64,000 nt of DNA, taken from Liolophura sinensis. Lineage: Eukaryota > Mollusca > Polyplacophora > Chitonida > Chitonidae. Each line of letters opens with the position of its first letter. Position 1 is the stretch's first letter. This document shows positions 1-64,000 of this stretch, piece by piece. The notes below the pieces were generated by a model. The model had not been told where the DNA came from and made no database searches. It saw only the letters and a program-made list of their open reading frames with translations. The DNA is taken from assembly GCF_032854445.1 (NCBI RefSeq), contig NC_088304.1:3782001-3846000 (forward strand), given 5' to 3'. The position numbers were made by a program, and so were the translations under genes.

Positions 1-1729
1 AAATGGTAATCAACATCACTGCATATTTTTCACCTAATTCTGCTTCAGCCATGGTGCTATATAGGGAACGTTTGTGATACTATTTAAGCATTTACATGAA
101 CAGTTAGAACAAAACTTTATAACTGAGGAAAACTGAAAAGGGGCCGTATATCACCCAGTTAGGTAGGCCTACATGCGTCAATTTGCCAGCTATCACACTG
201 TCGTCGCTGCTCTGCTTTGACTGTAGCCTTTTATACTTAATATACAGTGTACCTGACTGATATGTTAAACACAGACGCATAGTTGGGTGAACTTCAAAGA
301 TATACATGGACATGCAACTAAAGTTTTTATCTCTTATAATCTGAGAAAAACGTGTGTAAAATGATACATTTTAAACTATTGCATAAGTAATTCAAAAATC
401 GCAAACATTCTGAGTGAAAAGACTACTACTTAGACTGAGCCCATAAAGAATAAATGCATTTTTGGACAAATGTAACCAGACAGAAACCGTTTACGAGTTG
501 TATTGCTCTTTTGCATGTGTGGGTAAGTGAAGGGTGGAATGCACACCTCTCCATTGTCAAGAGTGCCTTTCAGCACAACAATCATTGTACATATATGTAC
601 TGAGGCCACAAAGTCCAGTTTCAAATTTCAAATCCAATATTGCTAACCTGTATCAAATTATTGCATTTACTTACAAGATTGATAGTTAACGCCACACTGA
701 AGAATTTCTCACTTATATGACTATGGTCAAGGTTCCCGATAATCCAGAGTAAACCGATGACAATAGGGATAGTGTCTCTTAAATTGCACCTTGTTTCAGG
801 ATTGAGTCTAATTCCCCTTACCCCGGGGCTAGGGGAGGTATATTGATCGAGCTGAATTAGCTCGCCAATGGATATATGAACAGTTGCAATCAAAGTGCAA
901 CTGAGTTACATATTTTATTGCCGACTACTTCATATTCTAACATGGTACACGGTTAGAATACTGATTTCAGTCAGTCACACAGAACATCCCTTGCGTCTTT
1001 CCTACACCATTGAAAGCTGCTGACTGATTTTCTGTACGATTCCGACGTATTTCCATACTTCATATGCTTTCTTAGTTCTGTGGTACTTGTGTTATACTGT
1101 GTTATACTGTGTTATACGTCGTTTTGGAAATTGGTCTTGGAATTGGTCATCCGGAACGCCCATCTTGGTTGATGGCTGGTATATATTCGACGCATAAATT
1201 CGACTGGTATCGGAGAAAACTCAGGAGGCAGTCAAACCAATGGGAGAAGGATTCTACTGCGGGATGTTCTTACCCACTGGGCTTTTGGGGAATATTTCTT
1301 TAGGCTTTAGTTGTATACTTCTTTGAGCTGGCGAATATTTATTTGGGCTTTTGAGGAGAATATTTATTTATTTGATGGGGTTTTTATACTGAGGAATATT
1401 TCAATTATTCACTTAATCACACACACATAGGTCAGTTATACCACAAATATTTCCTCCCAAACACGTTTATACATGCAACAGAGTTTACCATGTTTGCTTA
1501 TCAATGGTATTTGCTTAACAAACAGTTTTGAAGGAAATTTACATTCACTTTCAGTTTAGATCTGATCTGATTTTGTTCTGTTGCTTAAATTTACATTCCA
1601 TCTTGCAGAAAGCACAAAAGATTGTGGACTACAAAAGTAGCCAAAAGCAACCACAGAACAACGAATAATCCAGAGAAAGCAAACAATTTCAAGGGAAGCC
1701 ACGAATAACAACGCTTGGAGTAATTCGCC
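1..1729. other. non-genic stretch, nothing recognised
   Basis: I see only short open frames with no family resemblance. There is a short triplicated 'tgttatactg' motif near 1090-1117. A segment around 690-760 faintly resembles a decayed SINE fragment of the family annotated elsewhere in this window ('aagaatttctcacttatatga'), but it is too degraded to call. Confidence 0.5.
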
Positions 1730-1825
1730 GTGACTTCCACGACGTTCAAATTCCAGCCCCCAGTAGGCCTAGAGCCATCGATTTACGTGGGAAGAACATC
1801 GTTTCGAGAATTTCTGGGATTCACC

Positions 1826-2185
1826 ATGAATTCAAACTTGAGGAAATTCGATGGCACAGGTGAGCCAACAGCTGTGTCCTGGCTCCAAATGCTCGAGAAC
1901 TCCGCTAAGTGTGCTAATTTAGACTCATCTTCTGCCAATCGCCTTTTTGTGATGCATTTAGATGGCGAAGCCAAGATTTGGTACAACAGGCTACCTTCCT
2001 ACATTAAAAAGGACCACCAGGCTTTGCGCTCTGCTTTCTTGGAACAGTTTAAGCTGCCAGACATTGAATTCAGCATCTCTGAGGTTTTAGGTGACACCAG
2101 TACACAAGGCTATTCTGTGCTGGATATAGAATCTGGTTGCACTCCAATGGATCCGGTAGCAGCGGTAACAAAATCTCCACATTGA
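1826..2185 (+). pseudogene. LTR-retrotransposon gag (capsid) fragment
   Basis: The frame is open from about 1721 to a stop at 2183-2185; the first ATG in frame is at 1826. The translation has the retrotransposon gag/capsid signature: 'LRKFDGTGEP', then 'SWLQMLE', then 'LDGEAKIWYNRLP', then 'LRSAFLEQFKLP'. This spacing of tryptophans and the G-x-A-x-x-W motif is typical of Ty3/gypsy-type gag. It stops after about 120-150 residues. I see no CCHC knuckle, protease, reverse transcriptase, integrase or LTR nearby, so it is a relic or a very short co-opted fragment. Family membership is inferred from the motif pattern only. Confidence 0.6.
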
Positions 2186-3960
2186 ATTAGCGAAGATCTT
2201 TTCTGTGTATAAAGCAAATCATGTTATATAACGGTACCTTGTCGTTTATGATATTTCTAGCGTCTGCTATTACATATCATGTAATCATGTTTCCTTCCTA
2301 CACCTAACTTCTACAGATCAAATATTTTATAATTGAAATGGGAGATGAATATTTGCTTATAGTTGGTTTACACGGTGGAAGCGAATGAAAATGGCACAGC
2401 AGTATTTATTTCACATGGAAGTATGAATGACATGATTGATGAATTGATTGGTCGGTAGGTTGGTTGGTTGAAGAATATCTCACTTATATGATGGAATCAT
2501 CTTCATGAGTGTGGGGAACCGGAGTGTCCGGCATTTTTGCACGCCTGAAATGAACTTTTAGACATATGACGAACACACCCAGCTCAACGTGTGGTGGAAG
2601 ACAGATCCCCAACAAACTCCTTGCACTTACATTACCCCCACCAGAACAGTCAGACGAGCGCCGTTAATCTCTTGTACCCATGCACCAAAGCCCAGGAACA
2701 TTGGAGGGGTGGAGGTGGTGTGGGAGATCTCGAAGATCCCCTGTCGGAGGTTCGGACTAAACTTTGGTTATACCGCAAGAATAACAACGCCAAGGAAGAA
2801 AGACAAGTTCTATTGTAGAAAAAGGCCATATGATCACATGTTATACATTTCACCTTCGCTGGTCACTAAACACTGTGTAGCTTGCCGGTCTTAAAGGAGA
2901 AGATCAATCAAATACCACTGAAAAGAGTACGTATTTCCTCGCAGGTGCATGCCATAAAAAATTCTATTATGTACCTCAAGATAAATTATAAATAAAGTCA
3001 GCGCCAACATCCGCTGTGGGCGATTCCACGTTGCCTAAGAACTAGTCCTGAAGTCTTCTATATTACGAGGAGAATTGCCGCCGGAAACCGCCGAAGTGCA
3101 GTTCGTACATTTCCGGTAGAACTCTTCTTCCCTGAAGGTAGCCCACAGTACAGTTCCTTTTCCGCTTGATCGGAAAACCTGAATGTTGGACGTAGGTTCC
3201 GAGTTTACACGAACAAGCCGGCAGTTTCAGTGACTCTCACTGGCTGAGAGGCAACACACCCCCTGCATAAATTAAAGGGTGTTATAGACAGAGGACGCGA
3301 TGGATTCAGCGATTTATGCCAGCTTTGCCGTTTTCAGGCTTTACGTGTATGGCGAGGAAAGATCGCAAAATTATGCAGCAGGCACCACCAGATAGAAAAA
3401 ACATGTGCTCTTTTCAGCCTATAGTGTCATGTTTTTAAGTTTTCTTCTCCTTGAACACCGATGTATTCATATAGTGCTCCCTTATCGGAGTGCCATGCCG
3501 AGGACACCAGACACGACACTCAACGAAGTCAAAGTATACCGACACCTGACCATCCAGGCGCCGACAGATTTAACTCGAGTTTCTCGTAGAAACGCTGCCA
3601 TGTCTCGGCAAGGGCAATGCGATGATGGCAATGGAAAACTGCAAGTTTTATGAAGATTTATCTTTCTGTAGAACCGGATAATACGGAAATGCGCTGATGG
3701 AGGTGTGACAATTGTAACTTAAGACGATTAAGATTTAGCGTAAGAAGTTAGGCCTTCACTCTAAGTTGCTTAAATTTGACAATTAGTATAATTCTCTTAC
3801 AAACAAAGATGGACAGGGTATAGAGCATTTCGGCACTGCGTCACAATTGTATCTAATTGCGCTTAACCCGGGCATTGGAGCAATATATTCGTCGTGTTGA
3901 ATTAGATCGCATTAGACTGGATATGAACTGTTGCAATCAAAGCGCAAGTGAGATTTATTC
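2186..3960. other. non-genic stretch
   Basis: No supported gene. Around 2437-2560 there is a degraded SINE-like segment ('gattgattggtcgg' followed by 'agaatatctcacttatatga'). The overlapping short open frames at 2589-2894 have no recognisable motif. Confidence 0.45.
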
Positions 3961-4185
3961 TGATTAGCGACATCTTGTAAACTGCATGTAGCACGGTAGG
4001 CCTACTGATTACCGACATCTTGTAAACTGCATGTAGCACGGTAGGCCTACTGATTACCGACATCTTGTAAACTGCATGTAGCACGGTAGGCCTACTGATT
4101 ACCGACATCTTGTAAACTGCATGTAGCACGGTAGGCCTACTGATTACCGACATCTTGTAAACTGCATGTAGCACGGTAGGCCTAC
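3961..4185. repeat. minisatellite, 5 x 45 bp
   Basis: Five near-identical 45-base units begin at 3961, 4006, 4051, 4096 and 4141. Each starts 'tgattaccgacatcttgtaa' and ends 'gcacggtaggcctac'; the first differs by one base (tgattagcga). The unit is a multiple of three and contains no stop in one minus-strand frame, giving a 15-residue periodic open frame that I treat as an artefact. Confidence 0.95.
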
Positions 4186-4362
4186 ACGATTTACACACTG
4201 ACGTCATTCATTCCCCACAAACAATCCTTATGTCTCGCCATCGTTAAATGTTTCTCTTTGCATGAATTCGTCCTAATTTTGTGTTAAGCCTTGTTTTGGG
4301 AATTGATCTTGCGATTATTGACCCGGGAATTTCATTATTTCATGGGTTTGTTATATGAATGT

Positions 4363-4746
4363 CTGATTTGATGCCTAAATTTACATACTTGGATCCATTT
4401 ACCACAGAAGATCTCGAGTCAGTGCACTGATTTGATACCTAAATTTACATACTTGGATCCATTTACCACAGAAGATCTCAAGTCTGTGCACTGATTTGAT
4501 ACCTAAATTTACATACTTGGATCCATTTACCACAGAAGATCTCGAGTCTGTGCACTGATTTGATACCTAAATTTACATACTTGGATCCATTTACCACAGA
4601 AGATCTCGAGTCAGTGCACTGATTTGATACCTAAATTTACATACTTGGATCCATTTACCACAGAAGATCTCGAATCTGTGCACTGATTTGATACCTGAAT
4701 TTACATACTTGGATCCATTTACCACAGAAGATCTCGAGTCTGAGCA
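4363..4746. repeat. minisatellite, 6 x 64 bp
   Basis: Six 64-base units begin at 4363, 4427, 4491, 4555, 4619 and 4683. Each starts 'ctgatttgatacctaaattt' and contains 'ggatccatttaccacagaag' and 'atctcgagt'. Only a few substitutions separate the copies, suggesting recent expansion. Confidence 0.95.
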
Positions 4747-4820
4747 CATCTGTAAATGCCGGGAAATGACTTGTAGAAAGATGTGAACTATACCTGGATC
4801 ATAAGTGCCATTCTGCGGTT

Positions 4821-4980
4821 GGCACATGTACGTACGAATGGCACATGTACGTACGAATGGCACATGCATGTACGAATGGCATATGTATGTACGAATGGCA
4901 CATGTACGTACGAATGGCATATGTATGTACGAATGGCACATGTATGTACGAATGGCACATGTATGTACGAATGGCACGTT
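4821..4980. repeat. minisatellite, about 8 x 19 bp
   Basis: Units of 19 bases (ggcacatgtacgtacgaat and variants) start at 4821, 4840, 4859, 4878, 4897, 4916, 4935 and 4954, with a partial ninth at 4973. The unit contains the self-complementary words acatgt and gtacgtac. Because 19 is not a multiple of three and the unit lacks stops, all forward frames are open across it, which creates spurious open frames. Confidence 0.95.
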
Positions 4981-5354
4981 TATTGCCTTTTCCTTCTTTT
5001 TCAGTAGGATTGTTGCGTGAATGGCAGTTGTTTTTACTGCAGTTTGTCTTTCAAGGGGCTTTGCAAATAAGCATGACTATTGCTCCAGTCGTGATTAAGA
5101 TGTGCATGCATGTAAACTGGGAGTATCTCTCCCCAATAATGGAGTGCATATTTTCATACGTCCCTAAATTCCTTTCACGCCGTGCTTAATTACCATAATG
5201 TCATCTTAAAGGGAGTTAAAATGGAGAGAGTGTTTCACGCTTTTCCGCACGGAGCCCATCAAGACTAAAGCTTGGTGACGATGGAAAAGCTAAATGTCCG
5301 AATAAATCAGTTCGCCTTGATGAGTACGCCTCATTAATATTCGTTTAGTCCGTG

Positions 5355-5880
5355 TCACTTAGAACCTAGTTTTTCGAAAGTGTCGGAGAGAAAAATCCCA
5401 GTATCACCAGAAACACGAGGGCTGGAATAGGAACTAAATTGAGAGCCGGTCCTCTGAGACGCATCACGGGCGTTAAAAAGTCCCTCCGCCTTCTTCACGA
5501 TACGCGGAGGTGTCGGGAAAAGGAGTGAGAAGGCTGCCCTAGCTCGGAAGTTGTCGGATGCCAAGCGCCGCGAAGCCGTCAAACTGTTTTCCATTATAAC
5601 TTCCACCCGGTAATTTGGCCGGCTGAATTTCGGGGTGTCTACCCAAAGAGGTGTCAACAGCGGGCCTACTCGGACTTTATATTCGTCACTGAGGCGTTGT
5701 TCCAAAACCTCTGGGGAGAATTCAGTTTTTGCCGCGTGCTGTAATGGCGCCGGTACTGCTGTGAAATCATATGGTATGTGGGCATGGTGGTGTTGGGCAG
5801 AAATCTGGCCAAACTTGCGAAAGGGTGGAGGCCATGCAAGGCCCTGAGGGTCCCGAATACAATCAGGGGCCGACACCTTA
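5355..5880 (-). CDS. unassigned open frame, possible terminal exon
   Basis: This open frame stands out because the sequence is more GC-rich than its surroundings and the translation looks protein-like. It is rich in Pro, Arg and Phe, with 'QHHHAHIPYDF', 'LTPLWVDTPKFSRPNYRVEV' and a C-terminus ending 'FEKLGSK' before the stop. There is no in-frame ATG near its upstream end (about 5915 starts with GTG), so if real it is a 3' exon whose upstream exons I could not find. A possible acceptor AG precedes 'VSAPDC' near 5874, without a clear pyrimidine tract. I do not recognise the family; a retroelement open frame or a chance frame are alternatives. Confidence 0.3.
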
Positions 5881-5915
5881 CCATCAGTTATGAATATTAA
5901 TGAAGTGATCAACAC

Positions 5916-8405
5916 CTCCGACGTGCACTAATACGCCAACTGAGAGTTCCTAACGCCTGGGCTTCACAACGAATTGTCTTCCTGTCTCTTTAGCAAAGCA
6001 TTTCCGGCATACTTCCCTTCCTTGTTTGGAGACAAATTGGCTGCATGTGGAGAAATATAAAGCTGCCTATGTCATGCAGAGGATGTTTTAGGCGTAAACA
6101 AGACAGTACAGTGTTGTGATATCCAGATTTCTTTTTTGTTTTTTTGTCGCTGTTTCTTACTAAACCGTTTACGATAAACCATTATACGTCTTTAAATGTT
6201 CAAAGGCTGTTCATTTCTGTATGAAAGAGAAACAACAAACGAGAAGTACGTCGTAATTTATATCTGAATTGTTTTTCCACTCAATGGCCATAACCCAGAT
6301 AAATTCATAGACAAGAGCGTTTTCTACAATTATGGCGACTGCTTGGGAGGGGTTGGGATAGTCTGAAATGAATGTTGAAGTCTCAGAAGTTTCTGAATAT
6401 TGACGAAGTCAGATGCCAATGTGGCCAGGAATATCATGAATGAAAAGTCCAGACAACGGAACTTCAAAATGATTTACACAGGCTGTCGTTTACCTCATCA
6501 CAATAGAGAGAAATTCTGAGATTTCTTTTGTTTGTCAATTAGCCCCGGGTTCGCCACGCCTATAACGGTATTATTTCAGTCGTTTCACTAAAACGTGCAG
6601 GACGACGTCAATGCCATCACGTGATGCTGTCTGGATGAAATTACAGCCATCACAAAATACATCTCCAGTCCCGTGTGAGCGAGCCTGTAGTCATTTGAAA
6701 ATCTATGTGGCTTGATCTTAAGCCCTGGCAAACCGAGTCAAACACTGGTCTAAGTTTTCAAATCAATTTTCAGATCACCAATTAGCAAAATCCTTGTTCA
6801 AAGTCAAATTACCAAAGACCAACTTTAATAAACTAACTACTATCGCAAACTCTCAAAATATAGATAAATCATTTAATTAGGGGCTTGCTTAGCTGGCTTG
6901 AAAAAAAAGCAGTCGACAATTTTATGCCGTAACAGAAGAGGTCGAAGGAGATTAGGTATAGCTGACCACAGTGATGGCGGGCAAGCATAACTTAAATAGA
7001 ATAACGTTTAAACGTTTTAACGTTTTCAAACTAGTACAATTTAAGCTCGAATCTGATGATCGTGCCATTGGTCGTGACCCGGCGTACGTGTATACATTCG
7101 TTAACCAATGACAACTGTTAATAAGGTGCATATCCAACTGAATAAGTTGGCAATATGCACAAGCGATCAGTAGTCAGTTATCAACGAAGTCAATAACTTC
7201 AGAATTCCACATTAGAATTTGTTTTCAACTTATTTCACATACAATTACATTTATGTCGCAGAAAACACTAAAATATATCCTTAGCGCAAAATGTTGAAGA
7301 CTTACACGTCACTGAGCAAATGGCAAAGACTGGAAGAAATGGACATTGGAGAAAATGAATACAGTTTTCAGGCAATATAGAGCTGTAAGAACTCTTTACA
7401 AGTTCAAAGCAGTAATGAATGTGTATACGGAATAGGTACGTTTAGAGCGTTTTTCTTGAAACTGTTCTTACAGCACTCTACAGTTTTGAGATGAGACGCG
7501 TAATACTTTTAATCTATGCACATGTGTCAGCATGTGTTAGGGTAGAAGACTTAAGAAAGCCTCGAAGGTTCACGGAAAATGTTAAGAATGCGTGACTACC
7601 TGATTCCGCGACAGTTGGCTCTGATTGCAAAGGGTAAACAACTGGCGCCCTCTGGTGGGATAATGACACCTTTTAAATTCAAATAAAGGGACAGTAATCC
7701 TCAGAGATTATGCATTTTCACGACTCCGGGATGCTTTTACAGGCTTTTAGCCTTAATTGACTTAAGAGCATATTGACTTTCATTTCGTTTGGAGATCTAA
7801 CATTCGTTCGCTATGACACAGCTCGCTGAAAAGCGACAAATACAGCCCGAGAAGTGAAATATCATTTTCTTTAATTTTCATCCTAAGAGGCAAATCTAAG
7901 GTTGACACCATTTACTGCAGACGGATAAGTGATGTTTGGTCATAAAACCAGTGAAGTGCTCCAAAGTTAATATTACCACCGCCAACTTTTTTTTTTTTTG
8001 CTTCCAAACCCTTAAGATTCTCACTGTATGCACGTACTGATTAAAACCAACACTCTTATAATCAGAACAGCAATAAATATAGTCTTCTACCATGATGTAT
8101 TTGCCGAACGGACTCACCAAACTTCACCAAAAGTCTTACTTTTAGTAAAAGTGGCAAAGTTGATTCGACATGTACACCATTCCAGAAGGCTGGATTTATC
8201 ATTTGCTTTGCTTCATTTGTCACAAGAATGACTGTCAATATTCAATACAGCCCTCTCATATTTACAAGTTTATAATCAAAACTCCAGCGTAAATAAAAAA
8301 AAACATATACTTGTATGTTTTTATTCAAACAGCCCGTATATAGGCCTAGAGCTACTGATACAGTTTATGGGTAAAATGACCCTGAGAGCTTTAAATAGCT
8401 GGATG
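5916..8405. other. non-genic stretch
   Basis: No supported gene, repeat array or RNA gene, apart from the CTCF-like word annotated at 7644-7658. The open frames here are short and AT-rich with no motifs. Confidence 0.45.
7644..7658 (-). promoter_or_regulatory. CTCF-like 15-base motif
   Basis: The plus strand reads ggcgccctctggtgg. Its reverse complement, ccaccagagggcgcc, differs by one base from the familiar animal CTCF core (ccaccagggggcgcc). CTCF and its core motif are conserved across bilaterians. Whether the site is bound here is unknown; one 15-mer in 64 kb is suggestive, not proof. Confidence 0.35.
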
Positions 8406-8411
8406 CATTCT

Positions 8412-8572
8412 GTTTATTTATTTATTTGGTCGGTGTTTTACGCCGTACTCAAGAATATTTCATTTATACGACGGCGGCCAGCATTATGGTGGGAAGAAAA
8501 CGGGCAGCGCCCGGGGGAACCATCGACCATCCGCAGGTTGCTGACAGACCTTCCCACTTACGGCCGGAGATA
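8412..8572 (-). mobile_element. SINE 3' portion (shared family)
   Basis: On the plus strand it begins with a (ttta)n tail, then 'cggtgttttacgccgtactc', 'aagaatatttcatttatacg', 'acggcggccagcattatggtg', and ends at 'cttacggccggaga'. It is therefore the reverse complement of a tRNA-derived SINE with an (AAAT)n 3' tail. The tRNA-like head is missing. The family also occurs at 11405, 25123, 30752, 37772, 43700, 47765, 53724, 54470, 54915 and 57588. Confidence 0.8.
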
Positions 8573-9079
8573 AAAACATTGAAATACAATAAAATGTTCT
8601 TGAAGTTTTCACTTGAATTCGTCTGTAAATTTGCACGCATTAACGAGTTATTGTGTGTCTCAACTTTATAAGGTAACATCAAGGTAATCCTATAGTGTGT
8701 GGAAGAGTTTTAAATCTTATATAAAATATAAAACAAATATATAAAAAGTCATTTCAAACGCTCCAGCTAAAATATTAAAATGACATGACAACCTCTGGGT
8801 CAACTTTGAAAACGTTTGATTAATCATCGGATTAGCCCTATATCAATTACTGATGTTACCAGCGATAACGAAAACTGGGTGATCAGTCAATCCGTCAGAA
8901 TTAGACAAACAGTGGTGGTATCAGTAGTTCTCCCGGGCGTCTGCCTGCATGTGAAAACCGGATAAGGTAAAAGATATGGATATTTGACAAACACAAGAGG
9001 CTCTGGACACAACACCTGTCGTGTGAATAAGACACTTGACCTCCAGACAGCCCTTCACTGACTTGCCCCTCACGTTACA

Positions 9080-9347
9080 TGTCAGTTTCCTATGAATTCA
9101 AATTTGAATTTTAAAGTTGAACAAATATATCATTGAAAACATTAACGATGAAAGGACATCAAATAGATTGCAAAAATGTTAAGATCGCTTTAGATAGCCA
9201 TATTAAATATGAATTACTTTCTCTGTTTCTAAGTTAATCACACGCAATGTCAAGTTGCTATGAATTCAAATCTGAATTTCATTGCGGATCAAATATATCA
9301 CTGAGAACATTGACGATAAAATGGCATCAAAGAGACTGAATATCGCT
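9080..9347. repeat. diverged direct duplication
   Basis: Two related segments of about 95 bases, near 9083-9175 and 9253-9347, share 'ctatgaattcaaat', 'gaattt', 'aaatatatca', 'gaaaacatt/gagaacatt' and 'catcaaa'. The divergence suggests an old local duplication. Confidence 0.6.
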
Positions 9348-9608
9348 TAACTTGGACCGGAATCCTTTTACAATTTATTTGATTTTCGTTTAACGATATA
9401 CTTCGGAAGTTCCATTGATAAGATGGCGGCGAGTGTATAAGTGGAAGAAACCGGGGTACCTAGAAAGAAGTAAAGACCGTTGACAAGTTACTAACGAACT
9501 TTTTCACATATGATGTACAAATTTTCGACTGTGCACACACGTGCATGCGTCGTCGATAGCTTATTGTCACCAAGGCAGTAAAACTGTCGCGGGGTGGGGT
9601 GGGTGGGT

Positions 9609-9610
9609 AT

Positions 9611-9641
<31 letters not shown>
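9609..9641. repeat. (TG)n followed by a G run
   Basis: A short TG microsatellite runs directly into about 17 consecutive G residues. Further short G runs occur nearby (around 9865-9907). Confidence 0.9.
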
Positions 9642-10095
9642 TGTTAATCTATAATTCTCATATGCATACAAGTACAGTATTATGATACTATAATATTGTA
9701 TGATACTTTTCGGACTTTGACGGATGGGCCAGGTATATTGACCTTCTGAGGGTGCCTTTTGGGCTCAAACGGAACAAAAAAGACACAAAATGAAGTAGAC
9801 CTCAGTTCAAAGACTACTAAAATCTGTATTTGAAAATATTTCTACTTATTTTCTCTGGTGGAGTGGGGGATATATATGTATAAACACATATATATGTGGG
9901 GGGGGGGCAGATTTTTTTCTACCAACTAGATGCAGTAGCGTGTTTGGACTGCAAAGGGTCGCTTCAATGACCATGTTGATGATAAATGTCGATAGTAGAC
10001 TGTATTTCATTCAGTAAAAAAAAAGATACGGATTTTAATGGCCTTTCAACGGATACTTTTGTCATTTTTATCTTCCTTTAAATAGGCCTGCATGT

Positions 10096-10714
10096 ATATA
10101 TCGGGTGGGGGCATAAAAAATGGGCCGTACTTTGATGCCGCATTGCACCATTATCCTTTGTTCAAACCCTTTCACACGACAAATGACATGATTTTGTTAA
10201 CACACTGACCAATTTTCAAGGTCATAACTTGAGTAGTCTGTACACAGAGTTAAAATGAAAACATAGCCTCAAAAACGCACGTTCCGGTGACCGCCATAGC
10301 GTCACCTGTAAGATGTCATGAGTAGAGCGTGTGCTGAACATTTGTGAAACGCGTCAATCAAGTGTTGTCTGGAAAAAATGTCTGGCTCAAGGTGTCAGAG
10401 AAACCCTTCTGCCAGATAGGCAAAAGTTTGCTGAATAAAGATGGTTTTCTCTGCGGCGGACAAGGAATTGATCACCTTTTCAAGTAAAACAAAGGTAGAA
10501 CATCATTTTGCAATGTTCGGAACATGAGTATTTGACTCTACCTTTATTTAGGTCCCATGAACAGAAATCTTAAAGGATGAAATTGAAATTTGGCCTGTAT
10601 ACTGAGGAAATAATGGCTTTTGAGTGTGTAAATTTTTAGAAGCTGCCGTAAGAGGGTTTTGGAGATATTGAGTGTCAAAGTACGGCCCATTTTTTTATGC
10701 CCACCCGATATATA
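10096..10714. mobile_element. candidate MITE with ~40-bp terminal inverted repeats
   Basis: The left end reads 'tatatatcgggtgggggcat', then 'aaaaaatgggccgtactttga'. The right end (10677-10714) reads 'tcaaagtacggccc', then 'atttttttatgcccacccga', then 'tatata', which is its reverse complement with small indels in the g and a runs. The roughly 620-base interior has no open frame of note, as expected for a non-autonomous DNA transposon. The target-site duplication is ambiguous because the ends are TA-rich. I cannot name the superfamily. Confidence 0.65.
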
Positions 10715-11404
10715 GCGTTGTCTGAAATCAGTTCTGCACAAAAGCCTATTTACATGTAGCTCCCTCTTCCTTAACTTAAGGAAGCCGAATGCGTCTGGAT
10801 CAATAGATTACTATAAGAGTGTTTCATGCAAAAACTAATCATCTGATCCAAAACGTGTTGTTTTAGAAGCCGTATATGTCATACAAAAGACGCCGTTCAC
10901 GCGGAAGCCGTGTTATGAAGGGAGTGTTAGATTTGACGTAATCCGAGCGCGAATCGATCGGCACTTCTCGGTTATTTCCGGGATGTGATGGACGTGGACA
11001 TGACTCTGAGCAACAAATCTCACTAAGGAATGTTTTTCTCGCCTGACTGTCTGTAGTCTTTATGCTTTTGATGTGAAGTTTTAAATTCTGTGTACAATTA
11101 ACACTGTAAAGTTCTTTGAGGTGGGCAAGTATAATACCACAAGGATGTTTAGGGCAGTGCATATATCCTTGTGAAATAGGCGTATAATCAGAAGAGACTA
11201 TAGCATGAAACGAAGCTTAAGCCGTAAACTTAGAATATCACGTCAAAATATTTTCATTAATCAACGTTTAAGACGAATTCGCAAAAATTGAAACTCTAGT
11301 CAACATTTCACTGTTATTATATGTTAAGACCATTCTTAATGGTTTTCTCTAATTTGTGATAGATTTTTTTTTATCTAGAATCTCCAATTTTAAGAACATG
11401 AGTT

Positions 11405-11567
11405 TTATTTATTTATTTATTTATTTGATTGGTGTTTTACGCCGTACTCAAGAATATTTCACTTATACGACGGCGGCCAGCATTATGGTGGGTGGAAACC
11501 GGGCAGAGCCCGGGGTAAACCCACGACCATACGCAGGTTGCTGGCAGACTTTCCCACTTATGACATG
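11405..11567 (-). mobile_element. SINE 3' portion (shared family)
   Basis: A (ttta)n tail is followed by 'gattggtgttttacgccgta', 'ctcaagaatatttcacttat', 'acgacggcggccagcattat' and 'gcaggttgctggcagacttt'. It is in reverse orientation, truncated before the tRNA-like head, and very close to the copies at 8412 and 30752. Confidence 0.85.
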
Positions 11568-11679
11568 AGTTTTATGTTTATTGTCTAAAGAAAAGCGCCG
11601 TTCATCATGATATGTTGGGTTTGTGTAATTCAACGGCAAACACTGGCATAAAGCATATGTCAGAGGAAAGGGCATTAAA

Positions 11680-11681
<2 letters not shown>

Positions 11682-11753
<72 letters not shown>
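11682..11753. repeat. (TA)n microsatellite, ~72 bp
   Basis: An uninterrupted TA run, followed on its right by a duplicated 'atcgagctatat' motif (11752-11783). The Tyr-Ile open frames across it are artefacts. Confidence 0.98.
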
Positions 11754-11756
<3 letters not shown>

Positions 11757-11783
11757 GCTATATGTATTCATATCGAGCTATAT

Positions 11784-12652
11784 TTATTTATTTATTTTTA
11801 GAATTGTTTCAAGAATGTAAAAATTTCGTTTTAAACTTTAGATTCTGACGTTCCTTTTTCTGGCCAGACTGGGAGCAGTGTCGGTATATCAGGTTTTACC
11901 ATGCACATAACACACAAAGACTGGCAAATTTCATCATTTAAAATGCTTATACATGTACATATAAAGTGGGAATGCATTCACCAGATGGAGCTTGAAACGT
12001 ACTGTTTCATGCAGAAAAAGATCGATGTGACGTCAATGACGTCCTCTGGATCCAAACAGGTTACACCCTGGATCCAAACAAGTTACACCCTCCGCAGTCT
12101 GCTATCATTTTAAGCATCCAATTATATATCCAATTGTGTCACGATTGCAAGGTTTTGTCAAAGTTTTTGACATAAGCGTTAGGAGTAGGTCGACTTGTCG
12201 AGTTGAACTCAGCTGCTTAAGGTCGCCAGATGACGTATACCCAGCTTAATGTTCGTTGAAGACCACATGTCTCCCACCAGTATGACGTGCAAGCATGCCC
12301 GTCACATGCAAGAGGGAATCAATAACAACAATATATAAAAACAAACAAAAAAATAAAAATAAAGGCAATGAGCTTCCTGAGGATTAACCAAGTATGTCTG
12401 TCGAAATCGCATGGCCACTTCTGTGAATATTTAAAGACATTAATTTACCAAAAATGTTTACCTTTACAAACGATAACAGTTTACAAAATTTTTATTAATA
12501 TAAAAATGTGTAAAAGAAACTTAGTGAGTTTATGGATTACCATAATTATACCCTCCACAAGATTAATCTGTGTTGGCCTGTTTATATATCGTCACACGTC
12601 CGTCAATGCATCCATGCGTGCTCCGTCCTGTTTTTCCACTCACTCATTAACA
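11784..12652. other. non-genic stretch
   Basis: No supported gene. A small direct repeat, 'ctggatccaaac' followed by 'aggttacaccct' or 'aagttacaccct', lies at about 12045-12090, just after a 'tgacgtcaatgacgtc' word at 12027-12042. Confidence 0.45.
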
Positions 12653-12693
12653 TGACTGCTGCCGTATGTGTAGTGAAATATTCTTGAGTAAGG
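12653..12693 (+). mobile_element. SINE 3' fragment abutting a minisatellite
   Basis: Reads 'gactgctgccgtatgtgtag', then 'tgaaatattcttgagtaagg', matching the SINE 3' region (gccgtcgtataagtgaaatattcttgagtacggcg). It breaks exactly where the C/A-rich array begins, at 'ggcgccacacaataaacccc'. Confidence 0.65.
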
Positions 12694-14215
12694 CGCCACA
12701 CAATAAACCCCAGCACACCAGGCAAGGCGTCACCCAATAAACCCCAGCACACCAGCCAAGGTGCCACACAATAAATCCCAACAAAACAGCCAAGGCGCCA
12801 CACAATAAACCCCAACAAAACAGCCAAGGCGCCACACAATAAACCCCAACAAAACAGCCAAGGCGCCACACAATAAACCCCAGCACACCAGCCAAGGCGC
12901 CACACAATAAACCCCAGAACACCAGCCAAGGCGCCACACAATAAACCCCAACAAGAAATTAAGCCCCATGCATTAAACACAACAAAACAGCCAAGGTCCC
13001 ATGCAATAAACCCCAACAAGAAAACTAAGCCATATGCAATAAGCCCCAACCAAACAACCAAGGCGCCACAAAATAAACCCCAACAAGAGAACTAAGCCCC
13101 ATGCATTAAACCCTACCAAAACAATCTAAGCGCCACACAGTAAACTCCAACAAGAAAACTATGCGATACGCAATAAACCCCAACAAAACAACCAAGTCTC
13201 CACCAATAAACCCCAACAAGAAAACTAAGCCATGTGCACTAAACCCCAACAAAACAACCAAGGCGCCACAAAATAAACCCCATTAAGGAAACTGAGCCCC
13301 ACGCATTAAACCCCAACAAAACAACCAAGGTTCCCCACAGTTAACTCCGCCTATGCCATGTGCCAAAAAAAACTCTACAAAAGCACCGCCCTATAAACCA
13401 CAACAAACCAAAACACCATCCTATAAACTCCAACAAACCAACGCACAGCCCAATAAACCCCAACAAACCAACCAACGCAACGTCCAAACAACCTCGACAA
13501 AACAACCAACGCATCGCCCAATAAACTCCAACAAACCAACCAACACATCGCCCAAAACTCAAGAAAAAAAACACAAACAACGTACCGCCCAACAAACCCC
13601 AACAAACTAAACCCCAACATACACGTAAATTAAAATATAGCTTACTAAGAAGACTAATCCCCAGGCAATGAATCCCAACAAACCAACCAACGCCCTGCCC
13701 AACAAATCCTAACAAACCAAACAACGCCCTGCCCAACAAATCCTAACAAACCAAACAACGCACCACCCAATAAACTCCAACAAACAAACCAAAGCACCGC
13801 CCTATAACTCCAAACAAATCAACCAATGCACCGCCCTATAAACCACAACAAACAAACCAAAGCACCGCCCTATAACTCCGAACAAACAAACCAAAGCACC
13901 GCCCTATAACTCCAAACAAACCAACCGAAGCACCGCCCTATAAACCACAGTAAACAAACCAAAGCACCGCCCTATAAACCCCAACAAACCAATGCATCGC
14001 TCTATAAACCCCAACAAACCAACGCACAGCCCAATAAACCGCACCAAACCAACAAACGCACCAACCAAACAACCTCAACAAAACAACCAAGGCATCGCCC
14101 AATAAACTGCAACAAACCAACCTACACATCGCCCAAGCTCAGGAGAAAAAAAAAAACACAATCGACGTACCGCCCAATAAACCCTAACAAACTACACCCC
14201 AGCATACATGTAAAT
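12690..14215. repeat. 1.5-kb C/A-rich degenerate minisatellite
   Basis: From 12690 to about 13330 the units are about 34-37 bases, like 'ggcgccacacaataaacccc' followed by 'aacaaaacagccaa'. From about 13340 to 14215 they grade into shorter, more diverged units such as 'caccgccctataaaccacaa' followed by 'caaacc'. The plus strand is almost free of G and rich in A and C, a strong strand asymmetry. Open frames on the minus strand (Leu/Gly/Val/Trp-rich) are products of the repeat. Confidence 0.95.
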
Positions 14216-15328
14216 TAAAATTTAGCCGTCAACATAGACATTCGTATTACGGCAGTCAACCAAAATATACGTTCTATGTCTATGATCGCAAGGCCCATCT
14301 CAAGAACAAGGTTGAACATAAACCATCCAAGACCTACGAAAATATAAAAGAGAATTAAACAGTTTTCAATGCCGTTGGGAAGTCACCAGAATGTTCTGGG
14401 CGAATAAATGAAGAAATGTCGTTACCGAAGTTCAGATGATTGATTACAATGCCGGTACCGCCAAAGTTCCAACCTTGAACCTATGACCACTGGCACTAGA
14501 AATCAGAGCATGGTCAACATAATGGACATAATTTGAAACAAGGACGTCGATAGAATACTACCTTGCCCTACGCCTTTTGCAACGTGAAACACTTTAGAAT
14601 AATTAGCACTTATTTTATGGCAAAATATTTCCTACTGCACCAGATGTAAAAAAAATCACTACATTCAGAAACCTTTCGAATAATATTTTTAGTATAACGT
14701 TTATTGCTTAACCCTGTCAATTACTTTAATAGCATCCTGAAAACATACGAAAGTATACCGCTACAATGAGTACGGTACAATTTCCTTCCGTACCGGTACA
14801 AAACTACATCTGCTCTATTGTCCTCTATATGTTTTATATTTTTGTAGAATTAACATTTCAGTGATCTTAAACACAACAGTGCCTATAGCTATGAGCCAGT
14901 AGGTACCAGTGCTAATGTCCTCTGATTTAACAAACAAAGAATAAATAAACAATAAGATATTTAAATAAAATTATATAGTTTGCCACAAAAACATTCGTCT
15001 GACTTGATCAAAAGTCGGTAAAAGACTCAACAAAAAGAGATGGAGTATTGGCGGGATTAAAGGAGAGTGGAGGTGGAATAGATGAATCAGATAGTGAAAG
15101 GTCTGGCTCGTTGCCGCTGAGGCTAATTAATGAGGTCGAGAGTTCGAATCCAGCTCCCGCCAATATCAGCTGTGGTTTTAGGTCAGGATGTTTGTTAGGT
15201 TATTGAATCACTAAGATGGATCAGTTACAATTATGTAATTAAAAATACATGTGTAAATGTAACCTACATCTATAATGTACATATACATACGTATTATAGG
15301 TTTTTATATTATAGGATTTAGGTTACCC
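14216..15328. other. non-genic stretch with a tRNA-like SINE head
   Basis: Mostly featureless AT-rich DNA. Around 15095-15175 a segment ends 'gagttcgaatccagctcccg', which carries a box-B-like word (gttcgaatcc) of a tRNA-derived SINE. It is followed by 'gctgtggttttaggtcagga'. A related segment occurs at 58405-58520. Confidence 0.5.
15095..15200 (+). mobile_element. tRNA-derived SINE head fragment
   Basis: A box-B-like gttcgaatcc sits in 'gaggtcgagagttcgaatcc', followed by 'agctcccgcc' and 'tggttttaggtcagga'. The same order (gctcgaatccagctc, then gactgtggattaagtcagga) appears at 58465-58512, supporting a shared family. It is not a functional tRNA: no cloverleaf can be drawn around it. Confidence 0.5.
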
Positions 15329-16636
15329 GTAGCTTCTGTATGTCTCAGTGTGGCACCTCCACTGATGGGACTAGGACATGTAGTGTTTAGTTAAACTGGT
15401 AATGAATTCATCCTACAACCCTGTAGCTTCTGTATGTCTCAGTGTGGCACCTCCACTGATGGGACTAAAACATGCAATGTTTAGTTAAACTGGTAATGAA
15501 TCATCTCACATCCCTGTAGCTTCTGTATGTCTCAGTGTGGCACCTCCACTGATGGGACTAAGACATGCAATGTTTAGTTAAACTGGTAATGAATTCATCC
15601 TACAACCCTGAAGCTCCTGTATGTCTCAGTGTGGCACCTCCACTGATGGGACTAAGACATGCAATGTTTAGTTAAACTGGTAATGAATTCATCCCACAAC
15701 CCTGAAGCTCCTGTATGCCTCAGTGTGGCACCTCCACTGATGGAATTAAGACATGCAATGTTTAGTTAAACTGGTAATGAATTCATCCTACAACCCTGAA
15801 GCTCCTGTATGCCTCAGTGTGGCACCTCCACTGATGGGACTAAGACATGCAATGTTTAGTTAAACTGGTAATGAATTCATCCTACAACCCTGAAGCTCTT
15901 GTATGCCTCAGCGTGGCACCTCCACTGATGGAATTAAGACATGCAATGTTTAGTTAAACTGGTAATGAATTCATCCCACAACCCTGAAGCTCCTGTATGC
16001 CTCAGTGTGGCACCTCCACTGATGGGACTAAGACATGCAATGTTTAGTTAAACTGGTAATGAATTCATCCCACAACCCTGAAGCTCCTGTATGCCTCAGT
16101 GTGGCACCTCCACTGATGGGATTAAGACATGCAATGTTTAGTTAAACTGGTAATGAATTCAGCCCACAATCCTAAAGCTCCTGCATGTCTCAGTGTGGCA
16201 CCTCCACCGATGGAATTAAGACATGCAATGTTTAGTTACACTGGTAATGAATTCAGCCCGCATCCCTGTAGTTTCTGTATGTCTCAGTATGGCACCTCCA
16301 CTGATGGGACTAGGGCATGTAGTGTTTAGTTACACTGGTAATGATTTCATCCCATATACCTGTAGCTTCTGTATGTCTCAGTGAGGCACCTCCACTGATG
16401 GGACTAGGGCATGTAGTGTTTAGTTACACTGGTAATGATTTCATCCCATATACCTGTAGCTTCTGTATGTCTCAGTGAGGCACCTCCACTGATGGGACTA
16501 GGACATGTAGTATTTAGTTACACTGGTAATGAATTCAGCCCGCATCCCTGTCTCAGTGAGGCACCTCCACTGATGGGACTAGGACACGTAGTATTTAGTT
16601 ACACCTGTAATTAATTCAGAGCACATCCCTGTAGCC
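15329..16636. repeat. satellite-like array, about 14 x 94 bp
   Basis: Units of 94 bases begin at 15329, 15423, 15516 and so on. Each reads 'gtagcttctgtatgtctcag', 'tgtggcacctccactgatgg', 'gactaggacatgtagtgttt', 'agttaaactggtaatgaatt', then 'catcctacaaccct'. Copies near the two ends share 'gtagcttctg' and the middle ones share 'gaagctcctg', so there are subfamilies. One unit near 16540 is shortened. Confidence 0.95.
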
Positions 16637-18858
<2,222 letters not shown>

Positions 18859-18985
18859 ATAAAATTCCAAATATACTAGCCATTACAGCAGGATGGAACC
18901 CACAGAAGATGTGAGGCGTATCAATGGGGTGGAAGTTCGCTTCCCATACAAGCCCTACCCCTCTCAGATTAGTATGATGGCTAAG
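18859..18985 (+). CDS. BRIP1: BRIP1 first coding exon, Q motif
   Basis: A good acceptor (aatttttag) ends at 18858, so 18859-18892 is probably 5' UTR spliced to an upstream non-coding exon. The ATG at 18893 opens '[20 protein letters not shown]', then 'PYPSQ', the Q motif of FANCJ (human has 'FPYKAYPSQ'). The exon ends at an AAG|gtcagt donor after 31 codons. Confidence 0.92.
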
Positions 18986-21900
18986 GTCAGTTATCAACAT
19001 TGTTAGTACAGATTTTTAAAGTTTAGTATGTCCTGATCAAGCTTTCATGAAGAAAATACTTTATGCTGTATATGTGAAAACTGGCCTCTGTCACATCATA
19101 TTTCGATAAAATACAAAAAAAATCAGTCTTAGACTTGCATGTATGTATTTTACTTTTATTTTTATTTTCTGATAATTCCACCTTTAAAACTAATGATAAA
19201 TATGATTACACTGTTTACCATGTATATGTTTGGTTTGATATTTTAGATTATAGCTGGTCTGAAAAACAGACAGAACTGTTTATTAGAGAGCCCCACAGGA
19301 AGTGGTAAAAGCCTGGCTCTGCTCTGCTCTGCTCTGGCGTGGCAAGCTGGACAACGAGGTGAGAACATCTGCCTGTGTTATACTTCTCTTATTGTATTTC
19401 ACCTAAAGGTTGCTGCCAGTATGTGAAAGTGCATTCTTAGAAGCAAATAATGGCCTTATAATGATACCTTTAGTACCAACATAGCCAAAGTTGTAATTAA
19501 AAACATGGCAAACCTTGGTTCAACTTGTTTGATGCAAAAGTTTGAACAAAAGTTTATAACTGTTCAAAGATGGGTTACCGATGCCTGCTGTGACACATCA
19601 GCCTACTCAGGGAATCGGTGCATGCCAGATGTAATGTAGCGACTGAATTTTGACACGGAGAAAGTTTTCTGATTGTACAGTATACCAAACAAGGCCATTT
19701 TGACTTTATCAGTAAATTTTCACACTTTGCTGATGGTATTTTATGTCCTACAATGTGACGTAGCCTTAAAGGTCACTGGTTAATTCAGTAGTCGTGGCAC
19801 TTAGCTTGTCGTGAGAATTATACTCCATGATAACAGACCTTATTATTCAGCTTTAACACAATACTGATGGTATATTATGTCATACGGTACAAGGCATTTA
19901 ACTTTATCACTCAGTAAATCAGTCAAATCAGTGATTTAACCCCACTGGTCATAGGAACATGTGTATTTTCTTTCAGAACTGGCAAGAATAGAAGATCAGG
20001 AGAGAAGCAATGTAGAAAATGGTCGGTTACAAGGTTTCATGCACATTAGAACTGAATGTAATTTTGTTTGTGAAGTTTGTTTATTTGGTGCTTAACAAAG
20101 AGGGCCAGAACTGACTGGTGGCATATTTTAATTGAATAGTGTCAAGTCTGGTGTCTTTGTCATGGTGGCACAGTGAGGCAGTAGTATAAATATATATACT
20201 CTTTTGGCATGTTTACATGATGTGTATTCAGGCATATTCTTAGGATGTTATTCTGTGTAGATTGATGAAATTATATGTTTTTTGAAGTCTTGAAATTAGT
20301 CACCAAAATTGTGATGTTTTGTTTCCAAAATCACTCCAAAAAGGTGTTATATCAAACCCATAGTTGCTCTTTCATATGCTGAAACGTTGAGGAATGAGGG
20401 TATGTGGATGAGGTCTGGTGTGATACAAGGAGGCACTATGGTAATATGGCAGAAACACTAATTTCAGAGATATTAAACCGTAAGCTCACACATTGGTTCA
20501 TTTATTAAAGTGGGCTTTATATACACTTTAGGAAGGGTAAATCTCTGGGGGGAATTTATTTGCTGATTTGTTTTCTGTTTGAAGGGATATGTACTTGTAA
20601 TAATGGGAAGACTCTCTCTCCTGGGGCGAATGGGTGCCCTATGCCCCAGGCTGCCCCTATCATGTCCCCTCATTTCCCCGCCACACCTGTGAGCCAACCA
20701 CTATCCCCTGGAGTTGATGGAACACCCACGCCCAATAGTAACAACCCACGCTCATTGCTAAACACCAGTAAACTAGGTAAGAATTTGGTTATTTTGCATT
20801 CAACAGTAAAGTGAAAGCTTTTGACAAACAAAATATTCAAAACTGTATACCTTGGGGTGTGAAATTCTGACTGCACACATGCATAAGTACAGGTGAATTT
20901 AAGAAGGTGCATGTAACCACTTTGTTGTAGGTACACTGCAGAGCAAGTAACAGGATCTGTCACAAGATACATTAATGTTATAAAATAAAGAATCTACATG
21001 AGAAATGTTATTTGACTTCATAAAAAGACAATCAAAACTCATCCATTACCATGATTGTTGACATTTGTTTAAGTTGTAATTTCGATCTAAATGCACCCTA
21101 TCCACAAATTAGCCAAGATACAGGTAAATAAAATTTAAGTTTCATCATATATCGTACCTGATGTCTCATATGTATGGAAGAACAGATTACATCAGGATAG
21201 GGTACAATTTGTCGGGGAATTTCACATATGACTGAATCAAGTGAAACATGGTGAAGCGCAACAAAGTTAAAAGACTTCTTTAACCGTGGCACTGACAGTA
21301 ATTGATCACGTGCCACAGACCATGTGACTGTTGTCGGTGTGAGTCAAGATGAAGACAAAACAACAACAATACGGTAATGACCTAAAGTTTTGCACGTGAG
21401 CTTCTATCGTTTACTTTCGCACGATCTGAGCTGGCAGCAAGATGACAGAATAGAGTGATGGGCCCCCACGCTCATTTCATTAACCTGCATGGCACTTGGC
21501 AACTCTGGCTGCTGTGCCTTGCCACATGGGGCCAAGTCACTGACAGTGACGTGTGCAGGTCTCCCAACTCCTAGGCCTACATGTACATCTCTAAATATAC
21601 CCATGAATGAAATTGAAGAAAGTATCAAGACAGGCAGTGATTATTACAAATACTGCTGTCTCAAAGCGTGACCATGCCAAACAAGTAATGTAAATGCACA
21701 ATGTATACTGCAGACGAATTGATTGTTTGGGTTAGGCCTACACGTGGAAGTCACCTAACACCGTTATCTGGTGAAAGGTTGTCTGCAGAGAGCCCTCATT
21801 ATGCAAGGAACATGTGTACAACTGTATTTCAGCTAAAAATGAATTTCTATGAGAAATATCTGTCATCAGCTTCTTTCCATGTAATTCCAATTCAGCCTGT

Positions 21901-24900
21901 CAGTTTGCATGCACGTTTTGCTTCTTTACAGTCGGAACTAATTGTCCTCCTGTTACAGAAGAGTTCCCTTTCCTACGGTTTTATATTGGAAACCTCCCAT
22001 TAAACACAGAAAACACATACTCCATCCAAGGTTCCCGAAAACTATCATGATTTACTTTTACCCCGTTTCTGTAGCACTGTGTGAGAGTCTGGCATATCGG
22101 GAGAGAGGAAATGTCGGTATCACATTAGGAGTTTGCACAACACTGACATGGGGCCTCTGGCTTTATATTCATAAAAAATTGATGTTTTATGATTTCTTCT
22201 ATGCAAATTTGCCCACACGTGATTTACGTGATGCAAACGGCAGGTAAAATCATTGTTTTGCCTTTTGATAGCAAAAATCATGTGATTCATGGGTAGACAC
22301 ATGGAAATCTCAAATCCTGTGATTGTGAGTGGCTTGTATCTACATGTAGATAAAAACCAATCTGTATGACCAAAAGTTCATCCGATGGGACTCGATTAAG
22401 TATTAAGTAAATTAAGTATTCATCTTCACGAAATACAGGTACAAGTTGACAGTCTCACAAATTATGCCAGAATGAATAAGAAATGTTTAGCTGCAGGTGC
22501 AAACATATGTGTGTAGGTGTTGCTTTAATCACAGTTTGACACCTTCATCTCCCCTGCTAGTAGGCCTAATATACACGTATTGATTTGCAGTATGCTAAAT
22601 TCTGCCACAGCTGTGAGTACGGAGAGACTTTCAGTTTGAAAACAGATATTTGATTTACCATATTGTTGTTGCCTTGATAAAGGTACTGGGTAGTCACGCT
22701 TTATCTCCAAAGAGTTTTCTCCCAAATTCCCATTTATCACAAAATAGCAATAATAAAACAATGAACCTGTGACGGGCATGTGCTAAAATCATTATAATTA
22801 AAACTGAAGAAAACATGAATTGTTGATGGTTGGAGCATAGACTAACTGCTCAGTGAAACATGAACTGTTGGTGGTAGGAGCATAGACTAACTGCTCAGTG
22901 AAGCATGAACTGTTGGTGGTAGGCGCATAGACTGACTGCTCAGTGAAGTGTGAACTGTTGGTGGTAGGAGCATAGACTAACTGCTCAGTCAAGCATGAAC
23001 TCTTGGTGGTAGGAGCATAGACTAACTGCTCAGTCAAGCATGAACTCTTGGTGGTAGGAGCACAGACTAACTGCTCAGTGAAGCAAGAGTTTGTTTATAA
23101 CATTCTTGAACTGTCAGTATGATCACCTGACCACCCCTGCTGCTCCCCCACAGCGCACAGCCAGTAACAACCACTATCAACACAATGAATACTGGATACA
23201 CTTTCCAAATCCTAGTGCAAAACTTTAGGCCATTTACAGTAATTGTCAATAGATCGCTGACAAAACCAGTTGGGAAGATCTGTCAATTCTAGGAAGATTA
23301 GATACAAAGACATGGTAAAAAAAAAAATGCAGTCACGATTTTCAGCCAGTTGAAGCTATTGAAACCTGCACTGAAGTATGGAAGTGTGACCGAAAATTAC
23401 AGTTGTAACTTGTTGAAATCTGCACTCTGAGGAGTGTGGGAGTGTGATCGAAAATTGCAGTTGCTGAAATCTGCACTCTGACGAGTATGGAAGTGTGATT
23501 GAAAAATACAGCTGTTTAAGCTTGAACAGGAAAACAAGGCGCAGGGAGAAGGTCGATACTTATTGATAGTCCTAAAGTTTTCCTGTCTTTATTTCAGGAA
23601 TCAGCACTCCAGCACAAACCCTAGCGCGGATGGCTGCTCTGGTCAAGGCTAATGACACTGATGATGATGATGATTTTAAACCCTCTACTAAGAAATTTCC
23701 CACACCTAGATCTGCACAGGTACACTATAACTGGTATAGTTAAATGTCCATAACTTTCACAAACTTTATTTTGTGTTCTACAGGCAATCCAACACTAAAC
23801 AAGCCAAACATTGAATGAAAATAAAAGTGAAAATCCACTTTCTTATTTTGTGTGATCTTAATTTTTTTTTCTTTAATTTGAGTTTCGTGTTTTTCAAGGT
23901 TTTCCCATCATGTAAATGTCTTTTAACAGGAACAGTTGCTGGAACAGTCTACATTTTTCACAAATTTAGATGATTTTTCAATTGTATTTCGATGCCTTCC
24001 TCCGACATCGAAAAACAAGATTCATTCAGCCTGTAAAACAAAAGTTTAACCTCGTGTGGCTTAAGAGAAAAAAGAAGTTGATGCTGATACAGATTCACCA
24101 GCTTCAGTATATGAGGGGTGTATGAAGTTGGGAGATCCTGTGTTTGTAATGGATTTATAGCCCTGTTCACTGTTTTTCAGTGTCATCTGCTATGGAATGA
24201 AATGCCTGATGGGAGAGAAATAAGGCTTAAGACTTTTACCTTTCTGTGTATGAGTTTTGTGTGATAGGCTTTAGACCTATAGGGCTCCACTACTTAAACC
24301 TGACAGCATCCATATAAAATACATCTCAATAAATGCTGTAAATCAGATCAGTTGACAAGAGAAATAATCACAGTAAATAAAACAGCTGTTTTTAGAGAAA
24401 TATAGTCCCTTTAAGAATTAATGCACAAAAATTGAAAATTCATGTAGATTGTTTATGGAAAATTAATTTGTTTTTGTTTCCAGACTGTGTCTAGACTTCC
24501 TCTACAGCTGGCCTACGAGGCAGGTCAAAAACACAGGAAAACCAGTTAAAATCAAATTCCTGTCTAAAGGACCTAATGGACAGTTAACTGAAGAGCAAAA
24601 AGTCATTGTGCTCCCAGCTCATGTACCTGCTCAGAATGTGTCCAATCAAAATGTGCCTGTTCAGATTGTGTCAGGTCAGATTGCATCCAATCAAACTGTG
24701 CCAGGTCAGGTTGTGTCCAATCAAGTTGCACCAGGTCATATTGAGTCCAATCAAATTGTGCCCGATCAGGTTTGTGTCCAATCAAGTTGCACCAGGTCAG
24801 ATTGTGTCCAATCAAATTGTGCCAGGTCAGACAGTAATGAAAACTGGAGTGATCGGTAGTCAAGCGTCCATGGTAATGAATGGTCAGTGCACATCCTCAA

Positions 24901-27900
24901 CACATATGCCTGGTCAAAATGAAACTCTGTCCGACTCTTTAGGCTGTACCTGTGACTGCCAGTCGAAGAAGGGCCCCTCCTCCTCCAAAACGCAAGTAAG
25001 TGACATGTTATCTTTCCATCGTCACAAAACGGAAACAAGGACATGACTAATTCAGGACAAATTATACTACAGGCTTGGAAACTGTGTTGAAGTGTTAAAG
25101 CTGTGCAAACAATAAACATTGATTTATTTATTTATTTGATTGGAGTTTTACGCAAAACTCTAGAATATTTCAGTGGCCAGCAATATTACGGGAAACAGAG
25201 CCTAGGGGAAACCAACGGCCATCTGCATGTTGCCAGCAGGCCTTCCCGTGTACGATTAGAGAGGAAGCCACCATGAGCACGATGGGACCTCACATTGATG
25301 GCATTGGCGAAAGGCACCTGGGTTTATCGTGCTTCGCTAACAAGCTAACTATTTGACCTGGGACTTTGAAGGAGGTACTCTGAAACTGAGGCCTGCGAAA
25401 ACACTATCCATAGCCTACCTATATCTGTCATCGGATATTCGTTAGAAAGTTAAAAACTTCATGCATACATCCTAAGTCCTCTGCTTTGTTGTATATGAAA
25501 GAGCAACGTTCAGTGCAGTTTATGCATGTTTTTAGTTTGATTTTGGAGACAGAACAACATTAGTTGGATGGGTCAGTTTTATGGCCTCACAAAAAGATTA
25601 ATTTTTGTCAGTTTACACAGAATTGGCTTGAATAAACGCCTCCCAAACATGCGAAAAGGTTGAAGAATTACAGTAGTCAATAATTAGGTTTGTGAAATGA
25701 TATTTGTCACCTGTCTACAACTGATAGGTAAGTATAAAAGAAATATGATTAAATGTACATGTATTTAGTTGCTTTGTAATAATGCTCATGAATCAGTTTT
25801 TAAGATTAAATTCAGTCTTTTGTTCTGAGTATATAAGAAATTGAAATTGTCAAAATTAAAGTTGGTCAGTAGTTACATGTGTATTGTTACTTGTGTATGT
25901 GTCGGACAGTAAGGCAATTTATGGAATTTTAGAGTTAGACTACTCTGATATTTAACTAAATGACCAGAAACTTTCGGAATAATGAAATACAAACAGAATA
26001 TTGCGAACCAGTTTGAGAAAAGAAAAAACACACCCACAAAGTGGTCACCTTAGATTACCATTATGTGCTGAAAGGTCAGTTGTGTTCTTGTGGTGAACAT
26101 GAGAGAAAAAACGTACAAACATGATATTGACTAATTTTAGGACTAGCTTCCAGGGGTGTTCCATTTGAGGTGTATGTTATTTGATACTTGGCCATCACTT
26201 GAGATTTTCTGTCTTACTAGGCCTCATTTAGTAATACACTTATTACTGTTGGATTTGAAATCATGTGCAAAAAGGCCGAGAGACGTTTTCCACGAATCAC
26301 TGACTGACTTTAGGGAGTAGTAAACACTCTTGTATCACGGTATTCTGGAGACAAAGACAAAAAATTGTGTAGTTCACAACCATGCCACATGACCCGTGCT
26401 TGACATTTCCTGGATGGGTCAACAAGCACACCCAATTGTGTTTTTTTTCTAAGACATCCTTTTTTTTTTTCTCGAGCCGTTTGAATGCGAAATTGCGCCC
26501 TTCGTGTTGACACTGTTCCGGGACAGTGAACACCGTTAGATTATATTGAGCCCTCTTATGGGTCATTAAGGAGCTGTTGAAATTAAGTTGCCCCTTAAAT
26601 ATCCGGCGGGGCGCGGCAGAGTGCCTGGTCGGCCTGAGGGCACCATGGCCTTAAAATTGACCGGAGTTGAAAGCTAGTTTTTGCATTGTTGTAGAGTCTG
26701 AGATTGGACATTACTGAATTGGGTATTGAATGAGCTGTCACTGGGCGGTGGAACTGTGTGTTACATGATTTGAACAACTAGAATCTATTATATATTGAAG
26801 AACTAAATCGTATATCTTAATTTTTAAGTTGGGCGAACTGGATGGTGTATCACTAAAGAGGCTATACCGAAGATTTTTTGGTCAAATAATTGATCAGCGC
26901 AAGTCAGTTTTCACAGTTTTATATACTGTTTCCACCTTTCGCAAAACCTCCTCATCTCTGCGTGTGTTAATAAAGTTTCTAAAATTTATAAAGCTTTTTT
27001 TAAAGTCTACAATCATTTTAACAGTGTAAATTGTACATCTTTGAGTCTGATGGGAAGTATTTTGACCTGTATTTAGTAAATACAGACAATTTCTGGATTT
27101 TTTGCCTAAAATCTCTGGTATAGCCTTGTTAAAGTGAACCCCCACTTACTAACAGTGTGACTGGACAGTTGTTTTTAAAGAGTTGTTCAATGTGCGTGTA
27201 ATATACAGTGTAAATTTGTAATATATTAACGACTATACTACATCTAAACGTCTTTAGATTCAAACAAAGTCCTTGAATGTTGCCTACACGTACTATTATG
27301 GTACTGAAGGTTCAAAAAGGACAACTAGAACAGATTCATGTATCGGAAATTGCTGTTTTGAATAACATTCATTTGTGTCAGAGGCATTAAACAGCCAAAA
27401 AATAATTAAAAAATAAAATGATTACAGACAATTCAGATTTTCCTTTCATCAATAATACCCTTGTACAGTTCACCTGTAGCATAAGATTATTGTATTTTAA
27501 AAGTCTACTTGGTTGATAGTTTGAGTTCATTTTGTTTTAATTAAATTCAGTTTTAATGAAACTCAGTATTGTTAAAGGTTATAAAAATCAAACTTCATTG
27601 TTTCCAAATTCAATGGTTCAAGATTATCACAGGTCAGTGTCTCTACCGCGGTGTCTGTTCTATTTCAGATTTCTCACACATTTTGCAATGTTCAGGAGTA
27701 TTTACCCATTTTTTAACTGGCAATATTTATAGTTAAGCTTAAGGTTCTCCAAGTTTATCTTTGGGATAATGGATCTAAAAATATTGATTTGAGGATAGTG
27801 GAAATATTTGTAAGCTAATTAATTTATAACACTCGTATAAAGCTAATTTACAGGTTAATTTACAGTATTGATGAGCTAATTGACAGTAAGTTAATTTGCA

Positions 27901-30900
27901 GTACTGGTAATGCTAATTGTCAGTATTGAATGATGGGCTGATTTGAAGGACATAGCTAACTGACAGTGATGATGCACAAAATTAGAAACAATTGATGTCA
28001 AAGAGTAAACTGTGTTTGTGCTGGCAGGATTCCCATCATATTGTCCCAGCCATTGTATGACGCTTGTCAGATATGGTTAATGTGGAAATCTTTACAATCC
28101 TTAACATTTGGACAAACCAGTTGATCAGGTAAAGATCCTCGAGACTGGTGGAATTTCCACGTTTGTTCTGAAGCGCTTAGCAGACCAGCTGTTCGGAGAA
28201 CTGGGGTGAATAATGCCACACTGTTGTCGCAAATCATCTTCAGTTGAGAGCCTCAAATTGGCTCTGAAGCTCACCCTGACTTTGCTTTGCCCCTGTTGTT
28301 ATAAACGAGGAATTAGCCCAGTTTAAATGGCCCTTTTGTGTTTAAAGATTTGACTTGTTCGAGTAATTACACCCTTGACCAGCTGCCATCCAACAGTCGC
28401 TAACAGCTTGTCATTTTGGTGAGCAGTGTCCACGTCAAGGGGGATTACTCTGGTGCCGGAGATGGTTACGCATAGATTTTCTCTGCAAATTTGCCGTAAA
28501 AGTGTTAAATTGATGATGCATTATTCATCTATCCATTTAAATAATTGACTTCATCACATCTACGGTGTTTGAGACAGAGATAAGACCATCATTAAAATTT
28601 TTTGTTGCTGGTAACCCAACCTATCAAAAAGAAACAAGGTAGGCCCGCAGGAAATTTCTTTTTCCTTTGGTTAAAAGGGGTTTTATGGAAATTTAACATG
28701 TAGAAAAAAAGAACAGAAATTCCATAAAAAGCTGCCCTATGAAAACTTCAAGAGTAAGACCATTTGTTTGGAAGGTCAGTCTGGTTATCCCCAATGAACA
28801 GATTTGTAATAATGGCCCCAAATTCACAGATTTACTCTTCTAAAACTCGAAATTTCACAAACCAAAAATAATATTGAAAAACATAGTGAATCTTGCCTGA
28901 ATCTGCAGGGAAGTGGATAAGAATATTTTTTTATTTTTTGATTTTAATATGTGGTGAAATTTATTTAAGTTAAATATCTGTATGCAATTTTAGTATCTTC
29001 CTTGTGGGAAAACAGCTCATGTGTAGCAATACTTGTTTTGACATTGCTGTCTGTATAAAATCCAACAAAGTGAAATTTGAAATAAATTATAAATGATATA
29101 AGCTAGCAGTGTTCATTGCAAACTGTCATTGTGTCCTGAAAAAAAAGATATGTGAAAAAATAAAACAGGCTGAAAGCAATTTATTTATTATTATTATCAT
29201 TATTGTAGTTAAATTTTGATGGTTTTGCTTTCTGAAATTGTTTCTGTAAAAGAAAAGACCTCTAAAAATCGAAGTAGGCATCGCTAAATACACTGTAGAC
29301 CACTTAAAACTATGCACAAATATACTTTGATTTATTTCTTTAGATGTTTGTAAAATGAGTTAAATTTGCTCAAACATTTGACTTTTATGGTGGGCTGTAT
29401 GGACCACATTATCACAGGTTAGAAACTCTGATGTCACAGGAAGTTTAATGTAATCACCACACTTTTTACCCATGAGTGAAAGATTACTGAAATACTGTTC
29501 CTAAAAATTCCGTCCTTATGATGAATTTTAGCAAAATGAGGTGATGTGACATCAAAGTTCCTGCCATGTTTCTTGCTAGTAACTTCAGCTCTTCTGGAGA
29601 AGAAGATTTTTTAAGCTTGTCAATAAAATTCAAAATGTATGCTAAATCATATGACTAGCCAAACAGCACAAAACGTCAAAAGTTGCTTCAAATGTTTGTT
29701 ATTAAAAGTGCAAAGTTTGGTTTTGTTACCTTTACCTGATTTTTTCGAGATGTTGCAATTTTTCGAGCTAAGGACAATAATAATCTCAACGATTTCAATA
29801 GATGTCCCAATAGGATAACAGGACCCCTAATAAATAAATATTGCTGTTTGTATTAAAATGAAACTGATTTCGTAATATACAGGTGACACATTTAAGTAGT
29901 GTTACATATATATAATTCTGAATGTTTTCTCATACAAAGCCGGTCTTATATATGGATAGCAGGCTGTCACTTTAGTGGTTTGGTACACGGCACCCCACCT
30001 CTTGTACAGAGATGTTGGTTCAATCCTGGCATTCAACAGGGAAAATTTAAGTCTTGCCGCACTCTTTAACTCAGTGGCACTCAGCAGTCAACAATGCCCT
30101 TTACCACAGCCTTGCGTTCGTAGACCACCAAGTAAATGTTAGGTGTGTGGGTGTGTGTTTTATTTTTTCAGCCCTTTTTCTTTACCATATGTTTTTACTT
30201 TCACTTTCATATCATCTGAGTTTTCTGTTGTTAAGATTAGTCTTAGTTAAGAGGACTCATGTCAAGGATGGATTATGTTTCGTCAGTTTTCAGATATTTC
30301 AAGGCATTGGTCTAGACATTTTTGTTCCCAACTCTGTACATGTCCACAATTGTTATCACTTCTCTTTGTTTGCCGTTTTGTGCAGGATTCCAAAGATTTA
30401 TTTCGGAACACGAACACACAAGCAGATTGCACAGATTGTACGAGAACTCCGTAAAACATTCTACAGAGATGTCAAGTAAGTTTGGCACATCTACTTGTAA
30501 TGACAGATGAGCAAGCTTCCTGGCGATGTGTTCCTGTTGGGTAACTCATCAAAAAATTTCTACTCACTCAAGTGAAAAATTCCAGTGCACTTGAGGGTAA
30601 CTTTTCTAAGCATTCCAGTTTTTTTGCCAAAGCATAAAAAAAAAAGAGTGATGTATTTTACAATATGGGTTTTTGTTCTATATTTTGGTTTTGTTAGCTA
30701 TTTTTATCCCGCTTTCTCTTCCCTCTCATTATAACATGCTTCAGAACAATTTATTGATTTATTTGATTGGTGTTTTACGCCGTACTCAAGAATATTTCAC
30801 TTGTACGATGCCAGCCAGCATTATGGTGGGAGGAAACCAGGAATAGCCCAGGGGAAATCCACGTCCATCTGCAGGTTGCTGGCAGACCTTCCCACATAAG

Positions 30901-33900
30901 GCCCACTTCAGTACAACACGCGCTACAATATAACATGGTTGTCACAGAATTGTTTTTGCACACATACTGTACAAAAGTTTTCAGTGAAGAAAACCTTAAC
31001 ATTTGGTAAATATTACTTGCGATCTTTTTTTTTTATTCAGTAAAAACCAAAATATTATGTTGATGTTGCTTACAGTTAACATCGAGTATTGTTTCTTTCT
31101 ATATTGTACATGTCATAGGCTAACATGAACTTCTCTATGCTTCACTTATAACATGGTCGGCTGATTTTTCCCCCAACAACAGCGTTGCTTTATGGTTTAA
31201 TCTTTCTTTTAAGAAGCTTAGGCTTTGTAGTGCTTTTTCAGAACTTGAGGACAAGCAGCCTAGGGTAAACAACTTCCCTTTGCTAGGTACATTCTATCTG
31301 ACAAATCACTCAACTTTAAAAAGCTACAGCCAGAATAGCAAGAGTTGGGTTTGAATTTGTGACTGCACTGTTAACGTCTGATTGTCTGCATAATAAACCC
31401 CAATGCTTGATCACTCGCATTGATTTGTGAAGACTGTGCCATAAAACAGATGAGTGGTAAAATAGAAGAAATAGTGCAGTCTCTGATGTAATATTGTGTA
31501 ACAAATTAAATCTCAATTTGTCCATGTTTCAATGTGTAAATAAATAAATTCTATTCTTATTTAATTTGTTTAGTCACAAACCTTCATTGCTGACTGCATC
31601 CCTTTCTCAAGGGTACTAGGTAAAGGGAGGTAATATGTGTGATGACTGACAGGAGTTCTTCCCCTTGTTCCACAGGATGACCATCCTGGCCAGTCGGGAA
31701 CATACGTGTATTCATCCTGCAGTGTCAAAATCTTCCAGTAAGAACGATGGATGCCGGGACTTACTAGATGTGAGTGTTTTAATACACATTAGCGCTGTCT
31801 AATAAGTGAAAAATCCCTGTGTACAACATAAATGAATCAAATAAACAAGGCAATAAATTGTAATCAGTTTACAAAAAAGCAGTCTTCATTAAACCTGATA
31901 ACTCAGATAGGTGTTATATTAGCATAATTTTATTTTGCCTCTTAAAGGTGTTTATATGCAATATTCAGTTAGGATTAATGTTTAGGTTTGAGCCTAAAAG
32001 AGCTAAGAAATAGCAACATTGTTTTGGGGGGGGGGATTTATATATATTATCAAGGCAATTGCCCAATAGGGACCTCAACAGGTGGAAATCAGGGGCATGA
32101 ACCAGCGACAACTTACAGCCTTAGAGCTGTCAGCAAAGCAGCGGTGACATCCTGCCACTGCAGGTAACCTGTGTGGGAAATAGTGGTTGTTTGCCACTCA
32201 TACCAAAAGCCATATAGTCTTCAGTGAGCGAAAAGTATAAGCACAAACAGAAGAGCAATTATTTGCCGGGTGTGTGCTTCGCGAAAAAAATTATTACTGC
32301 CAAATCCATTAAAGCAAACATACTGCAAACTAAAGTGGATTGTAATACAGTGGTTAAATCTTTTTCATCTCACCTTCTTTAGGGCCCAGGCTGTTTGTTC
32401 AACAATAATGTGAGAAAGATCAGTTCCCAGAATGTACTTCAAAATTTCTACGGTCAGGGCACGGCCTGGGACATAGAAGACTTGGTTACCCTTTGCAGCG
32501 AGAGGCGTGTTAAAGTGAGTGATCTGAGCGAGAAATGTCATCATCCTGAGAGGTTCTGTGTTATGATAGGTATCGATATATTGGTTGTTCTAATGTGTAA
32601 TGTGAGGCAGTGACACAAAATAATTACAAACATATTTTAGCTGCCACAATTTAGCTCGGGAAATTGCTTGCTGTGTCTCTGCATGTCAAATTTTTGACTT
32701 CCTATCTTTCAACACGGTTTATTCATTTAAAGAGCTACATCAGTGTCAAAACAATTGCGCCTTAAATGATATAGTGTTAAATGATAGTATGTGATCCTTT
32801 CCCAAATTATCCAAAACAAAAACACATTTGCTTTAATTGATTAAAACCGCAAATGTAAGTCTTGGGGGATCATTCTGTCATTTCCATGCATAAGTCAGAT
32901 GATTTTGAGAACAAAGTTAACCACTAATTAAATATTAAATGAATCGGTGCATGGTGTTCACTCAGAGGTATGGAAGACTTACTGTTATTTTCACCTCAGG
33001 CTTGTCCTTATTATGTGAGTCGAGGTCTCAGAGGAGAGTCAGACATCGTCTTCTGTCCCTACAACTATCTGGTTGATCCCATCATCAGGAAAACTGTGAG
33101 TTATCTGCAGTTTTTGGCTCATTATGTTAACATTTAATTATCCCATCAAGTAAAGTAAAATTTTGAACTAATATTTCATCCATTTCAGACGTTACTCATT
33201 TTGCCTGAAGTAAATTTACTTAATTTATTATGAAAAACACAGCCAAATAAAGAAATCCACACCAAATGAGTGTCTAAAAATACATTCACTTATTTTTTTT
33301 TTTTGGATGGAACTAGAATTAAATTAAATGCATTTAAATATTTGAATCTTAAGGTTGGGATTTATGAAGCATATTCATATTGTTCAATGTCCCAACATTT
33401 TGCACTAAAACATATCCATAACATTCTGATTGTAGGCACATTTTGTGAAGAACAAACAAAAATGTTTGTAAATTTAACAATTCCCAATACAATCAATGTG
33501 GCACATTGTGTTCTAACATTTTAATGCATTTAATTTTCGTCAAGAAGAAGATAAAAAGAAGTTTTCAGTGGTTTGTCTGATGATAATACTGACATAATTG
33601 AATAATCCTCTGCTCTTGTTGTCATGACAACAGATGGAGATTAACATAAAGGAGGAGATAATTATCCTTGATGAAGCTCACAACATTGAGGATTCAGCGC
33701 GGGAAGCCGTCAGCAAGTGTATCGAACACGACAGCCTAACTAAGATTATCAAAGAGCTGGACGACTTAGGTAAGACATTCATACTTGTACCAGGTCAGGT
33801 CATGCCAAAGACAGATTGCTTAATGGCCTAATGGTTAGAGCACCCATCTCAAAGTCGGGAGACCTAGGATCAAACCCGGGTCAGATCATACCAAAGGCTT

Positions 33901-36900
33901 TAAAAATGATGTTGCTACCTAGCTAGGAGCTCAGCACTGAGAGGTTAGAGTGAGGAAACGGGACTGGTTTGCCTGGTGTCAGTATAATGTGACTAGGTGG
34001 GATGTCATGTCTGGTGGCTTCAGCATGATACTTTGGCGACATGGACTTGCCCTGCCACATGAAGACAAAATATATCTACACACACCTGATGACTCCTAGT
34101 CTTCATATGACTGAAAAATTGTTACCTATTTACGAGAACGGTATCTAGAATGTGATCAGTGAGAACTGGGATTTCACATTACGTGAACTGTATCCGGAAT
34201 GTGATCAGTGAGAAGTGGGATTTCACGTTACACGAACTGTATCCGGCATGTGATCAGTGAGAAGTGGGATTTCACATTATGTGAACTGTATCCGGAATGT
34301 GATCAGTGAGAAGTGGGATTTCACGTTACACGAACTGTATCCGGCATGTGATCAGTGAGAAGTGGGATTTCACATTACATGAACTGTGTCCGGAATGTGA
34401 TCAGTGAGAACTGGGATTTCACCTTACACGAACTGTATCCAGCATGTGAGAAGTGAGAACTGGGATTTCACGTTACACGAACTGTATCCGGCATGTGATC
34501 AGTGAGAAGTGGGATTTCACATTAAGTGAACTGTATCCAGAATGTGATCAGTGAGAACTGGGATTTCACGTTACACGAACTGTATCCGGCATGTGGGAAG
34601 TGGGATTTCACATTACATGAACTGTATCCAGAATGTGATCAGTGAGAAGTGGGATTTCACCTTACACGAACTGTATCCAGAATGTGATCAGTGAGAAGTG
34701 GGATTTCACGTTACACGAACTGTATCCGGCATGTGAGAAGTGGGATTTCACATTACACGAACTGTATCCGGCATGTGATCAGTGAGAAGTGGGATTTCAC
34801 ATTACATGAACTGTATCCGGAATGTGATCAGTGAGAAGTGGGATTTCACATTACACGAACTGTATCCGGAATGTGATCAGTGAGAAGTGGGATTTCACAT
34901 TACGTGAACTGTATCCGGAATGTGATCAGTGAGAAGTGGGATTTCACGTTACACGATCTGTATCCGGCATGTGATCAGTGAGAAGTGGGATTTCACGTTA
35001 CACGAGCTGTATCCGGCATGTGATCAGTGAGAAGTGGGATTTCACATTACACGAGCTGTATCCGGCATGTGATCAGTGAGAAGTGGGATTTCACATTACG
35101 TGTCCCTAATGTGATCAGTGAGAAGTGGGATTTCACATTACATGAACTGTATCCGGAATGTGATCAGTGAGAAGTGGGATTTCACATTACGTGAACTGTG
35201 TCCGGAATATGATCAGTATAGTGACCATAACAAATAAAAGCCTAAAAAAATAACTATAAAAAATAAAAGAAATAGACAAACTGTTGAATTATCTCCCTGA
35301 AGTAGCCACATGTGATTGAATAGTTTGTATTTTACATTGGTACTTAACTCTGTGATAATGCACATTTTATCTTACAGTTAAGAGAGAAGTTAAGGAATTT
35401 GAGCACCAAGAGCTTCTTCAAATGGTAAGAATGATTTTACTGTTTTAGGATTAGGACAAATGTTGTTTGTGTGTGAAGGTTTGTCTTCACTGTTTTGTGG
35501 AGTGCAAATAATATCATACTCCATTGTTATACCAGTCAAATTTCACCACCCAAAAACTGGGAACACCACAAGTTAACAATTCGTTATCAGTGCTGTGAGT
35601 GTATACAAACAGGGGCCATACCTCCAAATTATCTGTAGCCCACCAGAAAGTGCAATAAAAAATATCTTAGCCGAGTCTGCCATTTTGCCTGTCAACACAT
35701 CCTGCGAAATCCTGTGCATTCAATGTGACATATCGAGTATTTTGATTGGCCACACTTGGAATCCAATCTGTTTTATTGGATAAACTCAGATGGTATTTGA
35801 TTGGTCAACCTGATGTTGTAAATCTGGATTGGTGGATGTCATTGAGAAGGTGGTTTTAGACCATATATCTTACAGCACATGTACCCCTCTCTACGCTGGC
35901 TTTACACCACTGCCACCTTTGGACAAGATTGACCTTTCTTACCACAGATATGCACATAGGCTTGCTTTGACTTAGCCTTGCCTCTTTTGTCTTCACATGG
36001 AACTATTTGTTCAGCATTCAGCAATAAAATTGTTTCGGGCGTTTGGTTAGATTCATGTTGTGCATATTAAAGATAGAGATAAAGAAAATACATGTGTAAA
36101 AGTATTATTAGAAACAAAGGTTGAGATACATGCAGATTGTTTGTGTTTTCTGGCATCATGTGACCTTGTTGGTGTTGAAAATTCCTGTACAAGATTTTCT
36201 GCTTGTGGCATTGATGTAAGCCATGACCATAGAGAGTGGCGTATACGCTTGTAAGGAGTAAGGTTCAAGACCGGGTTTACACGGTCGACATTATATAATT
36301 TAATTCACCTAAATGCTTTCATTTTAGCATTTTTCAGTTGACAAATTGTACTTGATTCTGATTGATTCATCCACTTTACCAAACCACTGAAGATGGGGGT
36401 TTTTTTTGTTTTTTTTTTTTTGATTTTTTGATTAAGAAATAAGCACTGGCATCATAAGTATCATTCTGAGGCTTTTATGTGCTTCATAAAGTGCATTTTT
36501 AAAGCCATACTTCAGGTGAAATAGAAAGGTGCCTAACTCTGAAGTCAGTGATTCAAAACCTAGTGGTTTCTGCCAGCTGAGTGCACTACATGTAGAACCT
36601 GTGAGTGTGCCCAGAAAGCGTGACTCCCAAATAGCGACTGTTTTGTTACAGTGCTCACGATTGGATGATTTTATCCGGCGGAGTGGCTCTCAGTTGGAGC
36701 AGAAGAGTTTCGACCAGGCCAGCACCGTGTGGGCAGGAATGGACATAGTGGCCAGGCTTGTCCAGGTGGGCCTGGGGCCTAAGGAGTTCCCTGCTCTGCA
36801 GGTACAGTGCATAGAATGCAAGCCCTTCCTATCAAGATTTAACACTGAGAAGCACTGTTTATCTCCCTAGGAAAACTTATAAATGTGCTTTCTGCTTTTA

Positions 36901-39900
36901 AGAAAGCAGGCCAAAAAAAAACATAAACCTGTGCACAGTTATACAGTTGAAATATTGCACAATGGTAAACACAAATGAATAATAAATAAATAGATTCTGC
37001 ACAGGATGTGTGGTCACTCATTTCTTGCTGTACAGCGTGTGTTAGCAGCAGTGTGTGAAGAGGACGAGGCAGAGAAGCGTCGGGAAGGCGGACTCTTGCC
37101 ACCCCGCCTCAGCATGGGAGCTGCTAATGTCCTGGATGCATTGTTCACGATGCTGGACTTCCTCTACAGAGAGGACCTCCGATTTGTCGAAGATTATAGG
37201 TCTGTTCACAATTCATTCAGATTTTATTTTTTCCATCACTTTTACCCTTTTCTGCCCTTTTCCATTTTCTGCACTGTTCAAATAGAGCTAATCAATTTGG
37301 CTACCCTTTTGGTTCAACTTATTTTAGGCTATAAAAGTAAAATCAAGACGGTGTTGTAATATATGAACCTTAAATATGCACCTCATGAACCAGTAGTTGT
37401 AATATATGAACCTTAAATATGCGCCTCATGAACCAGCAGTTGTAATATATGAACCTTAAATATGCACCTCATGAAGCAGCAGTTGTAATACTTGATCACA
37501 CATTTTCAACATCAAATTAGAGTAAGTCCAATTTCAAAATTTTAGTATCATCGTAATTTCAGGCTCTTTTGACCTTTGGTTGAACTGAGGAACGTACAAA
37601 GGGTATAAAAAAGTAATCTCCATGCTAACGCTATAAATACTTCATAGGGGTGTGCTGATACTCCCCTGTTCATGTGTGTGAAGTTGAAATTAAACTGCTA
37701 TGATTGACTTTTTATTTTCCATCAGTTTTCTAGGTAACATTATGCACTTTTCTACTAAACATCCGTTTTCCTCCCACCGTAGTGCTGGCCATTGTCGTAT
37801 AAGTCAAGTATTCTTGAGTCTGGCGTAAAACACTAATCAAATAAATAAATCCACAAAACAAGCCCTATGTTTATGTATGCGTGTACTTTGCCATATCGTT
37901 ACCTATGCTATGGATGAAGGGTATCATTTCCCAGAATTCCATTATTGTGTGGTATCTGCGGAACATACTGGTCATACAAGTTTCTGCGATCCCAGAATGC
38001 TATTTAGTCCTTCAAAAAAGTTGTGGTGTTCAGTTATGTGTAATGAGGTGTTTTGTCTTTCAGGGTGGCCATTGTGAGGTCTACATCTTACAGCCAGACC
38101 ATGGACACGGTAAGCGTGATCTGTAGTCTTCGTTTAAGAGGTCAGGAGGATCTGTGTTTTTATTGTAAATGCCTTACACACATCCTTTGGGAATTTCTAG
38201 CATTACAAAGTTGTATTGCCCTAATTCCTCAACATTTCACATGTGCAAGAGCAACATTCTGTACAATGTATGCATAATTGAATTTGACTTTGGACATAAA
38301 CCTACATTGGTTGAGTGGGCCCATTTCAGCGTTTCACAAAAACTATAATTTTATCAGTCTGCACAGAATAACGCCTTCAGAATATTACCCCAGTAAACAC
38401 CTTGAAAGAAGCGAACAGGTTGAAGAATTACAGTACATTGTTTTCTTGGTTGTAGTCTGGCCAGTGGCTGACCAGCAGAAAAAACAAAGGTAAGTGAGCA
38501 TAAGCTGGGCATAAATAGACATTCTATAAGTTGATCATCCAATTAGTTGCTCAGTCAAGTTTTGACGTCCTATTTTCTAACAGGGACATGCTATCTGTGT
38601 AGCTTGGGTCATGCTATCTGTGTAGCTTGGGTCATGCTATCTGTGTAGCTTGGGTCATGCTATCTGTGTAGCTTGGGACATGCTATCTGTGTAACATGGG
38701 TCATGCTATCTGTGTAGCTTGGGTCATGCTATCTGTGTAACATGAGTCATGCTATCTGTGTAGCTTGGGTCATGCTATCTGTGTAACATGGGTCATGCTA
38801 TCTGTGTAGCTTGGGTCATGCTATCTGTGTAACACGAGTCATGCTATCTGTGTAGCTTGGGTCATGCTATCTGTGTAGCATGGGTCATGCTATATGTGTA
38901 GCTTGGGTCATGCTATCTGTGTAACATGGGTCATGCTATCTGTAAAACATGGGTCATGCTATCTGTGTTTGAGTGAACACACAACCCTACACCAGGAAAT
39001 GTCACAGCTATCTGTGTAGCATGGGTCATGCTATCTGTGTAGCATGGGTCATGCTATATGTGTAGCTTGGGTCATGCTATCTGTGTAACATGGGTCATGC
39101 TATCTGTAAAACATGGGTCATGCTATCTGTGTTTAAGTGAACATACAACCCTACACCAGGAAATGTCACAGCTATCTGTGTAGCTCGGGTCATGCTATCT
39201 GTGTAGCATGGGTCATGCTATCTGTGTAGCATGGGTCATGCTATCTGTGTAACATGGGTCATGCTATCTGTGTAGCATGGGTCAAGGTATCTGTGTAGCT
39301 TGGGTCATGCTATCTGTGTAACATGAGTCATGCTATCTGTGTAACATGAGTCAAGCTATCTGTGTAACATGGGTCATGCTATCTGTGTAGCATGGGTCAT
39401 ACACTTAATGAAGGTTTGAGTGAACACACAACCCTACACCTGTCACAGCTGTCACAGCTATGTGTATAGAAAATTTGTTTCTTGAAGACGTAATTACCGT
39501 AAATACAAAGTGAACATATGATAGTCTTGTCTTGAATATTTCTTCTTTAAAAGTCATTGAGACATTTTAGGAAATTGTAACCAAACTGTTGAAAATGTTC
39601 TTAAACTGTGCATTTACAAATTTTATTACAGCTGTATGAGTTGATTTTGGGTTAAAATTTTTGACATCGTTTTAGCAAGAGCCATTTACTTAATTTGAGG
39701 GGGTGGGGACGGCAGTGTGCAAGACCAAATTGTCTTGCGAATTTTGCTTGTTGTAAATGTGATTCATCGTTCTAACAATGACTGTGATTTTGGGATAAAG
39801 TTTTATAGAAATGGATTTACTAATTTTGTGAAAGGGAAAGGCATCATAAATTTCAGTTTGCTAACCTACATTTTTATTGATATGTCAACAAACAAGAAAC

Positions 39901-42900
39901 TATATAGATTTCATCTCTTTGTAGGCAGACGAGAAATGCGCCAAGTTTTCACTCTCAACTTCTGGTGTTTGAACCCTGCAGTGGTATGTTATATTGTCTT
40001 TTATTACTTTGCAAAAGATTAAGAAAAATTCTGATTCATTTTGAATAGTGTGACTAAAATGCTGACTGTCATGGAACGCTTCATTGCTCTGGAAGAATCT
40101 TGTCCTGTGTTGTTACAAATGTTTATAGCTCCATTGCCACACAAAACCACATTTTATTTTTAGGTTTTCTCTATACCATAAATTTTAAGAGTAGATCAAG
40201 ACAGATCACTGTTGTCAAACCTTGGATGTTGGTTTCTTTTTTAAAAAATGGAAAACTCACGTTTGTGGAGGTTGAGGAAGCTTCACTGCACATTTCGGGC
40301 ACATGGCAAATACTATTTATAACTCTCCTATAAAATGCAAACCATTGCCCATCATCTTTTTCTCTTGCAACTGCAGGCATTTTCGGACTTTGCTCTGGTG
40401 CGTAACATTGTGTTAACCAGCGGTACTCTGTCTCCGATGAGCTCATTTAGCTCCGAGTTAGGAATGTCGTTTCCAATCCAGTTAGAGGCCAATCATGTCA
40501 TCAAGGACTCGCAGGTATTTTTCCCTATAATATATATATATGTATCTTTATAGAGTTATTTTGTGTCTCCAGTCCAAAAGGATTGATGTCTCCCTTTCAG
40601 AATGATGTAAGATTTCATGTTAGTATCAGTCCTTCAGTTTGTCTTTTAATCCATCAATAAAACTTGGCACATTTCTTGTCTGCCTACAAAGAGAAGGAAC
40701 CGGTGAAATTTAAGCACTGTCTTGTTGGTGATATATTAATAAATATGTAGGTTAGCAAACTACAATTTATGATGCCTTTCTCTTTCACAAAATTAGTAAA
40801 TCCATTGCCTTGAAACTTTATGCAGGTGTGGGTTGGCAGCATCGGTGAGGGTCCATCAGGAGGTAAACTCCAGGCAACCTACAGGAACACAGAGACGTTT
40901 GGCTTCCAAGATGAGCTGGGCAAGCTAGTGCTGGAGGTGTGCAGGGTGAGTAACTGGGACATCAAACAGGATGGATGAGCTGGGCAAACTAGTGCTGAAG
41001 GTGTGCAGGGTGAGTAACTGGGACATCAAACAGGATGCATGAGCTGGGCAAACTAGTGCTGAAGGTGTGCAGAGTTGGTAACTCTGATGTCAAACAGAAT
41101 GGATGAGCTGGGCAGACTAGTGCTGAAGGTGTGCAGAGTGAGTAACTGGGATGCCAAACAGGATGGATGAGCTGGGCAGACTAGTGCCGAAAGTGTGCAG
41201 AGTGAGTAACTGGGATGCTAAACAGGATGGATGAGCTGGGTAGACTAGTGCTGAAGGTGTGCAGGGTGAGTAACTGGGACGGCAAACAGAATGGATGAGC
41301 TGGGCAGACTAGTGCTGAAAGTGTGCAGGGTGAGTAACTGGGACGTCAAACAGGATGGATGATGTGGGCAAACTAGTATTGAAAGTGTTCAGGGTGAGTA
41401 GGACATCAAACAGGGTGGATGAGCTGGGCAGACTAGTGCTGAAAGTGTGCAGGGTGAGTAACTGGATGGTCAAAAAGCTTGATTTGAACAGAAATGTTGT
41501 AAAACTGTTTTGTGAACACTAACCTGTACCTTTGATAACAATGTTTTAGTCATGAATAACATTTAATTTTTTTCACAGATATGGTGTGGTTTTGGCTCTT
41601 TGATCACCGCATGCCCTCAAATATTTGACACCAGTTTTGATCACTCAAAAAAGTTGGAAGTTCATTATGAAATGGAACCTGGAAGTTTACACAGCCTTGG
41701 TTTCTGAGATATTTTGGCTTTTCTAAATGCTAAGGCTCACATGTTTCCTGAAACCTATCATTGGAAGAAGAAACATTCATGTCATAATTCTAACAATATT
41801 TTCCGGCTATTCCTCATGGAGTTCTGTGTTTCGGGCTATTCCTCATGGAGTTCTGTGTTTCGGGCTATTCCTCATGGAGTTCTGTGTTTCGGGCTATTCC
41901 TCATGGTGTTCTGTGTTTCAGGCTATTCCTCATGGAGTTGTGTGTTTCAGGCTATTCCTCATGGTGTTCTGTGTTTCAGGCTATTCCTCATGGAGTTCTG
42001 TGTTTCAGGCTATTCCTCATGGAGTTCTGTGTTTCAGGCTATTCCTCATGGAGTTTTGTGTTTCAGGCTCTTCCTCATGGAGTTTTGTGTTTCAGGCTAT
42101 TCCTCATGGAGTTGTGTGTTTCAGGCTATTCATCATGGAGTTTTGTGTTTCGGGCTATTCCTCATGGTGTTCTGTGTTTCAGGCTATTTCTCATGGAGTT
42201 CTGTGTTTCAGGCTATTCCTCATGGAGTTGTGTGTTTCAGGGTATTCCTCATGGTGTTCTGTGTTTCAGGCTATTCCTCATGGAGTTCTGTGTTTCAGGC
42301 TATTCCTCATGGAGTTCTGTGTTTCAGGCTCTTCCTCATGGAGTTTTGTGTTTCAGTCTCTTCCTCATGGAGTTGTGTGTTTCAGGCTATTCCTCATGGA
42401 GTTGTGTGTTTCAGGCTCTTCTTCATGGAGTTCTGTGTTTCAGGCTATTCTTCATGGAATTGTGTGTTTCAGGCTATTCTTCACAGATTTGTGTGTTTCA
42501 GGCAATTCCTCATGGAATTCTGTGTTTCAGGCTATTCTTCACAGAGTTGTGTGTTTCAGGCTATTCTTCATGGAGTTGTGTGTTCCAGGCTCTTCTTCAT
42601 GGAGTTGTGTGTTTCAGGCTCTTCTTCATGGAGTTGTGTGCTTCAGGCTCTTCCTCATGGAGTTGTGTGTTTCAGGCTCTTCCTCATGGAATTTTGTGTT
42701 TCAGGCTATTCCTCATGGAGTTCTATGTTTCAGGCTATCCCTCATGGAGTTCTATGTTTCAGGCTATTCCTCATGGAGTTCTGTGTTTCCTACCCTCATA
42801 CAAAATGCTGGACAAACTGTCAGAGCGGTGGCAGGTGAGTGGTTTCTGTTAGAGAGTGACTGGAATGAGAATCGGAATCAGAGGTTCAGTGGCTATAGAA

Positions 42901-45900
42901 AAGTTATAGGAAAGTGATAGAATACAGAGACCAGAAAAAGTGGTTACACTTGGAGAGTAATCTGTATCCTTGCTACTTTGTCAGCGTAGTAGATTTGGAG
43001 ATCATACCTGTTTACATTGCTGCAAAAAAAACAATTACATTTCTGATTATTTAATAGACATTCCATCAATTATGTAGTAAAACTATAAAAAATACATGTG
43101 TGTAAAAAATAAATAATGTTTAATGTTCTAGAAATTCTAATGTGAGGAAATTTTACTTTATTTAATTTTTTGTTTATTTAAAGAGGACTGGCATTTATTA
43201 CAAAGGTTGTCTGTCCTTTTCCTTAGTATTGTTTTCTTGTTTAGGCCAAAACACAGTAAATGCTGCATTAGATTTGGAAAAATGCTGCTAAAATTATGAT
43301 TGTAAAACCTTCTTGTTTCCCCTCAATGTGCTCCTTGGTGTTTTAGCTCACAGGACTGTGGGGTGAGATCATCAAGAAGAAAAAGATAATCGCTGAGCCG
43401 CGACGAGGAGACAAGGCAGACTTTGATGACCTTCTCAAATACTTTTATGGTGTGATCGAGGGGGGAGCTGAGGATGACGATTATGGTGGGTCAGAAATTT
43501 TGTTGTTTCACTTTGATGACACAACTTGTTGTTTGCTACTTGAATTCCAATGAAGCATTCAACTAAAACTCAAATGGAATTTCACAAACTTTTGTAATTT
43601 TGCAGATACATGTAGGTGGGAAGAAAGAGGCTATACGACAAGCCCCAGGTTAACTTTGGAACATGTACTTCGCCTGTGTAGAGGTTATACATGTACTAGT
43701 TAGTCCATGGCCAAGAGGGTAAGCACCCCAGCACGGCGCATTGACCCAGGTTCCTCTCACCAATGTGGTCGGTGTGAGTTCAAGTCCTGCTTATGCTGGC
43801 TTCCTGTCCGGCCGAACGTGGGAAGGATTATCAAGTCCAGCTTATGCTGGCTTCCTGTCCGGCCGAACGTGGGAAGGTTTATCAAGTCCAGCTTATGCTG
43901 GCTTCCTGTCCAGCCAAACATGGGAAGGTTTATTACAGCCTGCAGATGGTCATGGGTTTCCCCCTGGGTTCTGCCAGGTTTTCTCCCACCATATAAATCC
44001 TGGTCGCCATGGTATAAGTGAAATATATATTCTTGAGTGCAGCGTAAAACACCAATCAAATAAATGCTTGCTAGTCAAATAAAATTTTCTTTATTTTTGC
44101 AAGAATTGCTTATATTATTGCCTTCCATTAAAAGATTCTAAAGTTTGGAAATGTTTTAATTTGAGTCAGTTTTAAGAACTTTATAACAGATTTTGAATGA
44201 AAACACATGCAAATACGACACTGACGATAAAAACGATATTTTGTGAAAGGTAAATATTCTAATAAACTAAAAAAATTCTGTTGGATTTGTGATGATTGAT
44301 CTTTTGCCAGTAATGTGCAGCATATCCATTTTAATGTTTAAACATTTAGAAGATTTACAGTATTATTCATTGATCCCCATTCGCGGGTACTCTACAAACC
44401 AAGAAAAAACCCACCCCCAAAACCACCACCCTCCAACCTCCACCCAACCCTCCCACTCAACACCCAGCACCATACCTCACCCAAAATGTTATTCGTGTTC
44501 GTTTAGACTAACATGCTTTGTCTTTGACGATGCCCACATTTATGTTGATAAACCCGTATATCATTTCTCCGTGTGATGACCCCTTCTACGAACAGACTAT
44601 GACGAGACGGATGGAGCTGATTCAGAAGTTGACGGGGCACTCTTCCTGGCCGTTTGTCGAGGTAAAGTCAGTGAAGGACTGGACTTTGCAGATAACAACG
44701 CCAGGGCTGGTCATCACAGTAAGAGATGAAGTACAATATTGGCTGAGATGCATATTAAAATATATAAATAAAATAAATCTTTTAACCTGGTTGCTACAAT
44801 CTTATCCTTGCTAGTTCAACAGCAATGATTATATCTGGAACGGATGGATCCACCACATCCAATGTCCTACAACCCCTTCTGGTGAAAATGTTACTTTTCA
44901 TTCCATTCCATGGGAAAGCAATTGTGAGGTTATGACATCACAAAAAATTTGAACATTTGTAACCAATGTGTGGGACATCCAGTTGGCCTACATTGAACAA
45001 TGTTGATTATGATTGGCTAAATATGTGTTCTTGATTGACATTTTGGAAAGGTCTATCTATCATCTACTTGGTAAAGGGCGATGGTTTTCACCAGCCATAA
45101 ATTGACATGGGTCATGTGAGAAAAAATATGTAGTACCAGAAAAGAGCATTCAGAAATGATCAACCAGTAATGATTAACCAGTAATGATCAACCAGTAGTG
45201 ATCGATGGGGGTCATTAATCTGTTTGGCTAGTGCAGAATGAATGAATGATTATGGCTTAATGCCTCATCGGCAATATTTCAGCCATATCGTGGCGACACT
45301 AGTGCAGAACTAATGGGTCGAATTTAATTCAGTTTTATTTAAAGCTGAATTACATTGGACTTTTGAATTACGTTGGAGCTGTAACTGACTTTTGCGGCGT
45401 GAGGCATGAATAGCTGGCAAACTTTGGAATGCTACATGTACGTGGATATGTTTTGGTTTCCAAGCCCTTTATTAATACAATGTGTATAATGAATTGTTTT
45501 CTCCATGGATTATGTACAATTTGTGTTTTACTCTAATTTCAGGTAGGAATTCCATTTCCGAATTTCAAGGATATTCAGGTAAGTGTTGTCAGAATAAAGG
45601 AATTAAATTGAAGAATTCTGTTAATGCTCCACACTGTGGTTCGTGAATATCGTATGATAACGTCATCTGAGCGTAACAATGTGAGACATTTTTGCTGAAA
45701 TACTTTATATGTGTCACGATATTTTATTCAAATAATGAATCCTAAGTGTTCTACTCTAAATAGTAAAATTACTAAGAAGGCTGTCAATATAATTGTTGAT
45801 ATTCCATTGACCATGTTTTATCGTAATATCCATAGTTGCTCACATGAGTAGCATTTAACACATGTGTAAGCCATGTTTAAAGCTTTGTTGAAGGTAGTGC

Positions 45901-48900
45901 AGAAAAAAAATGTTTTGTCAACTGGGCACTGAGCATCAAACACACAGTTTTTATATATATAGCAGTGAAAGGTACTGATGTTTGTACCGTTGTTTGCCAT
46001 TCAGGTATGTTTGACTCTTCACAGGTAGAGTTAAAGAGAAAGTATAACGACAGGTACAACAAACGAGCGTGGACTGTTGTCAGGCAGTGAGTGGTACGAG
46101 ATACAGGCGTACAGAGCTCTTAACCAGGCCCTGGGCAGGTGTATAAGACATAGGTCAGTTGTTNNNNNNNNNNNNNNNNNNNNNNNNNNNNNNNNNNNNN
46201 NNNNNNNNNNNNNNNNNNNNNNNNNNNNNNNNNNNNNNNNNNNNNNNNNNNNNNNNNNNNNNNNNNNNNNNNNNNNNNNNNNNNNNNNNNNNNNNNNNNN
46301 NNNNNNNNNNNNNNNNNNNNNNNNNNNNNNNNNNNNNNNNNNNNNNNNNNNNNNNNNNNNNNNAGTCCAGAAGAAAACTCAGAATTCCAATAAAAGGCCA
46401 AAAGGGGTGGATTTCCTTGATGACGGGGATGATGACAGACCAGCTGGTAACAAGGTTCAGAATCTCACTATAACATTTATATATGTATGTATTTATCTGT
46501 TTGGGAGGTTCTATCTGGCTCAGATAATTATCAAATTGATTGCTCACCATGACAACCAGGCCCTTGACCAATGAGTTTGTATGTTTGAATCCAGCTTTCA
46601 ATGGGTAAACCAACGTCCTTATGCCATGTTCAGCCAACCAAAACGTTTCAAATAAAAAAAGACACCCACAGAGGAATTTGTGCAGTGAACAGTATTGCTC
46701 AGATGTGCTCCTTAGATTCTTACTAATTTTATATACGTCCTTGTTTTGTGGAGGTGGGGGGGGGGGGGGGGGTTGTGTTTTTTTTTTTAAACTGCTGCAA
46801 CTTATGCTTTTACTGTTTTAGGAAGAGAAAACTTCAAAAGGAAATGTACGCTGTGTCAGATGTGGATCTGTCCTTGTACAAAATGCTGAAGGGTAATGTG
46901 TATATGTAAATTCATCAGGAACACAAGCCTGAAATAACTCATATTTCTGAGGTACAAGTGTATTTGGTGAGAGTTGCCTTTCTGGTGATCACCAGATTTC
47001 CTCCTTCCATAAGACTTTATTACCACTGTGAAGTTTAGTGGTAAGCTGTAAATTGCATGAGAGAGATAAGCTGTGACTTCATAGTAGTATACTTTTGACT
47101 TCATAGTAGTATACTTTTGACTTCATAGTAGTATACTTTTGACTTCATAGTAGTATACTTTTGACTTCATAGTAGTATACTTTTGACTTCATAGTAGTAT
47201 ACTTTTGACTTCATAGTAGTATACTTTTGACATCATAGTAGTATACTTTTGACTTCATAGTAGTATACTTTGGTAGTAAAGGAAACAGTTTTCAGTTGTA
47301 CTATGGAATCATCTCCAGAAATATAAAGTTTGATGGTAGTAAGCTATGCTAACTTCTATCAGGTACAGCAAAGTTTGTTTTTTTTTCAGTACACCTGATA
47401 GCCATTGCTTGTTAAAAACTATTTTGAAGTCTTTAAAATTTTTCCATTTTTTAAATTCATTTTATTGGGGCTTTTCACTGTACATGTACTCAAGAATTTA
47501 TGGCTTTAACAACTGTGGTCAGGATTGTCGATTGATGAGGTCATAAAACCACTCCCCTTTGACGGGTTTCTGATAAATCTGATTTATCTCTAGCTGAGCC
47601 AGTGAGTGTGACAGTGAGTGTGACAGGGAGTGTGACATTGATGTTCAGATATTCAGCGTCACTGTTTAAGCAGCAGTTGGTTGTGTCAAGACCGAAGCTT
47701 TAATAGTTAAATAGAGGTCTTTTGCATATACTCTTATAGCAACTCCCCATCACAATCAGCAGATTTATTTATTCATTTATTTATTTGATCAGTGTTCACT
47801 GACACGACAGCGGCCGGCATTATGATGGGAGGAAACCGGACAGAGCTCAGGGGAAACCCAGACCATTTGCAGGTTGCTGAGAGACCTCCCCATTTACGGC
47901 CGGAGAGGATACCAAATTTAAAACTCCTGTTATATTTTTCAGAAATGATTGACTGGTTATGGCTTTACACCAGCTCCGTTGCAGTATTTTTATAGTCGTA
48001 TAATTATGATGTACACTCAGGAGACGACGAAGGAACAATGAACACCTTTTACCACTGACTGCCAAACTGACCGCATCTGTACATTACAGGTACTGAGAAG
48101 AGGAAGAGACTGCCATCATTTCTCACATCCGTGTGGAATCAGCATATTTGCGAAAACGTGTTCATAAATCAGGGGCAGATAACCCAACAGCTCATTCCTG
48201 TCGCCTGCTCTTCAGATTGTTGTGGTAAGTTTTGGATCTCCAGGTACTGAAAGTTCTGCATATTTATTAGATTCATTACATTATTGTCTCAAGTGTTGCA
48301 CCTCATTGTGCCTGTATTTCTGATGGGAACTTTGCTGAACTGTGGAATGAAAGGAGATAATTCACTGTTAAGTGTATTATTTCGCGTTATGTGTATCTTC
48401 CCACTTCAGACTCCACAGTATTTCATGTTGAGTTTGGCTTAAAAGAAAAAGTCACTTTTGTCTTAAAGTCTCATGTCTCTGTGTGTTTCAGATGGAGTTC
48501 AGCTCAACAGTCAGTGGGACGTGACCAGTCAGTGTTGCATACAGTATCTCAGGTGTAAATCTTGTTCTCATGGAGACACAAATGTTATCCTAGGAGCACG
48601 CATTGCTCTAGCATCTGAAAACAGTGACTTTAAGCCCGGACAGGTAAGTCAATACAAATGTTATCCTAGGAGCACGCATTGCTCTAGCATCTGAAAACAG
48701 TGACTTTAAGCCCGGACAGGTAAGTCAATTCAAATGTTATCCTAGGAGCACGCATTGCTCTAGCATCTGAAAACAGTGACTTTAAGCCCGGACAGGTAAG
48801 TCAATACAAATGTTATCCTAGGAGCACGCATTGCTCTAGCATCTGAAAACAGTGACTTTAAGCCCGGACAGGTAAGTCAACACAAATGTTATCCTAGGAG

Positions 48901-51505
48901 CACGCATTGCTCTAGCATCTGAAAACAGTGACTTTAAGCCCGGACAGGTAAGTCAATACAAATGTTATCCTAGGAGCACGCATTGCTCTAGCATCTGAAA
49001 ACAGTGACTTTAAGCCCGGACAGGTAAGTCAATTCAAATGTTATCCTAGGAGCACGCATTGCTCTAGCATCTGAAAACAGTGACTTTAAGCCCAGACAGG
49101 TAAGTCAATACAAATGTTATCCTAGGAGCACGCATTGCTCTAGCATCTGAAAACAGTGACTTTAAGCCCGGACAGGTAAGTCAACACAAATGTTATCCTA
49201 GGAGCACGCATTGCTCTAGCATCTGAAAACAGTGACTTTAAGCCCGGACAGGTAAGTCAACACAAATGTTATCCTAGGAGCACTCTTTGCTCTAGCATAT
49301 GAAAACAGTGACTTTTAGAGCTGACAGGTAAATCAAACCTTACCAACATTTAAATTTTTAAAGTATTTAATTGTAACTATAGCGAAGATTTTTGACCAAA
49401 AAAAAAATGCTAATCAAACCAAATTTTCTGTATTTTAAAGTAATATCAGACTCATACATATGCTATCTGTAGTCTTTAAATGATTGACTAAGTTATAATG
49501 TGACCTTAAATTATGAATAATGTGAATTTAAATTTTGTGATCTTCCTGGCCAATTTTTTAATAGTACCATGAGCACAAGCGAAGTTTATTTTTTGTTATC
49601 GGTAGTTATCTGGGATATTCTAAAATAATAGCAGAAATTCAATTAGATTTGTGCTCATTGATTTTTGGCCAAAAATTTCTGGGATGGCCACTGTAATCAT
49701 TAAGTTTTTCTGTGTCTTTTTTTTGGGGGGCCCCAAAAGTATTTTTAGACCTACAGTCACGGAAAAAATTATTAGACCACTCATATTTTCTTTGGTTTCT
49801 TGTTCATTTTAATGCCTGGCAACCCTAAAGGTGTATTAACCGAAGATTACAATGAATACGACAAAAATCCAGCTGATTCCATAATACTTTGTCGTATTTG
49901 ATATGCTTTAAGGTCAGTTGTATTCCTAGGGTGTATGCGAGGCAATTTCATGCTTTCCATTTACATACAGACTTACATAAAGAGTGGTTTCCTGTTTACA
50001 TGTAGGCTTACATAAATAGGGGTCTCTTGTTTATATATTAAGACGCAGCACAACTCGGTAGTTGTCAGCTCTCATAATGCCTAAAGCGAAAGAATTATGT
50101 GGAACCAGAAAGGCAGCCATCTTGGCACAGCTGGATACTGGATTGAGCGAGCGACAAGTGGCCAAAAAACTGAAGATCTCTAAGACAGCAGTTCATTACA
50201 CCAAGAAAAAGCAAGCCGAACGTGGTACTACAAAACTGCTAGCTGGTCGAGCCAGGAAACGTCTTTCTACCCCACGAGATGACCGAGCACTCATCCGGTC
50301 CTGTATCAAGAATGGTCGTCAGACCTCCAGAGACCTTAGAAATGAGTGGGCATTGTCAACAAATGTGACTTGTTCAGCAAGAACAGTTCGAAACCGACTT
50401 CTTGAAGCTGGTCTAAAGTCGCACAGGGCACGGAAGAAGCCCTTCATCAACGAGAGGCAGCGGAAGGCCCGCTTGCGTTTTGCGAGGGATCACAAGAGTT
50501 GGACTGTTGATGATTGGGCTAAAGTTCTCTTCAGTGATGAATCCAATTTTGAGTTGATGCCTACTCCAGCCAACTCACTGGTTAGGAGGAAGCCTGGGGA
50601 AGCCTACAAACCAGACTGCCTTGCTCCTACTGTAAAGCATGGGGGTGGATCAGTGATGATCTGGGGTTGTTTCAGTATGGGTGGAACAGGACAGATGCAG
50701 TTGTGAGTTGGCTCGAATGACTGGATTTTCCAACAAGACAATGTCCCTTGCCACACGGCAAGGTCAGTTAAAACCTGGATAGAGAACCGGAACATTCGAA
50801 CCATGAATTGGCCTGCTCAGTCACCTGATCTGAATCCAATTGAAAACCTGTGGAATATTATCAAGTTCAAAATTTAGAACCACTAGCCGAAAAACAAAGC
50901 AAATTTGTTCGAATTTTTGCAACAGGAATGGGCTGCTGTGACCGCAGGGCAATGTAACAAACTGGTGGAGAGCATGCCAAGGCGCATGGCTGCAGTCATC
51001 AAAAACAATGGGCATGCAATCAAGTACTAACTCCCGTGTGAGACTGAGAGTCATGTGACTACGTGACTAGGAGACAGGAGAAAAAATGAAATGCCAAAAT
51101 GTTTTTGAGAATACAGTTGCTACATCTACAGATGTATGAACTTAAGTGATTTTGGTCATTGTCAAGAAAGTCATAGAGAACTGATAGATATCACCTCTTA
51201 AATAAAACCCTTATGAACTATTTCTGTTTTCATCACTTTCTTTGTCCAAACAAATGTTCCTTCAGTTGTGCAAGGTTTTAAAATGAACAAGAAATGGGAG
51301 AAAGCAAGGGTGGTCTAATAATTTTTTCCATGACTGTATATGTGATTCTGAGAGTGTATTTTTACAAACTTTTGAAAATATAGTAATCTGAGTGAAAGAA
51401 AAAGGTTAATGCCTAATTTGGTTACATTTATTATGCAGAACACCAATATTTGACTTCTTCCTTTATATTTTGCAGATTTGGCTTCAGGCGACTACTGTGA
51501 CGTGA
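18893..51505 (+). CDS. BRIP1: BRIP1/FANCJ-like Fe-S DNA helicase, split gene
   Basis: FANCJ is a superfamily 2, XPD-like 5'-to-3' DNA helicase with an Fe-S cluster, acting in the nucleus in interstrand crosslink repair and G-quadruplex unwinding. Inferred coding exons: 18893-18985, 19247-19358, 19977-20021, 20585-20776, 23598-23719, 24484-24995, 30386-30475, 31676-31769, 32383-32514, 33000-33095, 33634-33769, 35378-35424, 36652-36801, 37036-37199, 38064-38109, 38456-38489, 39925-39983, 40377-40514, 40826-40945, 42763-42834, 43347-43485, 44596-44718, 45543-45578, 46025-46153, one or more in the N gap, about 46364-46456, 46822-46892, 48090-48224, 48492-48643, 51476-51505 (TGA 51503-51505). Splice phases agree across junctions once six single-base insertions in short homopolymers are discounted. 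Exons 16 and 25 are the least certain. The motif order and wording match human FANCJ rather than RTEL1, DDX11 or XPD. Confidence 0.93.
19247..19358 (+). CDS. BRIP1: BRIP1 exon 2, Walker A motif
   Basis: Encodes '[14 protein letters not shown]', then '[19 protein letters not shown]'. SPTGSGKS is helicase motif I, which binds the phosphates of ATP. The exon is nearly superimposable on the human one. It is flanked by ttttag and GAG|gtgaga and ends in phase 1. Confidence 0.96.
20585..20776 (+). CDS. BRIP1: BRIP1 exon 4, Ser/Pro-rich linker
   Basis: Linker between motif I and motif Ia, low in predicted order. It begins 'GICTCNNGK' and continues with '[18 protein letters not shown]'. The C-x-C pair lies where human FANCJ has a Cys-rich CCCACH stretch. 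It is joined to the small exon at 19977-20021 (phase 1; an alternative donor lies 15 bases downstream) and followed by exon 23598-23719, which carries an acidic DDDDD stretch. Confidence 0.75.
22814..23083. repeat. intronic minisatellite, 6 x 45 bp
   Basis: Units start at 22814, 22859, 22904, 22949, 22994 and 23039 and read 'catgaactgttggtggtagg', 'agcatagactaactgctcag', then 'tgaag', in the intron before BRIP1 exon 5. The unit is a multiple of three, so one minus-strand frame stays open with a 15-residue period; I do not regard it as a gene. Confidence 0.95.
23335..23525. repeat. degenerate tandem repeat, 3-4 units
   Basis: Diverged units of roughly 55-65 bases share 'gttgaaatctgcactctgag', then 'gagtgtgggagtgtgatcga', then 'aaattgcag'. 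Confidence 0.75.
24484..24995 (+). CDS. BRIP1: BRIP1 exon 6 with internal 10-residue repeats
   Basis: The acceptor tttgtttccag is strong and the donor is AA|gtaagt. The exon encodes about eight degenerate 10-residue repeats of the type '[10 protein letters not shown]' (30 bases each, about 24624-24830). It ends in a Cys-rich piece, '[11 protein letters not shown]', that matches the position and style of 'CSRCCCSTKQG' in human FANCJ. The frame breaks three times: at A5 24527-24531, T3 24771-24773 and C4 24974-24977. Removing one base at each gives a continuous frame whose end ('PPPPKRK') splices in phase to '[11 protein letters not shown]' of the next exon. A weak alternative acceptor at 24523 would avoid the first break. 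Confidence 0.8.
25123..25345 (-). mobile_element. SINE, long copy in BRIP1 intron 6
   Basis: A (ttta)n tail is followed by 'gattggagttttacgcaaaa', a conserved core, and then a segment extending past the usual truncation point ('gagaggaagccaccatgagc') into the tRNA-like head ('ggcgaaaggcacctgggttt'). It is one of the more complete copies here. Confidence 0.75.
25346..30385. other. large BRIP1 intron 6 remainder
   Basis: About 5 kb between the long SINE and exon 7. It contains short 'gctaatt' and 'acagt' repeats around 27800-27970. I found no convincing coding exon or RNA gene; open frames near 26300-26570 and 30054-30380 look like chance, the latter simply running into exon 7. Confidence 0.5.
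30386..30475 (+). CDS. BRIP1: BRIP1 exon 7, motif Ia
   Basis: Encodes '[20 protein letters not shown]', then '[10 protein letters not shown]'; the core is identical to human FANCJ through [12 protein letters not shown]. Motif Ia contacts single-stranded DNA in this family. The acceptor is ttgtgcag and the donor AA|gtaagt, in phase 2. Confidence 0.96.
30752..30902 (-). mobile_element. SINE 3' portion (shared family)
   Basis: 'gattggtgttttacgccgta', then 'ctcaagaatatttcacttgt', and 'gcaggttgctggcagacctt'. Reverse orientation, within BRIP1 intron 7. Confidence 0.85.
31676..33095 (+). CDS. BRIP1: BRIP1 exons 8-10, Fe-S cluster domain
   Basis: Exons 31676-31769, 32383-32514 and 33000-33095. Four cysteines sit at the FANCJ cluster positions: 'EHTCIHP', '[10 protein letters not shown]', 'GPGCLFNNN' and 'ACPYYVSRG'. 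These ligate the 4Fe-4S cluster needed by XPD-family helicases to separate strands. Exon 9 also carries '[12 protein letters not shown]' (human 'CKAWDIEELVSL'), and exon 10 ends '[16 protein letters not shown]' (human 'IFCPYNYLLD'). All splice sites are canonical. Confidence 0.95.
33634..33769 (+). CDS. BRIP1: BRIP1 exon 11, DEAH box
   Basis: Encodes '[20 protein letters not shown]'. DEAH is helicase motif II, coordinating magnesium and the catalytic water. The exon ends in phase 1 at TTAG|gtaaga and joins the small exon at 35378-35424. Confidence 0.97.
33820..34125 (+). mobile_element. tRNA-derived SINE, second family
   Basis: The head carries a box-A-like 'tggcctaatggttagagcac' and a box-B-like 'ggatcaaaccc'. 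The body has 'ggtggcttcagcatgatact', 'ggacttgccctgccacatga', 'atctacacacacctgatgac', and ends 'atatgactgaaaaattgtta'. This body differs from the main SINE of the window. It lies in BRIP1 intron 11, immediately before the 49-bp tandem array. Confidence 0.75.
34128..35220. repeat. 1.1-kb minisatellite, ~49-bp unit, ~22 copies
   Basis: The unit reads 'acgaactgtatccggcatgt', 'gatcagtgagaagtgggatt', then 'tcacgttac'. Alternating variants (ggcatgt/ggaatgt, cacgtta/cacatta) suggest a higher-order dimer in the left half. Some units lack 'gatcagt'. It follows the SINE end within 10 bases. Confidence 0.95.
36652..37199 (+). CDS. BRIP1: BRIP1 exons 13-14, arch-like region
   Basis: Exons 36652-36801 and 37036-37199. 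Exon 13 encodes '[20 protein letters not shown]' and continues to 'GPKEFPALQ'. Exon 14 encodes '[20 protein letters not shown]' (human 'GLFMVLDYLFRQ') and ends 'RFVEDYR'. Both have consensus acceptors and keep phase (0, then 2). Confidence 0.9.
37353..37489. repeat. minisatellite, ~3 x 43 bp
   Basis: 'gttgtaatatatgaacctta' then 'aatatgcacctcatgaacca' repeats at 37353, 37396 and 37439, with a partial fourth at 37482. It lies about 150 bases after BRIP1 exon 14. Confidence 0.9.
37772..37850 (+). mobile_element. SINE 3' end (shared family)
   Basis: 'cctcccaccgtagtgctggc', 'cattgtcgtataagtcaagt', 'attcttgagtctggcgtaaa', 'acactaatcaaataaataaa'. Forward orientation, 5'-truncated. Confidence 0.8.
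38064..39983 (+). CDS. BRIP1: BRIP1 exons 15-17
   Basis: Exons 38064-38109, 38456-38489 and 39925-39983. Exon 15 gives '[15 protein letters not shown]'; exon 16 the short '[11 protein letters not shown]'; exon 17 '[18 protein letters not shown]', matching human '[14 protein letters not shown]'. Exon 16 is the weakest of these because it is short and poorly conserved, but its phases fit both neighbours and it has a GTAAGT donor. Confidence 0.78.
38581..39415. repeat. 23-bp minisatellite with higher-order structure
   Basis: The unit 'gggtcatgctatctgtgtagctt' (23 bases, variants ending acat or catg) runs about 33 times in BRIP1 intron 16. A different segment, 'gtgaacacacaaccctacac' then 'caggaaatgtcacagctatct', interrupts it at about 38970-39010 and 39130-39175, with a variant at 39416-39465. 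This implies duplication of a larger block of roughly 150-160 bases. Confidence 0.93.
40377..40945 (+). CDS. BRIP1: BRIP1 exons 18-19, motif III
   Basis: Exons 40377-40514 and 40826-40945. Exon 18 has '[20 protein letters not shown]' (motif III region, near-identical to human) then '[12 protein letters not shown]'. Exon 19 has '[13 protein letters not shown]' and '[13 protein letters not shown]', ending 'LEVCR' at an AGG|gtgagt donor. That donor is the first of a tandem series of near-identical donors. Confidence 0.96.
40910..41465. repeat. 64-bp array duplicating a 5' splice site
   Basis: Units start at 40910, 40974, 41038, 41102, 41166, 41230 and so on, about nine in all. The first is the last 36 bases of BRIP1 exon 19 (gatgagctgggcaagctagt, then gctggaggtgtgcagg) plus 28 bases of intron (gtgagtaactgggacatcaa, then acagga). 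Later copies keep both the exon-derived part and, in most cases, the gtgagt donor. Confidence 0.95.
41799..42790. repeat. 29-bp array duplicating a 3' splice site
   Basis: About 34 units of 'gctattcctcatggagttct' + 'gtgtttcag' (29 bases). The final unit is the true acceptor plus the first 27 bases of BRIP1 exon 20 (42763 onward). The array therefore repeats 'tttcag' followed by the start of the exon many times upstream. A unit of 29 with no stop in any frame leaves all three forward frames open for about 1 kb. Confidence 0.97.
42763..42834 (+). CDS. BRIP1: BRIP1 exon 20, motif IV region
   Basis: Encodes '[20 protein letters not shown]' then 'ERWQ', matching human '[22 protein letters not shown]'. 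The phase fits exon 19 (0) and exon 21 (0). The acceptor is the last of the tandem tttcag copies; I place it at 42762 because this gives the human-like length and frame. Confidence 0.93.
43347..43485 (+). CDS. BRIP1: BRIP1 exon 21
   Basis: Encodes '[20 protein letters not shown]' then '[20 protein letters not shown]', matching human '[20 protein letters not shown]' in position. It ends in an acidic stretch at TATG|gtgggt, phase 1. Confidence 0.92.
43700..44066 (+). mobile_element. near full-length SINE with internal 51-bp triplication
   Basis: The tRNA-like head is 'atggccaagagggtaagcac' (box-A-like) with 'gtgtgagttcaagtcc' (box-B-like). The core is 'gcttatgctggcttcctgtc', 'cggccgaacgtgggaagg', then 'gcagatggtcatgggtttcc', 'ttctcccaccatataaatcc' and a 3' end 'gcgtaaaacaccaatcaaat'. 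Units beginning 'agtccagcttatgctggctt' occur at 43783, 43834 and 43885 (51 bases each), an internal tandem triplication not seen in the other copies. It lies within BRIP1 intron 21. Confidence 0.85.
44596..45578 (+). CDS. BRIP1: BRIP1 exons 22-23, motif V
   Basis: Exons 44596-44718 and 45543-45578. Exon 22 encodes '[20 protein letters not shown]' then 'ADNNARA'; GKVSEGLDF is motif V. Exon 23 encodes '[12 protein letters not shown]' (human 'IGIPFPNVKDLQ'). As written, exon 22 ends out of frame because of 'gctggtcatcaca'; with one G fewer at 44709-44710 it reads 'ARAVIT' and splices in phase. Confidence 0.93.
45240..45310 (+). mobile_element. possible SINE/short repeat fragment
   Basis: 'gaatgattatggcttaatgc', 'ctcatcggcaatatttcagc' and 'catatcgtggcgacactagt' resemble a short element I associate with mollusc genomes. 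This copy is isolated and the call rests on memory, so confidence is low. Confidence 0.35.
46025..46153 (+). CDS. BRIP1: BRIP1 exon 24, motif VI
   Basis: Starts '[12 protein letters not shown]' (human 'VELKRQYND') and ends '[20 protein letters not shown]' then 'HR', motif VI with its arginine finger. The two halves are in different frames. Removing one A from 46061-46063 joins them as '[10 protein letters not shown]', paralleling human 'GLLPGRQWYE'. The donor is ATAG|gtcagt, and the assembly gap begins ten bases later. Confidence 0.92.
46164..46363. other. assembly gap (200 N)
   Basis: Exactly 200 N, a typical placeholder for unknown length. The part of the helicase immediately after motif VI in FANCJ (human 'NDWGALILVDDRFRNN' and beyond) is missing on both sides, so at least one coding exon must lie inside or has been lost. 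Confidence 0.98.
46364..46456 (+). CDS. BRIP1: BRIP1 exon 25, partial, acidic linker
   Basis: The open frame from the gap edge reads '[20 protein letters not shown]' then 'DDRPAGNK', typical of a disordered linker after the helicase core. The donor is uncertain: G|gtaaca at 46447 or AAG|gttcag at 46456. The 5' end is lost in the gap. Confidence 0.5.
46756..46772. repeat. G17 homopolymer
   Basis: Seventeen consecutive G residues, 50 bases upstream of BRIP1 exon 26 and followed by a T run. Confidence 0.95.
46822..51505 (+). CDS. BRIP1: BRIP1 C-terminal exons, putative zinc-binding module
   Basis: Exons 46822-46892, 48090-48224, 48492-48643 and 51476-51505. They encode '[18 protein letters not shown]', '[20 protein letters not shown]', '[18 protein letters not shown]', '[19 protein letters not shown]' and end 'IWLQATTVT' at TGA. 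Two C-x2-C pairs about 80-100 residues apart suggest one four-cysteine zinc site, like that of the RIG-I C-terminal domain in style only. Human BRIP1 has no such ending that I recall. The first exon needs one G removed from 46891-46893 to stay in phase; without that, another frame ([11 protein letters not shown]...) splices cleanly but lacks the first C-x2-C. The last intron contains the Tc1-like element. Confidence 0.72.
47075..47272. repeat. minisatellite, ~9 x 22 bp
   Basis: The unit 'cttcatagtagtatactttt' + 'ga' repeats almost perfectly in BRIP1 intron 26. Confidence 0.95.
47765..47912 (-). mobile_element. SINE 3' portion (shared family)
   Basis: A tttattta tail, then 'gatcagtgttcactgacacg', 'acagcggccggcattatgat', 'gcaggttgctgagagacctc' and 'catttacggccggagaggat'. 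It lacks the 'acgccgtactcaagaatatt' block, an internal deletion. Confidence 0.75.
48578..49330. repeat. 76-bp array duplicating a 5' splice site
   Basis: The last 66 bases of BRIP1 exon 28 (cacaaatgttatcctaggag through agcccggacag) plus the first 10 intron bases (gtaagtcaat) are repeated. Donors gtaagt fall at 48644, 48720, 48796, 48872, 48948, 49024, 49100, 49176 and 49252, with a degraded one at 49328. Copies differ by only one or two bases, so the expansion is recent or homogenised. Confidence 0.97.
49754..51336. mobile_element. Tc1-like DNA transposon, decayed
   Basis: The left terminal inverted repeat begins 'cagtcacggaaaaaattatt' then 'agaccac'; the right end is its reverse complement apart from one base ('gtggtctaataattttttcc' then 'atgactg'). 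Both ends are flanked by TA (49752-49753, 51337-51338), the Tc1/mariner target duplication. Length is 1583 bases. It sits inside the last BRIP1 intron on the same strand. Confidence 0.93.
50077..51030 (+). pseudogene. Tc1-like transposase, interrupted
   Basis: ATG at 50077, '[20 protein letters not shown]', followed by a helix-turn-helix ('[20 protein letters not shown]') and a second DNA-binding helix block. Catalytic landmarks of the DDE domain are present: 'VLFSDESNF', '[11 protein letters not shown]' and '[11 protein letters not shown]'. A stop at 50704-50706 interrupts it, and roughly 40 residues usual between the 'WGCFS' block and 'FQQDN' appear deleted; another stop follows 'NIIKFKI'. 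The frame then continues to TAA at 51030. It cannot encode an active transposase. Confidence 0.9.
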
Positions 51506-51525
51506 TAAAAGGAAAGGGAAGTGTG

Positions 51526-51870
51526 GAGGTATGAATGGAAATGCATCTTGGAGGGATGAATGGAAATGCATCTTGGAGGGATGAATGGAAATGCAGTGTG
51601 GAGGGATGAATGGAAATGCATCTTGGAGGGATGAATGGAAATGCAGTGTGGAGGGATGAATGGAAATGCAGCTTGGAGGGATGAATGGAAATGCAGTGTG
51701 GAGGGATGAATGGAAATGCAGTGTGGAGGGATGAATGGAAATGCAGTGTGGAGGGATGAATGGAAGTCCAGTGTGGAGGGATGAATGGAAATGCAGCTTG
51801 GAGGGATGAATGGAAATCCAGTGTGGAGGGATGAATGGAAATGCAGTGTGGAGGGATGAATGGAAAGGCA
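51526..51870. repeat. minisatellite, ~13 x 25 bp
   Basis: The unit 'tggaaatgcagtgtggaggg' + 'atgaa' starts about 20 bases after the BRIP1 stop codon. Its seed resembles the adjacent 'gaagtgtggaggtatgaatg'. The His/Pro/Phe-rich minus-strand open frame across it is an artefact. Confidence 0.95.
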
Positions 51871-51933
51871 TTCTGAAATGGCGGAATAAGTGTAAAAAAT
51901 TCAGTGGATAAATGGAGTGAAATACATGCATGG

Positions 51934-52455
51934 ACAGTCGCTCATGATGCAGCGCAGTCGATCATGATGCCGTGCAGTCGCTCATGATGCAGTGCAGTCG
52001 CTCATGATGCCGTGCAGTCGCTCATGATGCAGCGCAGTCGCTCATGATGCCATGCAGTCGCTCATGATGCAGTGCAGTCGCTCATGATGCCGTGCAGTCG
52101 CTCATGATGCAGTGCAGTCGCTCATGAAGCTGTGCAGTCGCTCATGATGCAGTGCAGTCGCTCATGATGCAGTGCAGTCGCTCATGATGCAGTGCAGTCG
52201 CTCATGATGCCGTGCAGTCGCTCATGATGCCGCGCAGTCGATCATGATGCTGTGCAGTCGCTCATGATGCAGTGCAGTCGCTCATGATGCCGTGCAGTCG
52301 CTCATGATGCAGTACAGTCGCTCATGATGCCGTGCAGTCGCTCATGATGCCGTGCAGTCGCTCATGAAGCTGTGCAGTCGCTTATGATGCAGTACAGTCG
52401 CTCATGATGCCGTGCAGTCGCTCATGATGTAGTGTAGTCGTTCATGATGCCGTGC
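51934..52455. repeat. minisatellite, ~26 x 20 bp
   Basis: The unit 'cagtcgctcatgatgcagtg' (variants ccgtg, cagcg, ctgtg) keeps exact 20-base spacing for about 520 bases without an indel. It contains the palindrome tcatga. It decays on the right into irregular 'gcagtatgga' and 'gttgcaca' motifs up to about 52930. Confidence 0.95.
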
Positions 52456-52930
52456 AGTATGGAGAGTTTGCACAGATGCAGTGCAGTGTGGAGATTTGCA
52501 CGGATGCGATGCGGTGAGGAGATTTGCACAAGATATAGATGCACAAAGTACATTGCAGTACAGAAGTTACATGATGGCTGCAGTTTGTATGGCGACACAA
52601 GATACAGTGCAGTATGGACAGTTGCAGAAGTGACAATACTTTATGGGCAGATACAGTACAGTACAGTACAGATATTCACACATGATGCAGAGCAATTTGA
52701 ATATTTCAGTGTAAGAGTGCAGAATTGAAAAATCACACACAGTGCAGTGCATTGTAGACAGTTGAGGGACATCTAGTGCAGTATGAACAGTTTCTCAAAG
52801 TGCTGTTCAGTGTTGCACGTAGTGCAATAAGGATAGTTTCAAGCAAAACAGTATAGAAAGTTGCACATTATGCAATTTGAACAGTTGCATAAAGTGACGT
52901 GTGGACAGTTGCAGACATAATCGGACAAGA
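52456..52930. repeat. degenerate gcagt/gttgcac repeats
   Basis: Irregular, diverged copies of 'gtgcagtgtggagatttgca', 'agtatggacagttgcagaag' and 'gaacagttgcataaagtg', perhaps an old flank of the 20-bp array. No coding potential seen. Confidence 0.6.
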
Positions 52931-53723
52931 TATCATGTATTAGATCTGAGAAGGAATATGCTAAATTGCTTGTTGCTGATAGATAGATATGATAAGATGT
53001 GACAAGAAAGTATAAGAACGTGGTTATCCACGCCGCTGGTGGACAAGCCTACAAAATGTCCAAATCATTCTAGAAGTGGAAGACAGATCATTTAATTCCT
53101 TATGGCCGAAATGATAGAAGCTCATAGAAGCTTCACTTGCTTCAGTCATGTAAACCGTCACATGTATTGTTTTTCTTTTTGCAAACAATAATCTGTTTGA
53201 ATAAAAAATATCATGCATCTCTGGCAATGAATTAACCAGGGGCATCATAACTAGCCCTTTAAAAGAAGAATTTTTTTCAAAATGTTTTACCTTGGGCAGT
53301 TTTGTGTTTAACATTGGGCAAGTATGTATTAAATTTGCACACGTCATCGGTTTCATTTTCCATGATAAACTTTCTTTATTTCTCTCTCGTCTTGATCATG
53401 TTATCATCTTGTAAACAAGCAACGGCCTTTTAGTGTGTGTAATATACATACCTGCGTCCTGTCCATATTTTTTTTCATTTTGTTATATGTGCCGGGAAAT
53501 TCATTTATCTTAAACTTTTTTTTATTATTATGCATCATTTCAACGTCAACGGTATTTATACAGTGATCAAATATATTTATCATGTACCAAAAATCAATGC
53601 ATTTTTTGGTTTTTACTGTCATGTTCCTGTAAATTGTGCATTTATTTGAATGCTGCTTATTGTCGTCCATGTGTATTCTATAATATTATACTAAAATATT
53701 AATGCTAGCACGGTCAGAAAATA

Positions 53724-53768
53724 TGAAATATTCTAAAGTAAAACACCAATCAAATAAATAAATAAATA
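53724..53768 (+). mobile_element. SINE 3' tail fragment
   Basis: 'gaaatattctaaagtaaaac' followed by 'accaatcaaataaataaata'. Only the last ~45 bases of the element remain. Confidence 0.7.
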
Positions 53769-54469
53769 TGACCTGCCTAAATGTGACTTACAGGTCTGCA
53801 CCCTATTGACATGTATTGTATTTAACCTGGATGTCATCGGTGTGTAAAAATGCTCTTTCAGACACACAGTAAGAAATTACATTTTTGGTTTCCGTGTTTG
53901 TGGAAACAGTTTTCACCATTGACCTATGGGTCAGCGTGACGGGTGGAAGTTCACGTGATACCAGACTCCTCGTCTGGTTTGAAATAGTTCAAAATCTGCT
54001 CTTAATCAACCAACAACATGTGGTAAAATTGCCCTTTTCCGCCATTCCAGTCAATGGCATCGGGAATGAGAACGAGGCTTGTTTTATGGTGTGCCTTCAC
54101 TGAGGTGGAAACGAATGAAAAGTTACAACACTTTAAAAAATTAAAACGTCATATGTGGTCTACCGTAGAATCAACAAGCTGTTACCAATTCAGTAGGCAG
54201 AAAATTTAATGTAAACTGCATTGGTCAATGCTTATCGTGGTTCGATTTGAGGCAGTCTTGATCATTCAACCAGTGGCAGCCAGGAGATTGTTAGTTCTAG
54301 AACTAGACAGCCTTGTGTGAGGTCAATGGGCGTCTTCTTCCAGTCCCAGCATTGGGTGTTTTTTTTTAGAGTATGCTATATGTTTGTTGTCGAGCACACG
54401 GACGTCAGCCACACAGAAGAACATAGGCACGCTTCAGAAGAGGCAGATTCGCAACATGTAACCAGCTGC

Positions 54470-54527
54470 CGTCGTATGAGTAAACTGTTCTTCAGTACGG
54501 CGTAAAACACCAATCAAAATCAATATG
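54470..54527 (+). mobile_element. SINE 3' tail fragment
   Basis: 'gccgtcgtatgagtaaactg', 'ttcttcagtacggcgtaaaa', 'caccaatcaaaatcaa'. A diverged 3' end of the main SINE family. Confidence 0.7.
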
Positions 54528-54914
54528 CAGCCACATATTCCTGGTTACTTCAGAACGCTTTATGTCCAATAAAATGGAAGCTAACGGCACTTTTGGTAGT
54601 TTCCGTCTCCCATAACACTGACCGCCATCTTATAGGTGAAATCATAAAACAGGTCTTCTTCAAACGACATTTTTATGAAGCTTAGAAGACTTCAGAAGTC
54701 CCATTTCAGATTCTAACAAATAGGTTCACTGAATGGCGATATAACAGCTGTGATAAACGCAAACGATATGTTTTATGGGCTCGTTGTACAAAGCAGTCGC
54801 AAACCGCCGGGTATAATTCCCATGTCAGCATACAGCGATTAGATACATCATGGTAAATGCGCCTGTTGAAGTAGCTTTGTAGAATGGGTCCATGAAACAA
54901 ACCAGTAGATGAAC

Positions 54915-55075
54915 AACATTTATTTGTTTATTTGATTGGTGTTTTACCTACTACTCAGGAATGTTTCACGTATAGGAGAGCAGCCAGCTTTATGGTGGGT
55001 GGAAACTTGATAGAGCCCGGGGAAACACGATCAGCCGCAGGCTGCTGCCAGACCTTCCCAAGTGCTGGAACCAGC
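54915..55075 (-). mobile_element. SINE 3' portion (shared family)
   Basis: 'tttatttgattggtgtttta', 'actcaggaatgtttcacgta', 'cagccagctttatggtgggt' and 'cgcaggctgctgccagacct'. Reverse orientation. Confidence 0.8.
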
Positions 55076-56420
55076 TCCATAGGTCAGACCTTCATCTGAA
55101 CCAATATTCCTACATGACAATTAGGGTTAAAAGTTTATAAATCGTAATAAGTATGGAATAAGTGATAAAGTAATGTATTATTGTTGCCAGATGGCAGCAT
55201 AAACCAGTTGTATTTGACACAGCTGCTGTACACTGAAGCAATTGAACAGGCGTTTCCCTTTTTTGTGAATCACCAGTGATAATAAACCTTGACTCTATAA
55301 CCTATGGAACCTCAAATAGGCCTAACATTCAGATGCGGCTTGATGGTTTACTGGAGCAATTCTACGACAGAAAGAATCGTGTTTCTTCATAATATTAGAC
55401 GTAGATGCAGTTAACATTTTCGGCACAGTGCCCCTTTGTGTATGTTGAGAGGCCTATCTTATTCCCCATGGGAAAGAAGTTTTGTTTAGTTTTTCACGTT
55501 GGAACATGCTTTGGCCTATACCTCATCTGGTTGCCGATAGGGAAGTGATCACGTGATTACCTTAATACGCTGCTCTCAAACTGCAAGCCTCAGTTGTGGT
55601 TGCAAATATGGAAATGGCCTTCTGTCTAGCCATTGTTTTTCCGATATAAAAATGATCAGCTCTTTGCCGAAGTGGAAACAGACAACTATTCACCGATATG
55701 GAAATGACCTTCTGTTTGCCGATATGGATTTCATACCATGCAACGTAGGTATAAGTTCCGTTCTAGGTACCTCCTTCGATGTAACGCTTTTTACGATAAA
55801 TAGAGTATTGTCTCATGATGAAGTCAGCCGTTATTTCCCACTATCATGTAATCTTCGATAAATATTTACAGCTAGGAATAAATGTTTGTCCACAGTCCTA
55901 GCTCCCGCTGGGTGTAGCGTTTGTGTTGCCGTGCTCTGGTAAATGATACCAGACCCGTCAAAACCATGTGGATCATCATGTATAGAAAATATCATGCAGT
56001 CGTAGCGACTCCAAAAATACCATCGCAACTTGCCATCTTGTTCTAGGTGAAACGAAAAGATAACCTGTCTTATGGAACAAAAGTGGCTAAGCGTTGGTCT
56101 TCCATACAAATTCAATAACAACACTGGATTTATCTAGGCATTGCTGAACATCAACTCTGTCTGTCAATGACCTGAGGACGGCAGAAAGTGGCAACCGTGT
56201 GTTTCACATGAATACCATCTTGCTTAACAACAAAAGGTTTACCTTGTATCTGGAGTTGTAAAGTATAGTTTCAGGATGCCCTGTTTCGGTAAAACTTGAT
56301 CAAACACTATCCCTTCCTTAAGATCAATTTCTCTCCCATGCTGACCGAAGACTGTAAATTTTGCTTTAAGCAAAAGTACTGACACAATTAATTCATCCAG
56401 TCGACGTGACTTCACAAAAA

Positions 56421-59400
56421 CTACGCCCTATTTGAAATCGGTTTTGTCGGTTCCATCGTTTCTGGATCTAAAGAGGGGAAAACAATACTGTTCGTGGGTT
56501 TTCCGTGGGGTGTTTCTTCTATGGGACTCAAAACCCTTTGCTTCCGTCTGCCGGATAAAGTTTCAGCGGGTTTCCTGGGCGTGCCTGTGAGGTATCTGTT
56601 TTTGGCTGGGCTCGTTTTGTGTTTCAGTGGAGACGTGGCCGTGGCAGAGTAATTTTTTGGAAGAGCTTCCGGTTTCTCTTCGGTGCCTAATCGTCTGCCG
56701 CGGAACAAAACACCTGACTTAAGTTCCGCATTTTCTTCTTCAAGTGCCTTCATTTGCGCCTCCTTCCACTGAAGACGTTTGGAAATATGCTGTATCTCTT
56801 CACGAAGCATTCCCAGCGTCGAGCGCAGTGACCGGAAGTCAAAAGTTACATTTCCGGCTGATAGTGGCGATGTTGCTACGCCTTCAAAAGTAACTCCTCC
56901 AGGTTTGAACTCGTTTTGGGATTTTGTACCCTTGTCTTCTTTCAGGGCCGCGCTTATTGTCTGAATATCCCGCAGCAGATGTTGCTTCTCTTTGTTCTCT
57001 TTGTTAATAAACATCCTCAGAGCGTCTGTTGTTGAAAGGTCTTTTTCTCGAGGATTTGTTCCCAGCAACGCCAGAATGGTGTCTTTCTCTTTGGTCCTGG
57101 TGGTCTCGACCTCCTTGATGTCGTGGCTGAAGTTTTGCGCAACTCGAAGAAGAAGGCTGATCACCGAATCCAGCTCCGCCATTTTCCGTCGATCTTCGGG
57201 TTTACCCTTGTTTCCGTCCCCGAGAATGCCGGACCCGTAGGTGTACGTCACTTCCACATCATGGTCTTTCAAAATCTCGCCCATTGACTGTTGCAGTTTT
57301 GTAGTCAATTCGGTCACGTGACGTGCGTACTGGGCCAATCGTTCGCTTAGTTTGGTGATCGTTGAGTTGTTGGCGGTGTTGAAGCGCATTTGCTTTGACA
57401 AGTTCTCCTTGTGATCTAATTCACTTTGGGATATCGTGGTCTTCAGTTCTTTGATTTTTTGATCTTTGTCCTCGGTGTCCTTGAAGGCCTGTTCCAAACG
57501 GGATTCTAGCTCCGATACCTAGAACAACGAAGACTGAATGGTTGATTATTGTGGACTTAAATCTATTAATACAACACTTGCTTTGATTAACTTAATTATT
57601 TGACTGGAGTTTACTGCCGTATTCAAGAATATTTGACTTATACGACGGCGGTCAGCATTGTGATGCGAGAAAACCTGACAGGGCCCGAGGGAAACTCATG
57701 AACATATGTAGGAGAGAAGCCAGAAATCCAACTTGCATTGATCGTATTGGTGAGAGATTCATAGGTAACACTTGTTTTGTGTTCCCAATAAGTGCAAAAT
57801 TAAATATTTAAAATCATACATCATATTTTGGCACACGTCTTGCATATTCTTATCTTAATAAGATTGCACACGTTAAAATATTCTGTACCATATACTAAAG
57901 TCCAGTTACAGGCTCCAACTTAAATTATGGTGTGTGTCTGTCTCTCATCAGATAGAATTGCGACTACCGGTGTTACTGTACAATCTTATACCGGCGAAAA
58001 GTAATAAATACTTGCTCATTTCCACTGTGACATACTCACCTTTTGTTGGCACCTTTCCAAAGAACGCTGTTTTTCCTCCTCCTGGTGATAATGTTCCTTA
58101 CGAATCTCTTCAATCCGATCCTTCTCGCGTTCCGAGGCGTTCCAAGTCTTCTTGGCTATCGCTCCTTTTATCTGTTATGGAATGTAAGAAGGTAATGTTA
58201 GTGGCGGTTGATTTGTTCCCTTTTGTGGCCTTCACTTAGCTTTCAACATTATTTTGATCATATAACGATAGTCCCAAGGCCGCTATATTTATAACGCTGT
58301 TTCACTAGAAAATAAGCCCCTTGCGCCGTCAGAGTATATTCTACTGACACTAGTATGGTCTGCTTGGCCTATCCCCTGGTGCTAGGTGTCAAGCCAGCGA
58401 GAGGCCTCACTGGCTCAAAAGGTAAAGGCGACAATTAGGGTTTTGGCAACTGTGGTCGCATGCTCGAATCCAGCTCTCTTTCTCTCTTACGACTGTGGAT
58501 TAAGTCAGGACGGGTGTCTGGTATCTGGTGAAGATCGGTGCTATACTCTCTGCACTCCTGTTTCCTTCACTTTTACAAACCTCACCACCGTTACATACGA
58601 GAAAAATTCGTGTGCACCGTGCAAACTGTCACTGAAGAACAGTCCAAAGGGACCAATCAGTCAAATCAAGTCAGCAAAGCTGGGGAAGTACCCAAAATCA
58701 GACCCAGTGTCCGACCCCTCTCCTTCCCCCCTCCCATCCCACCCAACAAGAGCAACAAGAGTAACTCCTGCATTTAGTCCGTCAGATGACGCGTGATAAT
58801 TAACTTTTCATTGGCATCGGCGAGCATCATTCCTCGGAATTTTTGTTTGTATATATGTATGATTTTCATTTCATGTTTTGTGGTAAGTATTTCTTAAATG
58901 GCCATTCAATCAAACATTCCATTAGATTATTCTAAAGCTACTCTGTGATGGAGAAGAGTGTAGAACGTATGGTTGATAATTTGTAGCTGTTATGTAATGA
59001 ATGATTCGTACCTTACTTTCGACGTAATGGCACAGTCTCTTCATATCGTCCAGACCCAGGCAGCTGGCTACTGATGGTATACGTCGTTCTATTTCACCCG
59101 CATTCACGTACTGGGTTCCAGGTTTGTCTGGGGAATAAGAAAATACCGCTTAATATCTCGTGTAACTTGACATGAAATTTTGAAGTTTAAGCTAAGTACA
59201 AACGTTCCACCGTCGCTTAAATCGTTCGGTGTTAGAGTTGTAAGTTATCTTGCCAAAAATGTCAAAATGCCAGATTATTTTTCCATTCTAAATTCATGTT
59301 TGAATTGTGTCAGTGGTTTTGTACTTCAGTACTTACTTTGTCTTACCTTCGTCATGTAGAAAGTCCGCTAACAATGAGTGTCCCGTGAATAGCAATATGT

Positions 59401-60276
59401 AAGTAAATTTCCTGAATGCGTTCTTGTTCCGTAGTTTGAGTACATTGATAAGCCGTTCATTTTGCTCCTGTTGAGTCTTTCCTTCCTGGTGAAAAAAATA
59501 CAAATAAAAGACATCCATTAAAAGCATTTTAAATAAACTCAGCATGTTTTCCTACTCGTTGTACAAGACAGTGTGAAACTCTCGTGTCTGCATCACACTC
59601 TTCGCACTCACTCACTCAATCAATCACTGATTAGGACATTATCTGTATGTTCCTCAGCATGGTTTCTGTCACCACTTTATCAGACAACAGCCTGGCGTGT
59701 AACTCTGGCGTGTGGATTACATTCTTCACACTCACTCAATCAGTCACTGATTAGGACATTACCTGTATGTCCCTCAGCATGGTTTCTGTCACCACTTTAT
59801 CAGACAACAGCCTGGCGTGTAACTCTGGCGTGTGGATTACATTCTTCACACTCACTCAATCAGTCACTGATTAGGACATTACCTGTATGTCCCTCAGCAT
59901 GGTTTCTGTCACCACTTTATCAGACAACAGCCTGGCGTGTAACTCTGGCGTGTTGTATTACATTCTTCACACTCACTCAATCAGTCACTGATTGTGACAA
60001 TACCTGTCTGTCTCTCAGCATGGTCTCTGTCACAACTTTATCAGGCAGCAGCCTGGCGTGTAACTCTGGCGTGTGTATTACATTCTTCACACTCACTCAA
60101 TCAGTCACTGATTAGGACATTACCTGTATGTCCCTCAGCATGGTTTCTGTCACCACTTTATCAGACAACAGCCTGGCGTGTAACTCTGGCGTGTGGATTA
60201 CATTCTTCACCAGCAGGTACCGGTTGGCGTCCAGGATCTTCTTGTGCTGCTCGTCCAGCCGGTATCTCTTAGACAT
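56421..60276 (-). CDS. CARD and coiled-coil protein, 5 exons, 545 aa
   Basis: Exons in transcript order: 60276-60124, 59485-59347, 59127-59012, 58171-58040, 57518-56421 (stop 56421-56423). Every junction is GT/AG and all phases agree (0, 1, 0, 0), giving 546 codons with no frame break. Residues 1 to about 97 look like a CARD: 'EQHKKILDANRYLLVKNVI', 'ELHARLLSDKVVTETMLRDI', 'QNERLINVLKLRNKNAFRKF' and 'GHSLLADFLHDEG', with the helix pattern of caspase-2/RAIDD-type CARDs. Next come a linker ('GLDDMKRLCHYVESK'), an acidic/basic helix ('EREKDRIEEIRKEHYHQEEE') and a long heptad-rich coiled coil ('ESRLEQAFKDTEDKDQKIKE', later 'KALEEENAELKSG'), then a basic Ser/Pro-rich tail. CARDs mediate homotypic assembly in apoptosis or innate immunity, so an adaptor role is plausible. 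I do not recognise a named orthologue. Confidence 0.85.
57588..57775 (-). mobile_element. SINE in CARD-gene intron 4
   Basis: 'ttatttgactggagtttact', 'gccgtattcaagaatatttg', 'acttatacgacggcggtcag', continuing to 'gagagaagccag'. Diverged, with part of the core deleted. Confidence 0.75.
58405..58520 (+). mobile_element. tRNA-derived SINE head fragment
   Basis: 'cactggctcaaaaggtaaag' (box-A-like region) and 'gtcgcatgctcgaatccagc' (box-B-like), then 'cgactgtggattaagtcagg'. It parallels the fragment at 15095-15200. It lies in the intron between CARD-gene exons 3 and 4, on the opposite strand. Confidence 0.5.
59570..60225. repeat. 120-bp array duplicating a CARD exon and its 5' splice site
   Basis: Period 120-121: 'ttaggacatt' or its variant recurs at 59631, 59751, 59871, about 59992 and 60112. 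On the minus strand each unit contains about 85 bases of CARD-gene exon 1 (coding 'VIHTPELHARLLSDKVVTET', then 'MLRDIQ'), the gta donor, and about 35 intron bases. The copy at 60124 onward is the true exon end; four more donors follow downstream in the intron, plus a partial copy near 59573. Confidence 0.95.
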
Positions 60277-63200
60277 TCTGATGGACAGGATCAACGGAGG
60301 TCTGAATCGACAAAGCAAACAAACTGGAATAAGGAATAATTCCTAGCAGCGCCATCGTGTGTCTAGTCTGCATACTTTATTGTTTATTTTGGAGATAGTC
60401 TCACAATTGACTGTTTCAAAAACATTGATTTAAAACAACGGCGCTTCGCGAAGACGGAAGAAAATGCTAACTGGGGTAGATGGTTTGCCTATTTTGCTTT
60501 ACGCCAGTACCAAATTTATGACGGTTTGGGTGATATCCTGCATGTTGTGGGCGCAAGTTCATGTGCGCCCAAAACTAAAGGCCCTGGAGATGGGACTCTG
60601 GGTCAAGTTAAAAGTATAAACATGTGCAATATATAGAGGACTATTCTAGAGACAGTTTCATCGTTGTTCTGGGACTCTCGCTGAGGGCGTGTTTACGACC
60701 AATCAAATCACATGTTGGAGTGTTCCGACATGAATATCTAGTACCCGGTGACCGGTGTTTGTGATCATTGCCAGGTTGAGTAAACAATTGAGCATATGTT
60801 GTTCTGATGCCCACAATATACTCTCCACAGACATGGCTATTATGCGGAACTACTCTGTGCTGGCATTACAGACCCCCACCCAGACAATGTTTTAAGGCCT
60901 GGGAAGAACTATGGTCGAGTCTTCGAAGCAACAGTAAGGTTCCTGCTTCCATGTGCTAGGAGAAAATTTAGAGTATGGTTCATTCTCATCTCTATGTTAT
61001 AATGCATTAATGTGAACACTACTTGGTTTGAGCACTGATCATGGCGTGCATCATTCATTTGAATGGAAATTAAACAAACTACCACCACCACCGATTTCTC
61101 CCACTTATTATCCTTCGCCAGAGTCAAATTATTGACATATGGCTCTAGAAACAAGCTATTCATTTTCTATAAGCGACAGTGTTAATGTTAGTGCTATAAT
61201 TCAGTCCCAAACATTTCATGGCTAATAAGCACTGATGTCTAACCTGACCCAGGTTTACCATCCAAATTCTGGGGTTTCCTGTGTCAACAGCTGGGAGAGG
61301 TTCCTACGAACGCCAAAAGGACGTCACTTACAGCCTCATCACTATATGACACCTTGTTTTTTCTCTCGTCAAAAAATATCGTACTTCCAGCAATAAAAAT
61401 TAAACCTGCCTAAAGTTTAGACAATTTCCATTATTTTCATACAAAGCATGCACCTGTACACCAAAGATGGCAGCCCAAAAAGACGAAATTGCATGGTAAT
61501 AGGACACCGATCCCATATTCTTATTGACGCCAAACCAAAAACTGTTCTATATAGTTTGATTGGTTACGTGTAGCACATGTAATGTAAGAGGAAATGCAGA
61601 AAGTTAAAACTGACGGGAAGTCAAAAGATTACATTGGACTTTGGAATTTCAAGTATCACTTGAACTTCATTGGATTAAGTGCAGACGAGAACCTTGAGGT
61701 TGATAACCTTGAGGTTTCTCAGAATTCACCCGCCTGGCCCTTTGGCCTCGGTGGCATTAAATGTTAGTTATAAACTTGCTAATGTTGTATCACACGGAAT
61801 TCCTTTATTTTTATATAAATAAATATAAAAGACTTACAGCACGAGGAATAAAACGTGGGCAGTGACAACAGTGTGATAGTTGACAAATGGTCACATGTAT
61901 TCCCAATGAAATCCGGCCTCTGGCCAATTTACCTGGGTAAGGGATTTATTCAGACTGTGCATGTATATATGCTTGAAAAGTAGCATCGTTTACGCCCCCT
62001 AGCACCATGACACTTACCCAGCCTTTATATACTGCATGTAGACCAAGTCTCAGCACTGACGTCAGTTACAGTTGGTCTATGTCTGACGTCATCAGGTACA
62101 CAGCCGCGAAGGTAACTAGCCTACATGTGACTGTACAATTATACATGCAAGGTGACAACAACAACGGTACCACAAAGGCTTCTCTGGTATGCGGTTGTAT
62201 GTAACGGTCAAACTGCAATTAGATAATTTCTCAACTAACCCCACAAGCAAAGTTCTGAATAAGGCGGTATGAGCTTGACAGGCTCATACACGTAATACAA
62301 TAAACAAGAGTATAAGATCGGTATTTTTTCACGTGACATGTACAGGACAAAAAAATAAGCAATTTTTCAACACTCCTACGCCAAGCGCATGCGAATCCAG
62401 CGATTGCATATTGACCCGATGTAACCATCACAGTCGGCAAAAACGAATATGAGAGTCAAGTCCGATATTCATATACAACTTGTAAACCATAAAGGGGTCT
62501 CGCAAGTCCCGTTCACAAAACAACCTAAACAGCAGTTCCCAAAAGAATATGCAAGAGATAATACAGTAAATAAAAATGGTAACAAGTAAGATAGAAGCTG
62601 TCAACCATTTTTTGTGATGCACGGCTGATACTGATAAGATGTTTTATCTAAGCATGATATCCAACGGAATCTCCAACTCATAGTCTGTAAATATTTCCTA
62701 GGTCCAATACAAATATAGACATCCAAGCTGAGATGTGACCACAACTGCTACCAAAAGCATCATGTTGATGTAGTAAACACAAACGCCTATACAACCCCTA
62801 GTCCCGGGTTAAAACTAATTATATGTAAATCAAAACTATGAAACAGATCAACAGTCCATATTTGCCAACCACAGTTTTATACTCATTATGGTAATGAGTA
62901 TAAATCCAAATAAAGATAATTTACAAATTAAAAATTGAAATTATCCCTCTCGCATAAAAGCGGTCATAAAAGCTAAGCCATCCTTGCACAGATAGATGTG
63001 CAAATATGATGTACCACCAGGACTGCCTGTTGTCTCCTTTAAATGCAACAAATTGGAGCGGATAGGTTTCTTGCACACGTTCGGCGTTATGTGGATCGTG
63101 TAAACCCTCAAAATACCACCGGGTATAGGCATCAAGCTTTAAAAGATTATTCTAAAAAGTCATTTCTGCACATATAGTTATATTCTGCAGTCTTTTATAT

Positions 63201-64000
63201 CACAGACAAAGAGGTATATGTGTGCCGACTGAGGAGTGCAACTGGTATTCATTGGAATACCTATATGCACATTTACATTTATTAGAACTAAGAAGACCTC
63301 AATGCAATGGTCACTCATTTTAATGAATATAAAAGGCTATATAGCAAAGCAGTGACATAGGACAGTGATAGTTGGAAAATGGTCATGCAATCGGTAAAAC
63401 ACCGTGACAATTCATGTCTGCAAATTAAATCTTTGTGAACAGCTGGACAGAGTGTGAAGAAATCCCAAGAGGATACGTCTTACTATGGTAATCTTACTTG
63501 GGCTTCAAGTTCTTCCATGAGACATACGGTTCACTCCTGAACTGTTTGCAAAGACACAGCAATACCATACTTGCTCCAAAATTACTTCATTTCTTGTAGC
63601 GCTCTCGCCGATATGGTCGAGAAAAGTTCTTGGCCCAATTTGTGTGGCGATTTAGGAATCCAGTAAACCTGTGGCACATCAGGATGACGGGACGGCATAT
63701 TTATATTCAATCTTTACTAAAGCCTTTGTGTTTTGTAAAATAGATCACTGGTGAATGTTTCTGCGATCAAAATATCTAGCATGTGTTCTCAAATATCAAG
63801 GACAAGTGTCCATGATATAGTTAAAATATTGCAGTCTCGCCGTTAAGCAATAATAATTCCTGAGAGAATAAAAGGAGAAAGTTAGGCCAAGCTTAAAGCT
63901 TTTCTTTGAAAACAAAAAATACAGGAAACTTAATGTCTCTTCAGAATCAAAAAAAATCTCATGTGAACGGAGCTAGTGGCAACTGGATCATGTCATTGAC
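60277..64000. other. upstream of the CARD gene; nothing recognised
   Basis: Contains the presumed CARD-gene promoter and 5' UTR just above 60276, not resolvable by eye. No tandem array, transposon or convincing open frame. Isolated words of possible regulatory interest are two tgacgtca sites (62057, 62084) and 'acgccccctagcac' (61992), a weak CTCF-like match. Confidence 0.4.
62057..62091. promoter_or_regulatory. paired CRE palindromes (tgacgtca x2)
   Basis: Two perfect 8-base CREB/ATF sites at 62057-62064 and 62084-62091, 27 bases apart. Perfect pairs are uncommon by chance in AT-rich DNA, but there is no adjacent gene in the window that they clearly serve. Confidence 0.3.

Follow-up and report, generated by a model that had tools for sequence, protein, structure and literature searches.

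In the window, the whole stretch of 64,000 nucleotides from Liolophura sinensis that was analysed, five exon ends are straddled by minisatellite arrays whose units, according to TRF and unit alignments, hold exon sequence together with the splice site. Such arrays were also found on several scaffolds, in unrelated genes. The account that we favor, and consider probable, is chance tandem duplication over an exon end, tolerated since the extra copies are intronic; among the three explanations offered in an earlier note on this DNA, this was the one that fitted best. All four arrays described in that note at exon edges were placed by TRF where it had put them, and a fifth (A4, at 51520) was added. 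The straddling itself therefore stands, whereas the proportion of four in about 35 exon ends gives way to 5 of the 49 ends that were mapped within the window.

Two identified genes carry exon-end arrays, BRIP1/FANCJ on the + strand and a CARD gene on the - strand. Exon B14 of BRIP1/FANCJ (40826..40945, +; donor AGG/GTGAGT at 40945/40946) aligned by tblastn to residues 645-685 of human BRIP1 (E 4e-12). Its donor side carries array A1 (40910..41465, +), with 8.8 copies of a 64-bp unit, the first containing 36 bp of the exon, and GT is present in 8/8 further copies. The acceptor of exon B15 (42763..42834, +; TTTCAG/GCT at 42762/42763), which aligned to residues 682-712 of the same protein (E 4e-7), is straddled by A2 (41800..42789, +), an array of 34 copies of 29 bp whose last unit contains 27 bp of the exon. 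AG is present at 29/33 upstream unit joins of A2, and all three reading frames are open. A3 (48578..49336, +; 76 bp, 10 copies) lies on the donor side of exon X1 (48492..48643, +; donor CAG/GTAAGT), includes 66 bp of the exon in its first unit and keeps GT in 9/9 further copies; its variants recur in a four-unit pattern. Exon X1 is located 3' of a run of 200 N bases at 46164-46363 and had no match in a Pfam search. A4 (51520..51870, +; 25 bp, 14 copies) starts 9 bp inside exon X2 (51476..51528, +; donor GAG/GTATGA), a weak call based on one open frame and splice signals. In A4, GG replaces GT in 13/13 further copies, and thus none of them is a donor. Finally, A5 (59609..60210, -; 120 bp, 5 copies) lies on the donor side of exon C1, the first coding exon of the CARD gene (60124..60276, -; ATG at 60276, donor CAG/GTAATG); its first unit contains 87 bp of the exon and 3/4 further copies have GT. 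Joined, C1 and C2 form a complete CARD domain (Pfam E 3.8e-8). It should be noted that splice signals and an open frame were the whole basis for exons B3, B4, B20, X1, X2, C3 and C4.

The exon sequence repeated in the units of A1, A2 and A5 codes for conserved protein, and the exon is thus the source of these units. All arrays reach from the edge of the exon into intron sequence, as had been claimed, yet this holds by definition, because whichever copy is continuous with the exon body counts as exon and all others fall in the intron. Copies within the window arrays differ by substitutions. The last copies of A3 (0.88) and A1 (0.82) were the least similar to the exon copy, and A4 and A5 behaved otherwise. 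The other intronic arrays had been said to contain no exon sequence. When 13 other arrays, covering the window from 17 kb onward except for one at 49960, were compared with 27 exons by BLAST, 12 showed no match, and the remaining one (24652-24831) lies entirely within coding exon B4.

The earlier note had suggested a general process. To measure recurrence, we used exons chosen by Pfam family (myosin, TCP1 and kinesin), blind to repeats. The 263 family matches (81 + 50 + 132) were reduced to 204 entered in the script and 173 within fetched sequence; matches interrupted by several in-frame stops were largely passed over as fetch centres, and some stretches were picked down the match lists once the first count was known. 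After removal of 57 ends with low splice scores before counting, 281 confident ends were left from 338 called. Arrays flagged 15 of these 281 ends, which were sorted by eye after counting into 10 strong, 4 weak and 1 false. The strong cases comprised eight donors (C3:25740887, C1:4570948, C1:72038329, C8:53405971, C10:35194817, C11:27412983, C12:686729 and C12:684214) and two acceptors (C8:682171 and C2:5378501), with the scored donor shifted back by 4 bases at C3:25740887 and by 68 bases at C1:4570948. The weak cases were C9:756885 (about 6 bp of exon), C9:4628084 (7 bp), C9:5672128 (2.4 copies) and C8:10565028 (267 bp, 2 copies); at the false one, C6:54957544, the donor is likely earlier. 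In the sense of recurrence in unrelated genes, the suggestion is borne out by the 10 strong and 4 weak cases.

Whether exon ends attract arrays depends on the null model: no hot spot is seen under free placement, and an excess appears when at most one unit may lie in the exon. Arrays occupied 12-17% of bases in the gene regions examined. Under free placement, 4.2-4.7 arrays over exon ends were expected in the window (P(>=5) 0.42-0.54), and 31-35 covered ends were expected in the sample, against 15 flagged. Frequency against random placement was the comparison on which the earlier note had staked its claim, and by this null the observed number is no higher than chance. However, the free-placement null is too generous, since selection would mostly purge arrays inside exons. 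With the exon part capped at one unit, 0.9-1.2 arrays were expected in the window versus five observed (P 0.002-0.004, after the fact), and 4.6-6.1 were expected in the sample, from the array density of the adjoining intron, versus 10 strict straddlers. The latter is an excess of 1.6-2.2 fold, with P 0.02-0.09 varying with the intron stretch taken. Thus, the frequency at exon ends is within about two-fold of that in the neighbouring intron.

These results bear on the possibility that exon ends are true seeds, in which duplication is promoted at junctions by splice-site words or by transcription-linked breaks. The window test and the held-out excess would agree with it, and with all 15 flagged ends counted P falls to 0.006, so a mild junction preference may exist. 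Array density drops away from the exon, from 0.40 to 0.16 per kb, which is not what uniform placement predicts and which counts against the account that we favor. On the other hand, the excess is small and borderline, and the positions of array boundaries in the sample give it little help: 11 lay within one unit into the exon, 6 within one unit into the intron (11 vs 6, P 0.17) and 13, more than the 11, in the second intron unit. A pattern of three CAGGTAAGT words spaced by 38-68 bases matched 373 times, versus 153 times for the reversed word, as raw numbers uncorrected for single-word frequency. For this reason, and because a single C1 array supplied 39 of the 100 listed matches to the triple pattern, this excess, which would favor seeding, was set aside as hot-spot evidence. 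In the sample sequence, CAGGTAAGT and its reverse occur singly 7 and 1 times, and none of 140 sample donors was exactly CAGGTAAGT. Overall, exon ends are not clearly hot spots, the excess being at most about two-fold; the proposal that splice-site words favour slippage keeps at best an effect of that size, and we regard true seeding as possible but rather unlikely.

In the account that we favor, a short segment that chanced to span an exon end would first undergo ordinary tandem duplication, and the array would then grow through slippage or unequal exchange. The splice site used in the mRNA would be that of the exon-joined copy, that is, the first donor or the last acceptor. Since this site would still be in use, exon length would be unchanged, and the further copies would cost little because they are located in the intron. 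Given the density of arrays in the gene regions examined, they would catch exon ends at a rate of a few per cent, and persistence would reflect tolerance rather than benefit. C8:53405971 and A2 could add in-frame open sequence, which was counted as evidence against this account.

It could instead be supposed that the arrays are older and that one of their units later supplied the exon end, by exonization or a splice-site shift. A4, where GT is found only in the exon-joined copy (1/14), would suit this order of events, as would the lack of a known relative for X2, given that homology searches covered X1 and not X2. However, the exon parts of A1 and A2 align to human BRIP1, that of A5 falls within the CARD domain, and the 10 strong sample exons are Pfam-matched myosin, TCP1 and kinesin exons, although that match was the selection rule. 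Recruitment of the exon end from an older array is therefore improbable.

A benefit from the copies, with redundant splice sites selected to buffer or regulate splicing, had been another proposal of the earlier note. GT is indeed present in every scored extra copy of A1, A3 and all 7 scorable sample donor arrays. The minisatellite of human IFI6 (6-16) reportedly provides multiple splice donors (Turri 1995). The chiton arrays resemble it as tandem units that are sources of splice donors, here predicted ones. Two downstream IFI6 units are described as serving as donors in real human transcripts (PMC4526556), which would favor buffering, whereas most chiton second donors lie behind a stop. In A1, A3 and A5 a stop is reached ahead of the second donor, as it is in 5/8 strong sample donor arrays; an exception is C8:53405971, with a 66-bp unit without a stop. 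Unit length was a multiple of three in 4/15 arrays, and this absence of triplet bias gives no sign of translated extra copies. In 9/14 arrays all scored copies retained the splice dinucleotide, where the dinucleotide columns of these arrays taken together predicted 7.8 (C10:35194817, 1/15, was not scorable); compared in this way with every other dinucleotide column in 14 arrays, it gave no clear signal of selection on extra copies. GT is missing from every extra copy of A4, and AG from 4/33 joins of A2. These observations speak against buffering, and we consider it quite improbable. Among the strong sample cases, 78/82 tracked copies keep AG/GT; the comparison with 68 expected was dropped as a retention signal because scoring was confined to 22 bases around the site, the site itself aided placement and the copies are non-independent.

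Relics of intron gain via tandem duplication (the Rogers or lancelet 'mirage' model) might be suspected from the B14-B15 intron, which has an array at either end. The closest intron in the human gene is presumably some 14 codons away from it, which was also counted for intron gain. However, in the one intron tested A1 matches B14 only and A2 matches B15 only; since its ends share no duplicated exon sequence, the simple model does not hold and such an origin is very improbable. Least credible of all is an assembly artefact with collapsed or falsely expanded repeats, as substitutions distinguish the copies, arrays recur on several scaffolds and the matching published assembly was built from PacBio HiFi reads (PMC11068029). 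The N run was the one point listed in favor of an artefact, and it is unspecific.

The class of exon-end arrays is already named, and what is reported here is its occurrence in a mollusc. Amphioxus 'mirages' are minisatellite-like repeats with a unit spanning the exon-intron boundary, described in Adh3, globins, TnC and PGBD5 (PMC3087553; PMC3902484). They occur at both 5' and 3' boundaries and have units of 10-160 bp; AG/GT is kept in many copies, though not in all, and homogenization spares array ends (PMC3087553; PMC3902484). Evidence from Adh3 and from RT-PCR of globins suggests that splicing is undisturbed by mirages in lancelets, and allele length polymorphism is reported (PMC3087553). 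The chiton arrays are alike in that each unit spans a single boundary, with exon as well as intron sequence (5 window and 10 strong arrays), in being found at both donors and acceptors, in unit lengths (25-120 bp in the window and 31-137 bp in strong sample cases) that fall inside the mirage range, and in keeping AG/GT often but not always. They differ in belonging to another phylum, in having a frequency obtained from exons picked blind to repeats and in being known here from the DNA of one assembly. Searches of open-licence PMC papers, partly aimed elsewhere, returned no report of mirages in molluscs. In humans, De Grassi and Ciccarelli (2009) catalogued internal tandem repeats that lie within segmental duplications at exon-intron boundaries, and describe minisatellite expansion at such boundaries that alters gene structure, with 27 curated intron modifications (PMC2812944). 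As in the chiton, the expansion is located at the boundary; in contrast, human paralogues were compared mutually there, and for most such introns a transcript with the repeat retained in the exon is known too (PMC2812944). Fission yeast, potato and human dual-specific-site introns likewise have splice signals in tandem units (PMC4974935; PMC3629103; PMC10809524), but there the array turns exon sequence into a new intron, whereas in the chiton an existing intron end is repeated. The suggestion that the class was undescribed must accordingly be withdrawn: the lancelet mirages, the 2009 human catalogue and, reportedly, the 1995 human minisatellite precede it.

The freshest lead is the donor-side excess. 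When window and strong sample cases are combined, 12 of 15 arrays lie at donors and three at acceptors. Splicing order could offer a reason for this bias, since with a repeated donor the true site is transcribed first, whereas with a repeated acceptor the decoys precede it; 'first come, first served' splicing would sort the surviving accidents. We tentatively propose that exon-end minisatellites may form a genome-wide class in the chiton, at about 4-5% of exon ends, donor-biased and sorted by splicing order, with junctions perhaps mild hot spots. Up to 18 similar donor sites stand in tandem at a conserved exon (C12:684214). Many near-equal donors in tandem represent a natural experiment on spliceosome site choice, which could be resolved across many genes with the RNA reads of a single chiton. 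Where arrays affect a few per cent of exon ends, predicted gene models can have these ends misplaced by whole units; the splice-site scorer used here misplaced the exon end at C1:4570948, by the 68 bases given above.

An earlier note had proposed that four tandem arrays in the window extend from exon ends into introns, and TRF together with unit alignments confirmed all four and added a fifth straddling array. A1 (40910-41465, 64-bp unit), at the donor of BRIP1 exon B14, and A2 (41800-42789, 29-bp unit), at the acceptor of B15, flank a single intron from within, one at each end. The other three lie at donors: A3 (48578-49336, 76-bp unit) at exon X1, A4 (51520-51870) at exon X2 and A5 (59609-60210) in a CARD gene on the minus strand. 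The exon bases within A1 to A5 number 36, 27, 66, 9 and 87, respectively. The exon portions of A1 and A2 encode residues that align to human BRIP1 and, judged from this alignment, each of the two arrays derives from its exon. A3 is near-uniform, with eight of its nine further copies matching the exon copy at 97-100%, and its variants recur in a four-unit pattern, which points to block duplication in the recent past. A4 stands apart: 13 of 13 further copies have GGAGGGATGA where the exon copy has GGAGGTATGA.

The genome comprises 609,464,459 bases in 632 contigs, and the window lies at C10:3782001-3846000. Human BRIP1 as query gave ordered, mostly significant matches on the plus strand from 18920 to 46157, and by protein similarity this gene is assigned to BRIP1/FANCJ. 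Exons B3, B4 and B20 in the exon list are without a human BRIP1 match, and this query recovered no match to the end of the helicase domain within the window. An assembly gap (200 N, 46164-46363) falls within or just after BRIP1, and X1 and X2 lie beyond it. At 46025-46070, exon B19 shows a frame slip: the stretches on either side of about 46064 align to human BRIP1 in frames that differ, reflecting either a sequencing indel or a real change. A 30-bp array (24652-24831) lies inside the probable coding exon B4, in a poorly conserved BRIP1 stretch, and gives a 10-residue repeat over part of its length. The gene on the minus strand has its start at 60276; joining its exons 1 and 2 yields a CARD domain (Pfam E 3.8e-8).

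In the window, 49 exon ends were mapped, and 26 arrays occupy 16.6% of the sequence. Free placement predicted 4.2-4.7 arrays over exon ends, compared with five observed. With surviving arrays limited to one unit of exon or less, the expectation was 0.9-1.2 (P 0.002-0.004 for five arrays, 0.010-0.028 for four). These P values are after the fact, and the arrays partly led to the noticing of X1 and X2.

For a held-out sample, exons were chosen by protein match, ignoring repeats, from myosin head (81 matches), TCP1 (50) and kinesin (132). The script received 204 matches, 173 of which fell within the 257,475 bases sampled. Exon ends in these three gene families of one genome were predicted by combining protein matches with a small splice-site matrix built on the window; of 338 called ends, 281 scored confidently as splice sites (140 donor, 141 acceptor). 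Arrays covered 12.4% of this sequence. Fifteen of the 281 ends were flagged as straddled, and sorting by eye gave 10 strong, 4 weak and 1 false. The 10 strict straddlers (at least three copies, unit at least 15 bp, at least 9 bp of exon) compared with 4.6, 5.4 and 6.1 expected from the density of strict arrays in adjoining intron at 0-400, 0-200 and 0-100 bp (P 0.020, 0.049 and 0.090, respectively), and all 15 flagged ends with 7.0 expected (P 0.006). Free placement predicted 31-35 covered ends, and no array lay at least 90% inside a matched exon. By position of the array end, 11 arrays stopped up to one unit into the exon, 6 in the first intron unit and 13 in the second; thus, the exon end was not singled out. 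These counts indicate that the sampled genes regularly contain straddling arrays, that coding bodies are kept free of arrays, and that the exon end exceeds the prediction from neighbouring intron by at most about twofold. The suggestion of a general process held in part, straddling arrays recurring in unrelated genes of the genome. Free placement left no excess; a null with at most one unit in the exon left an excess in the window and a weaker one at the sampled loci. The density of strict arrays dropped from 0.40 to 0.16 per kb over 0-600 bp from exon ends in held-out introns. At C12:683422-686914, two myosin head-matched exons within 2.5 kb of each other both have an array across the donor, 31 bp x 18 in one case and 66 bp x 8 in the other.

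Straddlers were mostly on the donor side (8 of 10 strong held-out and 4 of 5 window arrays, together 12 of 15), with a combined two-sided P of 0.035 and a P of 0.11 for the held-out arrays alone. Strict non-straddling arrays within 400 bp were 14 donor-side and 17 acceptor-side (contrast with straddlers, P 0.075). Non-straddling arrays of any kind within 100 bp numbered 9 and 5, so part of the skew may be general to the intron start. As a proposed cause of donor bias, a repeated donor would keep the true site earliest in the transcript, and a repeated acceptor would place decoys ahead of it.

Unit length was divisible by three in 4 of 15 arrays. When the frame is followed beyond the exon end, a stop comes ahead of the second donor in A1, A3 and A5 and in five of the eight strong held-out donor arrays. 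Among the remaining three, the 66-bp unit at C8:53405971 is open and in frame, and C1:4570948 is without a stop, its second donor lying 68 bases downstream and out of frame; the third is C10:35194817, stop scoring having covered the other seven of the eight. All frames of A2 are open, which would allow an in-frame extension at that exon as well. In 9 of 14 arrays every scored copy retained the splice dinucleotide, against 7.8 expected from all columns, and some copies lacked it in the three acceptor arrays, A4 and A5. This fits extra copies that are neutral rather than retained spares, but donor arrays alone, with 9 of 11 keeping it throughout, lean the opposite way.

The class had been put forward as possibly undescribed; it is already known from lancelets, as mirages (PMC3087553). 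The chiton arrays share four anatomical features with them: a unit of exon plus intron, occurrence at both donors and acceptors, a unit of 10-160 bp and many AG/GT kept. On a fifth feature, divergence at the array ends, the picture was mixed: the last copy was the least similar to the exon copy in A1 and A3, but not in A4 or A5. Other lancelet mirages are in PGBD5 and TnC (PMC3902484), and human relatives are the IFI6 minisatellite (PMC4526556) and boundary repeats of segmental duplications (PMC2812944). As far as the open-licence PMC literature searched is concerned, the occurrence in a mollusc, the frequency from repeat-blind exon choice and the hint of donor bias are new.

Several other repeats were observed. 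A Tc1/mariner-like transposase remnant with one stop (50062-50877; Pfam HTH_Tnp_Tc3_2, E 3.3e-20) lies between X1 and X2. A dispersed repeat, probably a SINE-like element, occurs on either strand at 8395, 11394, 25123, 30735, 47773, 54896 and 57596 with similar translated strings. Two arrays lie side by side at 12690-14136; their 34-bp units contain much AATAAACCCCAACA, and the strands differ strongly in composition (GC skew -0.44). In a pattern search, three donor words at a spacing of 38-68 bases were matched 373 times and the reversed word 153 times, as raw, unnormalised counts. A long array at C1:93392582-93394463 contains many units with CAGGTAAGT at a spacing of about 36 bp.
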